Shown piece by piece: positions 1 through 42,160 of a stretch of DNA of 42,160 bases. The notes beneath the pieces were generated by a model that saw only the letters and a list, made by a program, of their open reading frames with translations, did no database searches and had not been told where the DNA came from. A program made the position numbers and the translations under genes. Every line of letters begins with the position of its first letter. The stretch's first letter is position 1. Source of the DNA: an uncultured Bacteroidia bacterium (lineage in GTDB: Bacteria > Bacteroidota > Bacteroidia > Bacteroidales > F082); NCBI GenBank assembly GCA_902802535.1, contig CADCML010000035.1, positions 1 through 42,160 on the forward strand, in the 5' to 3' direction.

Positions 1-99
1 TTTTGAGATCTGCGTCACCCGCGTCACTAAATCATTTCTTAAAACAATTGATTATTAGCTTGTTATAAATTAAAGCTGAAAAGTGTGTCAAAGTCAGGA

Positions 100-129
100 A
101 AACGGCCACCTCGTGTGAGATGGCCGTTT
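100..129 (-). terminator. Intrinsic terminator of the large secreted-protein operon
   Basis: A 9-bp perfect stem (AAACGGCCA at 100-108 with TGGCCGTTT at 121-129) extends inward through one C/A mismatch and a CTC/GAG pairing to a GTGT loop. On the minus strand the stem is followed by TTTTCC. It lies about 20 bases beyond the stop codon of the 1708-residue gene, so it is the natural end of that transcript. Confidence 0.8.
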
Positions 130-150
130 GTTCATGAATAACTACCCTAT

Positions 151-3100
151 TTATTCCACCACTTTGAATCTAATGCTGAAACGAGCATCAGGTTCTTGCC
201 CTGTGGCATGGAAGTCATAGGAGGGCTGTTTTAACAAATCCACTGTCAAGCCGGTGACGTGGTCGACCAGTTGCAGGTATTCGAATTCCGTCTCGTTTCT
301 GTCGACGGTCAGGATGAAGTCGCCAGGCTGTTTGCTGCTGAAACAGAGTTCCAGCGTCTCACAGGCTTTCTCCACGTGTGTGATGGCGTAATCCTTGCCG
401 TTGTCGCGGACCCAAAGGCTCGGCTCCTGTGCGACGAAGCCACCCATCTTCTCCATGCTGTTGCCACGACCGAAGTACACGAATGCCTGATCCATTCCGT
501 TTTCGCCCTTGACGCTGATGCTCAACGGGCTGGTCTCCCTCTTGGCTCCACCCGTTTCCGCAGTGGCAACGGCAGTGCTCTTGGCTATCGTCAAGATGGT
601 GGGTGCGATTGCCTTCACCAAGATGCCTTGTCCAGGATGGATAGCGTCTTCAAAGGTATGGACCTGCCATCTGCCTTCGTTGGTCAGGGTGTAGTAGCCT
701 GAAGCGAGGTTGACATTGTCAATGGCCGCTCCCACGCCCTTGTAGATGTCGTGCGGGAAGGGGTTACCGATGAGGTTGAAGCCACTGAGCGGGTCGTTGG
801 GCCGCTCGGTGTAGGACAATTGGCAAGTGACCGCTGAGGCGTTCAGTGTGCCTGTAAAGGCGGGGCTGAAGGCGTTGCTGTTGGCAAAGAGATAGCCACG
901 GCCATTCTCGAAGGTGGTGAAGTCGGCAAGGCCGCTCTTGTAATTCTCCCATTCCTCGTTGGTGAGGTTGCTCTCGTTGAAGCGGTACAGGTCGAATTCC
1001 GGAGTGGCGAAGCTGCTTCCCTCAATGGGTATTTGGTTCATCGGTGAAGCGATGGTGTACCAAGCATCGGGGTTGCTGTCGCTGTATGCGACAATGTCCT
1101 TCTCCATCGTTGCCGCCACGTTACCCGAGGCATTGATGAGTTGTGCACCGTCCTTGATGACCAAACCTTCTGCCGAAGTGTTAGACAAGAGGCCATTGAC
1201 CGCAAGCGTTTTGCCTGATTGCACAGTGAGTGTCTGGTCATCTGAAATAGCCAGTGCAGCCACTTCGGCATCCTGATCGAGTTGGCATGGAGCATCGATG
1301 AAAACCATATCATCGGCTCCGGGCAAGGTGCCTTCCTGCCAGTTGGAGGCGGTGCTCCAGTTGCCTTCGGTGACGAAATGGAGCCCTGAAGCTGTGTAGA
1401 TATACTCCGCTACCATGTCCTTATCCTCGCGGTTACCAGCCGAGTCAACGGCTATAACCAAGTATTCGGTGGTCAGCAAGTCCTCAAGATGCAGCACAAA
1501 GCTGTCTTCAAAGATTTGTGCCTTCCTCACCTGCCATTCCTGCTCGGTGGATGCGTTACGATAGTACAAGCTGTGGTACCACACACCCGAACGGTTGTCT
1601 TGCGAAACAAAAACGAAGTTTAGGCTATCCGCCATGGGTGTCACCTCCTCGATGTGCGAAGTAGGCTTCACCGCATCTACGGTGTTCGTCCAAGTGGGTG
1701 TCATAATGACTTCCTCTTGGTCGAAGATAATGCCTGCACGGTTGCTGATGGCAGTGCCGTCGGCAAAGGCTTGTTTCAGATTAATGCTGTAGTCGATAAA
1801 TCCCACGCCATTGCCGAAATAGTTAACAGGCAGCACACCTTGATTCGGGTCGTCGGTGGGTTCCATCGTCATCGGGTCAAGGGATTGAATCGTCCATTCG
1901 ACTATGCCCGTGGTTGGGTCATAGTCTTGATTGATTTGGGCAATAACATACAACTCAGGGCGCAAGTCCAAAGTACGAGCAAAGGTTTGTTCACCGTTGA
2001 GTTCCAAACGCTTGTCGCCAATGGTGACGCTACGGGCAGCCAAAGAATTCAAGTCGAACTTGGTGGCATCCAAGGTGTCGCGCACGATGATGGTATGCGC
2101 AGCAGCGGTGGCCAAAGTGGTGTCGTTCTCAAACTCAATCTCATACTGCACATTCTGGATTTCCTGCCGCATGTAGTGGCTGCTGGATTCGGAGAGATAT
2201 CCGTGGATGTCGTTGGGGTCGAAGGAGTTGACGGGGATTGATTCTCCACCATTCGGGGGAGGCGGAGGACAATCTGGTTTTCTTTTTGTCCATTCTGTAA
2301 CACAACCAGAAACATCTGTACCAATATCTCGCCCTCTTGCTGGTGGTGTAAGCAAATCCATCAATGTCCACGTATCCATTACTTTATCTGCGGCTTTTAA
2401 TACAGCTTTTAACTTTCCAGCTGGACTGAAAGCTGCGCCACATGATATCAATGTTCCCCAAAACGATGGCGTATTCAAATTACGCAAAGCACCAAAGGGA
2501 CTTTCTCCATCACAAATAATATCACTAATAAAACCATTGGCATTTTGAAGCACTCCACAAGCGCAACTCGCGTAATCAGAACCCAATTTCAGCACATCCA
2601 ATGCATCCAATGAATTACATAAATTATCTAATGTACATTGGATTTTCTCCTGAGAACAACAATAACCGTTGGAGTTACTGTTGCCTCCGCCTGAGGAACC
2701 GCCATTACCACCGCCTGAACCACCAGAGCCACCTGAACCACCTGAACCACCTGAACCACCTGAACCACCAGAGCCACCAGAGCCACCAGAGCCACCAGAG
2801 CCACCAGAGCCACCAGAGCCACCAGAGCCACCAGAGCCACCTGAACCACCTGAACCGCCAGAACCACCTGAACCACCCCAACCATTTTCAACAAATGGAG
2901 GATATGGATCATCATATCCAGCCACAGAGGGTATTGTCATCCAAACTTCATTAGAGCAGTCCGATGTGAGTTTTATCTTTATCTCTTTCGTTTCATACGG
3001 AGCCAAATTGATATAGAAATAATTACTTCTAATCAATATAGTATCACCTGTCAATTCATCAACGCCATATACTTTGAAGAAATAATGGTCATCGCCTTTC

Positions 3101-5277
3101 TCATCCGACCACTTCTTTAACTCTTCTTGTTCAATTTGAGTCAAGGAGTCCAAATTAAAATAATCTTTTAACTCCAACAATTCAAGACCTTCCAATTCTA
3201 CATGGGATATGCACTCTATAGATTCAGTTGAAATATACAAATAAATTGGAACTGCATAAGCCGACATATTACCATTGTTAGTAATCGAATATGTATATGT
3301 CACAACCGTATTTCTCAGATATCGAGAAGAATAATTCACAATTGAACTCAGCACAATATCCACAGGCTCCTGCACTTCCAAAGCGCCATTGACACGGATG
3401 ATTTCATCATAGAACTGGAACACTGCATCATACACACCCAAATTCACTTCATAGAAATTGAAGGTTACCGATGTAGTTGTGTTGCTTTCATGGCCAATAT
3501 CCAAACGATGGATAGTATCATTCTGATAATTTACCAAATAGGCATCCAACAAACTATTGAAACCATTACCTTGGAAAGTGATAGTGGAACATCCACCATT
3601 GCCTACTAGATGCACATCGTATGATACAATAGCATATCTGTTCAGCCAATTATAGGTTACCGATACCGTTTCGCCGCTTCCCGTGACATCATGCACAGCC
3701 AAATAATACGTTCCATCTTCCCAGGCGTGGCAGCCTCCAAACGCCATTGCTTCAGAGGCTGTGGCAGTGTACACCTCCTCACCCGAAGGGGCAAAGAGCT
3801 GCATGGTGCAGGCTTTATCGGCCATGAACGCCAAAGAATCACCCACCACAGCGTCCAACTTAAACCATTGTATTTGGTTGTCACGCGGCGCGGCAAAGGT
3901 TTCCGTGGTGTTGCGCTCGAAGACTGTTGCCACAATGTTTTGCTGCACTTGCTCATCGACATAATAGGCTGACTTGTCAATAAAGCGCAATTCACAATCA
4001 TAGAAACGGAAATTGATTTGGTTCTTCGCGTTGATGTATGGCGCATCGCCATTGGGATGGAAATGGAAGCACGAACTCCGTAAGGCCGGATGCCCCACAT
4101 TCAATAAGGAGATGATGTCCAAAGTATCAACAGTGGGTGAAATGTTGGTTATTTGCCTGTTGGCAATATCGTCATTCAGCCAATACTCCCAACGAGCAAT
4201 GCCGTAGCCGCCCAAAGGTTGCTTGTAGAACAAGTAACATTGCGGCGCGGTGCGTGTGCCATTGCTAAGTTGCACATTCACCGTGTGGATACCGTTAGGC
4301 AAGTTGCTGACTTCCAACTCAAAAAGGCCACTGCCCAAGGGCCCTATTTGGGCACTGCCATAGTCTTGGTCGAACCAGCAGATGTATTGCAGTTCGGCAT
4401 ATGGGTCTTCCACGGCCATTTTCATGAACATATAGCTTAAGGGGGATGTCATAGTGCTTCCCTCCAACATAACATGTACCGTGTGCAAACCGTCTTCAAG
4501 TCCGTTGACATCAAGCAAGAAGTTACCGTCACCAATCGAGTCGGTTTGTTGATGATTAAAATCTTGGTCAAACCAGCAGTGGTAGGATAAATGGCTCATG
4601 TCAATAGTGTCCGTTGAAAAAGGAGCAGTTTTCATGAACATATAGCTTTGCGTAGCCGTTAAAGTAGTGCCTTCCAATATCACATGAACGGTGTGAATAC
4701 CTTCTTCAAGCTCGGCCACATCAAGCAGAAACTGTCCATTACCCAACGAATCACTCTGTATGTTTTCAAAATTTTGATCGAACCAGCAATGGTAAGCATA
4801 GTTTTCGCTTTCTCCACCAATTGCATCGGTCTTAAAGAATAGGTAGTTATGTGTGGCTGTGTATTCAATACCTTTCAGCATGATATGCAATGAATGTAAG
4901 CCCGAGTTAAGTGTGCTCACATCAAGTAGAAGATTACCATTGCCCAAGGAACCACTTTGCATTACAGCATGGTCTTGGTCGAACCAATAGCGATACTCCA
5001 ATTCAGCGGTTGGCGTTTCGGTGATTTTGAAAAACAAATAACTTTGAGGTGGGCACCACAGTAAAGAGGTGTCCATTACTTGGATGTGGAATGAGTGAAT
5101 GCCCTCATTGAGAGAGCCAACGTCTATCTCAGCCGCCCAAGTGCTGTCACTAAAAGTGGCCATTGCTGCTTGCTCATGGTCTTGGTCGAACCAATAGCGA
5201 CAGGTGTAGCTTACCGACTGCGCTTGTATGCCGAAACAATGCAGCATTGCACTTATTAATAATATATAGCGTTTCAT
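151..5277 (-). CDS. Very large secreted repeat protein with (Gly-Gly-Ser)18 linker
   Basis: 1708 residues with a signal peptide (MKRYILLISAML..., cut near QAQS). Residues ~25-360 hold five repeats of ~68 residues, each opening with Y-x-[CY]-WFDQD/N and closing with SY(L/M)F(M/F)K, plus a degenerate sixth (EYWLNDD). Beta-rich sequence follows to ~795, then 18 Gly-Gly-Ser units (~800-853). A Cys-rich stretch (~870-1000) ends in a Pro run. A module beginning FDPNDIHGY (~1017), with D-x-LD near 1070, resembles a domain common in secreted Bacteroidota proteins. The last ~400 residues (from EGNWSTASNW) resemble the non-catalytic C-terminal region of many Bacteroidales surface proteins. It ends in RFSIRFKVVE without a recognisable PNP-type sorting domain, so its anchoring is unclear. 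It lies 30 bases downstream of the beta-helix-like gene, probably as one operon. Probably a cell-surface or adhesin-like protein; no enzymatic motif was seen. Confidence 0.85.
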   Translation of the reverse strand: MKRYILLISAMLHCFGIQAQSVSYTCRYWFDQDHEQAAMATFSDSTWAAEIDVGSLNEGIHSFHIQVMDTSLLWCPPQSYLFFKITETPTAELEYRYWFDQDHAVMQSGSLGNGNLLLDVSTLNSGLHSLHIMLKGIEYTATHNYLFFKTDAIGGESENYAYHCWFDQNFENIQSDSLGNGQFLLDVAELEEGIHTVHVILEGTTLTATQSYMFMKTAPFSTDTIDMSHLSYHCWFDQDFNHQQTDSIGDGNFLLDVNGLEDGLHTVHVMLEGSTMTSPLSYMFMKMAVEDPYAELQYICWFDQDYGSAQIGPLGSGLFELEVSNLPNGIHTVNVQLSNGTRTAPQCYLFYKQPLGGYGIARWEYWLNDDIANRQITNISPTVDTLDIISLLNVGHPALRSSCFHFHPNGDAPYINAKNQINFRFYDCELRFIDKSAYYVDEQVQQNIVATVFERNTTETFAAPRDNQIQWFKLDAVVGDSLAFMADKACTMQLFAPSGEEVYTATASEAMAFGGCHAWEDGTYYLAVHDVTGSGETVSVTYNWLNRYAIVSYDVHLVGNGGCSTITFQGNGFNSLLDAYLVNYQNDTIHRLDIGHESNTTTSVTFNFYEVNLGVYDAVFQFYDEIIRVNGALEVQEPVDIVLSSIVNYSSRYLRNTVVTYTYSITNNGNMSAYAVPIYLYISTESIECISHVELEGLELLELKDYFNLDSLTQIEQEELKKWSDEKGDDHYFFKVYGVDELTGDTILIRSNYFYINLAPYETKEIKIKLTSDCSNEVWMTIPSVAGYDDPYPPFVENGWGGSGGSGGSGGSGGSGGSGGSGGSGGSGGSGGSGGSGGSGGSGGSGGSGGSGGSGGGNGGSSGGGNSNSNGYCCSQEKIQCTLDNLCNSLDALDVLKLGSDYASCACGVLQNANGFISDIICDGESPFGALRNLNTPSFWGTLISCGAAFSPAGKLKAVLKAADKVMDTWTLMDLLTPPARGRDIGTDVSGCVTEWTKRKPDCPPPPPNGGESIPVNSFDPNDIHGYLSESSSHYMRQEIQNVQYEIEFENDTTLATAAAHTIIVRDTLDATKFDLNSLAARSVTIGDKRLELNGEQTFARTLDLRPELYVIAQINQDYDPTTGIVEWTIQSLDPMTMEPTDDPNQGVLPVNYFGNGVGFIDYSINLKQAFADGTAISNRAGIIFDQEEVIMTPTWTNTVDAVKPTSHIEEVTPMADSLNFVFVSQDNRSGVWYHSLYYRNASTEQEWQVRKAQIFEDSFVLHLEDLLTTEYLVIAVDSAGNREDKDMVAEYIYTASGLHFVTEGNWSTASNWQEGTLPGADDMVFIDAPCQLDQDAEVAALAISDDQTLTVQSGKTLAVNGLLSNTSAEGLVIKDGAQLINASGNVAATMEKDIVAYSDSNPDAWYTIASPMNQIPIEGSSFATPEFDLYRFNESNLTNEEWENYKSGLADFTTFENGRGYLFANSNAFSPAFTGTLNASAVTCQLSYTERPNDPLSGFNLIGNPFPHDIYKGVGAAIDNVNLASGYYTLTNEGRWQVHTFEDAIHPGQGILVKAIAPTILTIAKSTAVATAETGGAKRETSPLSISVKGENGMDQAFVYFGRGNSMEKMGGFVAQEPSLWVRDNGKDYAITHVEKACETLELCFSSKQPGDFILTVDRNETEFEYLQLVDHVTGLTVDLLKQPSYDFHATGQEPDARFSIRFKVVE
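2716..2877 (-). repeat. 9-bp tandem repeat encoding (Gly-Gly-Ser)18
   Basis: Eighteen contiguous 9-bp units, each TGAACCACC or AGAGCCACC with minor variants on the plus strand, lie inside the 1708-residue gene. On the coding strand each unit reads Gly-Gly-Ser. The central copies are nearly all the AGAGCCACC type, as expected from recent expansion. Gain or loss of units keeps the frame, so the linker length can vary without breaking the protein. The proline-rich open frame on the opposite strand is only the shadow of this repeat. Confidence 0.95.
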
Positions 5278-5307
5278 AGGTTTGACGTTTTTGTATCACA
5301 AACCTCT

Positions 5308-6309
5308 TCAGTTGCCTTCGGTGACAACTTCAATTTCTACACTCAGTTTGCCATCAATGGTGGATTGAGGTGCCACATTGCAGCGTTTCACCACCATGTA
5401 GTTGGGGCGAGTGCTATAGGGAACCATACCGCCATAAATACCCACTTGGGTGCCATCGCTGCTCACAAAACCTGTAGCGATTTCGTCTTTCAAGATAAAC
5501 GACTCGTCCAAAGAAAAACTACCATTGAAAGTTTCAAAAACATCTTCGTATGAATCATAATTGACACAACCAGTAGTATAAGCATAGCCAAATGACCAAT
5601 TAATTCCAATGCAGTTGAAGAACGAGCATGTACTCAGAGACGTACCACCAAAAATAATACTATTGTGTGCCGTAAGAGCATCTGGAGAATTACCGTTAAA
5701 TCCAATGATAGAATGATGTGCCAAAACTTCATGATTGCTATGTATTCCATTAGCCTTCAAAACCATCGAATTAATCAACTGAGTGTAATTTGTGTAATAG
5801 AAAGAAAAATTTTCAATAATGCAATTAATGAACAAGGGGCTTAACATTTGAATAGTAGACGAAACGTAAGAAATCCCATGAAAACAACATCTATTGAATT
5901 TGGGATTGTTTAAATATATATAATAAACTGTGCCTGAAAACAGAACCCCTTCGATGGTCAGAAAACCATCAGTACCAGTCACGTTGAGCCAAATGTCTCC
6001 AGAGATGCTGGTTGGTGGTGTGCCGGTTACGGAATCAGTAACAAAGCCCGCGCCACGCAGGGTAATGGCTTTTGTAATTCCATTAGCGCTGAACCATCCG
6101 CCTGAAAGCGTAATGATGTCGCCATGGTCAGCAGCTTCATGTGCCTCTCCTAAGGCACCTGGCCCATAGAAAGCGCAAACGCTGTCGCCATGTTGCAGCG
6201 TGGCCACTTGGTTTTGTGCAAGTGCATTCTTCAATCCCACCACACTCAGCAGCAGAACGAACAAGGCGGCACTCATCGCCTTTCCGAATTGTAAAGCTTT
6301 TGCTTTCAT
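5308..6309 (-). CDS. Secreted right-handed beta-helix-like protein
   Basis: 333 residues. The start is set at the ATG at 6307-6309 because it opens a classic signal peptide (MKAKALQFGKAMSAALFVLL... ending ALAQ); a further 44 in-frame codons upstream look like leader. After the signal come short beta-strand-rich rungs (DIITLSGGWFSANGITKAIT, FLTIEGVLFSG, FNRCCFHGISY) typical of parallel beta-helix surface proteins, with no catalytic motif recognised. The C-terminal DGTQVGIYGGMVPYS segment followed by KLSVEIEVVTEGN is a tail seen on many secreted Bacteroidales proteins. It is the first gene of a probable two-gene unit with the 1708-residue protein. Fold assignment is moderate; function is unknown. 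Confidence 0.8.
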   Translation of the reverse strand: MKAKALQFGKAMSAALFVLLLSVVGLKNALAQNQVATLQHGDSVCAFYGPGALGEAHEAADHGDIITLSGGWFSANGITKAITLRGAGFVTDSVTGTPPTSISGDIWLNVTGTDGFLTIEGVLFSGTVYYIYLNNPKFNRCCFHGISYVSSTIQMLSPLFINCIIENFSFYYTNYTQLINSMVLKANGIHSNHEVLAHHSIIGFNGNSPDALTAHNSIIFGGTSLSTCSFFNCIGINWSFGYAYTTGCVNYDSYEDVFETFNGSFSLDESFILKDEIATGFVSSDGTQVGIYGGMVPYSTRPNYMVVKRCNVAPQSTIDGKLSVEIEVVTEGN

Positions 6310-6370
6310 TTGATTAAGTATTAAGTTGTTAATGTTTTCTCTCGTTTCAACTATGAACCATAATAACGCC

Positions 6371-6378
6371 CAAAAATA
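6371..6378 (-). promoter_or_regulatory. Bacteroidota -7 box (TATTTTTG)
   Basis: CAAAAATA on the plus strand reads TATTTTTG on the minus strand, matching the Bacteroidetes TAnnTTTG element, about 60 bases before the beta-helix-like gene. No convincing -33 TTTG was seen. Confidence 0.45.
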
Positions 6379-6419
6379 ATGAAAAAACAAAACCACAATG
6401 AAAATTAGTAAATTATTCG

Positions 6420-6427
6420 TAATTTTG
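6420..6427 (+). promoter_or_regulatory. Bacteroidota -7 box (TAATTTTG)
   Basis: TAATTTTG matches TAnnTTTG and lies 27 bases before the ATG of the degraded ATPase gene, suggesting that its promoter survived the decay of the gene. No clear -33 box. Confidence 0.45.
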
Positions 6428-6454
6428 CCATCGAAATCCAATTAATTGAACACA

Positions 6455-7153
6455 ATGACTAAATATCCTATCGGCTTGCAGAATTTCCAAGGGCTTCGCG
6501 AAGACGGCTATGTCTATGTGGACAAGACGGCTTTTGTGTACGAACTAGCGCAAAGCGGGAAATACTACTTCCTCAGCCGTCCGCGCCGTTTCGGGAAAAG
6601 TCTGTTCCTTTCCACCTTAGAAGCCTACTACTTAGGCAAAAAAGAACTCTTCAAAGGGCTGGCATTGGAGCGGTTGGAGAAGGACTGGAAAGTTTATCCT
6701 GTGTTTCATTTGGACTTCAATACAGGTCTTTATACAAATCCAGAGGGCTTGGTTTCAATCATAGACGAACATTTGCGTTACTTTGAAAAGAATTATGACA
6801 TCGAGCCCAATGGCCTTTCTTTATCGGAGCGATTCAAGGCTATTCTGGTTCGAAACCGGCACTCCTACTTTCTTGGTCGAAACCTTGAAACAAAACAACT
6901 ATGAATTAGAGAACATGACCCGCGAGGAAGTCACTGCCGACCTCCTTGGTAGCCTCGATGCCATCGACACAAATCCCTTGCCGCTTCTCTACCAAAGTGG
7001 TTACCTGACCATAAAAAACTACAATCCCCGTTTTATGACCTATCAATTGGGCTTCCCAAACGGCGAGGTTGAGCACGGCTTCTCAAACTTTATAAAATCG
7101 GCATCAACTTCTCCTCTGCTACACGTCGGATCGAGGGGTGGAAAATGATTTAA
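6455..7153 (+). pseudogene. Degraded DUF1703-type AAA-ATPase (two internal deletions)
   Basis: The N-terminus is a clear AAA-ATPase-like/DUF1703 protein: IGLQNFQGLREDGYVYVDKT, then the P-loop region SRPRRFGKSLFLSTLEAYY. Near 6840 the frame jumps from LSERFKAI directly to the late part of the family (WFETGTPTFLVETLK ... LLYQSGYLTI, typical of the region before the nuclease-like C-terminus). The Walker B and sensor region, probably over 150 residues, is missing. A second jump near 7085 goes from EHGFSNF to the usual last residues, KIGINFSSATRRIEGWKMI, ending at TAA 7151-7153. The frames before and after each junction differ. These genes are multicopy in Bacteroidales, so loss of this copy is plausible. 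A TTG nine bases upstream could also start it, but the ATG at 6455 fits the family. Confidence 0.85.
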
Positions 7154-7154
7154 G

Positions 7155-7268
7155 CTCTCCTCCGACAATGCCTCGATGGTAGCCGTGGCGGGGTATTTCA
7201 AATATTTGAAAGGAGAGTTTGCAAGCCAGGATTTGGTGCCGTATGCTCGGCAGAGTTTGAAAGGGTAA
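7155..7268 (+). pseudogene. tsaD: C-terminal fragment of tsaD
   Basis: Directly after the ATPase remnant, one frame reads SSDNASMVAVAGYFKYLKGE and on through DLVPYARQSL to a TAA at 7266-7268. This resembles the conserved end of TsaD, the tRNA N6-threonylcarbamoyladenosine transferase subunit, where (C/T)TDNAAMIAxAGYxKYL precedes a variable tail. The rest of the ~340-codon gene is absent and nothing provides a start. TsaD is normally essential, so an intact copy must be elsewhere; this piece is probably a rearrangement scar. The call rests on recognising the motif, not on an alignment. Confidence 0.65.
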
Positions 7269-7327
7269 GCAAGCTCGTGCAAAGCGAAATGGGCATGGTG
7301 TTCTGGAATTAATCCACGTTAAAACAA

Positions 7328-7360
7328 AAAAAATGGCGACCCAAACAGATCGCCATTTTT
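7328..7360 (-). terminator. Terminator of the rimP-nusA-infB operon (bidirectional)
   Basis: An 11-bp stem (AAAAATGGCGA at 7329-7339 with TCGCCATTTTT at 7350-7360) encloses a 10-base loop, with A runs on the left and T runs on the right. It lies 25 bases past the infB stop on the minus strand and could also end transcription from the pseudogenes on the plus strand. Confidence 0.85.
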
Positions 7361-7384
7361 CATTCATTAAACAAGGAAACTGAC

Positions 7385-10303
7385 TTACAATTTACGAGCC
7401 ACTTCCTTCTCGGTGTAGCCTTCGATAATATCGCCAACCTTGATATCGTTGAAGTTCTCGATGTTGAGGCCGCAGTCCATGCCGGCGCTGACTTCCTTCA
7501 CGTCGTCTTTGTAACGTTTCAGGGAGCCGAGAAGGCCTGTGTAGACCACGATACCGTCGCGGATGACGCGAATCTTCGTGTTGCGCGTAATCTTGCCATC
7601 CAAGACCATGCAACCGGCGATGGTACCTACCTTGCTAATCTTGAAGGTTTCGCGGATTTCGAGGTTGCAGGTGACCACCTCTTCGATTTCGGGAGCCAAC
7701 ATGCCTTCGATAGCGGCCTTGATTTCCTCGATGGCGGTGTAGATGATGGAATACAGACGAATGTCAATCTTCTCATTCTCAGCCATCTTACGCGCTTGGG
7801 CGGTAGGACGCACGTTGAAGCCCACGATGACGGCATTGGAAGCCGAAGCCAGCATGACATCCGACTCGCTGATGGCACCCACCGACTTGTGAATCACGTT
7901 GACCTGCACCTCCTCGGTGGAAAGCTTCAGCAAGCTGTCGGCCAAAGCCTCCACGGAACCGTCCACGTCGGCCTTGACGATGATGTTCAGCTCCTTGAAG
8001 TCGCCGATGGCGATACGACGGCCGATTTCGTCCAAGGTGATGTGCGGACTGGTGCGACGTGTCTGTTCGCGCTGCAGCTGCTCACGACGATTGGCGATGG
8101 CTTTCACCTCGCGCTCGTCGGTCATCACGTTGAAGGCATCGCCCGGCATGGGAGCGCCGTTCAAGCCCAACAACAGCACTGGTGTGGATGGCCCAGCCTC
8201 CTTGACGGCACGGTTATGGTCGTCGAACATGGCCTTCACCTTGCCGTAAGTGGTGCCAGCCAGCACCATGTCGCCAATCTTCAAGGTGCCGTTTTGCACC
8301 AAAATCTTAGCCACATAGCCACGTCCCTTGTCCAAGGCGGACTCGATGACCGTACCCTTGGCGAGACGGTTCGGGTTGGCCTTCAAATCGAGGAATTCGG
8401 CCTCAAGCAGCACTTTTTCCAACAAAGCATCGACATTCAAGCCAATCTTTGCAGCGATTTCCTGGTCTTGGTACTTGCCGCCCCAGCTCTCGACAAGAAT
8501 GTTCATATTGGCCAACTGCTCACGAATCTTGTCTGGATTGGCAGTGGGCTTATCAATCTTATTCAGTGCGAAAACAATAGGCACGCCAGCGGCTTGGGCG
8601 TGGTTGATGGCCTCAACGGTTTGCGGCATCACGTTATCATCAGTGGCGATGACGATGATGGCCACGTCAGTAATCTTGGCACCACGGGCACGCATGGCGG
8701 TAAATGCCTCGTGACCAGGCGTATCCAAGAAGGTAATCTTTTTACCGCTTTCAGTGGTCACCTCGTAAGCACCAATGTGCTGGGTGATACCACCCGCCTC
8801 GCCGGCCACCACATTGGTGTTACGGATGTAGTCCAAAAGTTTGGTCTTGCCGTGGTCGACGTGACCCATGACCGTGACGACAGGAGCGCGGGGGACGAGG
8901 TCTTCTTCGCGGTCAATCTCTTCCGTCTCAGCGATGGCCTCTTGCACATCTGCACTGACAAAGTCGACTTGGAAGCCGAACTCTTCGGCCACCACGGTCA
9001 GGGCTTCGGCATCAAGACGCTGGTTGATGGAGACGGGCATACCGAGGCTCATGCAGGTGCCAATGACCTTCACCACAGGCACGTTCATCATGGTCGCCAA
9101 CTCGTTGGCGGTGACGAATTCGGTCACTTTCAAGACTTTCTTGTCTTCTTCCTGACGCATCATCTCCTCCATCATAGTGCCTGCCACTGCCTGACGCTTC
9201 TCGCGGCGGTGCTTGGAGGTCTTCGACTTGCCCATAGGAGCGAGGCGCGCCAAGGTGTCCTTAATCTGTTTCGAGATTTCCTCTTCGCTCAGTTCGGGCT
9301 TCTCTTCGCGCTTCGACTTCTTGTCTTTCTTGCTCAGTTTGGCGTTGTCTTTCTGGTTTTTCTTGTTGGCATTGTCGCCACCCTGTTGTTTCTGGCCCTT
9401 GCCTTGTTGCTTGTTACCATCTTGTTTCTTGCCGCCTTGGTTCACATTCGGACCAGTCGGGTTCTCCGACGAGCCTTCGGGCTTGCTGCCCATGATACGC
9501 TTGCGCTTACGTTTCTTCGAGTCACCCTTGCCGCCTTTCTTCTCGACTGGCAAATCCAAGGTTCCCAAAACGGTGGGACCCGTCAGTTTCGGTGCCTCCA
9601 GCTTAATGACTCTCGGCTCGTTGACCTTCTCTTCCTTCTTCTCGGGTTCCTTTTTCTGAGGAGGCTGTTGCTGCTTCTTCTCAGGTTTTGGTTGCTTCGG
9701 AGCATTGGGCTGTTTTTCTTGATTTCCCTGCTTTGCCTCAGCCTTCTGTTCTTTCTTCTCCTTTTCCTTTTTCTTCTCTTGACGAGGTTTCGGTTCAAGG
9801 TCAATCTTACCAAGGATCTTCAGCTGACTGCCAGTATCGGCAGGTTTCGCTTCCTGCTCAGCCTTTTCTTGCACTGGAGCAACCACCTTTTCAGCGGTTT
9901 CCTCTTTGGTTTCCGAAGGTTTCTCCTCCTTCGGCTCCTCGGGCTCGACATTGGAAGGCTTTGCGGTCTTCTTCACTGGCGACGACATTGTATTGCTGCG
10001 GATAATCACTTCATCGTGATCCTCTTCCTCAACGACTTTCTGCGATTGCATTGCCGAATCAACGGAAACACTACCACCCTTGTAAGAGAGGTTGCCCAAT
10101 TTCATGGCCTCGTTCTTAACCTCCTTCTCGCCCTGATATTCCTTCACGAGCAGCGCATACATGTCTGCCGTGAGTTTCGTGTTGGGAGAGGGATCCACCT
10201 GAAACCCCTTCTTACCGAGGAATTCCACAATGGTGTCCTTTCCCACATTGAACTCTTTTGCCGCTTTCGACAATCGAATTGAAAAATTAGTTTCTTCGGA
10301 CAT
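7385..10303 (-). CDS. infB: Translation initiation factor IF-2
   Basis: 972 residues. It delivers fMet-tRNA to the 30S subunit and promotes subunit joining with GTP hydrolysis. An N-terminal IF2_N-like segment ([25 protein letters not shown] by parts) leads into a long Lys/Glu/Gln-rich linker (~100-370), a second IF2_N module ([20 protein letters not shown]), then the G domain: G1 GHVDHGKT (~480), G2 [13 protein letters not shown]3 [10 protein letters not shown]4 NKID. EF-Tu-like domain II, domain III and the C-terminal domain follow, ending [12 protein letters not shown]. The start is the ATG at 10301-10303 ([11 protein letters not shown]); the open frame upstream translates nusA out of frame. 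The ATG lies inside the end of nusA, a 17-base overlap that implies translational coupling. Length is normal for Bacteroidota. Confidence 0.98.
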
Positions 10304-11534
10304 AGTTTCTTCTCTTTGTTTCGAACACATCCTTGACGGTCTCAATTTCAAGGTCGGCGCGATTGGCCACCTCTTCAGGTGTGTACGACAACACAGCCTT
10401 GGCCGTGTCGCAACCCATGTGGATGAGCGAGTCGATGACCCACTGGTCGATTTCGTCGGAGAACTCCTGCAAATCAACGTCTTCCTCAGCGCTGTTGGCT
10501 TCGCTGTTACGGTAAACGTCGATTTCATAACCCGTCAGTTTGCCTGCCAGCTTGATGTTGTAGCCGCCCTTACCAATAGCGAGGCTAATCTGGTCGTTCT
10601 CCATATACACATTGGCCATCGTGTTGTCGCTGCTCAGGACGATGTTCGTAATCTTGGCCGGGCTGAGGGCTCGGGTAATGAGTAGCACTGGATTGGTGGT
10701 CCAGTTGATGACGTCGATGTTCTCGTTGCGCAACTCGCGGACAATGCCGTGGATGCGCGTTCCCTTCATGCCGACGCAGGCACCGACGGGGTCGATGCGG
10801 TCGTCGTAGGACTCAACGGCAATCTTGGCACGTTGGCCAGGCTCGCGGACAATCTTCTTGATGGTGATGAGGCCATCGTAAATTTCGGGCACCTCAGCCT
10901 CAAGCAGACGCTGGAGGAAAATCTCGGAGGTACGCGACAGCGTGACCACCGGCGAGCCATTCACACTCTCAACGCTCTTCACGATGGAGCGGATGGTATC
11001 ACCTTTCTTATATATGTCGTTCGGGATTTGTTCAATTTTGGGCAAAATCAGCTCAATGCCCTCATCGTCGACAACCACAATCTCGCGCTTCCACACGTGA
11101 GCCACCTCGGCAGTGATGATTTCGCCGACCTTCTCCTTGTACTTCTGGAAGATGTTTTCCTTCTCATACTCAGACACTTTGGTCTGAAGGTTCTGGCGAA
11201 GGGCAAGAATGTCGCGGCGACCGAAGCTCTCGATACGCAGTTCCTCGTTCACTTCCTCGCCCACTTCGAAGTCAGGCTCAATCTTGATGGCATCCGACAG
11301 CTTGATTTGGCGCAGCGGGTCGGTCAGCTCGTCGTCCTCCACCACGGTGCGGTTGTGGTAAATTTCAAAGTCGCCCTTGTCGACGTTCACGATGATATCG
11401 ATAAAGTCGGTGGTGTCGGTTTCGAACTTCTTGTTCAACATGCCACGGAACACATCCTCGATGATGCGCATCATGGCCTCGCGGTCAATGTTCTTGAACT
11501 CCTTGAATTCGGAGAAAGTTGATTTATGATTCAG
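10287..11534 (-). CDS. nusA: Transcription termination/antitermination factor NusA (apparent CTG start)
   Basis: About 415 residues if begun at CTG 11534. It binds RNA polymerase and modulates pausing, termination and antitermination. The N-terminal domain includes [11 protein letters not shown]-like sequence ([20 protein letters not shown]) and [15 protein letters not shown]. The S1 domain follows, then KH domains with [19 protein letters not shown] and [20 protein letters not shown]. It ends in an acidic segment and a short helical repeat. The first in-frame ATG (11474) would cut off the conserved N-terminal helix: 20 further codons upstream translate to a segment containing [17 protein letters not shown], which matches other Bacteroidota NusA starts. 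No ATG, GTG or TTG exists in that frame before the rimP stop, only a CTG 4 bases after it. The start is therefore inferred and unusual. Middle gene of rimP-nusA-infB. Confidence 0.95.
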
Positions 11535-11538
11535 ATAT

Positions 11539-11994
11539 TTAAAATATGATTGCAGGTTTGATTTCCACTTTTTTACGGTTGAGAATCAGGTTGGGCTGCT
11601 CCTCAACGGGTTTCTTCTTCGAGGCTTTCTTGGGTGCAGGGGCAATTTCCACTTTCTCGGCGTCGAAGCTGATGAGTTTGCCTTGCAGTTTGCCAACTTC
11701 CTTGTCCTTCACTTCCACGTCCTTGCCCACATACTTCTGCAATTGGCGGTCCATCTTCAAGGCACCCGAAAGCCCCCACGAAAGCACACTCAGCTCGTAG
11801 TCCTCCACATCGCGGTCGAGCTTCTCGTTGATATAACAGCTCAAATCGGCGCAATGGTCGATGTTGACGGCCGTATCGGAGTCGATGTAGACCTCAATCA
11901 CATTGTTGGGCTTCACCTTCACCTCTACCAGAAAGCGGTCGGTACCGGCGAGGGCTTCTTCACAGAGGATTACTAATTGTTCTTTATTTATCAT
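11539..11994 (-). CDS. rimP: Ribosome maturation factor RimP
   Basis: 151 residues; needed for maturation of the 30S subunit. The RimP core is visible: EVKVKPNNVIEVYIDSD, then ADLSCYINEKLDRDVEDYEL and LSVLSWGLSGALK (the family has S-PGL/D at this point), and the C-terminal SH3-like part VGKDVEVKDKEVGKLQGKL. A basic insert (PKKASKKKPVEEQP) precedes the end. It is the first gene of the rimP-nusA-infB cluster, an order conserved across bacteria, with 4 bases before the proposed nusA CTG. The region upstream contains the inverted 9-bp-period element rather than an obvious promoter box. Confidence 0.95.
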   Translation of the reverse strand: MINKEQLVILCEEALAGTDRFLVEVKVKPNNVIEVYIDSDTAVNIDHCADLSCYINEKLDRDVEDYELSVLSWGLSGALKMDRQLQKYVGKDVEVKDKEVGKLQGKLISFDAEKVEIAPAPKKASKKKPVEEQPNLILNRKKVEIKPAIIF

Positions 11995-12008
11995 TGGTTA
12001 TCATTTAA

Positions 12009-12165
12009 CTACAGATTCAACAGATTATACAGATCCAATTCAAAATTATAAGGATGCAAGCATCCAATTGATACAGATTCACAACTTTCTCCCCTCATCT
12101 GTACAAATCCGCAGCCTTGGCTGCAAAATTTCCGTACTACAATCTGCATAATCTGTGCAATCTGT
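12009..12165. repeat. Inverted array of a 9-bp-period hexamer (element A, ACAGAT)
   Basis: ACAGAT occurs at 12011, 12020 and 12029, exactly 9 bases apart. The reverse complement ATCTG(C/T) occurs at 12141, 12150 and 12159, again exactly 9 apart, giving two ~27-base arms that pair. The interior has two small hairpins, GGATGCAAGCATCC and GCAGCCTTGGCTGC, and another ACAGATT. It fills most of the 11995-12234 gap upstream of rimP and downstream of tRNA-Gln. No protein-coding frame in it is convincing. See the matching elements at 24276 and 31549. Confidence 0.85.
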
Positions 12166-12187
12166 AGTTTCTCTCCAAACTTCAAAT

Positions 12188-12216
12188 AAAAAAACCTGTT
12201 ACTCAAAGTAGCAGGT
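12188..12216 (-). terminator. Terminator of tRNA-Gln
   Basis: ACCTGTTAC (12194-12202) and GTAGCAGGT (12208-12216) form a 9-position stem with one mismatch around a TCAAA loop. On the minus strand it ends in a run of seven T. It lies 19 bases beyond the tRNA 3' end. Confidence 0.75.
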
Positions 12217-12234
12217 CTTTTCTTCCACCTCAAG

Positions 12235-12305
12235 TTGTCGAGCAAGGATTCGAACCTTGACAGGCAGAACCAAAATCTGCAGTGCTGCCATTACACCACT
12301 CGACA
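12235..12305 (-). tRNA. tRNA-Gln (anticodon TTG)
   Basis: 71 bases on the minus strand. The acceptor stem TGTCGAG pairs with CTCGACA, with discriminator A at 12235. The D arm contains GTGTAATGGCAGCAC. The anticodon stem GCAGA/TCTGC encloses the loop TTTTGGT with anticodon TTG, which reads CAA as glutamine. The T arm carries the usual GGTTCGAATCC. CCA is not encoded. A strong promoter match precedes it and a terminator follows, so it is a single-gene transcript. Confidence 0.96.
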
Positions 12306-12328
12306 TCATTCGTTCCTGAATGCGGCTG

Positions 12329-12358
12329 CAAAAGTACAACTTATTTCGTTACGCGCAA
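12329..12358 (-). promoter_or_regulatory. Promoter of tRNA-Gln (TTG-N19-TACTTTTG)
   Basis: Minus-strand TTG (12356-12358), 19 bases, then TACTTTTG (12329-12336) fits the Bacteroidota housekeeping consensus TTTG / TAnnTTTG with good spacing. The tRNA begins 23 bases downstream of the -7 box. Confidence 0.7.
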
Positions 12359-12432
12359 GCGTTTTTTTCGATTTTTTTGAAAAAAACTGCATTTCCTGTA
12401 CTGAAAGCACAATTTTGCAGTTATTCTCCATA

Positions 12433-12459
12433 TTGATAAGCCAAAAAAAACTATCTTTG
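12433..12459 (+). promoter_or_regulatory. Promoter of the CsgG-like operon (TTG-N16-TATCTTTG)
   Basis: TTG at 12433-12435 and TATCTTTG at 12452-12459 match the Bacteroidota consensus, though the 16-base spacing is a little short. The CsgG-like ATG is 53 bases further on. With the tRNA promoter on the other strand this makes 12306-12512 a divergent promoter region; nothing else was seen in it. Confidence 0.6.
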
Positions 12460-12512
12460 CAAATTTGAACAAACCATCGGACAAAAATCATAAACAAATA
12501 ATTTTCAAACAG

Positions 12513-13391
12513 ATGAAAAACATCAGACTAATTGCAATCCTCGCGCTGTTGGCCATTTTTGGCACCACCGCGAGCGCCCAAGAGGGCAAGACGCTGAAAC
12601 GGAAAGTGGCCATCGGTCGTTTCACCAATGAGACCCAATATGGCAAAGGCATCTTCTACGACCGCGAGAACGATCCCATGCGCAAACAGGCTATGGACAT
12701 TCTCTCATCGAAGTTGGCCGCCAGCGGCAAGTTCATTCTTTTGGAACGCGACGACCTTGATGTCCTCGTGAAAGAGGCCGGTACCGAAATGCAGAAAATC
12801 GGTGCCGATTACATCATCCTCGGCTCCATCACCCAATTTGGCCGCAAGACCGAAGGCGACGAGCGCATCTTCAGCTCCACAAAGACCCAAACCGTTGAAG
12901 CTGCGGTGAATGTCCGCCTCGTCGATGTAGCTTCAGGCCTCATCATCTATTCCGACGAAGCCAAAGGCCAAGCCGAAACCTCGTCGAAGACCACTTTGGG
13001 CATTGGCGGCACTGCCGGTTTCGATGCCACGCTGAGCGACAAGGCCATCTCGGCTGCCCTCACCCAACTCGTGGAAAACATCATCAACAAGTGCATGGAC
13101 AAGCCGTGGCGTGGCTATGTACTGACCATTGACGACGATGATTATGTCATTTCAGGTGGAGCATCGCAAGGCATCACCCCGGGCACCAAGTTCGGCTTAT
13201 ATAAAAAAGGTAAGATGGTAAACAACCCGCAAACCGGAGCCAACGTCGAGCTTCCCGGCAAAAGATTGGGCCAAGTCACCGTGACCGCCAACTACGGCGA
13301 CACACCTGAGACCGAAATCTCATTCGCCACCTACGAAGGTGAAAAAATTGACAATGACCATCTTGAACTTTATTATCTATTGGAGGAATAA
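12513..13391 (+). CDS. CsgG/HfaB-family outer-membrane assembly protein
   Basis: 292 residues from the ATG at 12513, chosen because MKNIRLIAILALLAIFGTTASAQ is a clean signal peptide; an upstream in-frame TTG at 12465 would bury it. The CsgG-like core shows KVAIGRFTNET near the mature N-terminus, SSKLAASGKFILLERDDLD, GADYIILGSITQFG and AAVNVRLVDVASGLIIYSDEAKG. Unlike E. coli CsgG it lacks an obvious lipobox Cys. In E. coli, CsgG forms the secretion channel for curli. In many other bacteria a CsgG-like protein sits beside DUF4810 and GNA1162 lipoproteins, exactly as here, with no curli genes, so a curli role is not implied. First gene of a four-gene unit; 3 bases separate it from the next ATG. 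Confidence 0.9.
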   Translation: MKNIRLIAILALLAIFGTTASAQEGKTLKRKVAIGRFTNETQYGKGIFYDRENDPMRKQAMDILSSKLAASGKFILLERDDLDVLVKEAGTEMQKIGADYIILGSITQFGRKTEGDERIFSSTKTQTVEAAVNVRLVDVASGLIIYSDEAKGQAETSSKTTLGIGGTAGFDATLSDKAISAALTQLVENIINKCMDKPWRGYVLTIDDDDYVISGGASQGITPGTKFGLYKKGKMVNNPQTGANVELPGKRLGQVTVTANYGDTPETEISFATYEGEKIDNDHLELYYLLEE

Positions 13392-13394
13392 GCC

Positions 13395-13742
13395 ATGAAA
13401 AAAATCATCCTTGCCACCCTTTGCCTTTTTGTTTCCACATTGTTCACCTCTTGTGGCGTAGGCAACTATACTGTCACTTCGGGCATCGAGGACAAGGCCG
13501 CCGTGTGTTTTTCGGCCTCATCCGCCTACGACATTGACGTCACCATCGATGGTCAGCAGTATACGACCAGCACCGTGAAAGACATCGCACACAAAACCCG
13601 CCGCAACATAAAGCAGACTGCCAAACAGTCAATCATCACCATGCCCGGTCGCCACAAAGTGGAAGTGAAACGCAATGGTACGACCGTCTATTCCAAGGAA
13701 GTGATGCTCTCGACCGGCGAAACCAAAATCATCGAGTTATGA
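13395..13742 (+). CDS. Small lipoprotein of the CsgG-like operon
   Basis: 115 residues with a type II signal peptide, lipobox LFTSC at residues ~16-20. The mature part is beta-rich (YDIDVTIDGQQYTTSTVKD, then ITMPGRHKVEVKRNGTTVY) and recalls PEGA-like carbohydrate- or wall-associated folds, but no family is recognised with confidence. Its last codon overlaps the start of the next gene (ATGA), indicating translational coupling. It is inserted between the CsgG-like gene and the DUF4810 gene, which are usually adjacent. Confidence 0.8.
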   Translation: MKKIILATLCLFVSTLFTSCGVGNYTVTSGIEDKAAVCFSASSAYDIDVTIDGQQYTTSTVKDIAHKTRRNIKQTAKQSIITMPGRHKVEVKRNGTTVYSKEVMLSTGETKIIEL

Positions 13743-14188
13743 AGAAACTGATTGTTCTTCTCGGACTTGCAGTGGCGCTCAGCTCGTGCGAGGTCAAGTC
13801 AAACCTCTACAACTGGGGGAACAAGAGCAGCTCAAAAAACGCCACGGAATACGAGTCGAGCGTGTACAACTACTATCATTCGCAGTCACCAGAAAGCCTC
13901 TGTGCCTTACTATGCGAATACGAATACATGGTTACCCATCCGGGCGGCGAGCGCGGCGTTGTGCCTCCGGGCATCTGCGCCGAGTATGGCTACCTGCTGC
14001 TCAGTCCCAACACACCGCAAATCTTCAGCGCACACGCCACAAAACGGCAGAAAGAGCGTTTCAGCTCGGGCGACTATAGTGCCACGTTCCGCGAAAAAGG
14101 AATATCAATGCTCCAGAAAGAGATTGAGCTCTATCCTGAATCCGCTGTATTCATCCAACCCCTCATCAAGAAATTCAGCCAACAATGA
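13739..14188 (+). CDS. DUF4810 lipoprotein
   Basis: 149 residues; signal peptide with lipobox ALSSC. The mature start SNLYNWGNKSS (family pattern LYxWGxY) and the later GICAEYGYLLLSPN, then YSATFREKGISMLQKEIELYPES, fit DUF4810, a periplasm-facing lipoprotein family nearly always found between CsgG-like and GNA1162/DUF799 genes. The start overlaps the preceding stop and the stop overlaps the following start by four bases each. Role unknown; presumably part of an outer-membrane complex with its two partners. Confidence 0.85.
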   Translation: MKKLIVLLGLAVALSSCEVKSNLYNWGNKSSSKNATEYESSVYNYYHSQSPESLCALLCEYEYMVTHPGGERGVVPPGICAEYGYLLLSPNTPQIFSAHATKRQKERFSSGDYSATFREKGISMLQKEIELYPESAVFIQPLIKKFSQQ

Positions 14189-14871
14189 GAAAGCACACCA
14201 TCATCCTGATTGCGGCCTGTGCCGTGCTGTTCGCCTCATGCGGAACCAACGCAACCTTCACACGCGGCGAACTCTACCCGAAAATGTATGAGGAAAAGCC
14301 TGTGACCTTGTTGGTAATGCCACCCATCAACAACTCCAACAACGTGGAAGCCAAGGATTTGCTTTACACTTCGATAAGCCAACCTTTGGCCGAGGCAGGC
14401 TACTACGTCATCTCGCCCCATTTGGCCATGGAAATTTTCAAGGCCGAGAGTGCCTACGATGCGGAGTTGTTCATCAACAATAGCGTAACGCCGTTCGGCA
14501 AGGTGTTTGGGGCCGATGCCGTCATCTTCACCACCATCGATGAGTGGAAGAAGCAAGGCTTTGGCATTCGCACCAACATCTCCTACATCGTGAAATCCAC
14601 CCGCTCCAACGAAATCATCTTCGACCGCTCCTGCGACCTCTATTTGGACTTGCAAGACAACAACTATTATGGTGGCGGAATTGTAGGCGCATTGGCCAAT
14701 GTCGCAGTTTCGGCCATCAACACCGCCCTGACCGACCACATCGTGGCGGCCCGCAAGTGCAACGCCTACATCTTCAAGGACATACCGCAAGGCAAATACC
14801 GCAAGGAATACCAGCAAGACCGTGAGATTGCTGCCGAAGCGAAAAACGTGACGAAGACCGTAAAACAATAA
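14185..14871 (+). CDS. GNA1162/DUF799 family lipoprotein
   Basis: 228 residues; lipobox LFASC near residue 20. The family pattern is clear: PVTLLVMPPINNSNNVEAKD, LAEAGYYVISPHLAME, FGKVFGADAVIFTTIDEW, ISYIVKSTRSNEIIFDRS, and a small Gly/Ala-rich segment GGGIVGALANVAVSAIN. The Neisseria homologue GNA1162 is a surface-exposed lipoprotein with a fold related to ligand-binding or CsgG-like domains. It ends the four-gene unit; the DUF2723 gene begins 27 bases downstream without a clear promoter box and may be read through. Confidence 0.88.
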   Translation: MRKHTIILIAACAVLFASCGTNATFTRGELYPKMYEEKPVTLLVMPPINNSNNVEAKDLLYTSISQPLAEAGYYVISPHLAMEIFKAESAYDAELFINNSVTPFGKVFGADAVIFTTIDEWKKQGFGIRTNISYIVKSTRSNEIIFDRSCDLYLDLQDNNYYGGGIVGALANVAVSAINTALTDHIVAARKCNAYIFKDIPQGKYRKEYQQDREIAAEAKNVTKTVKQ

Positions 14872-14898
14872 GTTAACCCAAAAACAACAAATACCATT

Positions 14899-17800
14899 AT
14901 GACTTTCAAGAAGTTAAACTGCATTACAGGATGGTTGGCAGGCATCATCGCCACCATCGTGTACTTCCTCACACTGGAACCTACCGTGAGCTGGTGGGAC
15001 TGTGGTGAGTACATTTCAACGGCTTACAAACTGCAAGTGGGTCACCCGCCCGGGGCACCGCTGTTCCAGATGCTCGGGCGATTCTTCACGCTCTTTGCGG
15101 GCGGCGACGTCACCAAGGTGGCCATGATGGTCAATGTGATGTCGGCCATCTGCAGCGGTCTTACCATCGTCTTCCTCTTCTGGACTATCACCATGATGGT
15201 CCGCAAAGTTTGGATGAAGGAAGGCGAAGACGCGCCATGGATTAATAAAATAGGTGTACTGCTGGCCGGCTTCGTCGGTGCGGTGGCCTACACCTTCACC
15301 GAGTCGTTCTGGTTCAACGCCGTGGAGGGCGAGGTCTACGCCATGTCGTCGTTCTTCACTGCCGTCACTTTCTGGGCCATCCTGAAGTGGGAACAAGTTT
15401 CCGACGACCCTAAGAGCACCCGATGGATCATTTTCATCGCCTTCCTCATCGGCCTGTCCATCGGTGTACACCTGCTTAACTTGCTGTGTGTGCCCGCCTT
15501 CGTGTATGTGGTTTATTTCAAGAAGTGGAAAAAGACCTCGTTTGGAGGTTTCGTCTTGGCTGGCGTGGTATCGGTGGCCTTGTTGTGGTTCCTCAACATG
15601 TTCCTCGTGCCTCAAGTCATCAACTTGGCGGGCAAGACGGAGCTGTTCTTCGTGAACACCCTGCACGCACCGTTCAACCTCGGTTCCATCGTGTTTTTCG
15701 CCGTCGTCATCGGACTTATCGTTTGGGGACTTTGGTCCACTTCCAAGCACGGCAAGGTGATGTGGAACACCGCCATCCTCTCCCTGATGTTCATCCTGAT
15801 TGGCTATTCCTCGTTCTTCATGCTGATTATCCGTGCCAACACCAACACGCCCATCAACGAAAACGAACCGAAGGAAGCCCTTTCGATGCTGGCCTACATC
15901 AACCGCGACCAATACGGCAGTTGGCCTTTGATGTACGGACCTTATTACAACGCGCCCATCTCCGATTGGGTTGACGGCACACCCGTTTATGTGAAGGACA
16001 AGGAAGCCGGCAAATATGTCATCACCGACGACAACAAACGCAGCAAGCCCGAATATCCCGACGAGATGAAAACCCTCTTCCCTCGCATGTGGAGTATGCA
16101 AAGAGGCTCACACTCAGAGATGTATGATAGCTACCGCAAGAATGCAAACGGCGTGGTCACAGGTACGCCTGTGCGCGTGCAAAACTACCGTGGCGAGTCG
16201 GTCATGGTCAACAAGCCCACATTCGGGCAAAACATGAAGTTCTTCATCGACTACCAATGCAACTGGATGTATTGGCGCTACTTTTTATGGAACTTCGTGG
16301 GTCGCCAAAACGACATTGAGAGCCAAGGCGAACTCACCCATGGCAACTGGCTCAGCGGCATCAGTGCCATCGACAACGCCCGCCTCGGCGACCAAGACAA
16401 CATCCCTGCCTGCTTGCAAAACCCGGGCCGCACCACCTATTATTTCCTGCCGCTGCTGCTCGGTCTCATCGGCCTGTTCTGGTTGCTCAAAAACGACCTG
16501 AAGCAGAGCTGGATCATCTTCCTGCTCTTCTTCATGACAGGTTTGGCCATCGTCATCTACCTCAACCAAACCCCGCAACAGCCTCGCGAGCGCGACTATA
16601 GCTACGCCGGCTCGTTCTACGCCTTCGCCATCTGGATTGGTTTCGGTGTCATCGCCCTCATCGACTGGATCAACAAACTGACCAAGAAAAGCAGCATGAT
16701 TACCACGGTTGCCGTCGGCTTGGCTTGTTTCCTTGCCGTGCCTTGTGTTTTGGCCTCCAATGGCTGGGAAGAACACAATCGTTCGGGCAAGACTTCGGCC
16801 CGCGACTGGGCGAAGAACTACTTAGCCCAGCTGCCGCCCAACGCCGTCATCTTCACCCGTGGCGACAACGACACCTTCCCGCTTTGGTACGTCCAAGAAG
16901 TGGAAGGCTTCCGCACCGATGTGCGCGTGTGCAACTACATGCTTTCGAGCGGCTATTGGTACGTCCACCAGATGGGCCGCAAGGTGTATGAGTCCGAGAA
17001 GCTTCCACTCACATTGACCCAAAAGGAGTACGACAACGGCGTCAACGAGCAGATTCCCGTCGAGGAGGAAGAATACTTCAAGGACAAGCAGGTAGAGTTG
17101 AAGCAAGTCATCGACTTTATCCACAACCCCAAAGCCGTGAAGCGCTACGTGGGCGGCACCTATAATTATATCCCCTGCCGCAAAGTGAAGCTCACCGTCG
17201 ACAAGGAGGCCTGCATCCGCAACGGCATCGTTCCCGAAAGCATGAAAGACCGCATCGTAGACGAAATCACTTGGGAAATCACGGACAACAACATCTGGAA
17301 GTCAGGGTTGATGCTCTTAGACTTCATGGCCACCAACAATTGGGAACGCCCGGTGTACTTCACCTCGTTCAGCGACATGTCGAAGGTGTTGGGCATCGAC
17401 AAATACCTGCACATGGAAGGCTTGGCCTACCGATTCATCCCTGTTGAAGCCGAAGACTACGTCAGAGCCTATCATGGCGGCGTTTACCGCGACGGTTGCT
17501 ACGACCTGCTGGTCACCAAAGCCAACGAAGGCATCACCAATTGGGGCAGCATGAACCAGGAAGGCGTGGTGCCCGACCGCGAGAGCGTGCGCAACCTGAG
17601 TTATGCCCAGTTGGCCTATTCGCGTTTGGCGCAATCCTTGGTCAATCACGGCCAATTCGACTCCGCCGTCATCGTGATGGACAAGTTCCAGGAGTTCTTC
17701 CCGAATGAGAAGTTCCCTGTCGAGATCCACACCTACCAGTACCCTGAAATGTACTACATCTGCGGCGACTCCATAAAGGGCGACGCCTACATGATGAACT

Positions 17801-18003
17801 TGGTCAACAACTACAGCGACAAGGTGGTTTACTACGGCAACATGAAGCCCAAGTTCAAGAAATACTTCGAGGACGAGCTTGACGAAGGCCTGAGCCTGCT
17901 CAAGCACTTCGGCGACGTGGCCAAGCGATACGAGCGCAACGAGCTGGCGCAAGACATCACCGACCGCTTGACACAGTTCGTTTCCTTGTATTATGAGGAG
18001 TAA
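14899..18003 (+). CDS. DUF2723 multi-pass membrane protein (TMEM260-like glycosyltransferase)
   Basis: 1034 residues. The N-terminal half has about a dozen hydrophobic segments; the C-terminal ~400 residues are soluble with TPR-like helices near the end (LSYAQLAYSRLAQSLVNHGQ). The DUF2723 signature is intact: LEPTVSWWDCGEYISTAYKL with its acidic pair, then VGHPPGAPLFQMLGR, and NAVEGEVYAMSSFF. The family resembles GT-C enzymes that use lipid-linked sugars, and the human homologue TMEM260 is a protein O-mannosyltransferase. In Bacteroidota a role in periplasmic or surface protein glycosylation is likely but not shown here. Periplasmic loops include PRERDYSYAGSFY and FTRGDNDTFPLWY, typical of the family. 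Followed by a strong terminator. Confidence 0.93.
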   Translation: MTFKKLNCITGWLAGIIATIVYFLTLEPTVSWWDCGEYISTAYKLQVGHPPGAPLFQMLGRFFTLFAGGDVTKVAMMVNVMSAICSGLTIVFLFWTITMMVRKVWMKEGEDAPWINKIGVLLAGFVGAVAYTFTESFWFNAVEGEVYAMSSFFTAVTFWAILKWEQVSDDPKSTRWIIFIAFLIGLSIGVHLLNLLCVPAFVYVVYFKKWKKTSFGGFVLAGVVSVALLWFLNMFLVPQVINLAGKTELFFVNTLHAPFNLGSIVFFAVVIGLIVWGLWSTSKHGKVMWNTAILSLMFILIGYSSFFMLIIRANTNTPINENEPKEALSMLAYINRDQYGSWPLMYGPYYNAPISDWVDGTPVYVKDKEAGKYVITDDNKRSKPEYPDEMKTLFPRMWSMQRGSHSEMYDSYRKNANGVVTGTPVRVQNYRGESVMVNKPTFGQNMKFFIDYQCNWMYWRYFLWNFVGRQNDIESQGELTHGNWLSGISAIDNARLGDQDNIPACLQNPGRTTYYFLPLLLGLIGLFWLLKNDLKQSWIIFLLFFMTGLAIVIYLNQTPQQPRERDYSYAGSFYAFAIWIGFGVIALIDWINKLTKKSSMITTVAVGLACFLAVPCVLASNGWEEHNRSGKTSARDWAKNYLAQLPPNAVIFTRGDNDTFPLWYVQEVEGFRTDVRVCNYMLSSGYWYVHQMGRKVYESEKLPLTLTQKEYDNGVNEQIPVEEEEYFKDKQVELKQVIDFIHNPKAVKRYVGGTYNYIPCRKVKLTVDKEACIRNGIVPESMKDRIVDEITWEITDNNIWKSGLMLLDFMATNNWERPVYFTSFSDMSKVLGIDKYLHMEGLAYRFIPVEAEDYVRAYHGGVYRDGCYDLLVTKANEGITNWGSMNQEGVVPDRESVRNLSYAQLAYSRLAQSLVNHGQFDSAVIVMDKFQEFFPNEKFPVEIHTYQYPEMYYICGDSIKGDAYMMNLVNNYSDKVVYYGNMKPKFKKYFEDELDEGLSLLKHFGDVAKRYERNELAQDITDRLTQFVSLYYEE

Positions 18004-18021
18004 GGCCTTGTCAATGCTATG

Positions 18022-18059
18022 AAAAGCCAGCGTTCGAGCACCTCGGACGCTGGCTTTTT
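18022..18059 (+). terminator. Strong intrinsic terminator after the DUF2723 gene
   Basis: AAAAGCCAGCGTTCGAG pairs with CTCGGACGCTGGCTTTT around a short loop (one internal mismatch), followed by T's. It lies between the plus-strand DUF2723 gene and the convergent secreted-protein gene and probably works for both. Confidence 0.9.
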
Positions 18060-18108
18060 GTTTGGTGATGCTTTAAAGAGTTTCCCCAAGCGAAACGAAG
18101 GGGAATCT

Positions 18109-19659
18109 CTATTTCTTCACGACCTTATCCGAATAAGTTTTCCCATCCTCCAAAACAACCCGCAGCATATAAGCGCCAGCAGGTAAACGACTCATATCAA
18201 CACTCTCGAAGCCACTGCTCTGCACGCGCACCAAGCGGCCTTGCAGGTCGTAGAGCTCGACTTGCCTGGGCTGCACGTCGGGCGAGAACTGCATTTGCAG
18301 CTGGGCTTGCACGGGGTTGGGATAGTAGCAGTAGGGGCGTATTTCCATGCCGCTTTCGTTCACACTGACCGTGCCGTCGTGGTTGAGGACGATATAGAAC
18401 ACGCCTGAATGCGACCCGTCGCTACTGATTCCCGCGAAGGCCATGGCCGACACATTCCCTTCATCGTTTTCAAGCCTGATGGAAAGAAAGGTGCCGTATG
18501 GATTGACATTCATCATCCCTTCGGGTGTCTCGCAGTAGCGCTTCCATATCACATTCAAGTCGCTATCCATTTTCGCGACGGTCATCCAATACTTGACGGA
18601 AAGACCGTTTTCACGATACAAAAGATATAGCGCACCGTCGTCCATCTTTTGGAAACCGAAGCACTTCGCGTCGGCTTCAAATCCAGGATAGTCGTTGAAC
18701 TGCACCAAAGCCTTGCGCTGCATGGTGCGCAGCTCGTATCGTGCCGCTGCAACACCAAACTCTGTCCAAATGCACGTATCCTGTCTCGAATAATTGGCAG
18801 CCACTAATATGTCGTCGCCGTCGGGAATGACGAAGGTGGCATTGGAATTGGTGGAGCCAAACTCAAAATACTCTATGGCATAGGTCGGCGGGTCATCAAA
18901 AAACACCTTGTTGACGACGTAGGTGTTCTTCAACTGGAAAGCGGAGTCGATTTCGTAGATGTTCAGATGGCCTCCGCTGCCTTTCCTCCATTGGTAGTAT
19001 TCCAACGGCGACTCCTTGAACACGCCCATCGTGGTGATGTAGTTCTGGTTGGCAGGAAGCACGGCCTCGCCTAACAGTGTGCCGTCAACGCCGTAACGGA
19101 CTATATGGCACTCCGTTTCGTCGGGGGCAATCTCCTTGTAGTACTTCAGGATGAGGTTGCCTTGGCAGTCGACGAAACAACTGTAAAGATGTCCCAAAGC
19201 TTCTCCCTCGCACAGCGGCACAATAATGTCTTCGTCGTGGTTGACGTTGAGGTCGCCATCCGAAAAATGGCAGATGTGCAAAAAAGTGCTGTCGCAGCCT
19301 TCCTCGTATTTGAAACAGGACCTGATATTGCCTTCACCACTCGGGTTCCTTGCATACAGATAGAAAGGGGGGATGGTATCTTCTATCAACAAAGAGTCGG
19401 TGAATTGGATAGTCGTCGGCGAAAGCTTCAAGAGGACATTTCCAAGTGCTGGAGGGTTAAGCGCATGAGGGTCTTCGGGTTGTTGGGCGACATAGATGTT
19501 GGTGAAAATGTCGCCGTCGTGCTGCTGGAACATATTCTCCACAGTCAAGTAGTCCGTTCCAACGTACTTCAACGGAACCAAGCCTGCGTCTGCGTTTTGG
19601 GAATGAGCCAGAAATGGCATCAAGAAGACCCATACAATAATTACTGCTTTTCTCTTCAT
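18109..19659 (-). CDS. Secreted protein with type IX sorting domain (paralogue 1)
   Basis: 516 residues from the ATG at 19657-19659, which opens the signal peptide MKRKAVIIVWVFLMPFLAHS; the 44 codons upstream lie in the hairpin-bearing leader. The body is beta-rich, probably propeller-like (repeated VRYGVDGTLLGEAVLP, YYQWRKGSGGHLNIYEIDS, DSDLNVIWKRYCETPEG). The last ~80 residues are a type A T9SS sorting domain: YYPNPVQAQLQMQFSPD, ELYDLQGRLV, SRLPAGAYMLRV, and a basic end DKVVKK. The protein is therefore probably exported across the outer membrane. It is related to the next gene over its whole organisation, most closely at the C-terminus. Function unknown. Confidence 0.9.
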   Translation of the reverse strand: MKRKAVIIVWVFLMPFLAHSQNADAGLVPLKYVGTDYLTVENMFQQHDGDIFTNIYVAQQPEDPHALNPPALGNVLLKLSPTTIQFTDSLLIEDTIPPFYLYARNPSGEGNIRSCFKYEEGCDSTFLHICHFSDGDLNVNHDEDIIVPLCEGEALGHLYSCFVDCQGNLILKYYKEIAPDETECHIVRYGVDGTLLGEAVLPANQNYITTMGVFKESPLEYYQWRKGSGGHLNIYEIDSAFQLKNTYVVNKVFFDDPPTYAIEYFEFGSTNSNATFVIPDGDDILVAANYSRQDTCIWTEFGVAAARYELRTMQRKALVQFNDYPGFEADAKCFGFQKMDDGALYLLYRENGLSVKYWMTVAKMDSDLNVIWKRYCETPEGMMNVNPYGTFLSIRLENDEGNVSAMAFAGISSDGSHSGVFYIVLNHDGTVSVNESGMEIRPYCYYPNPVQAQLQMQFSPDVQPRQVELYDLQGRLVRVQSSGFESVDMSRLPAGAYMLRVVLEDGKTYSDKVVKK

Positions 19660-19698
19660 GTTTCTGTAGATTGGATTATTCGGGAGAAACACCCAATT

Positions 19699-19747
19699 CC
19701 AGCGGATTTGCAATCCGCTGGCCTTGAAACGGGGATTTGCAATCCCC
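19699..19747. repeat. Pair of REP-like hairpins in the 5' leader
   Basis: Two perfect hairpins share the core GGATTTGCAATCC. The first has a 10-bp stem (CCAGCGGATT/AATCCGCTGG, 19699-19721) and a TGC loop; the second a 7-bp stem (GGGGATT/AATCCCC, 19731-19747) and the same loop. They lie between the predicted promoter (19789) and the ATG (19659), so they would be transcribed in the leader of paralogue 1. Confidence 0.8.
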
Positions 19748-19788
19748 TTTTGTGCGCAATCAACTCTCATTTTTAATCGTTCAGCCTG

Positions 19789-19796
19789 CAAAGGTA
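19789..19796 (-). promoter_or_regulatory. Bacteroidota -7 box (TACCTTTG)
   Basis: CAAAGGTA on the plus strand reads TACCTTTG on the minus strand, a full match to TAnnTTTG. It is about 130 bases before the ATG of the T9SS protein, giving a long leader that holds the two hairpins. No -33 match seen. Confidence 0.5.
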
Positions 19797-19864
19797 ATAC
19801 TTTTTATTTGATTTCGTATGCTCTGCATTGAAAAACCATTGTCGGATTTTCCCTCCGTGAATCT

Positions 19865-21418
19865 CTATTCCTTCACCACCTTATCCGAAAACACCTTCCC
19901 GTCCTCCAAAGTAACGCGCAGCATATAAGCACCAGCAGGCAAACGGCTCATATCGATGCTACCGAAATCGCTCCTTTGCGTGTGCACCAAACGGCCTTGC
20001 AGGTCGTAGAGCTCCACTTGCTTGGGCTGCACGTCGGGCGAGAACTGCATTTGCAGCTGGGCTTTCACGGGGTTGGGATAGTAGCAGTAGGGGCGGACTT
20101 GGACTTCTGCCTCGGGCAACGAAAGGAGGCCATCTGCATCCACTTTCAGCAAGTAGAGCATCATGTTGCCGTAGTCCTCCCGCTTGCAGCAGTAGCCCGT
20201 GATGAGGATGCCGTCATCGTTTGTGGCTACCATGTCGGTGGCATAATAGCAGAATTGTCGTTCCGTATCACGATACCACCGCTTCCAAATGAGGTTAAGG
20301 TCGGTGTCGTACTTGCAAAGTATGGTGTATGGAGCCTGGCTCGGATGCCAAGTACGCAAATCCCTTGTGTAACACATGTATAGGTCGTCTCCTCTTAGTA
20401 TTACGGGATGCCTGCTGAGTATGCGTTCCGTCGTGTCATAATCCGAAAAGTCTTGAATGTCGGCCTTGATTGTGTCAAAGTTGGCACTCAATTTCATTGT
20501 ACCAATGCCGTCTGTCGTACTGGTCATCATGGTGGGCATGAATAGCGTGCTGTCATCAAGCATGGCATGACCGCCGCTATCAAGGAAAAATGGGGTGAAG
20601 AAATTATTTACCCTTTGGAATCGCATATCTCTGAATTCCAAAATCTTTTCCGCTTCAAACACAGCGTTTATGTGGTACGCAACTCCACCAGGGCCATTTA
20701 TTACCTCAACTTCCCTGTAAGTGCCGTCGCTGAGGGGAAAGAAGTCCCAAATCCATCCGACATCTTCAGGGCTTTCCCTGACAAAGTGGGTTATCTCACC
20801 AATCCAATTCTCTTTGTCCAATTCGACATGTGTGTAAACACGTTTAAACTCGCCGCCGTTGACTCTGGCAAAAGTGGCTATGACTAAATTACCAGTGTTG
20901 TCGAACACGACACGCGGCCTGCCCCAAGTCGTGTAATGCTCCACAATTTCAGAGACATCCTCCATCCGTTCATATTGCACCTCCAAATCCTCATCAAACA
21001 CGAGGAAGAGCAATTCTGTGAGTGTGGCATTAAGGACCAAATCTTGTGGGTCACATAAACCACCTACAGCAAGATAACAGTTTTGGTTGTTACCGCCATT
21101 ATTTAAGGGGAGTCTGACGATTTGCCAGTAACGAATCACCCGCTCTCCAGGAATGTTGTAGTCAAGCTCATCAACAATATCGCCCTCGGATGAAAGCTTC
21201 AGTATCCTGTTGTTATTAAGCGTACTTGGCCATCCCCCAAGAGGCACGTTAACGATATAGCCGTCATCACCCGCATTAAGACACTCAGGGCCTGAGACCG
21301 TTATCTCACCGCCTTCCATGGGAATTATCCGCTCAAAGGTGGTTTGGGCTCTAACGTTGATGCTTGCCTCAACAAAAAAGGCAAACATTATTAAAATAAG
21401 TAATGATTTTGCTTTCAT
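19865..21418 (-). CDS. Secreted protein with type IX sorting domain (paralogue 2)
   Basis: 517 residues from the ATG at 21416-21418 (MKAKSLLILIMFAFFVEASI..., signal peptide ending VRAQ). The 36 codons upstream are non-coding leader. The body is beta-rich (RILKLSSEGDIVDELDYNIP, WGRPRVVFDNTGNLVIATFA, CKYDTDLNLIWKRWYRDTER), again suggesting a propeller-like fold. The last ~80 residues form a type A T9SS sorting domain: YYPNPVKAQLQMQFSPD, ELYDLQGRLV, SRLPAGAYMLRV, DKVVKE. This module is almost identical in DNA to that of the neighbouring gene while the bodies diverge. Function unknown; surface-exposed or secreted. Confidence 0.9.
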   Translation of the reverse strand: MKAKSLLILIMFAFFVEASINVRAQTTFERIIPMEGGEITVSGPECLNAGDDGYIVNVPLGGWPSTLNNNRILKLSSEGDIVDELDYNIPGERVIRYWQIVRLPLNNGGNNQNCYLAVGGLCDPQDLVLNATLTELLFLVFDEDLEVQYERMEDVSEIVEHYTTWGRPRVVFDNTGNLVIATFARVNGGEFKRVYTHVELDKENWIGEITHFVRESPEDVGWIWDFFPLSDGTYREVEVINGPGGVAYHINAVFEAEKILEFRDMRFQRVNNFFTPFFLDSGGHAMLDDSTLFMPTMMTSTTDGIGTMKLSANFDTIKADIQDFSDYDTTERILSRHPVILRGDDLYMCYTRDLRTWHPSQAPYTILCKYDTDLNLIWKRWYRDTERQFCYYATDMVATNDDGILITGYCCKREDYGNMMLYLLKVDADGLLSLPEAEVQVRPYCYYPNPVKAQLQMQFSPDVQPKQVELYDLQGRLVHTQRSDFGSIDMSRLPAGAYMLRVTLEDGKVFSDKVVKE

Positions 21419-21630
21419 GATGATTGAATTTTGAATTAACAATTGGTTTAGTTTGTTGACACGTGTCGTGAAACGATTCACGGCGCTAAAATATAGCATT
21501 AAAATCTTATCCAAACCGCCATCCAAACTTTTTCAACTGGGAAAAGATTTAAAACAATGTGAATCAACGGATTGAAAACAAGACTATCCAAACTTTTTTG
21601 TCTAAAATCCAAAAATCAGGTGCGTTTTTT

Positions 21631-23313
21631 CTATGGCTGTTCCATCATTTTCCGCACTTTTCCGCGTATTTTGTCGAGCACGCTCGTGCTGATGCCGAGC
21701 AGTGTGGCCTCGCCCAAACGCGACAACTTGAGTTGCGACAACATATAGACACGACGCTCCATTTCGTCCATGTCTGGATATTTCAGCCCTAATGTCTCCC
21801 ATAGACCGGGGTAAAGCGCATCAAGAACTTCTTTGACCGCCTCCCAGTGGTCGCCATCGCCGAACACCTCGCGCTCCAAATCCTTCAGCGCTATCTTGTC
21901 CTTGGGATTCTTCAAACTGTAGTCCAATTTCTGCATGGCCATAAGCCTTGCTGAAAGCAGGTCCGACAATTGCTGCGTTGTGTCAAGAACCTTTCGCTCT
22001 TGTGTCCTATTGTTCTCTATCAACGCCTTGTTCTGCTGCATGAAATGGAAAAGGTTGGCTTTTGTTTCCGCTTCTTTCTTGTTCTTTTGAGCCAACCTGA
22101 TTTGTGAGATAACAAGACCAATCAATAATAACATCAATATGAAGACAATCCAAATGATGACACGTTGTCTTTTCATAATTTCTATGTTCATTTTGTTCTG
22201 CAAGACCTCATAATCATATCGTTGTTGTATGTTATAAACATTCTTTTCAGCATTTGAAGCGACTTGCTTATAATAAAGACTCTCGTGTTTCCTGACATAG
22301 TGTATGGCCAATGAATCATTGCCTTGGTCTTCATAGAAATGGCTAATCATATTGTAGCATTTCATCCTGAAGGGTTTTTCTTCATCGGTGTTTTCCAAAA
22401 AGGATAATTGATGCTCCAATCGGTTGACATAGTAAAGCGCGGAATCTAACTCATTAAGGGCATAGAAAGAAGTGGCTATTTGATAAAGAAAATTTGGCAT
22501 ACCGATAGTGTCACCGGAGGCAAAACAGGATCTGATGCAGTCAATTGATTCCTCGATTTTGCCTTGTTTGCGGTAAATCAGGGATAAATGGTGCAAGGCA
22601 GAATTCCTTAATTCTATGGAATGGCACTTTTCTGCATATTCAAGGCTTGTTTTCGTACATTCTTCCGCATGGTCAAAGTCTTGAATCTTGGCGTACAGCA
22701 AGGTCTTAATATCGAGTAGCTTGGCAAGATGGAAATAATCATCACTTTTATAACCCTTAGCAGCCTTGTCCAACAAATCAATTCCTTCTTGCGAAGTGAG
22801 GTTTTCGCCAAGTGTTTGGTCAAATTCCAGAATCAAGTAAGCCAACCGATGCTGAGCTTTGGCCACAAAAAGAGTATCATGGGAAAGCGTTCCATAGTAT
22901 TCGGCATCTTTTAAGTATTTTACCGCTTCTTTCAGTTCGTAACCCATTTCATCCAGCATGTAGCCCATATAAAGTGCGGCTTTGGTGGCTTTTTCATAGT
23001 CTTTTTTCTTGGCAAAATAAGCGCAAGCTTGCGACAATTCCGAAGAGGTATGCTCAGCTGCATAATGGAGGTCAGTTCCCTGCCCTTGGTATAAGGCGAG
23101 CGTGTGTGTCAACACCATGTCCATGCGCTCCCGCTCGCTGAAGCTCGCGGGCATACGCAACACGCTGTCAATCAGGCGGGCGGTGCTGTCGGGCAGGGTG
23201 TCGGCCAACAGATAGGCACGCTTCACCATGCGCTTCGCTTCGCGCGTAGGCGTGTGGCAGGCGGACATGAAGACCACCGCCAAAAAAAGACCGATGCCCC
23301 ATTTCCCCCTCAT
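21631..23313 (-). CDS. TPR membrane protein with C-terminal HTH-like domain
   Basis: 560 residues. The N-terminus is a lipoprotein-type signal (VFMSAC, Cys ~19). Residues ~30-350 form TPR-like helices (EKATKAALYMGYMLDEMGYE, CHSIELRNSALHHLSLIYRK, LDSALYYVNRLEHQ). A single transmembrane segment follows (VIIWIVFILMLLLIGLVI, ~385-402), then a coiled coil, then a C-terminal domain with LKLSRLGEATLLGISTSVLD and IRGKVRKMM that resembles a helix-turn-helix. This layout is a known Bacteroidota class of membrane-anchored regulators: periplasmic TPR sensor, cytoplasmic DNA-binding tail. A lipobox in an inner-membrane sensor is odd, and the signal may simply be a membrane anchor. It lies 4 bases after lgt and is probably co-transcribed with it. 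Confidence 0.82.
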   Translation of the reverse strand: MRGKWGIGLFLAVVFMSACHTPTREAKRMVKRAYLLADTLPDSTARLIDSVLRMPASFSERERMDMVLTHTLALYQGQGTDLHYAAEHTSSELSQACAYFAKKKDYEKATKAALYMGYMLDEMGYELKEAVKYLKDAEYYGTLSHDTLFVAKAQHRLAYLILEFDQTLGENLTSQEGIDLLDKAAKGYKSDDYFHLAKLLDIKTLLYAKIQDFDHAEECTKTSLEYAEKCHSIELRNSALHHLSLIYRKQGKIEESIDCIRSCFASGDTIGMPNFLYQIATSFYALNELDSALYYVNRLEHQLSFLENTDEEKPFRMKCYNMISHFYEDQGNDSLAIHYVRKHESLYYKQVASNAEKNVYNIQQRYDYEVLQNKMNIEIMKRQRVIIWIVFILMLLLIGLVISQIRLAQKNKKEAETKANLFHFMQQNKALIENNRTQERKVLDTTQQLSDLLSARLMAMQKLDYSLKNPKDKIALKDLEREVFGDGDHWEAVKEVLDALYPGLWETLGLKYPDMDEMERRVYMLSQLKLSRLGEATLLGISTSVLDKIRGKVRKMMEQP

Positions 23314-23317
23314 GATT

Positions 23318-24226
23318 TTACTCCTTCACCAACTTCTTCCGTTTCACAAAACTCCAGACTATCATTCCGATGCCGATAAGGACGAAGGGGACGCTGAGCC
23401 ACTGGCCCATGTCGAAGGTCATGTTGCGCTCGAAGTCGACCTGCACGTTTTTCAGGAACTCAATGCCGATGCGCGAGCCGAAGATGATGACGAGGAAAGT
23501 GCCGAACATGAGGCCGGGCTGTTTATGGCCGAGGTCGCGCTTGTAGTACATCCAAAGCAGGATGCCCATTGCCACGAGGCAGAAGAAGGCCTCATAAAGC
23601 CCCGTCGGATGGCAGGGCAGCCACTCCGATGGCGGGCAGCAGTTTGCCCATGAAGTGCATTGCGTGTAGTTGTCGAAAGTGCCGCAAAACTGCTCCGTGC
23701 CGCGCAGGAAGACGAAGCCCCAAGGCAGCGAAGTGGGCGTGCCGTAAATCTCGTGGTTCATCACATTGCCCACACGAATCAGCGCCCCAACGAGGCACAC
23801 GGCCACCACGATGCGGTCCATCATCCAGATGTAGGTGATACTTTGCTTTTCGTCCTTCTTTTTCGGCGACTTGTTGTAGTTCCGCACATAAAGCCACAGA
23901 CCTATCAAGATGCCGATGGCACCACCGTGGCTGGCCAAACCGCCTTCCCAAACTTTCAGAATATCAAGTGGATGGGAAAGATAATCTTCCGGCTGGTAAA
24001 ACAAGCAATGCCCGATGCGCGCCCCGATGATGGTGGAAATCAGCATGTACATGAGCAGGCTATACATCGAATCCTCGGTCATTTTTTCCCTACGGTAGAT
24101 GCGGCGCATGACATAATAGCCGAGAAGGAAACCCAAGGCCCACATCAGGCCGTACCAACGGATTTGCAAGGGACCCAAATGAAACAGAACGGGGTCAACG
24201 TTCCAAGTGATGTAATTCAGTAACAT
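23318..24226 (-). CDS. lgt: Prolipoprotein diacylglyceryl transferase
   Basis: 302 residues, start at ATG 24224-24226 (MLLNYITWNVDPVLFHLGPL); 15 further upstream codons contain no family sequence. It transfers diacylglycerol from phosphatidylglycerol to the lipobox Cys of prolipoproteins in the inner membrane. Motifs: IRWYGLMWALGFLLGYY, IGARIGHCLFYQPEDY, VWEGGLASHGGAIGILIG (the conserved HGG), RVGNVMNHEIYG (family RxGN), HPTGLYEA. Seven hydrophobic segments are visible. Slightly longer than the E. coli enzyme because of a loop around FCGTFDNYTQCTSW. Its own promoter match lies at 24244-24272. Confidence 0.96.
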   Translation of the reverse strand: MLLNYITWNVDPVLFHLGPLQIRWYGLMWALGFLLGYYVMRRIYRREKMTEDSMYSLLMYMLISTIIGARIGHCLFYQPEDYLSHPLDILKVWEGGLASHGGAIGILIGLWLYVRNYNKSPKKKDEKQSITYIWMMDRIVVAVCLVGALIRVGNVMNHEIYGTPTSLPWGFVFLRGTEQFCGTFDNYTQCTSWANCCPPSEWLPCHPTGLYEAFFCLVAMGILLWMYYKRDLGHKQPGLMFGTFLVIIFGSRIGIEFLKNVQVDFERNMTFDMGQWLSVPFVLIGIGMIVWSFVKRKKLVKE

Positions 24227-24243
24227 GATTTGAAATTTTGGGG

Positions 24244-24272
24244 CAAAAATAACACTTTTTTCATTGCGCAAA
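24244..24272 (-). promoter_or_regulatory. Promoter of lgt (TTTG-N17-TATTTTTG)
   Basis: Minus-strand TTTG (24269-24272), 17 bases, TATTTTTG (24244-24251), then 17 bases to the lgt ATG. Good match to the Bacteroidota consensus, though the leader is short. Confidence 0.6.
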
Positions 24273-24275
24273 GAA

Positions 24276-24383
24276 AACTACGAATGACACGAATAAAACG
24301 AATCTCATATTCGTAAAATTAGTGCAGCAAGCTGCAAAATTCATACGAATCGGCATTCGCGACAATTCGTGAAATTCGTAGTT
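24276..24383. repeat. Inverted array of a 9-bp-period hexamer (element B, ACGAAT)
   Basis: ACGAAT occurs at 24280, 24289 and 24298, each 9 apart. The reverse complement ATTCG(C/T) occurs at 24355, 24365 and 24374. The outermost bases AACTACGAAT and ATTCGTAGTT pair exactly. Nested inside, ATTCGT (24309) and ACGAAT (24345) flank GCAGCAAGCTGC (24324-24335). The string GCTGCAAAATT beside that hairpin is shared with element A, supporting a common family. It fills the divergent gap between lgt and the ECF sigma gene. Confidence 0.85.
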
Positions 24384-24405
24384 AGAAAAAAATTCATAGT
24401 TAAGT

Positions 24406-24430
24406 GTAACTTTTTCGCCCTTTCTCCGTA
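24406..24430 (+). promoter_or_regulatory. ECF-type promoter of the sigma factor gene
   Basis: GTAAC (24406-24410), 16 bases, CGTA (24427-24430), then 14 bases to the ATG. The GTAAC/CGTA pair with a 16-base spacer resembles ECF sigma recognition sites and suggests autoregulation. A copy differing by one base over 30 lies at 27725-27754 on the minus strand. Confidence 0.65.
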
Positions 24431-24444
24431 TTACCAATATCGCG

Positions 24445-24945
24445 ATGAACAGAACCCAATACAACCGATGCGTGGAGCAATACGCCGATAGGCTTTTCCG
24501 CTTCGCATTCTCGAGCCTCCGCAACCGCGAAGAGGCCGAGGACGTGGTGCAGGAAAGCTTTGCCCGCGTTTGGGAACGGCATGACAACGTGGACTTTACG
24601 AAGGCAAAGTCGTACCTCTTCACCACCGCCCACCACGCCATAATTGACGGACTGCGCCAATCGCCCCCAACCACAGAAATAGAAACACAAACCCAATTGT
24701 CAGACCCCAACGCCAGAGCGCCCTACCCCGACGTCAACGAGGTGTTGCACAAGGCACTCGGCACCCTGCCCGAACTGCAACGCAACGCCATCCTGCTGCG
24801 CGACTATGAGGGCTACAGCTACCAAGAAATCGGCGACATCACGGGCATGAGCGAAGCGCAAGTGAAAGTGAACATCTTCCGCGCCCGCACCACACTGAAA
24901 CGCATCATCAAAAGCATCGACAACCTCATCGACATAGAGCCATGA
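24445..24945 (+). CDS. ECF-family RNA polymerase sigma factor
   Basis: 166 residues. Region 2 reads RFAFSSLRNREEAEDVVQES, followed by FARVWERHDNVDFTKAKSYL; region 4 reads LGTLPELQRNAILLRDYEGY, then SYQEIGDITGMSEAQVKVNI with FRARTTLK. The length and the absence of regions 1 and 3 fit an ECF factor of the Bacteroidota sigma-70 type. It overlaps the next gene by ATGA. That gene encodes a membrane protein likely to hold it inactive. It probably directs RNA polymerase to its own promoter and to the GIN/barrel gene on the other side. Confidence 0.95.
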   Translation: MNRTQYNRCVEQYADRLFRFAFSSLRNREEAEDVVQESFARVWERHDNVDFTKAKSYLFTTAHHAIIDGLRQSPPTTEIETQTQLSDPNARAPYPDVNEVLHKALGTLPELQRNAILLRDYEGYSYQEIGDITGMSEAQVKVNIFRARTTLKRIIKSIDNLIDIEP

Positions 24946-25853
24946 AAACGAACATCAACACAGAAAACTACGAAGCCTATCTCCTTGACTACATGGAAGG
25001 CAACCTCAGCCCCGAAGGGGCGGCGGAATTGCGAGCCTTCATCGCAGCACAGGGCTTGGACTGGGACGAACTCACCGCTCCCCTGCCCTACCTTGAAACG
25101 CCACAAATCGTTTACGAAGGCAAGGAAAAGTTGAAACAAAGGTTCAGGGACCCTGAACCTGTCGAAGGGTCGAAGGGCCGCTTTTCTGACAACACCAAGG
25201 TCATCCCGCTCTATGTCAAGATAGCCTCGGCTGCCGCTGCCGCCGGACTACTGCTCACCGTCACACTATGGCCCAAACAGCAGTTGCCCAAGGTGGAGCC
25301 GATTGCCCACCTGCAATCTATTGAGGTCAGTCGCATCGACACCCATGAGCCTTGGACTTTGCTGCCACGACGAGCTATAGAAAACATAAATCCCTTGCCA
25401 CGCATCAACCGCCATGATGATGACACGCCTCCTAAAGACCCAAACAATGGGCGCATTGCCGCCGAGAGGGAATTTGTACCTTTGTTGGCCGAATTACCGG
25501 CAAAAACCATCACTGTTTTGGAGACCGATTTGCCTTGGGCCGACATTGACGAGCACGACTTTGAATTTATGGCCTGGCGCATGAACGCCCATCTCGAATA
25601 CGCCCCATACGAGGCAAACGATTATTCCGACGATGCCGACGACGAGCGCGAGCTCTCCTGGATTGGGAAAGCCATTTTCAAACTGACCAATGGTCGCCAC
25701 GACAGTTTCGCCAGCCTCATCTCTTCAGGTATCACTGTTGCCAAGAAAGAAATCAGCGTGGCGGCCACCGACATGGCTCTGACTGCCTACCATCGCGCCG
25801 ACGAGCACCTCGAGGAAGCCAAGGAACGCTGGGAAGAGAAACGCGAGGAATGA
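24942..25853 (+). CDS. Membrane-anchored anti-sigma factor candidate
   Basis: 303 residues. The N-terminus NYEAYLLDYMEGNLSPEGAA matches the usual start of Bacteroidota proteins paired with ECF sigma factors. One transmembrane segment lies at ~86-105 (VKIASAAAAAGLLLTVTLW). The C-terminal ~195 residues would be periplasmic and end in a charged helix. The position (4-base overlap with sigma) and topology indicate an anti-sigma factor; no zinc-finger HxxxCxxC is present. Residues ~68-78 (DPEPVEGSKG) are encoded by a REP-like palindrome inserted in frame between the sigma-binding part and the membrane segment. Its 3' end converges on the GIN/barrel gene. Confidence 0.8.
   Translation: MKTNINTENYEAYLLDYMEGNLSPEGAAELRAFIAAQGLDWDELTAPLPYLETPQIVYEGKEKLKQRFRDPEPVEGSKGRFSDNTKVIPLYVKIASAAAAAGLLLTVTLWPKQQLPKVEPIAHLQSIEVSRIDTHEPWTLLPRRAIENINPLPRINRHDDDTPPKDPNNGRIAAEREFVPLLAELPAKTITVLETDLPWADIDEHDFEFMAWRMNAHLEYAPYEANDYSDDADDERELSWIGKAIFKLTNGRHDSFASLISSGITVAKKEISVAATDMALTAYHRADEHLEEAKERWEEKREE
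25149..25171 (+). repeat. REP-like palindrome inside the anti-sigma gene
   Basis: GACCCT at 25149-25154 and AGGGTC at 25166-25171 bracket GAACCTGTCGA. It also overlaps a perfect 19-base palindrome-like stem, GGTTCAGGG-A-CCCTGAACC (25141-25159). Elements of the GACCCTTCGACAGG type are dispersed in many bacterial genomes. Here it is translated in frame as DPEPVEGS. Confidence 0.8.
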
Positions 25854-25887
25854 TGCTTTGCACGCAGCTTTTAAGTAATGTATAAAC

Positions 25888-25915
25888 GTATAGACGTAGC
25901 CCACTACGTCTATAC
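25888..25915. terminator. 12-bp hairpin between convergent genes
   Basis: GTATAGACGTAG (25888-25899) and CTACGTCTATAC (25904-25915) form a perfect 12-bp stem around CCCA. It lies 35 bases past the anti-sigma stop and 86 before the stop of the convergent GIN/barrel gene. A T-rich but not uniform tail follows, so it is a plausible but not textbook terminator. Confidence 0.55.
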
Positions 25916-25937
25916 CATTCTTATAATTCTGCGGATT

Positions 25938-25986
25938 CTGCGTGAGAAAACACCTGCGTGAGAAAACACCTGCGTGAGACAATCAC
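25938..25986. repeat. Three tandem 16-17-bp units
   Basis: CTGCGTGAGAAAACAC is present twice exactly (25938-25953, 25954-25969) and a third time as CTGCGTGAGACAATCAC (25970-25986). Just before, ATTCTGCG occurs at 25926 and 25935, 9 bases apart. Non-coding, between two convergent genes. Confidence 0.85.
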
Positions 25987-26001
25987 CTGCAAGAAAAAAT
26001 A

Positions 26002-27591
26002 TCAGAAATTGATATTGAAACCAAAGCTGAGCGGACGAGTGTTTTCGATAACGTTGTAGCGATAGATTGGAATCAGCGCATAGTTGATAAAGAAACCCAT
26101 ATTGTGGCTACCCACGCGCAACGAGGCATCTAACTTGAAGCGGTTCAGGCAATTGCCTGCCCAATCCAGATTGGTGGTGTACTTGGTTCCGTCCACAAAT
26201 TTCACCTTGCTCCAAGCAGCGAAACGGAGTCCTCCAGTCACGCCGATGTCAATGAACATGCGGCGCGTAGGCCTGATTTCCAACATCAGCGGCACTTGCA
26301 AATACAACAGCCCCAGTTTGCTTTTCTTGAACTGAACATCGGACGAAAGTGGAACATTGGAGATTATTCCTGTTTCGGGGTCTTGCGTGGTCATGACAGG
26401 GTTTTTCCAACTGAAGTTGTTCCAGCCAATGCCGATACCGGTAAACAGCCCTACTATGTGTCTCCTATCGAAAGCGATACCCACGTCAGCAATGTTGAAG
26501 CCGAAATACCAACTTCTCAACGGCCTGATGGTCAAATCGACTGTACCAGAGGGGATAACGTTCGTCACAACCGGATTGAACAGCATGTTCAGGCCCGCAT
26601 CGAAGCCATTCCAATGGGCATCGAGAAGCAGACTCCTCTTTACGGGACGCTTTTCTTTGGATTCGTCTTTTTTTTCAGATTCGTCTTTCTTTGGCTCCGG
26701 ACTATTGTATTGGTAATTATAATGATACTCATGGTTTCCGCCATACTTTTTCTCAAAACGATCTCCCCATTTCTCCATTTTGCGGCCCCATTCTTCCATA
26801 TCGGCTCCCCATTTCTCCATGTCTTGCTCAAACTTCTTCCAGTCCACCGAATCGGAAAGTTGTTGGAGGTTTACCCCAAGTTCGCGCATCAGTTCTTTAA
26901 ATTGAAGCGTATCAAGAGGCTCATAACCTGCTTTGACGTTGAAAGAAGGGTCCCAAGAACGGTTCGACTCGGCCTCGAAGAAAGGGGCAGCGTTACTAAC
27001 CAACCCATTCAGATAATTTCTTCTCGTATCGGTAAGTTCATCATCGATATTGATAGCCATGTTCCACAGGTCACCACTTTTCTCTACCAATACCTTATAA
27101 TTCAGGTTACTTGCATTCACTTTACCCAAACTCTTCACCTCGCTGCAATAGACGTTACAGTCGCCGAGAAGAATCACATCGCCAGTCCCGCATGAACGGA
27201 CATAGATGTTGTTATAGCCGACCTCAAGGCTTAATATGCCAGTACCCGTCTTGTTGATGGAGAGATTCTCACCTTTCAACTGGCCCTTTGATCTGACTCC
27301 CGCCGTACCCAAAACCTTCAAATAAGCCAGATTTTGAAGAGTTAACTCACGAGCTCCCGTACCTTCAAGATACAAAACGCTATCTTCAACACGATACTTG
27401 GCATTGTGATGCCCATAATCATTAATCGTCAGTTTGTCACCTTGTTTAAGCCACACACTGCCAGTGCCACTTACCACCAAAGTGTTGATTTTACTACCAT
27501 CCCCATTGGGTGTAGGGATTGGTTTGTCTTGCGCCTTCACGCTTCCGAAGGCCAGCAGCAGCATCGCTGCAAAAATCATTCTTGTTTTCAT
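26002..27591 (-). CDS. GIN-domain plus outer-membrane beta-barrel protein
   Basis: 529 residues; signal peptide MKTRMIFAAMLLLAFGSVKA. Residues ~30-190 form a DUF2807 (GIN, 'head') beta-helix: INTLVVSGTGSVWLKQGDKL, LAYLKVLGTAGVRSKGQLKG, LSINKTGTGILSLEVGYNNI, GTGDVILLGDCN. A charged linker has four near-repeats of MEKWG/MEEWG followed by a Lys/Glu/Pro stretch (~255-310). The last ~220 residues look like an outer-membrane barrel (GIGIGWNNFSWKNPV, LGLLYLQVPLMLEIRPTRRM, LSFGFNINF with terminal Phe). A copy of the ECF sigma promoter lies ~140 bases upstream, so it is likely controlled by that sigma factor. Probable envelope-stress or envelope-maintenance protein; exact role unknown. Confidence 0.85.
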   Translation of the reverse strand: MKTRMIFAAMLLLAFGSVKAQDKPIPTPNGDGSKINTLVVSGTGSVWLKQGDKLTINDYGHHNAKYRVEDSVLYLEGTGARELTLQNLAYLKVLGTAGVRSKGQLKGENLSINKTGTGILSLEVGYNNIYVRSCGTGDVILLGDCNVYCSEVKSLGKVNASNLNYKVLVEKSGDLWNMAINIDDELTDTRRNYLNGLVSNAAPFFEAESNRSWDPSFNVKAGYEPLDTLQFKELMRELGVNLQQLSDSVDWKKFEQDMEKWGADMEEWGRKMEKWGDRFEKKYGGNHEYHYNYQYNSPEPKKDESEKKDESKEKRPVKRSLLLDAHWNGFDAGLNMLFNPVVTNVIPSGTVDLTIRPLRSWYFGFNIADVGIAFDRRHIVGLFTGIGIGWNNFSWKNPVMTTQDPETGIISNVPLSSDVQFKKSKLGLLYLQVPLMLEIRPTRRMFIDIGVTGGLRFAAWSKVKFVDGTKYTTNLDWAGNCLNRFKLDASLRVGSHNMGFFINYALIPIYRYNVIENTRPLSFGFNINF

Positions 27592-27632
27592 TTTGTTGAA
27601 GTTTAGGTTGTTATTCGTATTACAAAATCATT

Positions 27633-27718
27633 GACTCAAGACTGGGGACTTGGGACTTAAGACTAGAGACTTTGTCCTTTGTCCTCTGTCCGTTGTCCTT
27701 TGTCTTCTTTCCTCTGTC
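27633..27718. repeat. Inverted heptad array (element D, GACnnnn)
   Basis: GAC occurs at 27633, 27640, 27647, 27654, 27661 and 27668, exactly 7 apart. The complement GTC then occurs at 27674, 27681, 27688, 27695, 27702 and 27716, in phase at 7 with one degenerate position (27709). The two six-unit arms run in opposite orientation with almost no loop. It lies in the leader between the ECF-type promoter (27730) and the GIN/barrel ATG (27591). Confidence 0.85.
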
Positions 27719-27729
27719 AACATCAGTAA

Positions 27730-27754
27730 TACGGAGAAAGGGGGAAAAAGTTAC
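27730..27754 (-). promoter_or_regulatory. Second ECF-type promoter, for the GIN/barrel gene
   Basis: On the minus strand: GTAAC (27750-27754), 16 bases, CGTA (27730-27733). The 30 bases 27725-27754 differ from 24406-24435 at one position. Transcription from here would run left through element D into the GIN/barrel gene with a ~130-base leader. Confidence 0.65.
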
Positions 27755-27772
27755 AGGCATGGCGAAAATTTT

Positions 27773-29071
27773 TCAAATGAACGCCGCCATATACAAAGGA
27801 ACATAAAGGATTTTTTCTGTCTTTTCGTAATTGAACTTGTTCATTACCATTACTTTGCCTATCTTTTCAGGCTGTTCCTCCAAGGCCGTATCCACCGAAC
27901 CGTGACGCTTGTAGGTGTCGCCCGACTTCACCTCAATAATGGTCACCTTGTTGTCTTCGGCCAACAAGAAATCCAGTTCCTGGCGGCTCTTGCGGTCGTA
28001 ATAGTGCAGCTTGTGACCATGCTTGCGCAACTCGGCGGCAACGAAATTCTCCGTCAAGGCACCCTCGTTGATGTCGATTTCGCCGTTCATCACCTTCAAT
28101 TGGATGTCGTCGCCCCACAACGCGCAAAGCAGCCCAGTGTCAAGCATATACACCTTGAAAAGGCTGCGGTTCTCCTCTTGTTCAAACGGCAAGGCCAACG
28201 AGTGCAGGTTGTAGCAAAAATAGGCCACGCCCGCATCATCGAGCCACGAAGCCGCGTCCTCATACTTCTGCATCGAGGCGGTCTGCTCCATGTTTTTCAG
28301 GATAAAACGCTTCTTCTGCTTGCTCAGTTCCGACGGGATGGCATCGAAAAAGCGCTTGGCCTTGGTCTTTTGCTCGGCAGCGTACTTGGCGATGTCGTCG
28401 CGGTAGCTTTGTATGATTTTCCGCTGCTGCAACAATGTAGCCGCAAAGTCGGCATTGTGGTTATAGGTGGAAACCACCTCTGGCATACCGCCAACAATCA
28501 GATACTCACGGTAATACTTCATCATTTGCTCGTGAACGAACTTCGTGACCGGTGATTGGTTCAAGAACGCTTCACGCAAACTTTCAATAGCCATCTCACC
28601 CACGCCTCGCGCCCAAAGAAACTCCTCGAAATCCATCGGAAACATCTCGATTTGCCGCTCAAAGCCAACGGGATACGACGACACATCCTTATAGTTGATG
28701 CCCAACAGCGAACCCGACTCGATATAGTCATAAACGCCCTCCTCCACCAAAAACTTGATGGCGGTGCGTGCATTCGGGCAACTTTGGATTTCGTCGAAAA
28801 AGACAAGCGTCTTGCCCTCGATGAAAGGCCCGTAGCCCATCAAAGAGAGGTTCCCGATGATGGTTTTCGTGTCGCGCTTGCCGTCAAAAGCGGTCTTGGC
28901 ATTGGGGTCTAATTCGAAGTTGATTTCCACAAAACTCCGATAGTTTTTCTTGCCAAATTCACGCACAACAGTGGTTTTCCCGACTTGTCGCGCCCCCTTG
29001 ATTAAAAGAGCTTCTTTATGCGGATTTTTGCTCCAATCACTTAAAAACCTGATTATCTTTCTTTTATACAT
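27773..29071 (-). CDS. AAA-family ATPase with DUF4143
   Basis: 432 residues. Walker A is LIKGARQVGKTTVVREF (~24-40), Walker B TLVFFDEIQSCPNARTAI (~105), followed by VEEGVYDYIESGSLLGINYK (sensor 1 like). The DUF4143 C-terminal half includes EFLWARG, VGGMPEVVSTY, SIPSEL-like IPSELSKQKKRF, and near the end the nuclease-like core ELDFLLAEDNKVTIIEVKSG, a D-x(n)-E-x-K arrangement. These proteins are multicopy in Bacteroidales with no agreed function; toxin-antitoxin and defence roles have been suggested. The start overlaps by 8 bases the stop of a 65-codon repeat ORF, and the 33-bp repeat array plus a good promoter lie just upstream. Confidence 0.93.
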   Translation of the reverse strand: MYKRKIIRFLSDWSKNPHKEALLIKGARQVGKTTVVREFGKKNYRSFVEINFELDPNAKTAFDGKRDTKTIIGNLSLMGYGPFIEGKTLVFFDEIQSCPNARTAIKFLVEEGVYDYIESGSLLGINYKDVSSYPVGFERQIEMFPMDFEEFLWARGVGEMAIESLREAFLNQSPVTKFVHEQMMKYYREYLIVGGMPEVVSTYNHNADFAATLLQQRKIIQSYRDDIAKYAAEQKTKAKRFFDAIPSELSKQKKRFILKNMEQTASMQKYEDAASWLDDAGVAYFCYNLHSLALPFEQEENRSLFKVYMLDTGLLCALWGDDIQLKVMNGEIDINEGALTENFVAAELRKHGHKLHYYDRKSRQELDFLLAEDNKVTIIEVKSGDTYKRHGSVDTALEEQPEKIGKVMVMNKFNYEKTEKILYVPLYMAAFI

Positions 29072-29261
29072 AGATTAAGTAACTTTTTGCAGGTATTTCG
29101 CTGCAAAGATAGTAACTTTTTGCAGATAAAAACAAGTTTTCACGGTAACTTTTTGCAGGTAATTTCAGCCTTTCACGGTAACTTTTTGCAGGTAAAATCG
29201 GTTCTCCACGGTAACTTTTTGCAAGTTGTGTGTCCTCAAAGTCCATTCTGGCGTGGTTCAT
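29064..29261 (-). CDS. Possible 65-residue repeat peptide (AKSYR repeats)
   Basis: An open frame on the minus strand encodes five AKSY motifs, each 11 residues after the last: LAKSYRGEPI, LPAKSYRERLK, LPAKSYRENLF, LSAKSYYLCSE, IPAKSYLIYV. The periodicity is that of the 33-bp DNA repeat. It begins inside the end of the beta-mannosidase gene, and its stop overlaps the ATPase ATG by 8 bases, a geometry that would permit coupling. Against it: the predicted ATPase promoter (29104-29135) lies within it, so most would not be on that transcript, and any 33-bp repeat without stops would look like this. It could equally be non-coding operator DNA. Confidence 0.3.
   Translation of the reverse strand: MNHARMDFEDTQLAKSYRGEPILPAKSYRERLKLPAKSYRENLFLSAKSYYLCSEIPAKSYLIYV
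29079..29226. repeat. Five-copy 33-bp-period repeat upstream of the ATPase
   Basis: GTAACTTTTTGCAGGT begins at 29079, 29112, 29145, 29178 and 29211: exactly 33 bases each time. Copies 1, 3 and 4 are identical; copy 2 ends GCAGAT and copy 5 GCAAGT. Copies 3-5 are also preceded by CACG or CCACG. The 17 bases between the conserved blocks differ. Copy 1 lies downstream of the predicted -7 box, copy 2 between -33 and -7, and copies 3-5 upstream. Confidence 0.95.
29104..29135 (-). promoter_or_regulatory. Promoter of the DUF4143 ATPase (TTG-N21-TATCTTTG)
   Basis: Minus strand: TTG (29133-29135), 21 bases, TATCTTTG (29104-29111), then 32 bases to the ATPase ATG. A good Bacteroidota match. Repeat copy 2 (29112-29127) lies entirely between the two boxes, so a protein bound to it would block polymerase. 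Confidence 0.6.
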
Positions 29262-31530
29262 AAAAAGCGAAAAAATAGCATTTGCGCTCAGCGGTGAGGG
29301 TGTCGCCTTCGGCCAGTTCCAACTTCACATACACCTTCTGCAAGTCGACTTTGCGCAAACAATCGCTCAAGCCTTCAACGACGAATTTACGATTCTCGTT
29401 AGCCTCCAACTTCACCTGCAATTCTTGTTCAAACAGCGGACGGTTTTCAAGGTCGAACACCGTGACGGACAACGTGCCATCGATGTTGCGAAGCAAGTCG
29501 GAAGTGACAAAAATGCCGTAATCTATTTGGTCGAGGCTTAAAAGCACGGGCGCGAAAAGCGTTTTCAGCCGCTCTTGCAGCACCTTGGGATGGCCGTAAT
29601 AGTCAATGGACGACCACGAAGTCACGGGCCAAGCGTCGTTGAGTTGCCAATAGAGCGTGCCCATGTTGTAAGGCTTGGCCGTGCGGTGCGCCTCAATCGC
29701 GATTTCCATGCCGTAGGCCTGCGAAAGCTGGCTCAAATAGACGTATTCCTCAAAGTCTTTCGGCTGAATGTCAGGAAAATAACGTTTGATAAAATCATCG
29801 ATTTGGCGCGTGCCACGCGCGTGTTTTTGGTGTGCCGCGATGACCTCGGCATCCATACTCAATTCCTCGCCTTGCGCGATTTTCAGCAAGGTTTGGTAAT
29901 CGGGATAGCTTTGGTAGCCGTACTCGCTGTTGAAACGGCCCACCTTCTCGCGATACATTTCGTAGGGTTGTTCGCCCCACCAAACGCCCCAATAATGCAC
30001 ATCGCCTTCAGTCAGGCTTTCGGGTCGTCCCCAGCCTTTTGAGGGCGAACTGGGCCAATAGGGTCGTGTGCCGTCAAATTGTGCAACAGCCTGAGGCAGA
30101 ATATCTTCAAACAATCTGTCATAACCTGCCTTTATCGCTTTGTCATCTTCTTCCGACCAATTCAGTGACTTTTGCCAACCCCAGTTGTAGTAGCCTTCCG
30201 AAATCTCATTTCCGCCACACCACAGAGCCAACGACGGATGCGAAGCCAAACGCTTCACCTGCTCCTCCGCCTCGATTCGGGCGTTTTCTAAGAAAGCCTC
30301 GTCGTACGGATACATCGTGCCGGCATACATAAAGTCTTCCCAAACCAAGATGCCGAGTTTGTCACAAAGCGTGAAAAAGTCATCGGAGGGATAAATGCCA
30401 CCGCCCCATACGCGCAACATATTGAAATGAGCGTCTTTGGCTTGCTCCAAAAGACGAATCGTGTGGTCAACATCATTCCAGGTCTCAATCATCTCCTCGG
30501 GAATGTAGTTCGCGCCTTTGGCATAGAATGGCACACCGTTTACCTTGAAATAGAACGCCCGCCCGATGCTGTCAGGCTCATCGATCATCTCGAAGGTTTT
30601 AATACCAGACCATATTTTCTTGAAATCCAAAACCTTATCCCCGTCTTTTAGGAGAACATCAAAGACATAAAGCGGTTGTTCGCCCATCTCGTTTGGCCAC
30701 CATAATTCTGGATTTTCAATTTCAAAGTTCAGGATCTCATTTTGGGTACCGCCATTAAGGTGTATGTTTTTCTGGCTGTTTTTCTCACCATTGACATAGA
30801 TTTCCGCCACGTAATTTCCTTCAGCCTTACTTTCCAAATCGAGGCATAAACGCATCGTAGCCTTCTCGTTATCAATGTTTTCTGTGAGAATATATGCATC
30901 TTGCAATTTCGCATTCGACCAACCAATCAATTCCACCCGTTTCCAGATGCCCACATTCTTGTACTTCGGCGCCCAGTCCCAGCCATGCTGATAGGGTGCT
31001 TTGCGCGTGACGGCGTATTTTTCCGGCAATTTTGGCTGATGTTGCTCATACAAAGCCAATTGCGTGCTGTCATAACGAAGGAAATGCACTTCCAAAAGGT
31101 TGTCTTTCTTCTTCAGCAAGTCTTTCACTTCATGTTTCCATGCGCGGAATTGGTTGTCGGCAAAAAACAATTTTTCACCGTTCAAGGAAACATCAGCGTA
31201 TGTATCAATGCCTTCAAAGACGAGTTCAACATTCTCTTTTTCAAGCAATTCCTTGTCCGCATTGAAATGCAAAGTGAAGTCCCAAGGATGGTCGGAAATC
31301 CAGAGCAATTGGTTTTCCACCGTGCCGAGATAAGGATGGGGGATCAGGCCGTTTTCGTAGAGGCTTTGCTGCACCACCGAAGGCACATCGACCTGCATAT
31401 TAATATTTAAGGTGTCGCCCGTGAGCGTCCAGCCTTGGTTGAGGTTTTGCACGACAACGTTCAGCTTTTCATTTTTTTGGCAGCCAACAAAAACGGCTAA
31501 AACCAACAAACAAGAGAATACTTTTTTCAT
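29236..31530 (-). CDS. GH2 beta-mannosidase-like lipoprotein
   Basis: 764 residues with lipobox VFVGC (Cys ~17). It has the GH2 layout: sugar-binding jelly roll (VPSVVQQSLYENGLIPHPYL, ELVFEGIDTYADVSLNGEKL), the substrate motif YQHGWDWAPKYKNVGIWKRV, an Ig-like domain, then the TIM barrel with NMLRVWGGGIYPSDDFF, the acid/base GGNEISE (~438) and nucleophile FNSEYGYQSYPD (~535), and LNDAWPVTSWSSIDYYG. These fit exo-beta-mannosidase rather than beta-galactosidase. Predicted to release mannose from beta-mannosides or N-glycan-derived chains at the cell surface or periplasm. It is ~100 residues shorter than typical bacterial members, with a compact C-terminal beta domain. No SusC/SusD pair is adjacent. 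Confidence 0.92.
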   Translation of the reverse strand: MKKVFSCLLVLAVFVGCQKNEKLNVVVQNLNQGWTLTGDTLNINMQVDVPSVVQQSLYENGLIPHPYLGTVENQLLWISDHPWDFTLHFNADKELLEKENVELVFEGIDTYADVSLNGEKLFFADNQFRAWKHEVKDLLKKKDNLLEVHFLRYDSTQLALYEQHQPKLPEKYAVTRKAPYQHGWDWAPKYKNVGIWKRVELIGWSNAKLQDAYILTENIDNEKATMRLCLDLESKAEGNYVAEIYVNGEKNSQKNIHLNGGTQNEILNFEIENPELWWPNEMGEQPLYVFDVLLKDGDKVLDFKKIWSGIKTFEMIDEPDSIGRAFYFKVNGVPFYAKGANYIPEEMIETWNDVDHTIRLLEQAKDAHFNMLRVWGGGIYPSDDFFTLCDKLGILVWEDFMYAGTMYPYDEAFLENARIEAEEQVKRLASHPSLALWCGGNEISEGYYNWGWQKSLNWSEEDDKAIKAGYDRLFEDILPQAVAQFDGTRPYWPSSPSKGWGRPESLTEGDVHYWGVWWGEQPYEMYREKVGRFNSEYGYQSYPDYQTLLKIAQGEELSMDAEVIAAHQKHARGTRQIDDFIKRYFPDIQPKDFEEYVYLSQLSQAYGMEIAIEAHRTAKPYNMGTLYWQLNDAWPVTSWSSIDYYGHPKVLQERLKTLFAPVLLSLDQIDYGIFVTSDLLRNIDGTLSVTVFDLENRPLFEQELQVKLEANENRKFVVEGLSDCLRKVDLQKVYVKLELAEGDTLTAERKCYFFAFYEPRQNGL

Positions 31531-31548
31531 GGCATATTTTCTTTTTTC

Positions 31549-31671
31549 ACAAAACTTGCAAAACCTTCAAAACCATTTTCTTACACAGAAAGTCGCCAAC
31601 CAGCTCCTTTCCGGCGGCAAGGCGGTTGCCGAGCCGCACCCAAACAAAGTTTTGCCAGTTTTGTTGGTTTT
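31549..31671. repeat. Inverted array of a 9-bp-period hexamer (element C, CAAAAC)
   Basis: CAAAAC occurs at 31549, 31558 and 31567, each 9 apart. GTTTTG occurs at 31648, 31657 and 31666, each 9 apart. The outer ends CACAAAAC and GTTTTGTG pair. The interior contains a 6-bp hairpin, CGGCAA-GGCGG-TTGCCG. It fills the gap between the cutC stop and the beta-mannosidase start; no gene is visible there. Confidence 0.85.
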
Positions 31672-31679
31672 GTGACAGA

Positions 31680-32414
31680 TTAAAACGGATTCAACATCTT
31701 TTCCATTTCGTAAATCAAATCCTTATTCGACTCGGTCCAGACCATTGTGGCACCCGTCGCGTCCTTTTGATTGGGATAGAGTTTCTCATTGAAGCGCGGC
31801 ACCCAATGCGCCAACGAGGCGTGACAATGCACCGCACCCGTCATATTCAAGATGTCCTTCACGTTGCCGAGGTTGATGCCGCCGCCGGGCATGATGGCGA
31901 TTCGGTCGCCGTAGCGTAACTGCATCTCCGCAATTATCGGGACACCTTCAAGGGCCGTGGGCTTGCCGCCCGAGGTCAAAATTTTGTCGAAACCGAGTTC
32001 GATGAGTTTCTCAACGGCCTCGAAAGGTTTCACGCAGGCATCGATGGCGCGGTGGAAGGTGAACTTCAGCCCTTCGCCCGCCTCCATCAAAGCCTTAATC
32101 GCCTCAATGTCAACTTCTCCCTTATTGTTCAAGGCTCCGATGACCACACCTTCAAAACCAAGTTTCTTGCAAAGCATGATGTCGGTTTTCATCATGTCGA
32201 TTTCGTCCTCGTCGTAGATGTAGTTGCCCGGTCGCGGACGGATCAGCACGCGCATCGGGATAAAAGAAATGTCAATGGCTTTCGCCAAAGTGCCGAACGA
32301 GGGCGTCACGCCACCCACTTCGAGACATTCGCACAACTCCACGCACTGGGCGCAGCCGTCCATCGCATTCTGCAACGACTTGATGCCGTTGGCACAGATT
32401 TCCAATCGTATCAT
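31680..32414 (-). CDS. cutC: CutC family protein
   Basis: 244 residues, a TIM-barrel family first linked to copper homeostasis, though the biochemical role is uncertain. Motifs: LEICANGIKSLQNAMDGCAQ, CLEVGGVTPSFGT, IPMRVLIRPRPGNYIYDEDE, GFEGVVIGALNNKGEVD, FHRAIDAC, KILTSGGKPTALEG, IAIMPGGGIN. Length is normal. It lies 45 bases after dapB on the same strand and may be at the end of the parA-parB operon or be transcribed alone. Confidence 0.95.
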   Translation of the reverse strand: MIRLEICANGIKSLQNAMDGCAQCVELCECLEVGGVTPSFGTLAKAIDISFIPMRVLIRPRPGNYIYDEDEIDMMKTDIMLCKKLGFEGVVIGALNNKGEVDIEAIKALMEAGEGLKFTFHRAIDACVKPFEAVEKLIELGFDKILTSGGKPTALEGVPIIAEMQLRYGDRIAIMPGGGINLGNVKDILNMTGAVHCHASLAHWVPRFNEKLYPNQKDATGATMVWTESNKDLIYEMEKMLNPF

Positions 32415-32459
32415 AGTTTTCAGTTTTTTTAGATTTAACGTGGTTAAATTTTGGCAAAA

Positions 32460-33173
32460 TCAAACATTCCGAAACAGATCCTCCATCCCGAAAACACCGG
32501 TCTTTCCAACGAGGAATTCGGCAGCGGCCAAAGCTCCAGCAGCCAATCCTTGACGGTTGAAGGCCTCGTGTGTGATGGTAATTCTGTCAGCGGAAGACTG
32601 CGCATTGACGCTGTGGATGCCAAACACCTCGCCCTCGCGCACGACATTAATATATAAAGTGTGGTCGGAGGGCGCGTCGATGCTCCAGCGGTCGTAGTCG
32701 TGGTCGACGGCCATGATGTCGTTGGCCAACTTCACAGCGGTGCCACTGGGTTTGTCCAACTTGTGGATATGGTGGGTTTCGGCCAACGAGAGCTGGTAGC
32801 CGTATTGCTCCGCAAACCTCGCCAACTGTTTGTTGAGCAAAAACATGATGTTCATCCCGATGCTGAAATTAGGCGCAGTGAAAAGGCTCTGTTGCTCGGC
32901 CAAGCACCGTTGTTTGATTTCCTCGAAGTGGTCTTGCCAAGCCGTAGTGCCCACCACGGTGGGCAGATGCAGGTCAAAGCAGCGGTGGATGTTGGCCACC
33001 ACTTGGTCGGGCTGGCTGAATTCGATGGCGACGTCGGCCTGTTTCAGCAGGTCAAAGCGTTCTTTCCATTCTTGGGCATTGTCGATGGTGACAACGATGC
33101 TATGCTGTCGGGCAAGGGCGGCTTTCTCCACCTCATGGCCCATCTTTCCGTATCCTATTAGAGCGATTTTCAT
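32460..33173 (-). CDS. dapB: 4-hydroxy-tetrahydrodipicolinate reductase
   Basis: 237 residues. It reduces hydroxy-tetrahydrodipicolinate with NAD(P)H in the lysine/diaminopimelate pathway. The Rossmann start is MKIALIGYGKMGHEVEKAAL. The catalytic and substrate-binding motif is ETHHIHKLDKPSGTAVKLAN. VVGTTAW and the C-terminal SADRITITHEAFNRQG, with AAGALAAAEFLVGK, are as expected. The acidic/polar residue after the first strand (TIDNAQ) is consistent with use of either cofactor. It lies 2 bases after the DUF5683 gene, an arrangement common in Bacteroidota. Confidence 0.96.
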   Translation of the reverse strand: MKIALIGYGKMGHEVEKAALARQHSIVVTIDNAQEWKERFDLLKQADVAIEFSQPDQVVANIHRCFDLHLPTVVGTTAWQDHFEEIKQRCLAEQQSLFTAPNFSIGMNIMFLLNKQLARFAEQYGYQLSLAETHHIHKLDKPSGTAVKLANDIMAVDHDYDRWSIDAPSDHTLYINVVREGEVFGIHSVNAQSSADRITITHEAFNRQGLAAGALAAAEFLVGKTGVFGMEDLFRNV

Positions 33174-33175
33174 GG

Positions 33176-33820
33176 CTAAAAGTTTAACTTAAACGATAGC
33201 CCAACTTGGGCATATTGCGGCATCGGCACAGGTGTTTCCGCTGGCTTCAGATACGGGTCGATGCTGAAACTGAGGTCGTCACTGATGTCGTAATTATAGA
33301 GGTGACCGTCAACGCAAGCATCCAAGACATTGAGACCATACCAAGCCACAAGCAGCATGGTATACAGCTCAAAACTACGTTGATACGAATCCTTGTAAGT
33401 CTTTAGCTGGCTGTCGGCGTATTTGTTGGCCAAATCGGTCTCATAGGTGGTCAAGGTCGCGCCTTCGGGCAGGTCGCCGGTCTTGAACTCGTAGGCGTGC
33501 AAATAGGAACGGAACTCGTAGTTGTTACTGTAGACCAGATAACCGATACCGCCCAATCCAGCGTAAACGATGGGCACCTTCCACCACTTGCCGTTGTAGA
33601 TTTGCCCCAATCCAGGCAGGCAGGCCGACATGATGGTGGCTTTCACCGGACTATGCGGCTTCTTGACTTTTGGGCGTTTGGCAGATTTCGTTTCCTTGAC
33701 GATGGTGTCGGCGGTGATGACGGCGTTGCCTACGGTGTCTAACACCACGTTCTGGGCTTCCGTTTGCTGAAAGGCGACGAACACGATGAGGCCGAAAAGT
33801 AACAGCAGGCGGCGCGTCAT
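33176..33820 (-). CDS. DUF5683 membrane protein
   Basis: 214 residues with a signal peptide (MTRRLLLLFGLIVFVAFQQT). The DUF5683 core is KATIMSACLPGLGQIYNGKW, then WKVPIVYAGLGGIGYLVYSN with a hydrophobic hairpin, and LLVAWYGLNVLDACVDGHLY further on, ending in a beta strand LSFKLNF. The family is Bacteroidota-specific and nearly always lies between parB and dapB, as here. Its function is unknown. It lies 6 bases after parB. Confidence 0.9.
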   Translation of the reverse strand: MTRRLLLLFGLIVFVAFQQTEAQNVVLDTVGNAVITADTIVKETKSAKRPKVKKPHSPVKATIMSACLPGLGQIYNGKWWKVPIVYAGLGGIGYLVYSNNYEFRSYLHAYEFKTGDLPEGATLTTYETDLANKYADSQLKTYKDSYQRSFELYTMLLVAWYGLNVLDACVDGHLYNYDISDDLSFSIDPYLKPAETPVPMPQYAQVGLSFKLNF

Positions 33821-33826
33821 GGCGGT

Positions 33827-34717
33827 TCATTTCTTGTTGAAGAGTTCCATGATGCGGTCAAACTCGGCCTCGTCCTTGAAGTCGATGACGACGCTGCCGT
33901 GGCCTTTCACGTCGCGCTTCACCTTCACCTTGGTGTTGAGCGTTTGCGACAAGGTCTTGATCTTGCTCTTGAAGTGCTCGGGGATGAAATTGGTCTGCTT
34001 TCTTTCCTTGGCCTCAGGATTCTTGGCTTTCTCGGCCAGTTCCTCGGTCTGCCTGACGTTCATTTCGCCTTCGACAATTTGTTGCAAAAGCTTCAGTTGT
34101 TGCTCCTTGTCAGCAATGTTGATGAGGGCGCGGGCATGTCCCATGGTGATGTGTCCGTCGCGGATGGCGATTTGCACCTCGGCGGGCAACTTCAACAGTC
34201 TCAAGAAATTGGCCACTGCGCTACGGCTCTTCCCCACTTTTTCGCTCACTTCCTCTTGCGTCAGACTGCATTCATCAATGAGCCGCTGGTACGAAATGGC
34301 CACCTCGATAGCATTCAGGTTTTCGCGGTGAATGTTTTCGATAAGTGCCAGTTCCAGCATCTGCTCGTCGTTGGCCACGCGGATAAAGACCGGAATTTGG
34401 GTGAGGCCTGCCAGTTTGGAGGCTCTCAGACGACGTTCGCCCGATATAAGCTGATACTTGTTGTAACCCAGTTTTCTCACCGTAACAGGTTGAATGACAC
34501 CCTGTTCTTTGATGGATTCGGCCAACTCTCTCAAAGCGGTCTCGTCAAATTCGGTTCTGGGTTGGAAAGGATTGGTCTCAATGAGGTTGATGTCGATTTC
34601 GGCGATGGCTCCCGCAACGAAATCCCCGGAGATGTCCTTGCTGGTGATGTCGGTTTCGGGACTTTGCAGGATGGCGTCGAGGCCGCGCCCGAGGGCTCTT
34701 CTATTCTTGTCTGCCAT
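33827..34717 (-). CDS. parB: Chromosome partitioning protein ParB
   Basis: 296 residues; a CTP-dependent DNA clamp that loads at parS and works with ParA in origin segregation. Motifs: KNRRALGRGLDAIL at the N-terminus, INLIETNPFQPRTEFDE, the ParB/CTP box GVIQPVTVRKLGYNKYQLIS followed by GERRLRASKLAGL, ENIHRENLNAIEVA, the HTH LTQEEVSEKVGKSRSAVANF, and a short C-terminal dimerisation helix. It lies 5 bases after parA. No parS consensus was noticed in the window. Confidence 0.96.
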   Translation of the reverse strand: MADKNRRALGRGLDAILQSPETDITSKDISGDFVAGAIAEIDINLIETNPFQPRTEFDETALRELAESIKEQGVIQPVTVRKLGYNKYQLISGERRLRASKLAGLTQIPVFIRVANDEQMLELALIENIHRENLNAIEVAISYQRLIDECSLTQEEVSEKVGKSRSAVANFLRLLKLPAEVQIAIRDGHITMGHARALINIADKEQQLKLLQQIVEGEMNVRQTEELAEKAKNPEAKERKQTNFIPEHFKSKIKTLSQTLNTKVKVKRDVKGHGSVVIDFKDEAEFDRIMELFNKK

Positions 34718-34722
34718 GGCGG

Positions 34723-35502
34723 TTATGCGTTAGTGGTGATGTGATTCTTTTCCAAAATTTCGCGGGCAAGGTTCAGGTAATTGATGGCACCGACGCTGGC
34801 CGCATCGTGCATAATGATGGATTTGCCGAAGCTGGGGGCCTCGCCCAAACGGGTGTTGCGGTTGATGATGGTGTTGAAGACCATGTCCTGGAAGTGCATC
34901 TTCACCTCCTCGACGACCTGTTTCGAAAGGCGCAGGCGCGTGTCGAACATGGTGAGCAGGATGCCTTCAATCTCAAGGTTGGGATTCAGGCGGGTTTGTA
35001 CTATCTTTATGGTATTCAACAACTTGCCCAATCCCTCCAAGGCAAAGTATTCGCATTGTACGGGGATGATGACCGAATCGGCGGCGGTGAGTGAGTTCAC
35101 CGTGACCAGCCCCAACGAAGGCGAGCAGTCGATAATGATGAAATCGAATTTTTCCTTGGTTTCGGCAAGAGCGGCTTTCATCTTTTGCTCACGGTTGGGC
35201 AGATTGATCATCTCGATTTCGGCGCCCACTAAGTCGATGTGGGCCGGAATCAGGAACAGATTGGGGGTCTCAGTTTCGGTGATGACGGTTCCAGGGTCAA
35301 CATTGTCTATGATACATTCGTAGATGCTGGTCTCAACTGATTTCGGGTCGATGCCCACGCCCGAAGTCGCATTGGCCTGCGGGTCGGCATCGATGAGGAG
35401 CGTCTTATATTCAAGGACGGCCAAACTTGCCGCCAGGTTGATGGCGGTGGTGGTTTTCCCCACCCCACCTTTCTGATTTGCAATTGCTATAGTCTTGCCC
35501 AT
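34723..35502 (-). CDS. parA: Chromosome partitioning ATPase ParA/Soj
   Basis: 259 residues. The deviant Walker A is ANQKGGVGKTTTAINLAASL, with LLIDADPQANATSG (A') and FDFIIIDCSPSLGLVTVNSL (Walker B). The chromosomal rather than plasmid type is suggested by its length, by having no N-terminal HTH, and by the neighbours parB, DUF5683 and dapB. It is the first gene of that unit, with a -7 box 22 bases before its ATG. Confidence 0.96.
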   Translation of the reverse strand: MGKTIAIANQKGGVGKTTTAINLAASLAVLEYKTLLIDADPQANATSGVGIDPKSVETSIYECIIDNVDPGTVITETETPNLFLIPAHIDLVGAEIEMINLPNREQKMKAALAETKEKFDFIIIDCSPSLGLVTVNSLTAADSVIIPVQCEYFALEGLGKLLNTIKIVQTRLNPNLEIEGILLTMFDTRLRLSKQVVEEVKMHFQDMVFNTIINRNTRLGEAPSFGKSIIMHDAASVGAINYLNLAREILEKNHITTNA

Positions 35503-35523
35503 GTTTCGTTTCGTTTTGCGCTA

Positions 35524-35531
35524 CAAAAGTA
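35524..35531 (-). promoter_or_regulatory. Bacteroidota -7 box of parA (TACTTTTG)
   Basis: CAAAAGTA on the plus strand reads TACTTTTG on the minus strand, a full TAnnTTTG match 22 bases before the parA ATG. No -33 TTTG at normal distance. Confidence 0.5.
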
Positions 35532-35628
35532 CGGATTTTGGCGCATTTTATTATAGGCAGTTTTGGAAAGTTATCAACAACGCAAGGAAATGTTGATAAG
35601 TTTTGACAGCCTCGGTCGGGGCAAAAGA

Positions 35629-35656
35629 AAAAAGACCGCGTTCCCACGGTCTTTTT
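35629..35656 (-). terminator. Intrinsic terminator of the DUF3276 gene
   Basis: AAAAAGACCG (35629-35638) and CGGTCTTTTT (35647-35656) form a perfect 10-bp stem around CGTTCCCA. On the minus strand the stem ends in five T's, then CTTTTGCC. It lies 24 bases past the stop codon. Confidence 0.9.
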
Positions 35657-35679
35657 GGTTTGTAATGTCTTGAAAAAGT

Positions 35680-36066
35680 TTATTTGTCCAAGTTGTCGAA
35701 CCATTTGTCGATGGCGCTGTCAATCTCGCTGACGTGTTTTTCGCCATCCACGTTGTCGTAGCGGCGTGGGGTGGGTTCCGGCTGGTCGTAGTAGTCGGCT
35801 GGATAAACACCCGTCTCAACGAAGTTGATGGCGTCGCTAAGACCCTTCGACACTTTCTCGAAGTCCTCCTTGTAGAGGAAAATCTTGTGCTTCTCGTAGA
35901 AGAAGCGTTGCATGTCTTCATCGAAACGGCGCTTGCTTTCAGTTATGGTGATGTACTTCTCGTCGTTTTTTGTGGCTTTCACATCGAAAAAGTAGGTTCT
36001 CTTTCCTGCTTTCACTGCCTTCGAGAACAGTTCGTCTTTCTCTTTCATTTCATTTTCTTCCATCAT
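35680..36066 (-). CDS. DUF3276 (PUR-alpha-like nucleic-acid-binding) protein
   Basis: 128 residues if started at the ATG at 36064-36066 (MMEENEMKEKDELFSK); 19 more codons upstream are open but lack family character. The core KAGKRTYFFDVKATKNDEKY, then ITITESKRRFDEDMQRFFYE and KHKIFLYKEDFEKVSKGLSD, is the PUR-like repeat shared by Bacteroidota DUF3276 proteins and spirochaete PUR-alpha homologues, which bind single-stranded nucleic acid. The C-terminal ~35 residues are acidic and proline-rich. A single-gene unit with its own -7 box (36121-36128) and terminator. Confidence 0.9.
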   Translation of the reverse strand: MMEENEMKEKDELFSKAVKAGKRTYFFDVKATKNDEKYITITESKRRFDEDMQRFFYEKHKIFLYKEDFEKVSKGLSDAINFVETGVYPADYYDQPEPTPRRYDNVDGEKHVSEIDSAIDKWFDNLDK

Positions 36067-36120
36067 GTCTTTCAATAATTTGATACTTTCTAAATGTTCA
36101 TTTTTGTTTGAAAAGTGGGG

Positions 36121-36128
36121 CAAAAGTA
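36121..36128 (-). promoter_or_regulatory. Bacteroidota -7 box of the DUF3276 gene (TACTTTTG)
   Basis: CAAAAGTA on the plus strand gives minus-strand TACTTTTG, 54 bases before the chosen ATG. It is divergent from the box at 36162. Confidence 0.5.
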
Positions 36129-36161
36129 AGAAAAAAATGAATATCGAAGCGTTTTATGTGT

Positions 36162-36169
36162 TATTTTTG
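36162..36169 (+). promoter_or_regulatory. Bacteroidota -7 box of the exonuclease gene (TATTTTTG)
   Basis: TATTTTTG matches TAnnTTTG and lies 19 bases before the ATG at 36189. No clear -33 box. Confidence 0.5.
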
Positions 36170-36188
36170 CCGTCAAATCTGAAAAACA

Positions 36189-36988
36189 ATGGAACTGAAT
36201 CTGAAACGACCCATCGCGTTTTTCGACTTGGAAACGACGGGCTTGAACACCTCGCACGACCGCATCGTGGAGATGAGTGTGTTGAAAATCAACGTGAACG
36301 GCGATGAAGAGCAGCGCGTTTGGCTGTTGAACCCCGAAATTCCCATCTCAGCCGAGTCGACGTCGGTGCATGGCTACACCAACGAAATGGTGGCCGACAA
36401 GCCCACATTCCGCGAAAAAGCCAAGGAAATCGCCCAATTCATCGGCAACGCCGACCTCGCGGGCACCTGCCCCTATTGGTGGAGGAATTCCTGCGTGTCG
36501 ATTACGACTTCGACCTCAAGGACCGAGGCTTCATCGACGTGATGAACATTTTCATGAAGATGGAACCGCGCACGTTGAAAGGTGCTTACCGGTTCTTCTG
36601 CCACGCCGAACTGGAAGGCGCGCATGGCGCAATTGCCGACACCAAGGCTACCTACGATGTGCTTCGTGCCATGCTTGACAAATACCAAGGCGTTGATTTT
36701 GAAGACGCTAAGGGAAACAAATCGCAAGGCCCGACCAACGATATGAAGCAATTGGCCGAGTTTTCGGCCCACCACAAAAACGCCGACCTTTCGGGACAAA
36801 TCATCTTCGACGAGGAGGGCAAGGAGGTATTCATGTTCGGCAAGCACAAAGGCAAACGGGTGGAGGATGTCTTCCGCATGGAACCACCTTATTACGACTG
36901 GATCATGAAAAACGACTTCCCGCGTTATACGAAAAAGGTGGTAACGGCCATCCGTTTGCGCATGGGTGGCAAAAAAGTAAAACATTAA
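36189..36988 (+). pseudogene. DnaQ-like 3'-5' exonuclease interrupted by a frameshift
   Basis: The first frame starts PIAFFDLETTGLNTSHDRIV (Exo I, DxE) and runs to IGNADLAG. The second frame resumes at PLLVEEFLRVDYDFDLKDRG and continues to HGAIADTKATYDVLRAMLDK (Exo III, HxxxxD of the DEDDh type) and a DUF3820-like tail FGKHKGKRVEDVFRMEPPYY. In relatives the two parts are joined by a short segment of the type YNSNKFDI. Here five bases (about 36463-36467) replace 24, a net loss of 19, which shifts the frame and removes the Exo II aspartate. Both halves are otherwise well preserved, so this is a recent mutation or an assembly error. The following gene starts 4 bases downstream. Confidence 0.85.
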
Positions 36989-36992
36989 GACC

Positions 36993-37604
36993 ATGAAAAT
37001 CATTTGCATAGGAAGGAATTACTTGGCGCACATCAAGGAGTTGGACAACGACCTGCCGACCGAGCCCATGTTTTTCATGAAGCCCGAAACGGCGTTGTTG
37101 CCTGCGGGCGAGGCGTTCCCTTATCCCGATTTCAGCAAAGAAATCCATTATGAAACGGAATTGGTGCTGCGTGTCTGCAAATCAGGAAAAAACATCCGAG
37201 AATCGCAAGCTTCTGAATATTACGACGCCATCACCGTGGGCATCGACTTCACCGCCCGCGACTTGCAAAGCCAATGCAAGGCAAAAGGCCACCCTTGGGA
37301 AATCGCCAAGGCCTTCGACTACTCCGCCCCAATGGGCAGTTTCAAGAAAATCAACACATTGAAACATCCTGACGACATCGCCTTCGGCATGAAACTCAAC
37401 GGCAAATGGGCACAGCAAGGCCACAGCCGCGACATGATTTTCACCTTCGACCGCATCGTTTCCCATATTTCGCGCTTCGTCACCTTAAATGTAGGCGATT
37501 GCATTTTCACTGGAACGCCGCAAGGTGTGGGTATGGTGCATGTTGGAGACATGCTGGAATTGTTTTTGGAGGATGAAATGGCATTAAGATTTGAAGTAAA
37601 ATAA
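36993..37604 (+). CDS. Fumarylacetoacetate hydrolase (FAH) family protein
   Basis: 203 residues. Motifs: MKIICIGRNYLAHIKELDND, FFMKPETALL, the metal-binding HYETELVLRV (ExE), VGIDFTARDLQSQCKAKGHP, W-EIAKAFDYSAPMG, and GDCIFTGTPQGVGMVHVGD. The short single-domain form fits acylpyruvase / oxaloacetate decarboxylase-like members rather than true fumarylacetoacetase. A divalent metal enzyme acting on 2-oxo acids is likely; the substrate cannot be told from sequence. It follows the exonuclease by 4 bases and is probably co-transcribed. Confidence 0.92.
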   Translation: MKIICIGRNYLAHIKELDNDLPTEPMFFMKPETALLPAGEAFPYPDFSKEIHYETELVLRVCKSGKNIRESQASEYYDAITVGIDFTARDLQSQCKAKGHPWEIAKAFDYSAPMGSFKKINTLKHPDDIAFGMKLNGKWAQQGHSRDMIFTFDRIVSHISRFVTLNVGDCIFTGTPQGVGMVHVGDMLELFLEDEMALRFEVK

Positions 37605-37643
37605 ATTGTAAAGTAATGATAAACAATTAAATATAGAACAACA

Positions 37644-40600
37644 ATGAAAAAACTGATTCTCATTGCCCTATTAGCGGCAACATTTCAACTCTCTGCGCAG
37701 CCCCTGTGGATGCGCTACAACGTCATTTCGCCTCAGGGCGACAAAATCGCCTTTTGCTATAAAGGTGACATCTATGTGGTGAATGTGAATGGCGGTAAAG
37801 CCCTGCAAATCACCACTAATCCTTCGTGTGAAACTAGGCCTGTCTGGTCGCCTGATGGCAAACAAATCGCCTTTGCCTCCGACCGCAACGGCAACTTCGA
37901 CATTTATGTAGTGTCGTCGGAAGGCGGTGTGGCACAACGTGTTACAACCAATTCTGCCAGCGAAGCACCTCGCGCTTTTTCTCCTGATGGGAAGGAGGTT
38001 TATTTTACGGCGCAGATTCAGAAGTCGGCAAAGAACGTCCAGTTTGCCTCAGGTTGGATCACCGAATTATATAAGGTAAAAGTGGAAGGCGGTCGCCCCG
38101 AGCAGGTGGTGGCCGTGCCGGTGTCGGGGATGTCGTTCGACAAGGACGGCAAGTCGTTCCTCTACTACGACCGCAAAGGCAGCGAGAACGTCTGGCGCAA
38201 GCACCACACCTCTTCCGTGGCGCGCGATATCGTGTATTACAACGCCAATAAAAAGACCCATACCATCCTGACCACTAATGTGGGCGAGGACCGTGACCCT
38301 TGTTATTTGCCCGGCTATAAGGATGTCGTGTTTTTGAGCGAGCGCAACAATGGCAATTTCAACGTGTATAAGGCACCCGCCAACGATTTGGAAAAGGTGG
38401 AGCAAGTGTCGCACTTCGAGACCCATCCTGTACGTTTCCTTTCGGTGAGCAATGATGGATTGTTGTGCTACGGTTACATGGGCGAAATCTACACGCAACG
38501 CATTGGCAGTGAACCGCAAAAAGTGAACATTGAGATTGTGAACGACCAGGAACCCGAACAGCTGGTGAAGCAAGATTTCAAGGGCGCGGGCAACTTCGCC
38601 CTGAGCAGCGATGGCAAACTGATTGCCTTCGTTTCACGCGGCGAAGTCTTCGTGACGGGCGTGGATGAATACGCCACCACCAAACAAATCACGCACACGC
38701 CGCAGGCTGAGCGTAGCCCTTCGTTCTCGAAAGACGGCCGCACCGTAGTTTATGCCTCGGAGCGCGATGGCTACTGGAACATTTACCAAGCCACCATCGA
38801 GCGCAAGGAGGACTTCAACTTCGCCTACGCCACTTTGATTGACGAGAAGCCGCTGTTCCCGAACGATGGCATCGAGCGCAGCAATCCCGACTATTCACCC
38901 GATGGCAAGGAGATTGCTTTTATTGAGAATCGTAACATTCTGAAAGTCTATAATATAGCAACCAAGGAAGTGCGCCAAATCACCGATGGCACGCAGCATT
39001 ACGGCAGCATAGGTTATGAATGGTCACCCGACGGAAAATGGTTCGCCATATCCTTGATTACCCACATGCGTGACCCCTATTCCGATGTCGGTATCGTGTC
39101 AGCCAATGGCGACCAAAAGATTTACAACATCACCGAGAGTGCCTATTTCGACGATGACCCGCAGTGGGTGTTGGATGGTAATGCAATCATTTACAATTCA
39201 GATAGATACGGTATGCGTTCCCATGCCTCATGGGGTAGCCAAAGGGATGCTTTCATCGCTTTCTTGAACCAAGAAGCGTATGACAAATTCCGCCTCAGCA
39301 AAGAGGAATACGCCCTGCTGAAAGAGACCGAAAAAGGCAAGAAGGACGACAAGAAAGACGAGGCAAAAAAAGACGAAAAGAGCGACAAGAAAAAGGGCAA
39401 GAAAGACGAGAAAAAGGATGAAACAGAGGATAAACCCAAGGAAGACAAGAAGATAGAAGTTGATTTGGAGCACCTGCAAGACCGCGTCATTCGCTTGACA
39501 CCCATGTCGTCGAACCTGAGCGGTATGGCTTTATCAAAGGACGGTGAGAAACTCTATTTCATGACTTCGTTTGAGAAGGGTTATGACCTCTGGGAACTCG
39601 ACGTGCGCGAAAAGTCGATGAAGGTGTTGAAGAAGATGGGACAAGGCGGTGCGCGTTTGGCCGTGAATGGCGACAACATCTTCCTGCTTTCGGGCGGCAA
39701 CCTGCAAAAGGTGGACAAGAGCGGCAAGTCGACCTCAATAAAATACGACGCCACCATGGAACTCGACCTCGCCGCCGAGCGCGAATACATGTTCAACCAC
39801 GTGTTTTTGCAAACCGAGAAGCGTTTCTTTATGAAAGACCACCACGGCGTTGACCTCGAAATGATGAAGGAAGCCTATCAGCCTTTCCTCGCGCATATCA
39901 ACAACAACTACGACTTCAGCGAAATGCTGAGCGAGATTTTGGGCGAATTGAATGTGTCGCACACGGGTTCGGGCTACCGTCCCTCAAGCAAGGGCGATGC
40001 CACGGCTGAGTTTGGCGTTCTCTTAGACCTGGACTACAAGGGCGACGGCCTAAAGATTGATGAGGTGGTGGAAGGCGGTCCCTTCGACAAGAAAAACTCC
40101 AAGGTGAAAGCAGGTTGCATTATCGAAAAGATTGACGGCGTGGAAATCACGAAAGATATGGACTATTATCCGCTGCTCAACAACAAGCGCGACAAAACCG
40201 TTTTGGTGACCATCAAGGACGGAGGCAAGACTTGGGACGAGACCGTGAAACCCATCAGCCACGGCGCGATGAACGAACTGCTCTACAACCGTTGGGTGAA
40301 GCACAATGAGGAAACTGTGAAGAAGCTTTCCAACGGTCGCCTCGGCTATGTGCATATCCGCAGCATGGGCGATGCCAGTTACCGTGACGTGTATTCGCAA
40401 ATTCTCGGCAAGTACAACCTTTGCGACGGCATTGTCATCGACACGCGCTTCAACGGCGGTGGTCGTCTGCACGAGGACATCGAAATCCTCTTCAGCGGCG
40501 AGAAATACCTCGAACAGGTCATCAACGACAGCGTGGCCTGCGTGATGCCTTCGCGACGCTACAACAAGCCCTCGGTGATGATTATCGGCGAGGCCAACTA

Positions 40601-40910
40601 CAGCAATGCGCACGGCACACCGTGGGTATACAAGTACAAGAAGATGGGCCGCCTCGTCGGAATGCCCGTGCCCGGCACCATGTCAAGCGTGACTTGGGAA
40701 ACCCTGCAAGACCCATCGCTGTATTTTGGTCTGCCCGTGGTCGGTTACCGTACCGAGCAAGGCAACTGGTTGGAAAACACCCAATTAGAACCTGATGTCA
40801 AGGTGCGCAATACCCCTGAGAAGATGGCGAAGGGCGAGGATGAACAGTTGGAAGCCGCCGTCAAGGAGTTGCTGAAGGAAGTGAAGGAATTCCATTATTG
40901 GGGTAAGTAA
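37644..40910 (+). CDS. Tricorn-like S41 family protease
   Basis: 1088 residues; signal peptide MKKLILIALLAATFQLSA. Two beta-propeller regions of WD40/PD40 repeats follow (many S-PDGKxIAF or SxDG motifs: VWSPDGKQIAFASDRNGNFD, PSFSKDGRTVVYASERDGYW, DYSPDGKEIAFIEN). A Lys/Asp/Glu-rich insert (~563-605) splits the second propeller. A tricorn core helical domain, a PDZ domain (~795-860, KIDEVVEGGPFDKKNSKVKA) and the S41 peptidase domain complete it: LGYVHIRSMGDASYRDVYSQ, IDTRFNGGGRLHEDIEILF, and the nucleophile region IIGEANYSNAHGTPWVYKYK (Ser ~985). Predicted periplasmic or surface peptide-degrading enzyme. The first residues after the signal (PLWMRYNVISPQGDKIAF) are typical of the Bacteroidota tricorn family. 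Confidence 0.95.
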   Translation: MKKLILIALLAATFQLSAQPLWMRYNVISPQGDKIAFCYKGDIYVVNVNGGKALQITTNPSCETRPVWSPDGKQIAFASDRNGNFDIYVVSSEGGVAQRVTTNSASEAPRAFSPDGKEVYFTAQIQKSAKNVQFASGWITELYKVKVEGGRPEQVVAVPVSGMSFDKDGKSFLYYDRKGSENVWRKHHTSSVARDIVYYNANKKTHTILTTNVGEDRDPCYLPGYKDVVFLSERNNGNFNVYKAPANDLEKVEQVSHFETHPVRFLSVSNDGLLCYGYMGEIYTQRIGSEPQKVNIEIVNDQEPEQLVKQDFKGAGNFALSSDGKLIAFVSRGEVFVTGVDEYATTKQITHTPQAERSPSFSKDGRTVVYASERDGYWNIYQATIERKEDFNFAYATLIDEKPLFPNDGIERSNPDYSPDGKEIAFIENRNILKVYNIATKEVRQITDGTQHYGSIGYEWSPDGKWFAISLITHMRDPYSDVGIVSANGDQKIYNITESAYFDDDPQWVLDGNAIIYNSDRYGMRSHASWGSQRDAFIAFLNQEAYDKFRLSKEEYALLKETEKGKKDDKKDEAKKDEKSDKKKGKKDEKKDETEDKPKEDKKIEVDLEHLQDRVIRLTPMSSNLSGMALSKDGEKLYFMTSFEKGYDLWELDVREKSMKVLKKMGQGGARLAVNGDNIFLLSGGNLQKVDKSGKSTSIKYDATMELDLAAEREYMFNHVFLQTEKRFFMKDHHGVDLEMMKEAYQPFLAHINNNYDFSEMLSEILGELNVSHTGSGYRPSSKGDATAEFGVLLDLDYKGDGLKIDEVVEGGPFDKKNSKVKAGCIIEKIDGVEITKDMDYYPLLNNKRDKTVLVTIKDGGKTWDETVKPISHGAMNELLYNRWVKHNEETVKKLSNGRLGYVHIRSMGDASYRDVYSQILGKYNLCDGIVIDTRFNGGGRLHEDIEILFSGEKYLEQVINDSVACVMPSRRYNKPSVMIIGEANYSNAHGTPWVYKYKKMGRLVGMPVPGTMSSVTWETLQDPSLYFGLPVVGYRTEQGNWLENTQLEPDVKVRNTPEKMAKGEDEQLEAAVKELLKEVKEFHYWGK

Positions 40911-40943
40911 TGTGACGCAATTTTAGCACGATTCCTGCGTTAG

Positions 40944-40967
40944 CATGGGAAAATAAACTATCCCATG
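40944..40967 (+). promoter_or_regulatory. Hairpin enclosing the start codon of the transglutaminase-like gene
   Basis: CATGGGA (40944-40950) and TCCCATG (40961-40967) form a 7-bp stem with a 10-base loop; the ATG of the next gene is the last three bases of the right arm. It could limit initiation unless opened by ribosomes arriving from the protease gene. Confidence 0.4.
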
Positions 40968-41996
40968 AAAGCGCGTTTGCACCTTATATTATTATTGGCC
41001 TTCGTCAGCTTCACCGCCGCAGCACATTCGGTGGTGGAGCACGACGGCTATTTTGAGGTGGAGCATACTTGGGAATACAACAAGAAAAACTGCACCATCT
41101 CTTTGAATATCAGCAAACAGCTTTACAGTTATTTTCGGTATGAGCGTGAGCATCTGGCCTATCGTTACCGATTCCAAAACGACGAATTGCCGCCCAATTA
41201 CTACAGTTTCATGCTGTCGGAGCACGACCGCCCCGTGATGCAGGCTGTAGCGCATGAATTTAGCCGCAACGCCAACTCCGAGCGGGAAAGAATCGATTTG
41301 GCACTCACTTTCGTACAGTCGTTGCCATACGCCCACGATGCCGACAGCAAAGGCACCGACGAATATGTGCGTTACCCCATCGAAACCTTGGTGGACGGTT
41401 GCGGCGACTGCGAGGACAAAGTGGCCCTGTTGACAGCCTTGCTCTACGAGATGAACGTCGATTTCGTCCTACTGGTGTTGCCCGAGCACATGGCCATTGC
41501 CGTGCATTGCGACGGAGTGGAGGCCGAACGCTATTTGCCCTTCCAGGGGAAAAGGTATTTTTATCTGGAAACCACTATGGAGGGTTGGCAGATCGGGCAG
41601 ATTCCCGAGGATTATTGGGAGGCTCGGATGGAGGCCGTTCCCGTCGACGACACGCCGTGCCTGCTCATGAAAGGCGTAAAGTTTGAATCGAAGCCGACTT
41701 CGGTGTTCATCAAGGCTGACTGCGAATTGGCGGTTGACTTGCACAATCTGGGTCCAGGCAGGGTGACTGACATGTGGCTCCGTGTGCGCATCATCGAAAA
41801 CGGGCAACAACCCTGCCTGCTAACGGAGGAATACTATTCGCTCAGCGACTTGCAGGAAGGCGAGCAGCGCATCGAAACGCTTTTCCTCAAAAGCCTGATT
41901 AAGGAAGACTGTGCCTTGGAGGTGGAACTGACAGGTGCGGAGGTCGAGCCTCAATACTATACTTTGGGGTTGAAGTATAGTGAGACGAGACAATAG
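40965..41996 (+). CDS. Secreted transglutaminase-like cysteine protease family protein
   Basis: 343 residues; signal peptide MKARLHLILLLAFVSFTAAA. The transglutaminase core is seen in VQSLPYAHDADSKGTDEYVR, PIETLVDGCGDCEDKVALLT (catalytic Cys with flanking GDCED), LPEHMAIAVHCDG (His), and FYLETTMEGWQIGQI (acidic third residue as Glu). The N-terminal domain and the C-terminal ~110 residues are beta-rich (Ig-like). Such proteins may act as peptidases or peptide-binding modules; the substrate is unknown. It lies 54 bases after the tricorn-like protease and is probably read from the same transcript; no promoter box was seen. Confidence 0.85.
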   Translation: MKARLHLILLLAFVSFTAAAHSVVEHDGYFEVEHTWEYNKKNCTISLNISKQLYSYFRYEREHLAYRYRFQNDELPPNYYSFMLSEHDRPVMQAVAHEFSRNANSERERIDLALTFVQSLPYAHDADSKGTDEYVRYPIETLVDGCGDCEDKVALLTALLYEMNVDFVLLVLPEHMAIAVHCDGVEAERYLPFQGKRYFYLETTMEGWQIGQIPEDYWEARMEAVPVDDTPCLLMKGVKFESKPTSVFIKADCELAVDLHNLGPGRVTDMWLRVRIIENGQQPCLLTEEYYSLSDLQEGEQRIETLFLKSLIKEDCALEVELTGAEVEPQYYTLGLKYSETRQ

Positions 41997-42067
41997 CGTT
42001 AGCTTATATGGGTAACTTCGGTCAGAGTGTTTTTATTGGAAAGAGTTATCGATTCAGAAAAATTTAG

Positions 42068-42075
42068 TACTTTTG
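42068..42075 (+). promoter_or_regulatory. Bacteroidota -7 box (TACTTTTG)
   Basis: TACTTTTG matches TAnnTTTG and lies 20 bases before the ATG of the truncated HEPN gene. A TTG at 42036 is too far for a -33 element. Confidence 0.5.
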
Positions 42076-42095
42076 CAACGGTAACAACCATCATT

Positions 42096-42160
42096 ATGGT
42101 AAATGACAAAGTAGCATATTGGATTGACATTGCGGATTACGACCTCAAAACTGCGGAGGC
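42096..42160 (+). CDS. HEPN-domain protein, N-terminal fragment (cut by window end)
   Basis: Twenty-one codons are visible: MVNDKVAYWIDIADYDLKTA then EA. The pattern YW-[IL]-x-[IL]A-x-YDL-x-TAE is the usual first helix of stand-alone HEPN proteins, many of which pair with a MNT nucleotidyltransferase in toxin-antitoxin modules. No MNT gene lies upstream, so a partner, if present, should be downstream of the window. Confidence 0.65.
   Translation, partial: MVNDKVAYWIDIADYDLKTAE

Follow-up and report, generated by a model that had tools for sequence, protein, structure and literature searches.

The window, by which we mean the whole 42,160-nt stretch of DNA analysed here, contains three gene-less elements of 108–163 bp, A, B, and C, all of which lie in intergenic DNA and carry terminal inverted repeats (Table 1). 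Each consists of inverted arms of three hexamers at a period of 9 bp, and this geometry, which a sequence-only reading of the window had proposed, is confirmed. The period is constant throughout the arms of A and C, and the right arm of B contains a single 10-bp step. The earlier count of exactly three hexamers holds for the outer arms; A and B are in reality of a 3+1 type, with an extra hexamer on each side of the centre. The position given in that reading for C is one base low, as the first CAAAAC starts at 31550 rather than 31549. The inverted repeat of A extends to 28 nt and is 89% complementary. Local hairpins are found in A, B, and C alike. When the elements are folded as single-stranded DNA the z-scores are -7.1 for A, -7.1 for B, and -2.0 for C, the folding of C being weak in that 7 of 200 shuffles fold equally well or better.

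Table 1. Coordinates of the hexamer-armed elements and their parts in the window
Feature	Position	Strand	Remarks
Element A, gene-less ACAGAT element	12007..12169	.	inverted repeat AACTACAGAT.../...ATCTGTAGTT
A left arm, 3 x ACAGAT, period 9	12011..12034	+	copies at 12011, 12020, 12029
A hairpin GGATGC-AA-GCATCC	12052..12065	.	folds; ACGAAT elements have a hairpin of the same type
A inner single hexamer ACAGAT	12073..12078	+	
A inner single hexamer (ATCTGT)	12097..12102	-	
A hairpin GCAGCC-TT-GGCTGC, then AAAATT	12111..12124	.	sequence and folding
A right arm ATCTGC, ATCTGT, ATCTGT, period 9	12142..12165	-	starts at 12142 (one mismatch), 12151, 12160
Element B, gene-less ACGAAT element	24276..24383	.	
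B left arm, 3 x ACGAAT, period 9	24280..24303	+	copies at 24280, 24289, 24298
B inner single hexamer (ATTCGT)	24309..24314	-	
B hairpin GCAGC-AA-GCTGC, then AAAATT	24324..24335	.	sequence and folding
B inner single hexamer ACGAAT	24345..24350	+	
B right arm ATTCGC, ATTCGT, ATTCGT, steps 10 then 9	24355..24379	-	starts at 24355 (one mismatch), 24365, 24374
Element C, gene-less CAAAAC element	31548..31674	.	
C left arm, 3 x CAAAAC, period 9	31550..31573	+	copies at 31550, 31559, 31568
C hairpin GCGGC...GCCGC	31614..31637	.	sequence and folding
C right arm, 3 x GTTTTG, period 9	31649..31672	-	copies at 31649, 31658, 31667

Constant geometry combined with differing hexamers is a real property of a family. 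In a scan of the whole window with the hexamer left free, inverted pairs were reported at A and C alone, and 60 Markov-3 shuffles of the window yielded none; the right arm of B was missed because of its 10-bp step, its left triple being exact. In a wider scan of 20 stretches of the host genome (396 kb), 10 inverted sets turned up at period 9, as against 0 in the Markov-3 versions; 15 of the 20 stretches had been picked from contigs with ACAGAT hits, and the five blind ones (100 kb) contributed 2 of the 10. Inverted sets at other periods in the same stretches numbered 5 (period 7), 3 (8), 1 (10), 0 (11), 1 (12), 0 (13), and 1 (15), and there was one pair in direct rather than inverted orientation. 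Further ACGAAT elements were seen in 19 of 20 other stretches of the host genome, and element C has additional dispersed copies both in that genome and in related ones. Some hexamer-armed elements have nested inside them a repeat resembling the CGTC-tagged palindromic repeats.

Period-9 arms of the same kind surround genes for the GxxExxY protein. The host genome encodes four of these genes, with matches to TIGR04256 and PF13366 that exceed the curated cut-offs, and all four have period-9 inverted arms (inverted-pair scores of 32, 29, 36, and 35, the maximum being 36). Among 94 GxxExxY loci, 56 score at least 30 at period 9 and 38 fall below that score; the corresponding controls gave 0 of 282 Markov-1 shuffles and 0 of 89 flanks taken 750–1200 bp away, and other periods gave 2 of 94 (period 10) and 0 of 94 (periods 7, 8, and 11). 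Loci reaching 30 make up 53 of 75 within the genus and 3 of 19 outside it. At a score of at least 33, an upstream arm matched its own downstream arm in 46 of the 94 loci, compared with 7 of 94 for the arm of a random other locus. A full-length gene-carrying element has the layout of three hexamers at period 9, a local hairpin, a hexamer, GxxExxY, a reversed hexamer, a local hairpin, and three reversed hexamers. No integrase lies inside the hexamer-armed elements. We also considered the TIGR02436 four-helix-bundle protein as a second cargo and rejected it, since none of its five genes in the host genome has inverted arms; one of them is accompanied by a lone CCACCA-type triple. Contigs were scanned with four closer proteins, since the sequences of 13 diverse ones varied too much in alignment to serve. 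Among loci from other phyla (the top 80 among more than 568 confirmed stretches), the counts reaching a score of 30 are 9 for period 9, 12 for period 10, and 5 for period 8. Thus, period 9 is not universal, and the idea that it is strictly kept across distant phyla is rejected.

The gene-less elements resemble the ends of these gene-carrying ones. Element A matches both ends of the host-genome GxxExxY element C20 (L044) at 80.5% and 75.3% over 77 bp each, and element C matches both ends of a second, C55 (L045), at 82.2% over 73 bp and 86.1% over 36 bp. The likeness of B to the ACGAAT-armed gene elements of relatives resides mainly in the arms (25–30 bp), with an 18-bp hairpin stretch in addition. 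A and C share interior, non-arm sequence with gene-carrying elements, which fits an origin by internal deletion. The view of the elements as an isolated intergenic family is accordingly not borne out, as their ends recur in GxxExxY-carrying elements. Given that all four GxxExxY genes have arms, and that A and C (at both ends) and B (mainly in its arms) match gene elements, the three are best read as MITE-like; they have the appearance of copies, without the gene, of small mobile elements that carry one Cas4-like nuclease gene.

Comparison of orthologous sites revealed both presence/absence variation and differences in hexamer. A is missing at 29 of 29 orthologous sites, and none of the 24 anchored orthologous sites of B has a period-9 triple. 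At the site of C, a CAAAAC element is present in 8 of 29 relatives, a GCAGAA element in 17, and no element in one. We saw no target-site duplication, and alleles without A diverge around the junction as well. At one orthologous GxxExxY site compared across 19 genomes, the arms are mainly of the ACAGAT, ACGGAT, or ACGAAT type within a conserved hairpin frame, and the outermost hexamers of the two sides agree in 13 of the 17 loci for which both could be parsed. The earlier suggestion that arms are rewritten as sets thus stands in that arms do differ as sets at orthologous sites.

The hexamer also follows the protein. On the GxxExxY tree (57 hand-labelled rows in nine hexamer classes) the class changes 11 times, compared with 34–44 times across 200 label shuffles. 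The share of arms bearing the hexamer of the resident gene averages 0.60 over 15 genomes, treated as independent, a value matched in 0–2 of 20,000 label permutations. A/B-type arms number 1–72 (median 12) in 19 genomes of the genus with a GxxExxY gene at the shared site and 0–2 (median 0) in 18 without GxxExxY, a difference with p of about 1e-7 when kinship among the genomes is ignored. Such parallel change of arm hexamer and nuclease lineage suggests a DNA-moving system whose address can be rewritten.

The GxxExxY protein (TIGR04256/PF13366) is predicted to be a single-domain Cas4/RecB-like PD-(D/E)XK nuclease, and it is present in 120 of the 149 genomes of the host's bacterial family. Its nuclease motif (E-Y, D, ExK, Q-Y) is intact in 91 of 94 proteins. 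A structure model (pLDDT 89.6) has as its best Foldseek match 4ic1 (SSO0001; E 4e-4), which we take to be a Cas4; a sequence search of solved structures gave no match at E up to 1. Of 13 members, a few have weak matches to the PADLOC models of Cas4/Cas4b (best E 2.5e-4), and the RTasPDDEXK model also matches weakly. In the literature searched, with subscription journals mostly outside it, we found no publication that describes these repeats, GxxExxY within them, or a role for GxxExxY; in the text available, the word GxxExxY occurs in PMC8934634 and PMC12085832, and PF13366 is mentioned in PMC9756366.

Based on these findings we favor, as fairly probable, the hypothesis that A, B, and C are MITE-like members of a mobile element family that is driven by the GxxExxY nuclease, which would read the hexamer. 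The data show that gene and arms are linked, that A and C share their ends with gene elements, that hexamer class tracks protein lineage, that presence varies at orthologous sites, and that gene presence is related to arm number; the part of the nuclease in reading hexamers and moving elements is putative. Counting against the hypothesis are the absence of a recognisable target-site duplication, the 42 ACGAAT arms of a host genome in which no GxxExxY gene is ACGAAT-armed, the likeness of B to gene elements mainly in its arms, the 38 of 94 loci scoring below 30, the low share of loci reaching that score outside the genus, the varying period in other phyla, and the lack of an integrase inside the elements. 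In addition, in three of six genomes carrying an ACGGAT gene the ACGAAT arms equal or outnumber those of the gene's own class. It was worth asking whether something else, such as a Y1/RAYT transposase or a host process, moves the elements, with GxxExxY a passenger or a host nuclease that acts on the arms. Elements of the A/B type, including A and B themselves, begin with CTAC and end with GTAG, a tag of RAYT-mobilised REPs in the available text of PMC3733652, and the host genome has five Y1 transposase genes. Furthermore, ACGAAT elements are plentiful in that genome (42 arms), yet none of its four GxxExxY genes is ACGAAT-armed in an assembly about 85% complete with 6.3% contamination. However, the CTAC/GTAG ends are missing from C, the GCAGAA family, and the CACAGAT family, no period-9 triple lies in the 3.3-kb locus of any of the five Y1 genes, and four of the five are flanked on both sides by long inverted repeats of a different sequence. 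We therefore reject a RAYT/Y1 partner linked to the period-9 arms, and, with hexamer class tracking the GxxExxY tree, consider this explanation as a whole unlikely.

We assign a still lower probability to the arms being a selected regulatory or structural platform for neighbouring genes (an RNA hairpin, terminator, or protein-binding site) whose hexamers vary through concerted evolution inside each element. The intergenic position, the strong single-stranded folding of A and B, and the inner hairpins, which keep pairing despite varied stems (a stem of at least 5 in 63 of 76 half-elements versus 15 of 76 shuffled), would all suit such a platform. The hexamers themselves are not maintained by base pairing, as none of the 27 left-arm positions that changed among 41 ACGAAT elements is compensated in the paired right hexamer. 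In addition, the absence of A and B at orthologous sites indicates that neighbouring genes manage without them, the sole Rfam match in the window at the gathering threshold is a tRNA, with A, B, and C matching no known RNA family, and a platform leaves the nuclease gene between the arms unexplained. A homing-like or defence use, in which GxxExxY would be a sequence-specific nuclease, the arrays would mark or protect host sites, and gene-less elements would be decoys or markers, draws on the Cas4-like fold and the weak PADLOC matches to Cas4 and RTasPDDEXK; with gene neighbourhoods covered out to 1.5 kb, we regard it as very improbable, because the interior sequence that A and C have in common with gene elements is what internal deletion is expected to leave.

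Under the hypothesis of a nuclease-driven family, the nuclease would bind the repeated hexamer, most likely on a single-stranded or extruded element since the inner hairpins keep their pairing, and would cut at the ends of the element, after which host repair would copy it into a new intergenic site. Gene-less copies would be moved in trans by whichever nuclease reads their hexamer. Drift in nuclease preference may then favor arms bearing a new hexamer, and recombination with other copies would swap whole arms, which would account for their rewriting as sets.

The closest known systems share parts of this arrangement. In the available text of PMC3733652, PMC3116915, and PMC2817692, REP/REPIN sequences with their RAYT (Y1 HUH) transposases are likewise short dispersed intergenic palindromes; a genome has several sequence families of them, the partner is a single gene lying between copies of the repeat, and gene-less copies are apparently acted on in trans. 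The contrast with REP elements drawn in the sequence-only reading is therefore only partly right, because REP/RAYT likewise has several sequence families with cognate enzymes in the available part of PMC3733652. What differs here is that the partner is a Cas4/RecB-like PD-(D/E)XK nuclease whereas RAYT is an HUH enzyme, that the arms are three-hexamer arrays at period 9, and that the five host Y1 genes are unlinked to them. Bacterial MITEs, including BrickBuilt of Porphyromonas gingivalis, likewise from Bacteroidota, are similarly short, intergenic, and gene-less, with inverted ends and inner repeats; BrickBuilt as described in the available text of PMC4596501 has 23-nt tandem units without spacers in mid-element, whereas the present elements end in hexamers separated by 3-nt spacers and have a nuclease gene as their autonomous partner. 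The CGTC-tagged palindromic repeats are dispersed hairpins with no dedicated transposase, reported in Bacteroidetes among others, but they differ in sequence, and period-9 hexamer arms are missing from their description in the available text of PMC3733652. The predicted fold and RecB-like motif of GxxExxY point to Cas4. Cas4 trims DNA bound for integration and reads short motifs on it. GxxExxY differs in having its own inverted hexamer arms, in lacking conserved iron-sulphur cysteines (13-row alignment), and in the absence of cas genes from the flanks examined.

On a broader scale, we give even chances to the proposal that GxxExxY genes are central to a class of mobile elements not recognised so far, spread over several bacterial phyla and archaea, with a lone Cas4-like nuclease as the sole enzyme, inverted word arrays as a rewritable address, co-evolution of enzyme and address, and gene-less copies that obey the nuclease reading their word. 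An evolutionary path leading from such a selfish element towards a Cas4-type helper of integration is speculation. If the proposal is true, transposition could proceed without a transposase, by means of a Cas4-like nuclease; the natural hexamer–protein pairs would offer a ready collection for studying DNA recognition by such a nuclease, and GxxExxY proteins would be responsible for moving a large and overlooked fraction of the intergenic repeats in these bacteria.

Elements A, B and C, armed with ACAGAT, ACGAAT and CAAAAC, respectively, are real, with arms, hairpins and coordinates taken straight from the sequence. In an unbiased free-hexamer scan, A and C are the only inverted period-9 pairs in the 42-kb window, and none occurs in 60 Markov-3 shuffles of it; B escapes the scan solely because of its 10-bp step. 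The sequence-only reading described exactly three hexamers per side, which holds for the arms, but A and B carry an extra inner hexamer on either side, and thus their pattern is 3+1. The window also holds period-9 coding repeats, CCACCT/CCACCA, which lack an inverted partner and are unrelated to the arms.

The architecture, with the hexamer left free, recurs through the genome: 20 stretches (396 kb, in part selected for ACAGAT hits) contain 10 inverted period-9 sets, versus none in shuffled versions. Genome-wide, 22 copies of the ACAGAT triple (at most two mismatches) and none of its reversed control pattern were counted, and the CTAC-ACGAAT triple has 42 copies (at most one mismatch). Twenty further stretches were read, 19 selected for ACGAAT and one for ACGGAT, and ACGAAT elements, mostly 140-170 bp long with their parts in the same order, are present in all 19 of the former. 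Several period-9 elements have a hairpin repeat, GTCATTGCGAGG...GAAGCAATCC, nested in their loop, which is similar to the CGTC-tagged repeats of PMC3733652. Inverted arrays at period 7 (words such as ATGGCTT/TTAGCTA) resemble a sister geometry of the period-9 elements, and others have period 8. Long inverted repeats, for example CGCCCCGAAGGGGC, flank both sides of four of five Y1 transposase genes (L332, L334, L335, L336) and are a separate repeat system within the same genome.

Coordinates of the elements and of other repeats (L, stretch read; G000, genome from which the window comes; C131, contig)
Feature	Location	Remarks
Element A	window 12007-12169	ACAGAT arms
Element B	window 24276-24383	ACGAAT arms
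Element C	window 31548-31674	CAAAAC arms
Period-9 coding repeats	window 2729-2842	within the ORF below
1708-residue ORF	window 151-5277	minus strand
88-bp elements around the C7 gene	L023:8526-8613 and 9059-9146	direct orientation
Period-7 inverted arrays	L027:8415-8495, L033:8083-8176, L037:4036-4120	own genome
Period-7 inverted arrays	L199, L204, L213-L217	B site
Period-8 inverted arrays	L023:1200-1271, L034:17989-18078	GACTACGG/CCGTAGTC type
Nested hairpin repeat	L173, L183, L187, L190	own genome
Nested hairpin repeat	L233, L242-L244, L251	C site
Second copy of A-site flanks	G000:C131:836-1392	85-92% identical

All four GxxExxY family genes of this genome lie between period-9 arms, with inverted-pair scores of 32, 29, 36 and 35 of 36; their arms are built of GCAGAA-like words, of ACAGAT at one end and ACGGAT at the other, of CAAAAC, and of CACAGAT. 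Read from the loci, a full element consists of a triple, a hairpin and a single hexamer, then the gene, then a single hexamer, a hairpin and a triple. A aligns at both ends with the gene element of contig C20 (80.5% and 75.3%, 77 bp each), and C at both ends with that of contig C55 (82.2% over 73 bp, 86.1% over 36 bp). The simplest reading of these alignments is that A and C would have lost the gene by internal deletion, and we regard it as highly probable that both are gene-less members of GxxExxY-linked element families. B matches the ACGAAT-armed gene elements of relatives (L069, L070, L099) in its arms over 25-30 bp and in 18 bp of hairpin, and by analogy may likewise have lost its gene. 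The gene on contig C7, which sits between two complete, almost identical 88-bp elements, stops early, 105 residues from its ATG, with its last strands lost.

Beyond single examples, the association of gene and arms holds statistically. Among 94 GxxExxY loci of this genome and its relatives (34 from the search itself and 60 selected among the same-genus entries of a longer list), 56 have an inverted pair with a score of 30 or more, out of 36, within 450 bp, as do 0 of 282 shuffles and 0 of 89 flanks farther out; the score is reached at 2 of 94 loci with period 10 and at 0 of 94 with periods 7, 8 and 11. When upstream arms are re-paired with the downstream region of another locus, 33 of 94 still reach 30 because words are common to different loci, whereas at a score of at least 33 the count is 46 in the own pairing versus 7 re-paired. 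Inside the genus 53 of 75 loci reach 30, and outside it 3 of 19. In other genomes (the best 80 of more than 568 confirmed stretches, 49 from Bacteroidota and the others from ten other phyla), 9 of 80 loci reach 30 at period 9; two archaea, a planctomycete, a gammaproteobacterium and a Dehalococcoidia are among these nine. The score is reached by 1 of 240 shuffled sequences and by none of 64 distant flanks. Period 10 yields 12 and period 8 yields 5 of the 80, and the spacing is therefore looser in these genomes.

Across an alignment of 13 family members, E, Y, D, E, K, Q and Y are invariant and follow a RecB-like order. The structure prediction is of good quality (pLDDT 89.6); its top PDB hit is 4ic1 (SSO0001, E 4e-4), and AdnAB, lambda exonuclease and MGME1 come next with weaker E values. 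Cas4 and Cas4b models match a few of the 13 members weakly. The motif residues are preserved in 91 of 94 loci, so the predicted nuclease is under selection.

Hexamer class goes with protein lineage: 57 loci, hand-labelled in nine classes, show 11 changes on the protein tree versus 34 to 44 in 200 shuffles. Some of this agreement reflects vertical inheritance, as many of the loci are orthologues. The most informative example is a single orthologous site, flanked by a Nudix gene and by one encoding a YchF C-terminal domain, where 19 genomes have an element with a conserved hairpin frame and arms that are mostly ACAGAT, ACGGAT or ACGAAT. The outermost hexamer is the same on both sides in 13 of the 17 loci with both sides parsed (two are not), three of the four disagreements have mixed arms, and this genome's copy has an ACAGAT left and an ACGGAT right arm. 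Thus, arms tend to change as units, and the left and right arms do not have to switch together.

Base pairing does not keep the hexamers; in 41 ACGAAT elements (search allowing up to three mismatches per arm), 0 of 27 changed left positions are matched at the paired right position. The inner hairpins are maintained by pairing, with stems of at least 5 in 63 of 76 half-elements versus 15 of 76 shuffled, and with varied sequence at the same place (GCAAC, GCAGCC, GGATGC, GCGGC, GGACGC). These two patterns point to a protein that would read the hexamers, with the hairpins in a single-stranded or extruded state. C folds only weakly.

Orthologous loci display both the presence/absence and the different hexamers that the sequence-only reading proposed to look for. 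A is absent at 29 of 29 orthologous sites read, and the B site lacks a period-9 triple in 24 of 24 anchorable relatives (29 looked at), with an 18-20 bp gap in seven relatives. At the C site, 29 relatives have a CAAAAC element (8), a GCAGAA element (17, of which 5 pass the strict inverted-pair test), other sequence (2) or no element (1), one being not anchorable; thus one and the same intergenic position can house elements of different word families. A target-site duplication could not be made out. A second copy of the A-site flanks on another contig fits the assembly's 6.3% contamination.

Gene-less elements follow the resident gene. CTAC-tagged triples of ACAGAT, ACGGAT and ACGAAT were counted in the 19 shared-site genomes, of which 16 were assigned a gene class and 15 used after subtracting the gene's own two arms. 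The resident word makes up 0.60 of arms on average, a share matched in 0 to 2 of 20,000 permutations across four variants, all ignoring kinship. Counter-examples are three (G123, G141, G083) of the six ACGGAT-gene genomes, where ACGAAT arms are as many or more, and this genome, which carries 42 ACGAAT arms and an ACAGAT/ACGGAT gene. Kinship again ignored, 18 genomes without a GxxExxY match have 0 to 2 arms each versus 1 to 72 in the 19 with the shared-site gene; these are 37 of 99 genus genomes, and the 62 left out, some for unknown gene status, include the arm-rich G160 (56), G161 (63), G171 (39) and G076 (36).

The linkage of gene and arms, the shared ends of A and C, the tracking of protein lineage by the hexamers and the presence/absence variation are direct results. 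For recognition, cutting and movement we infer, and consider rather probable as a whole, a mechanism in which the nuclease would read the repeated word at both element ends and cut, host repair would copy the element to a new place, and gene-less copies would be moved in trans.
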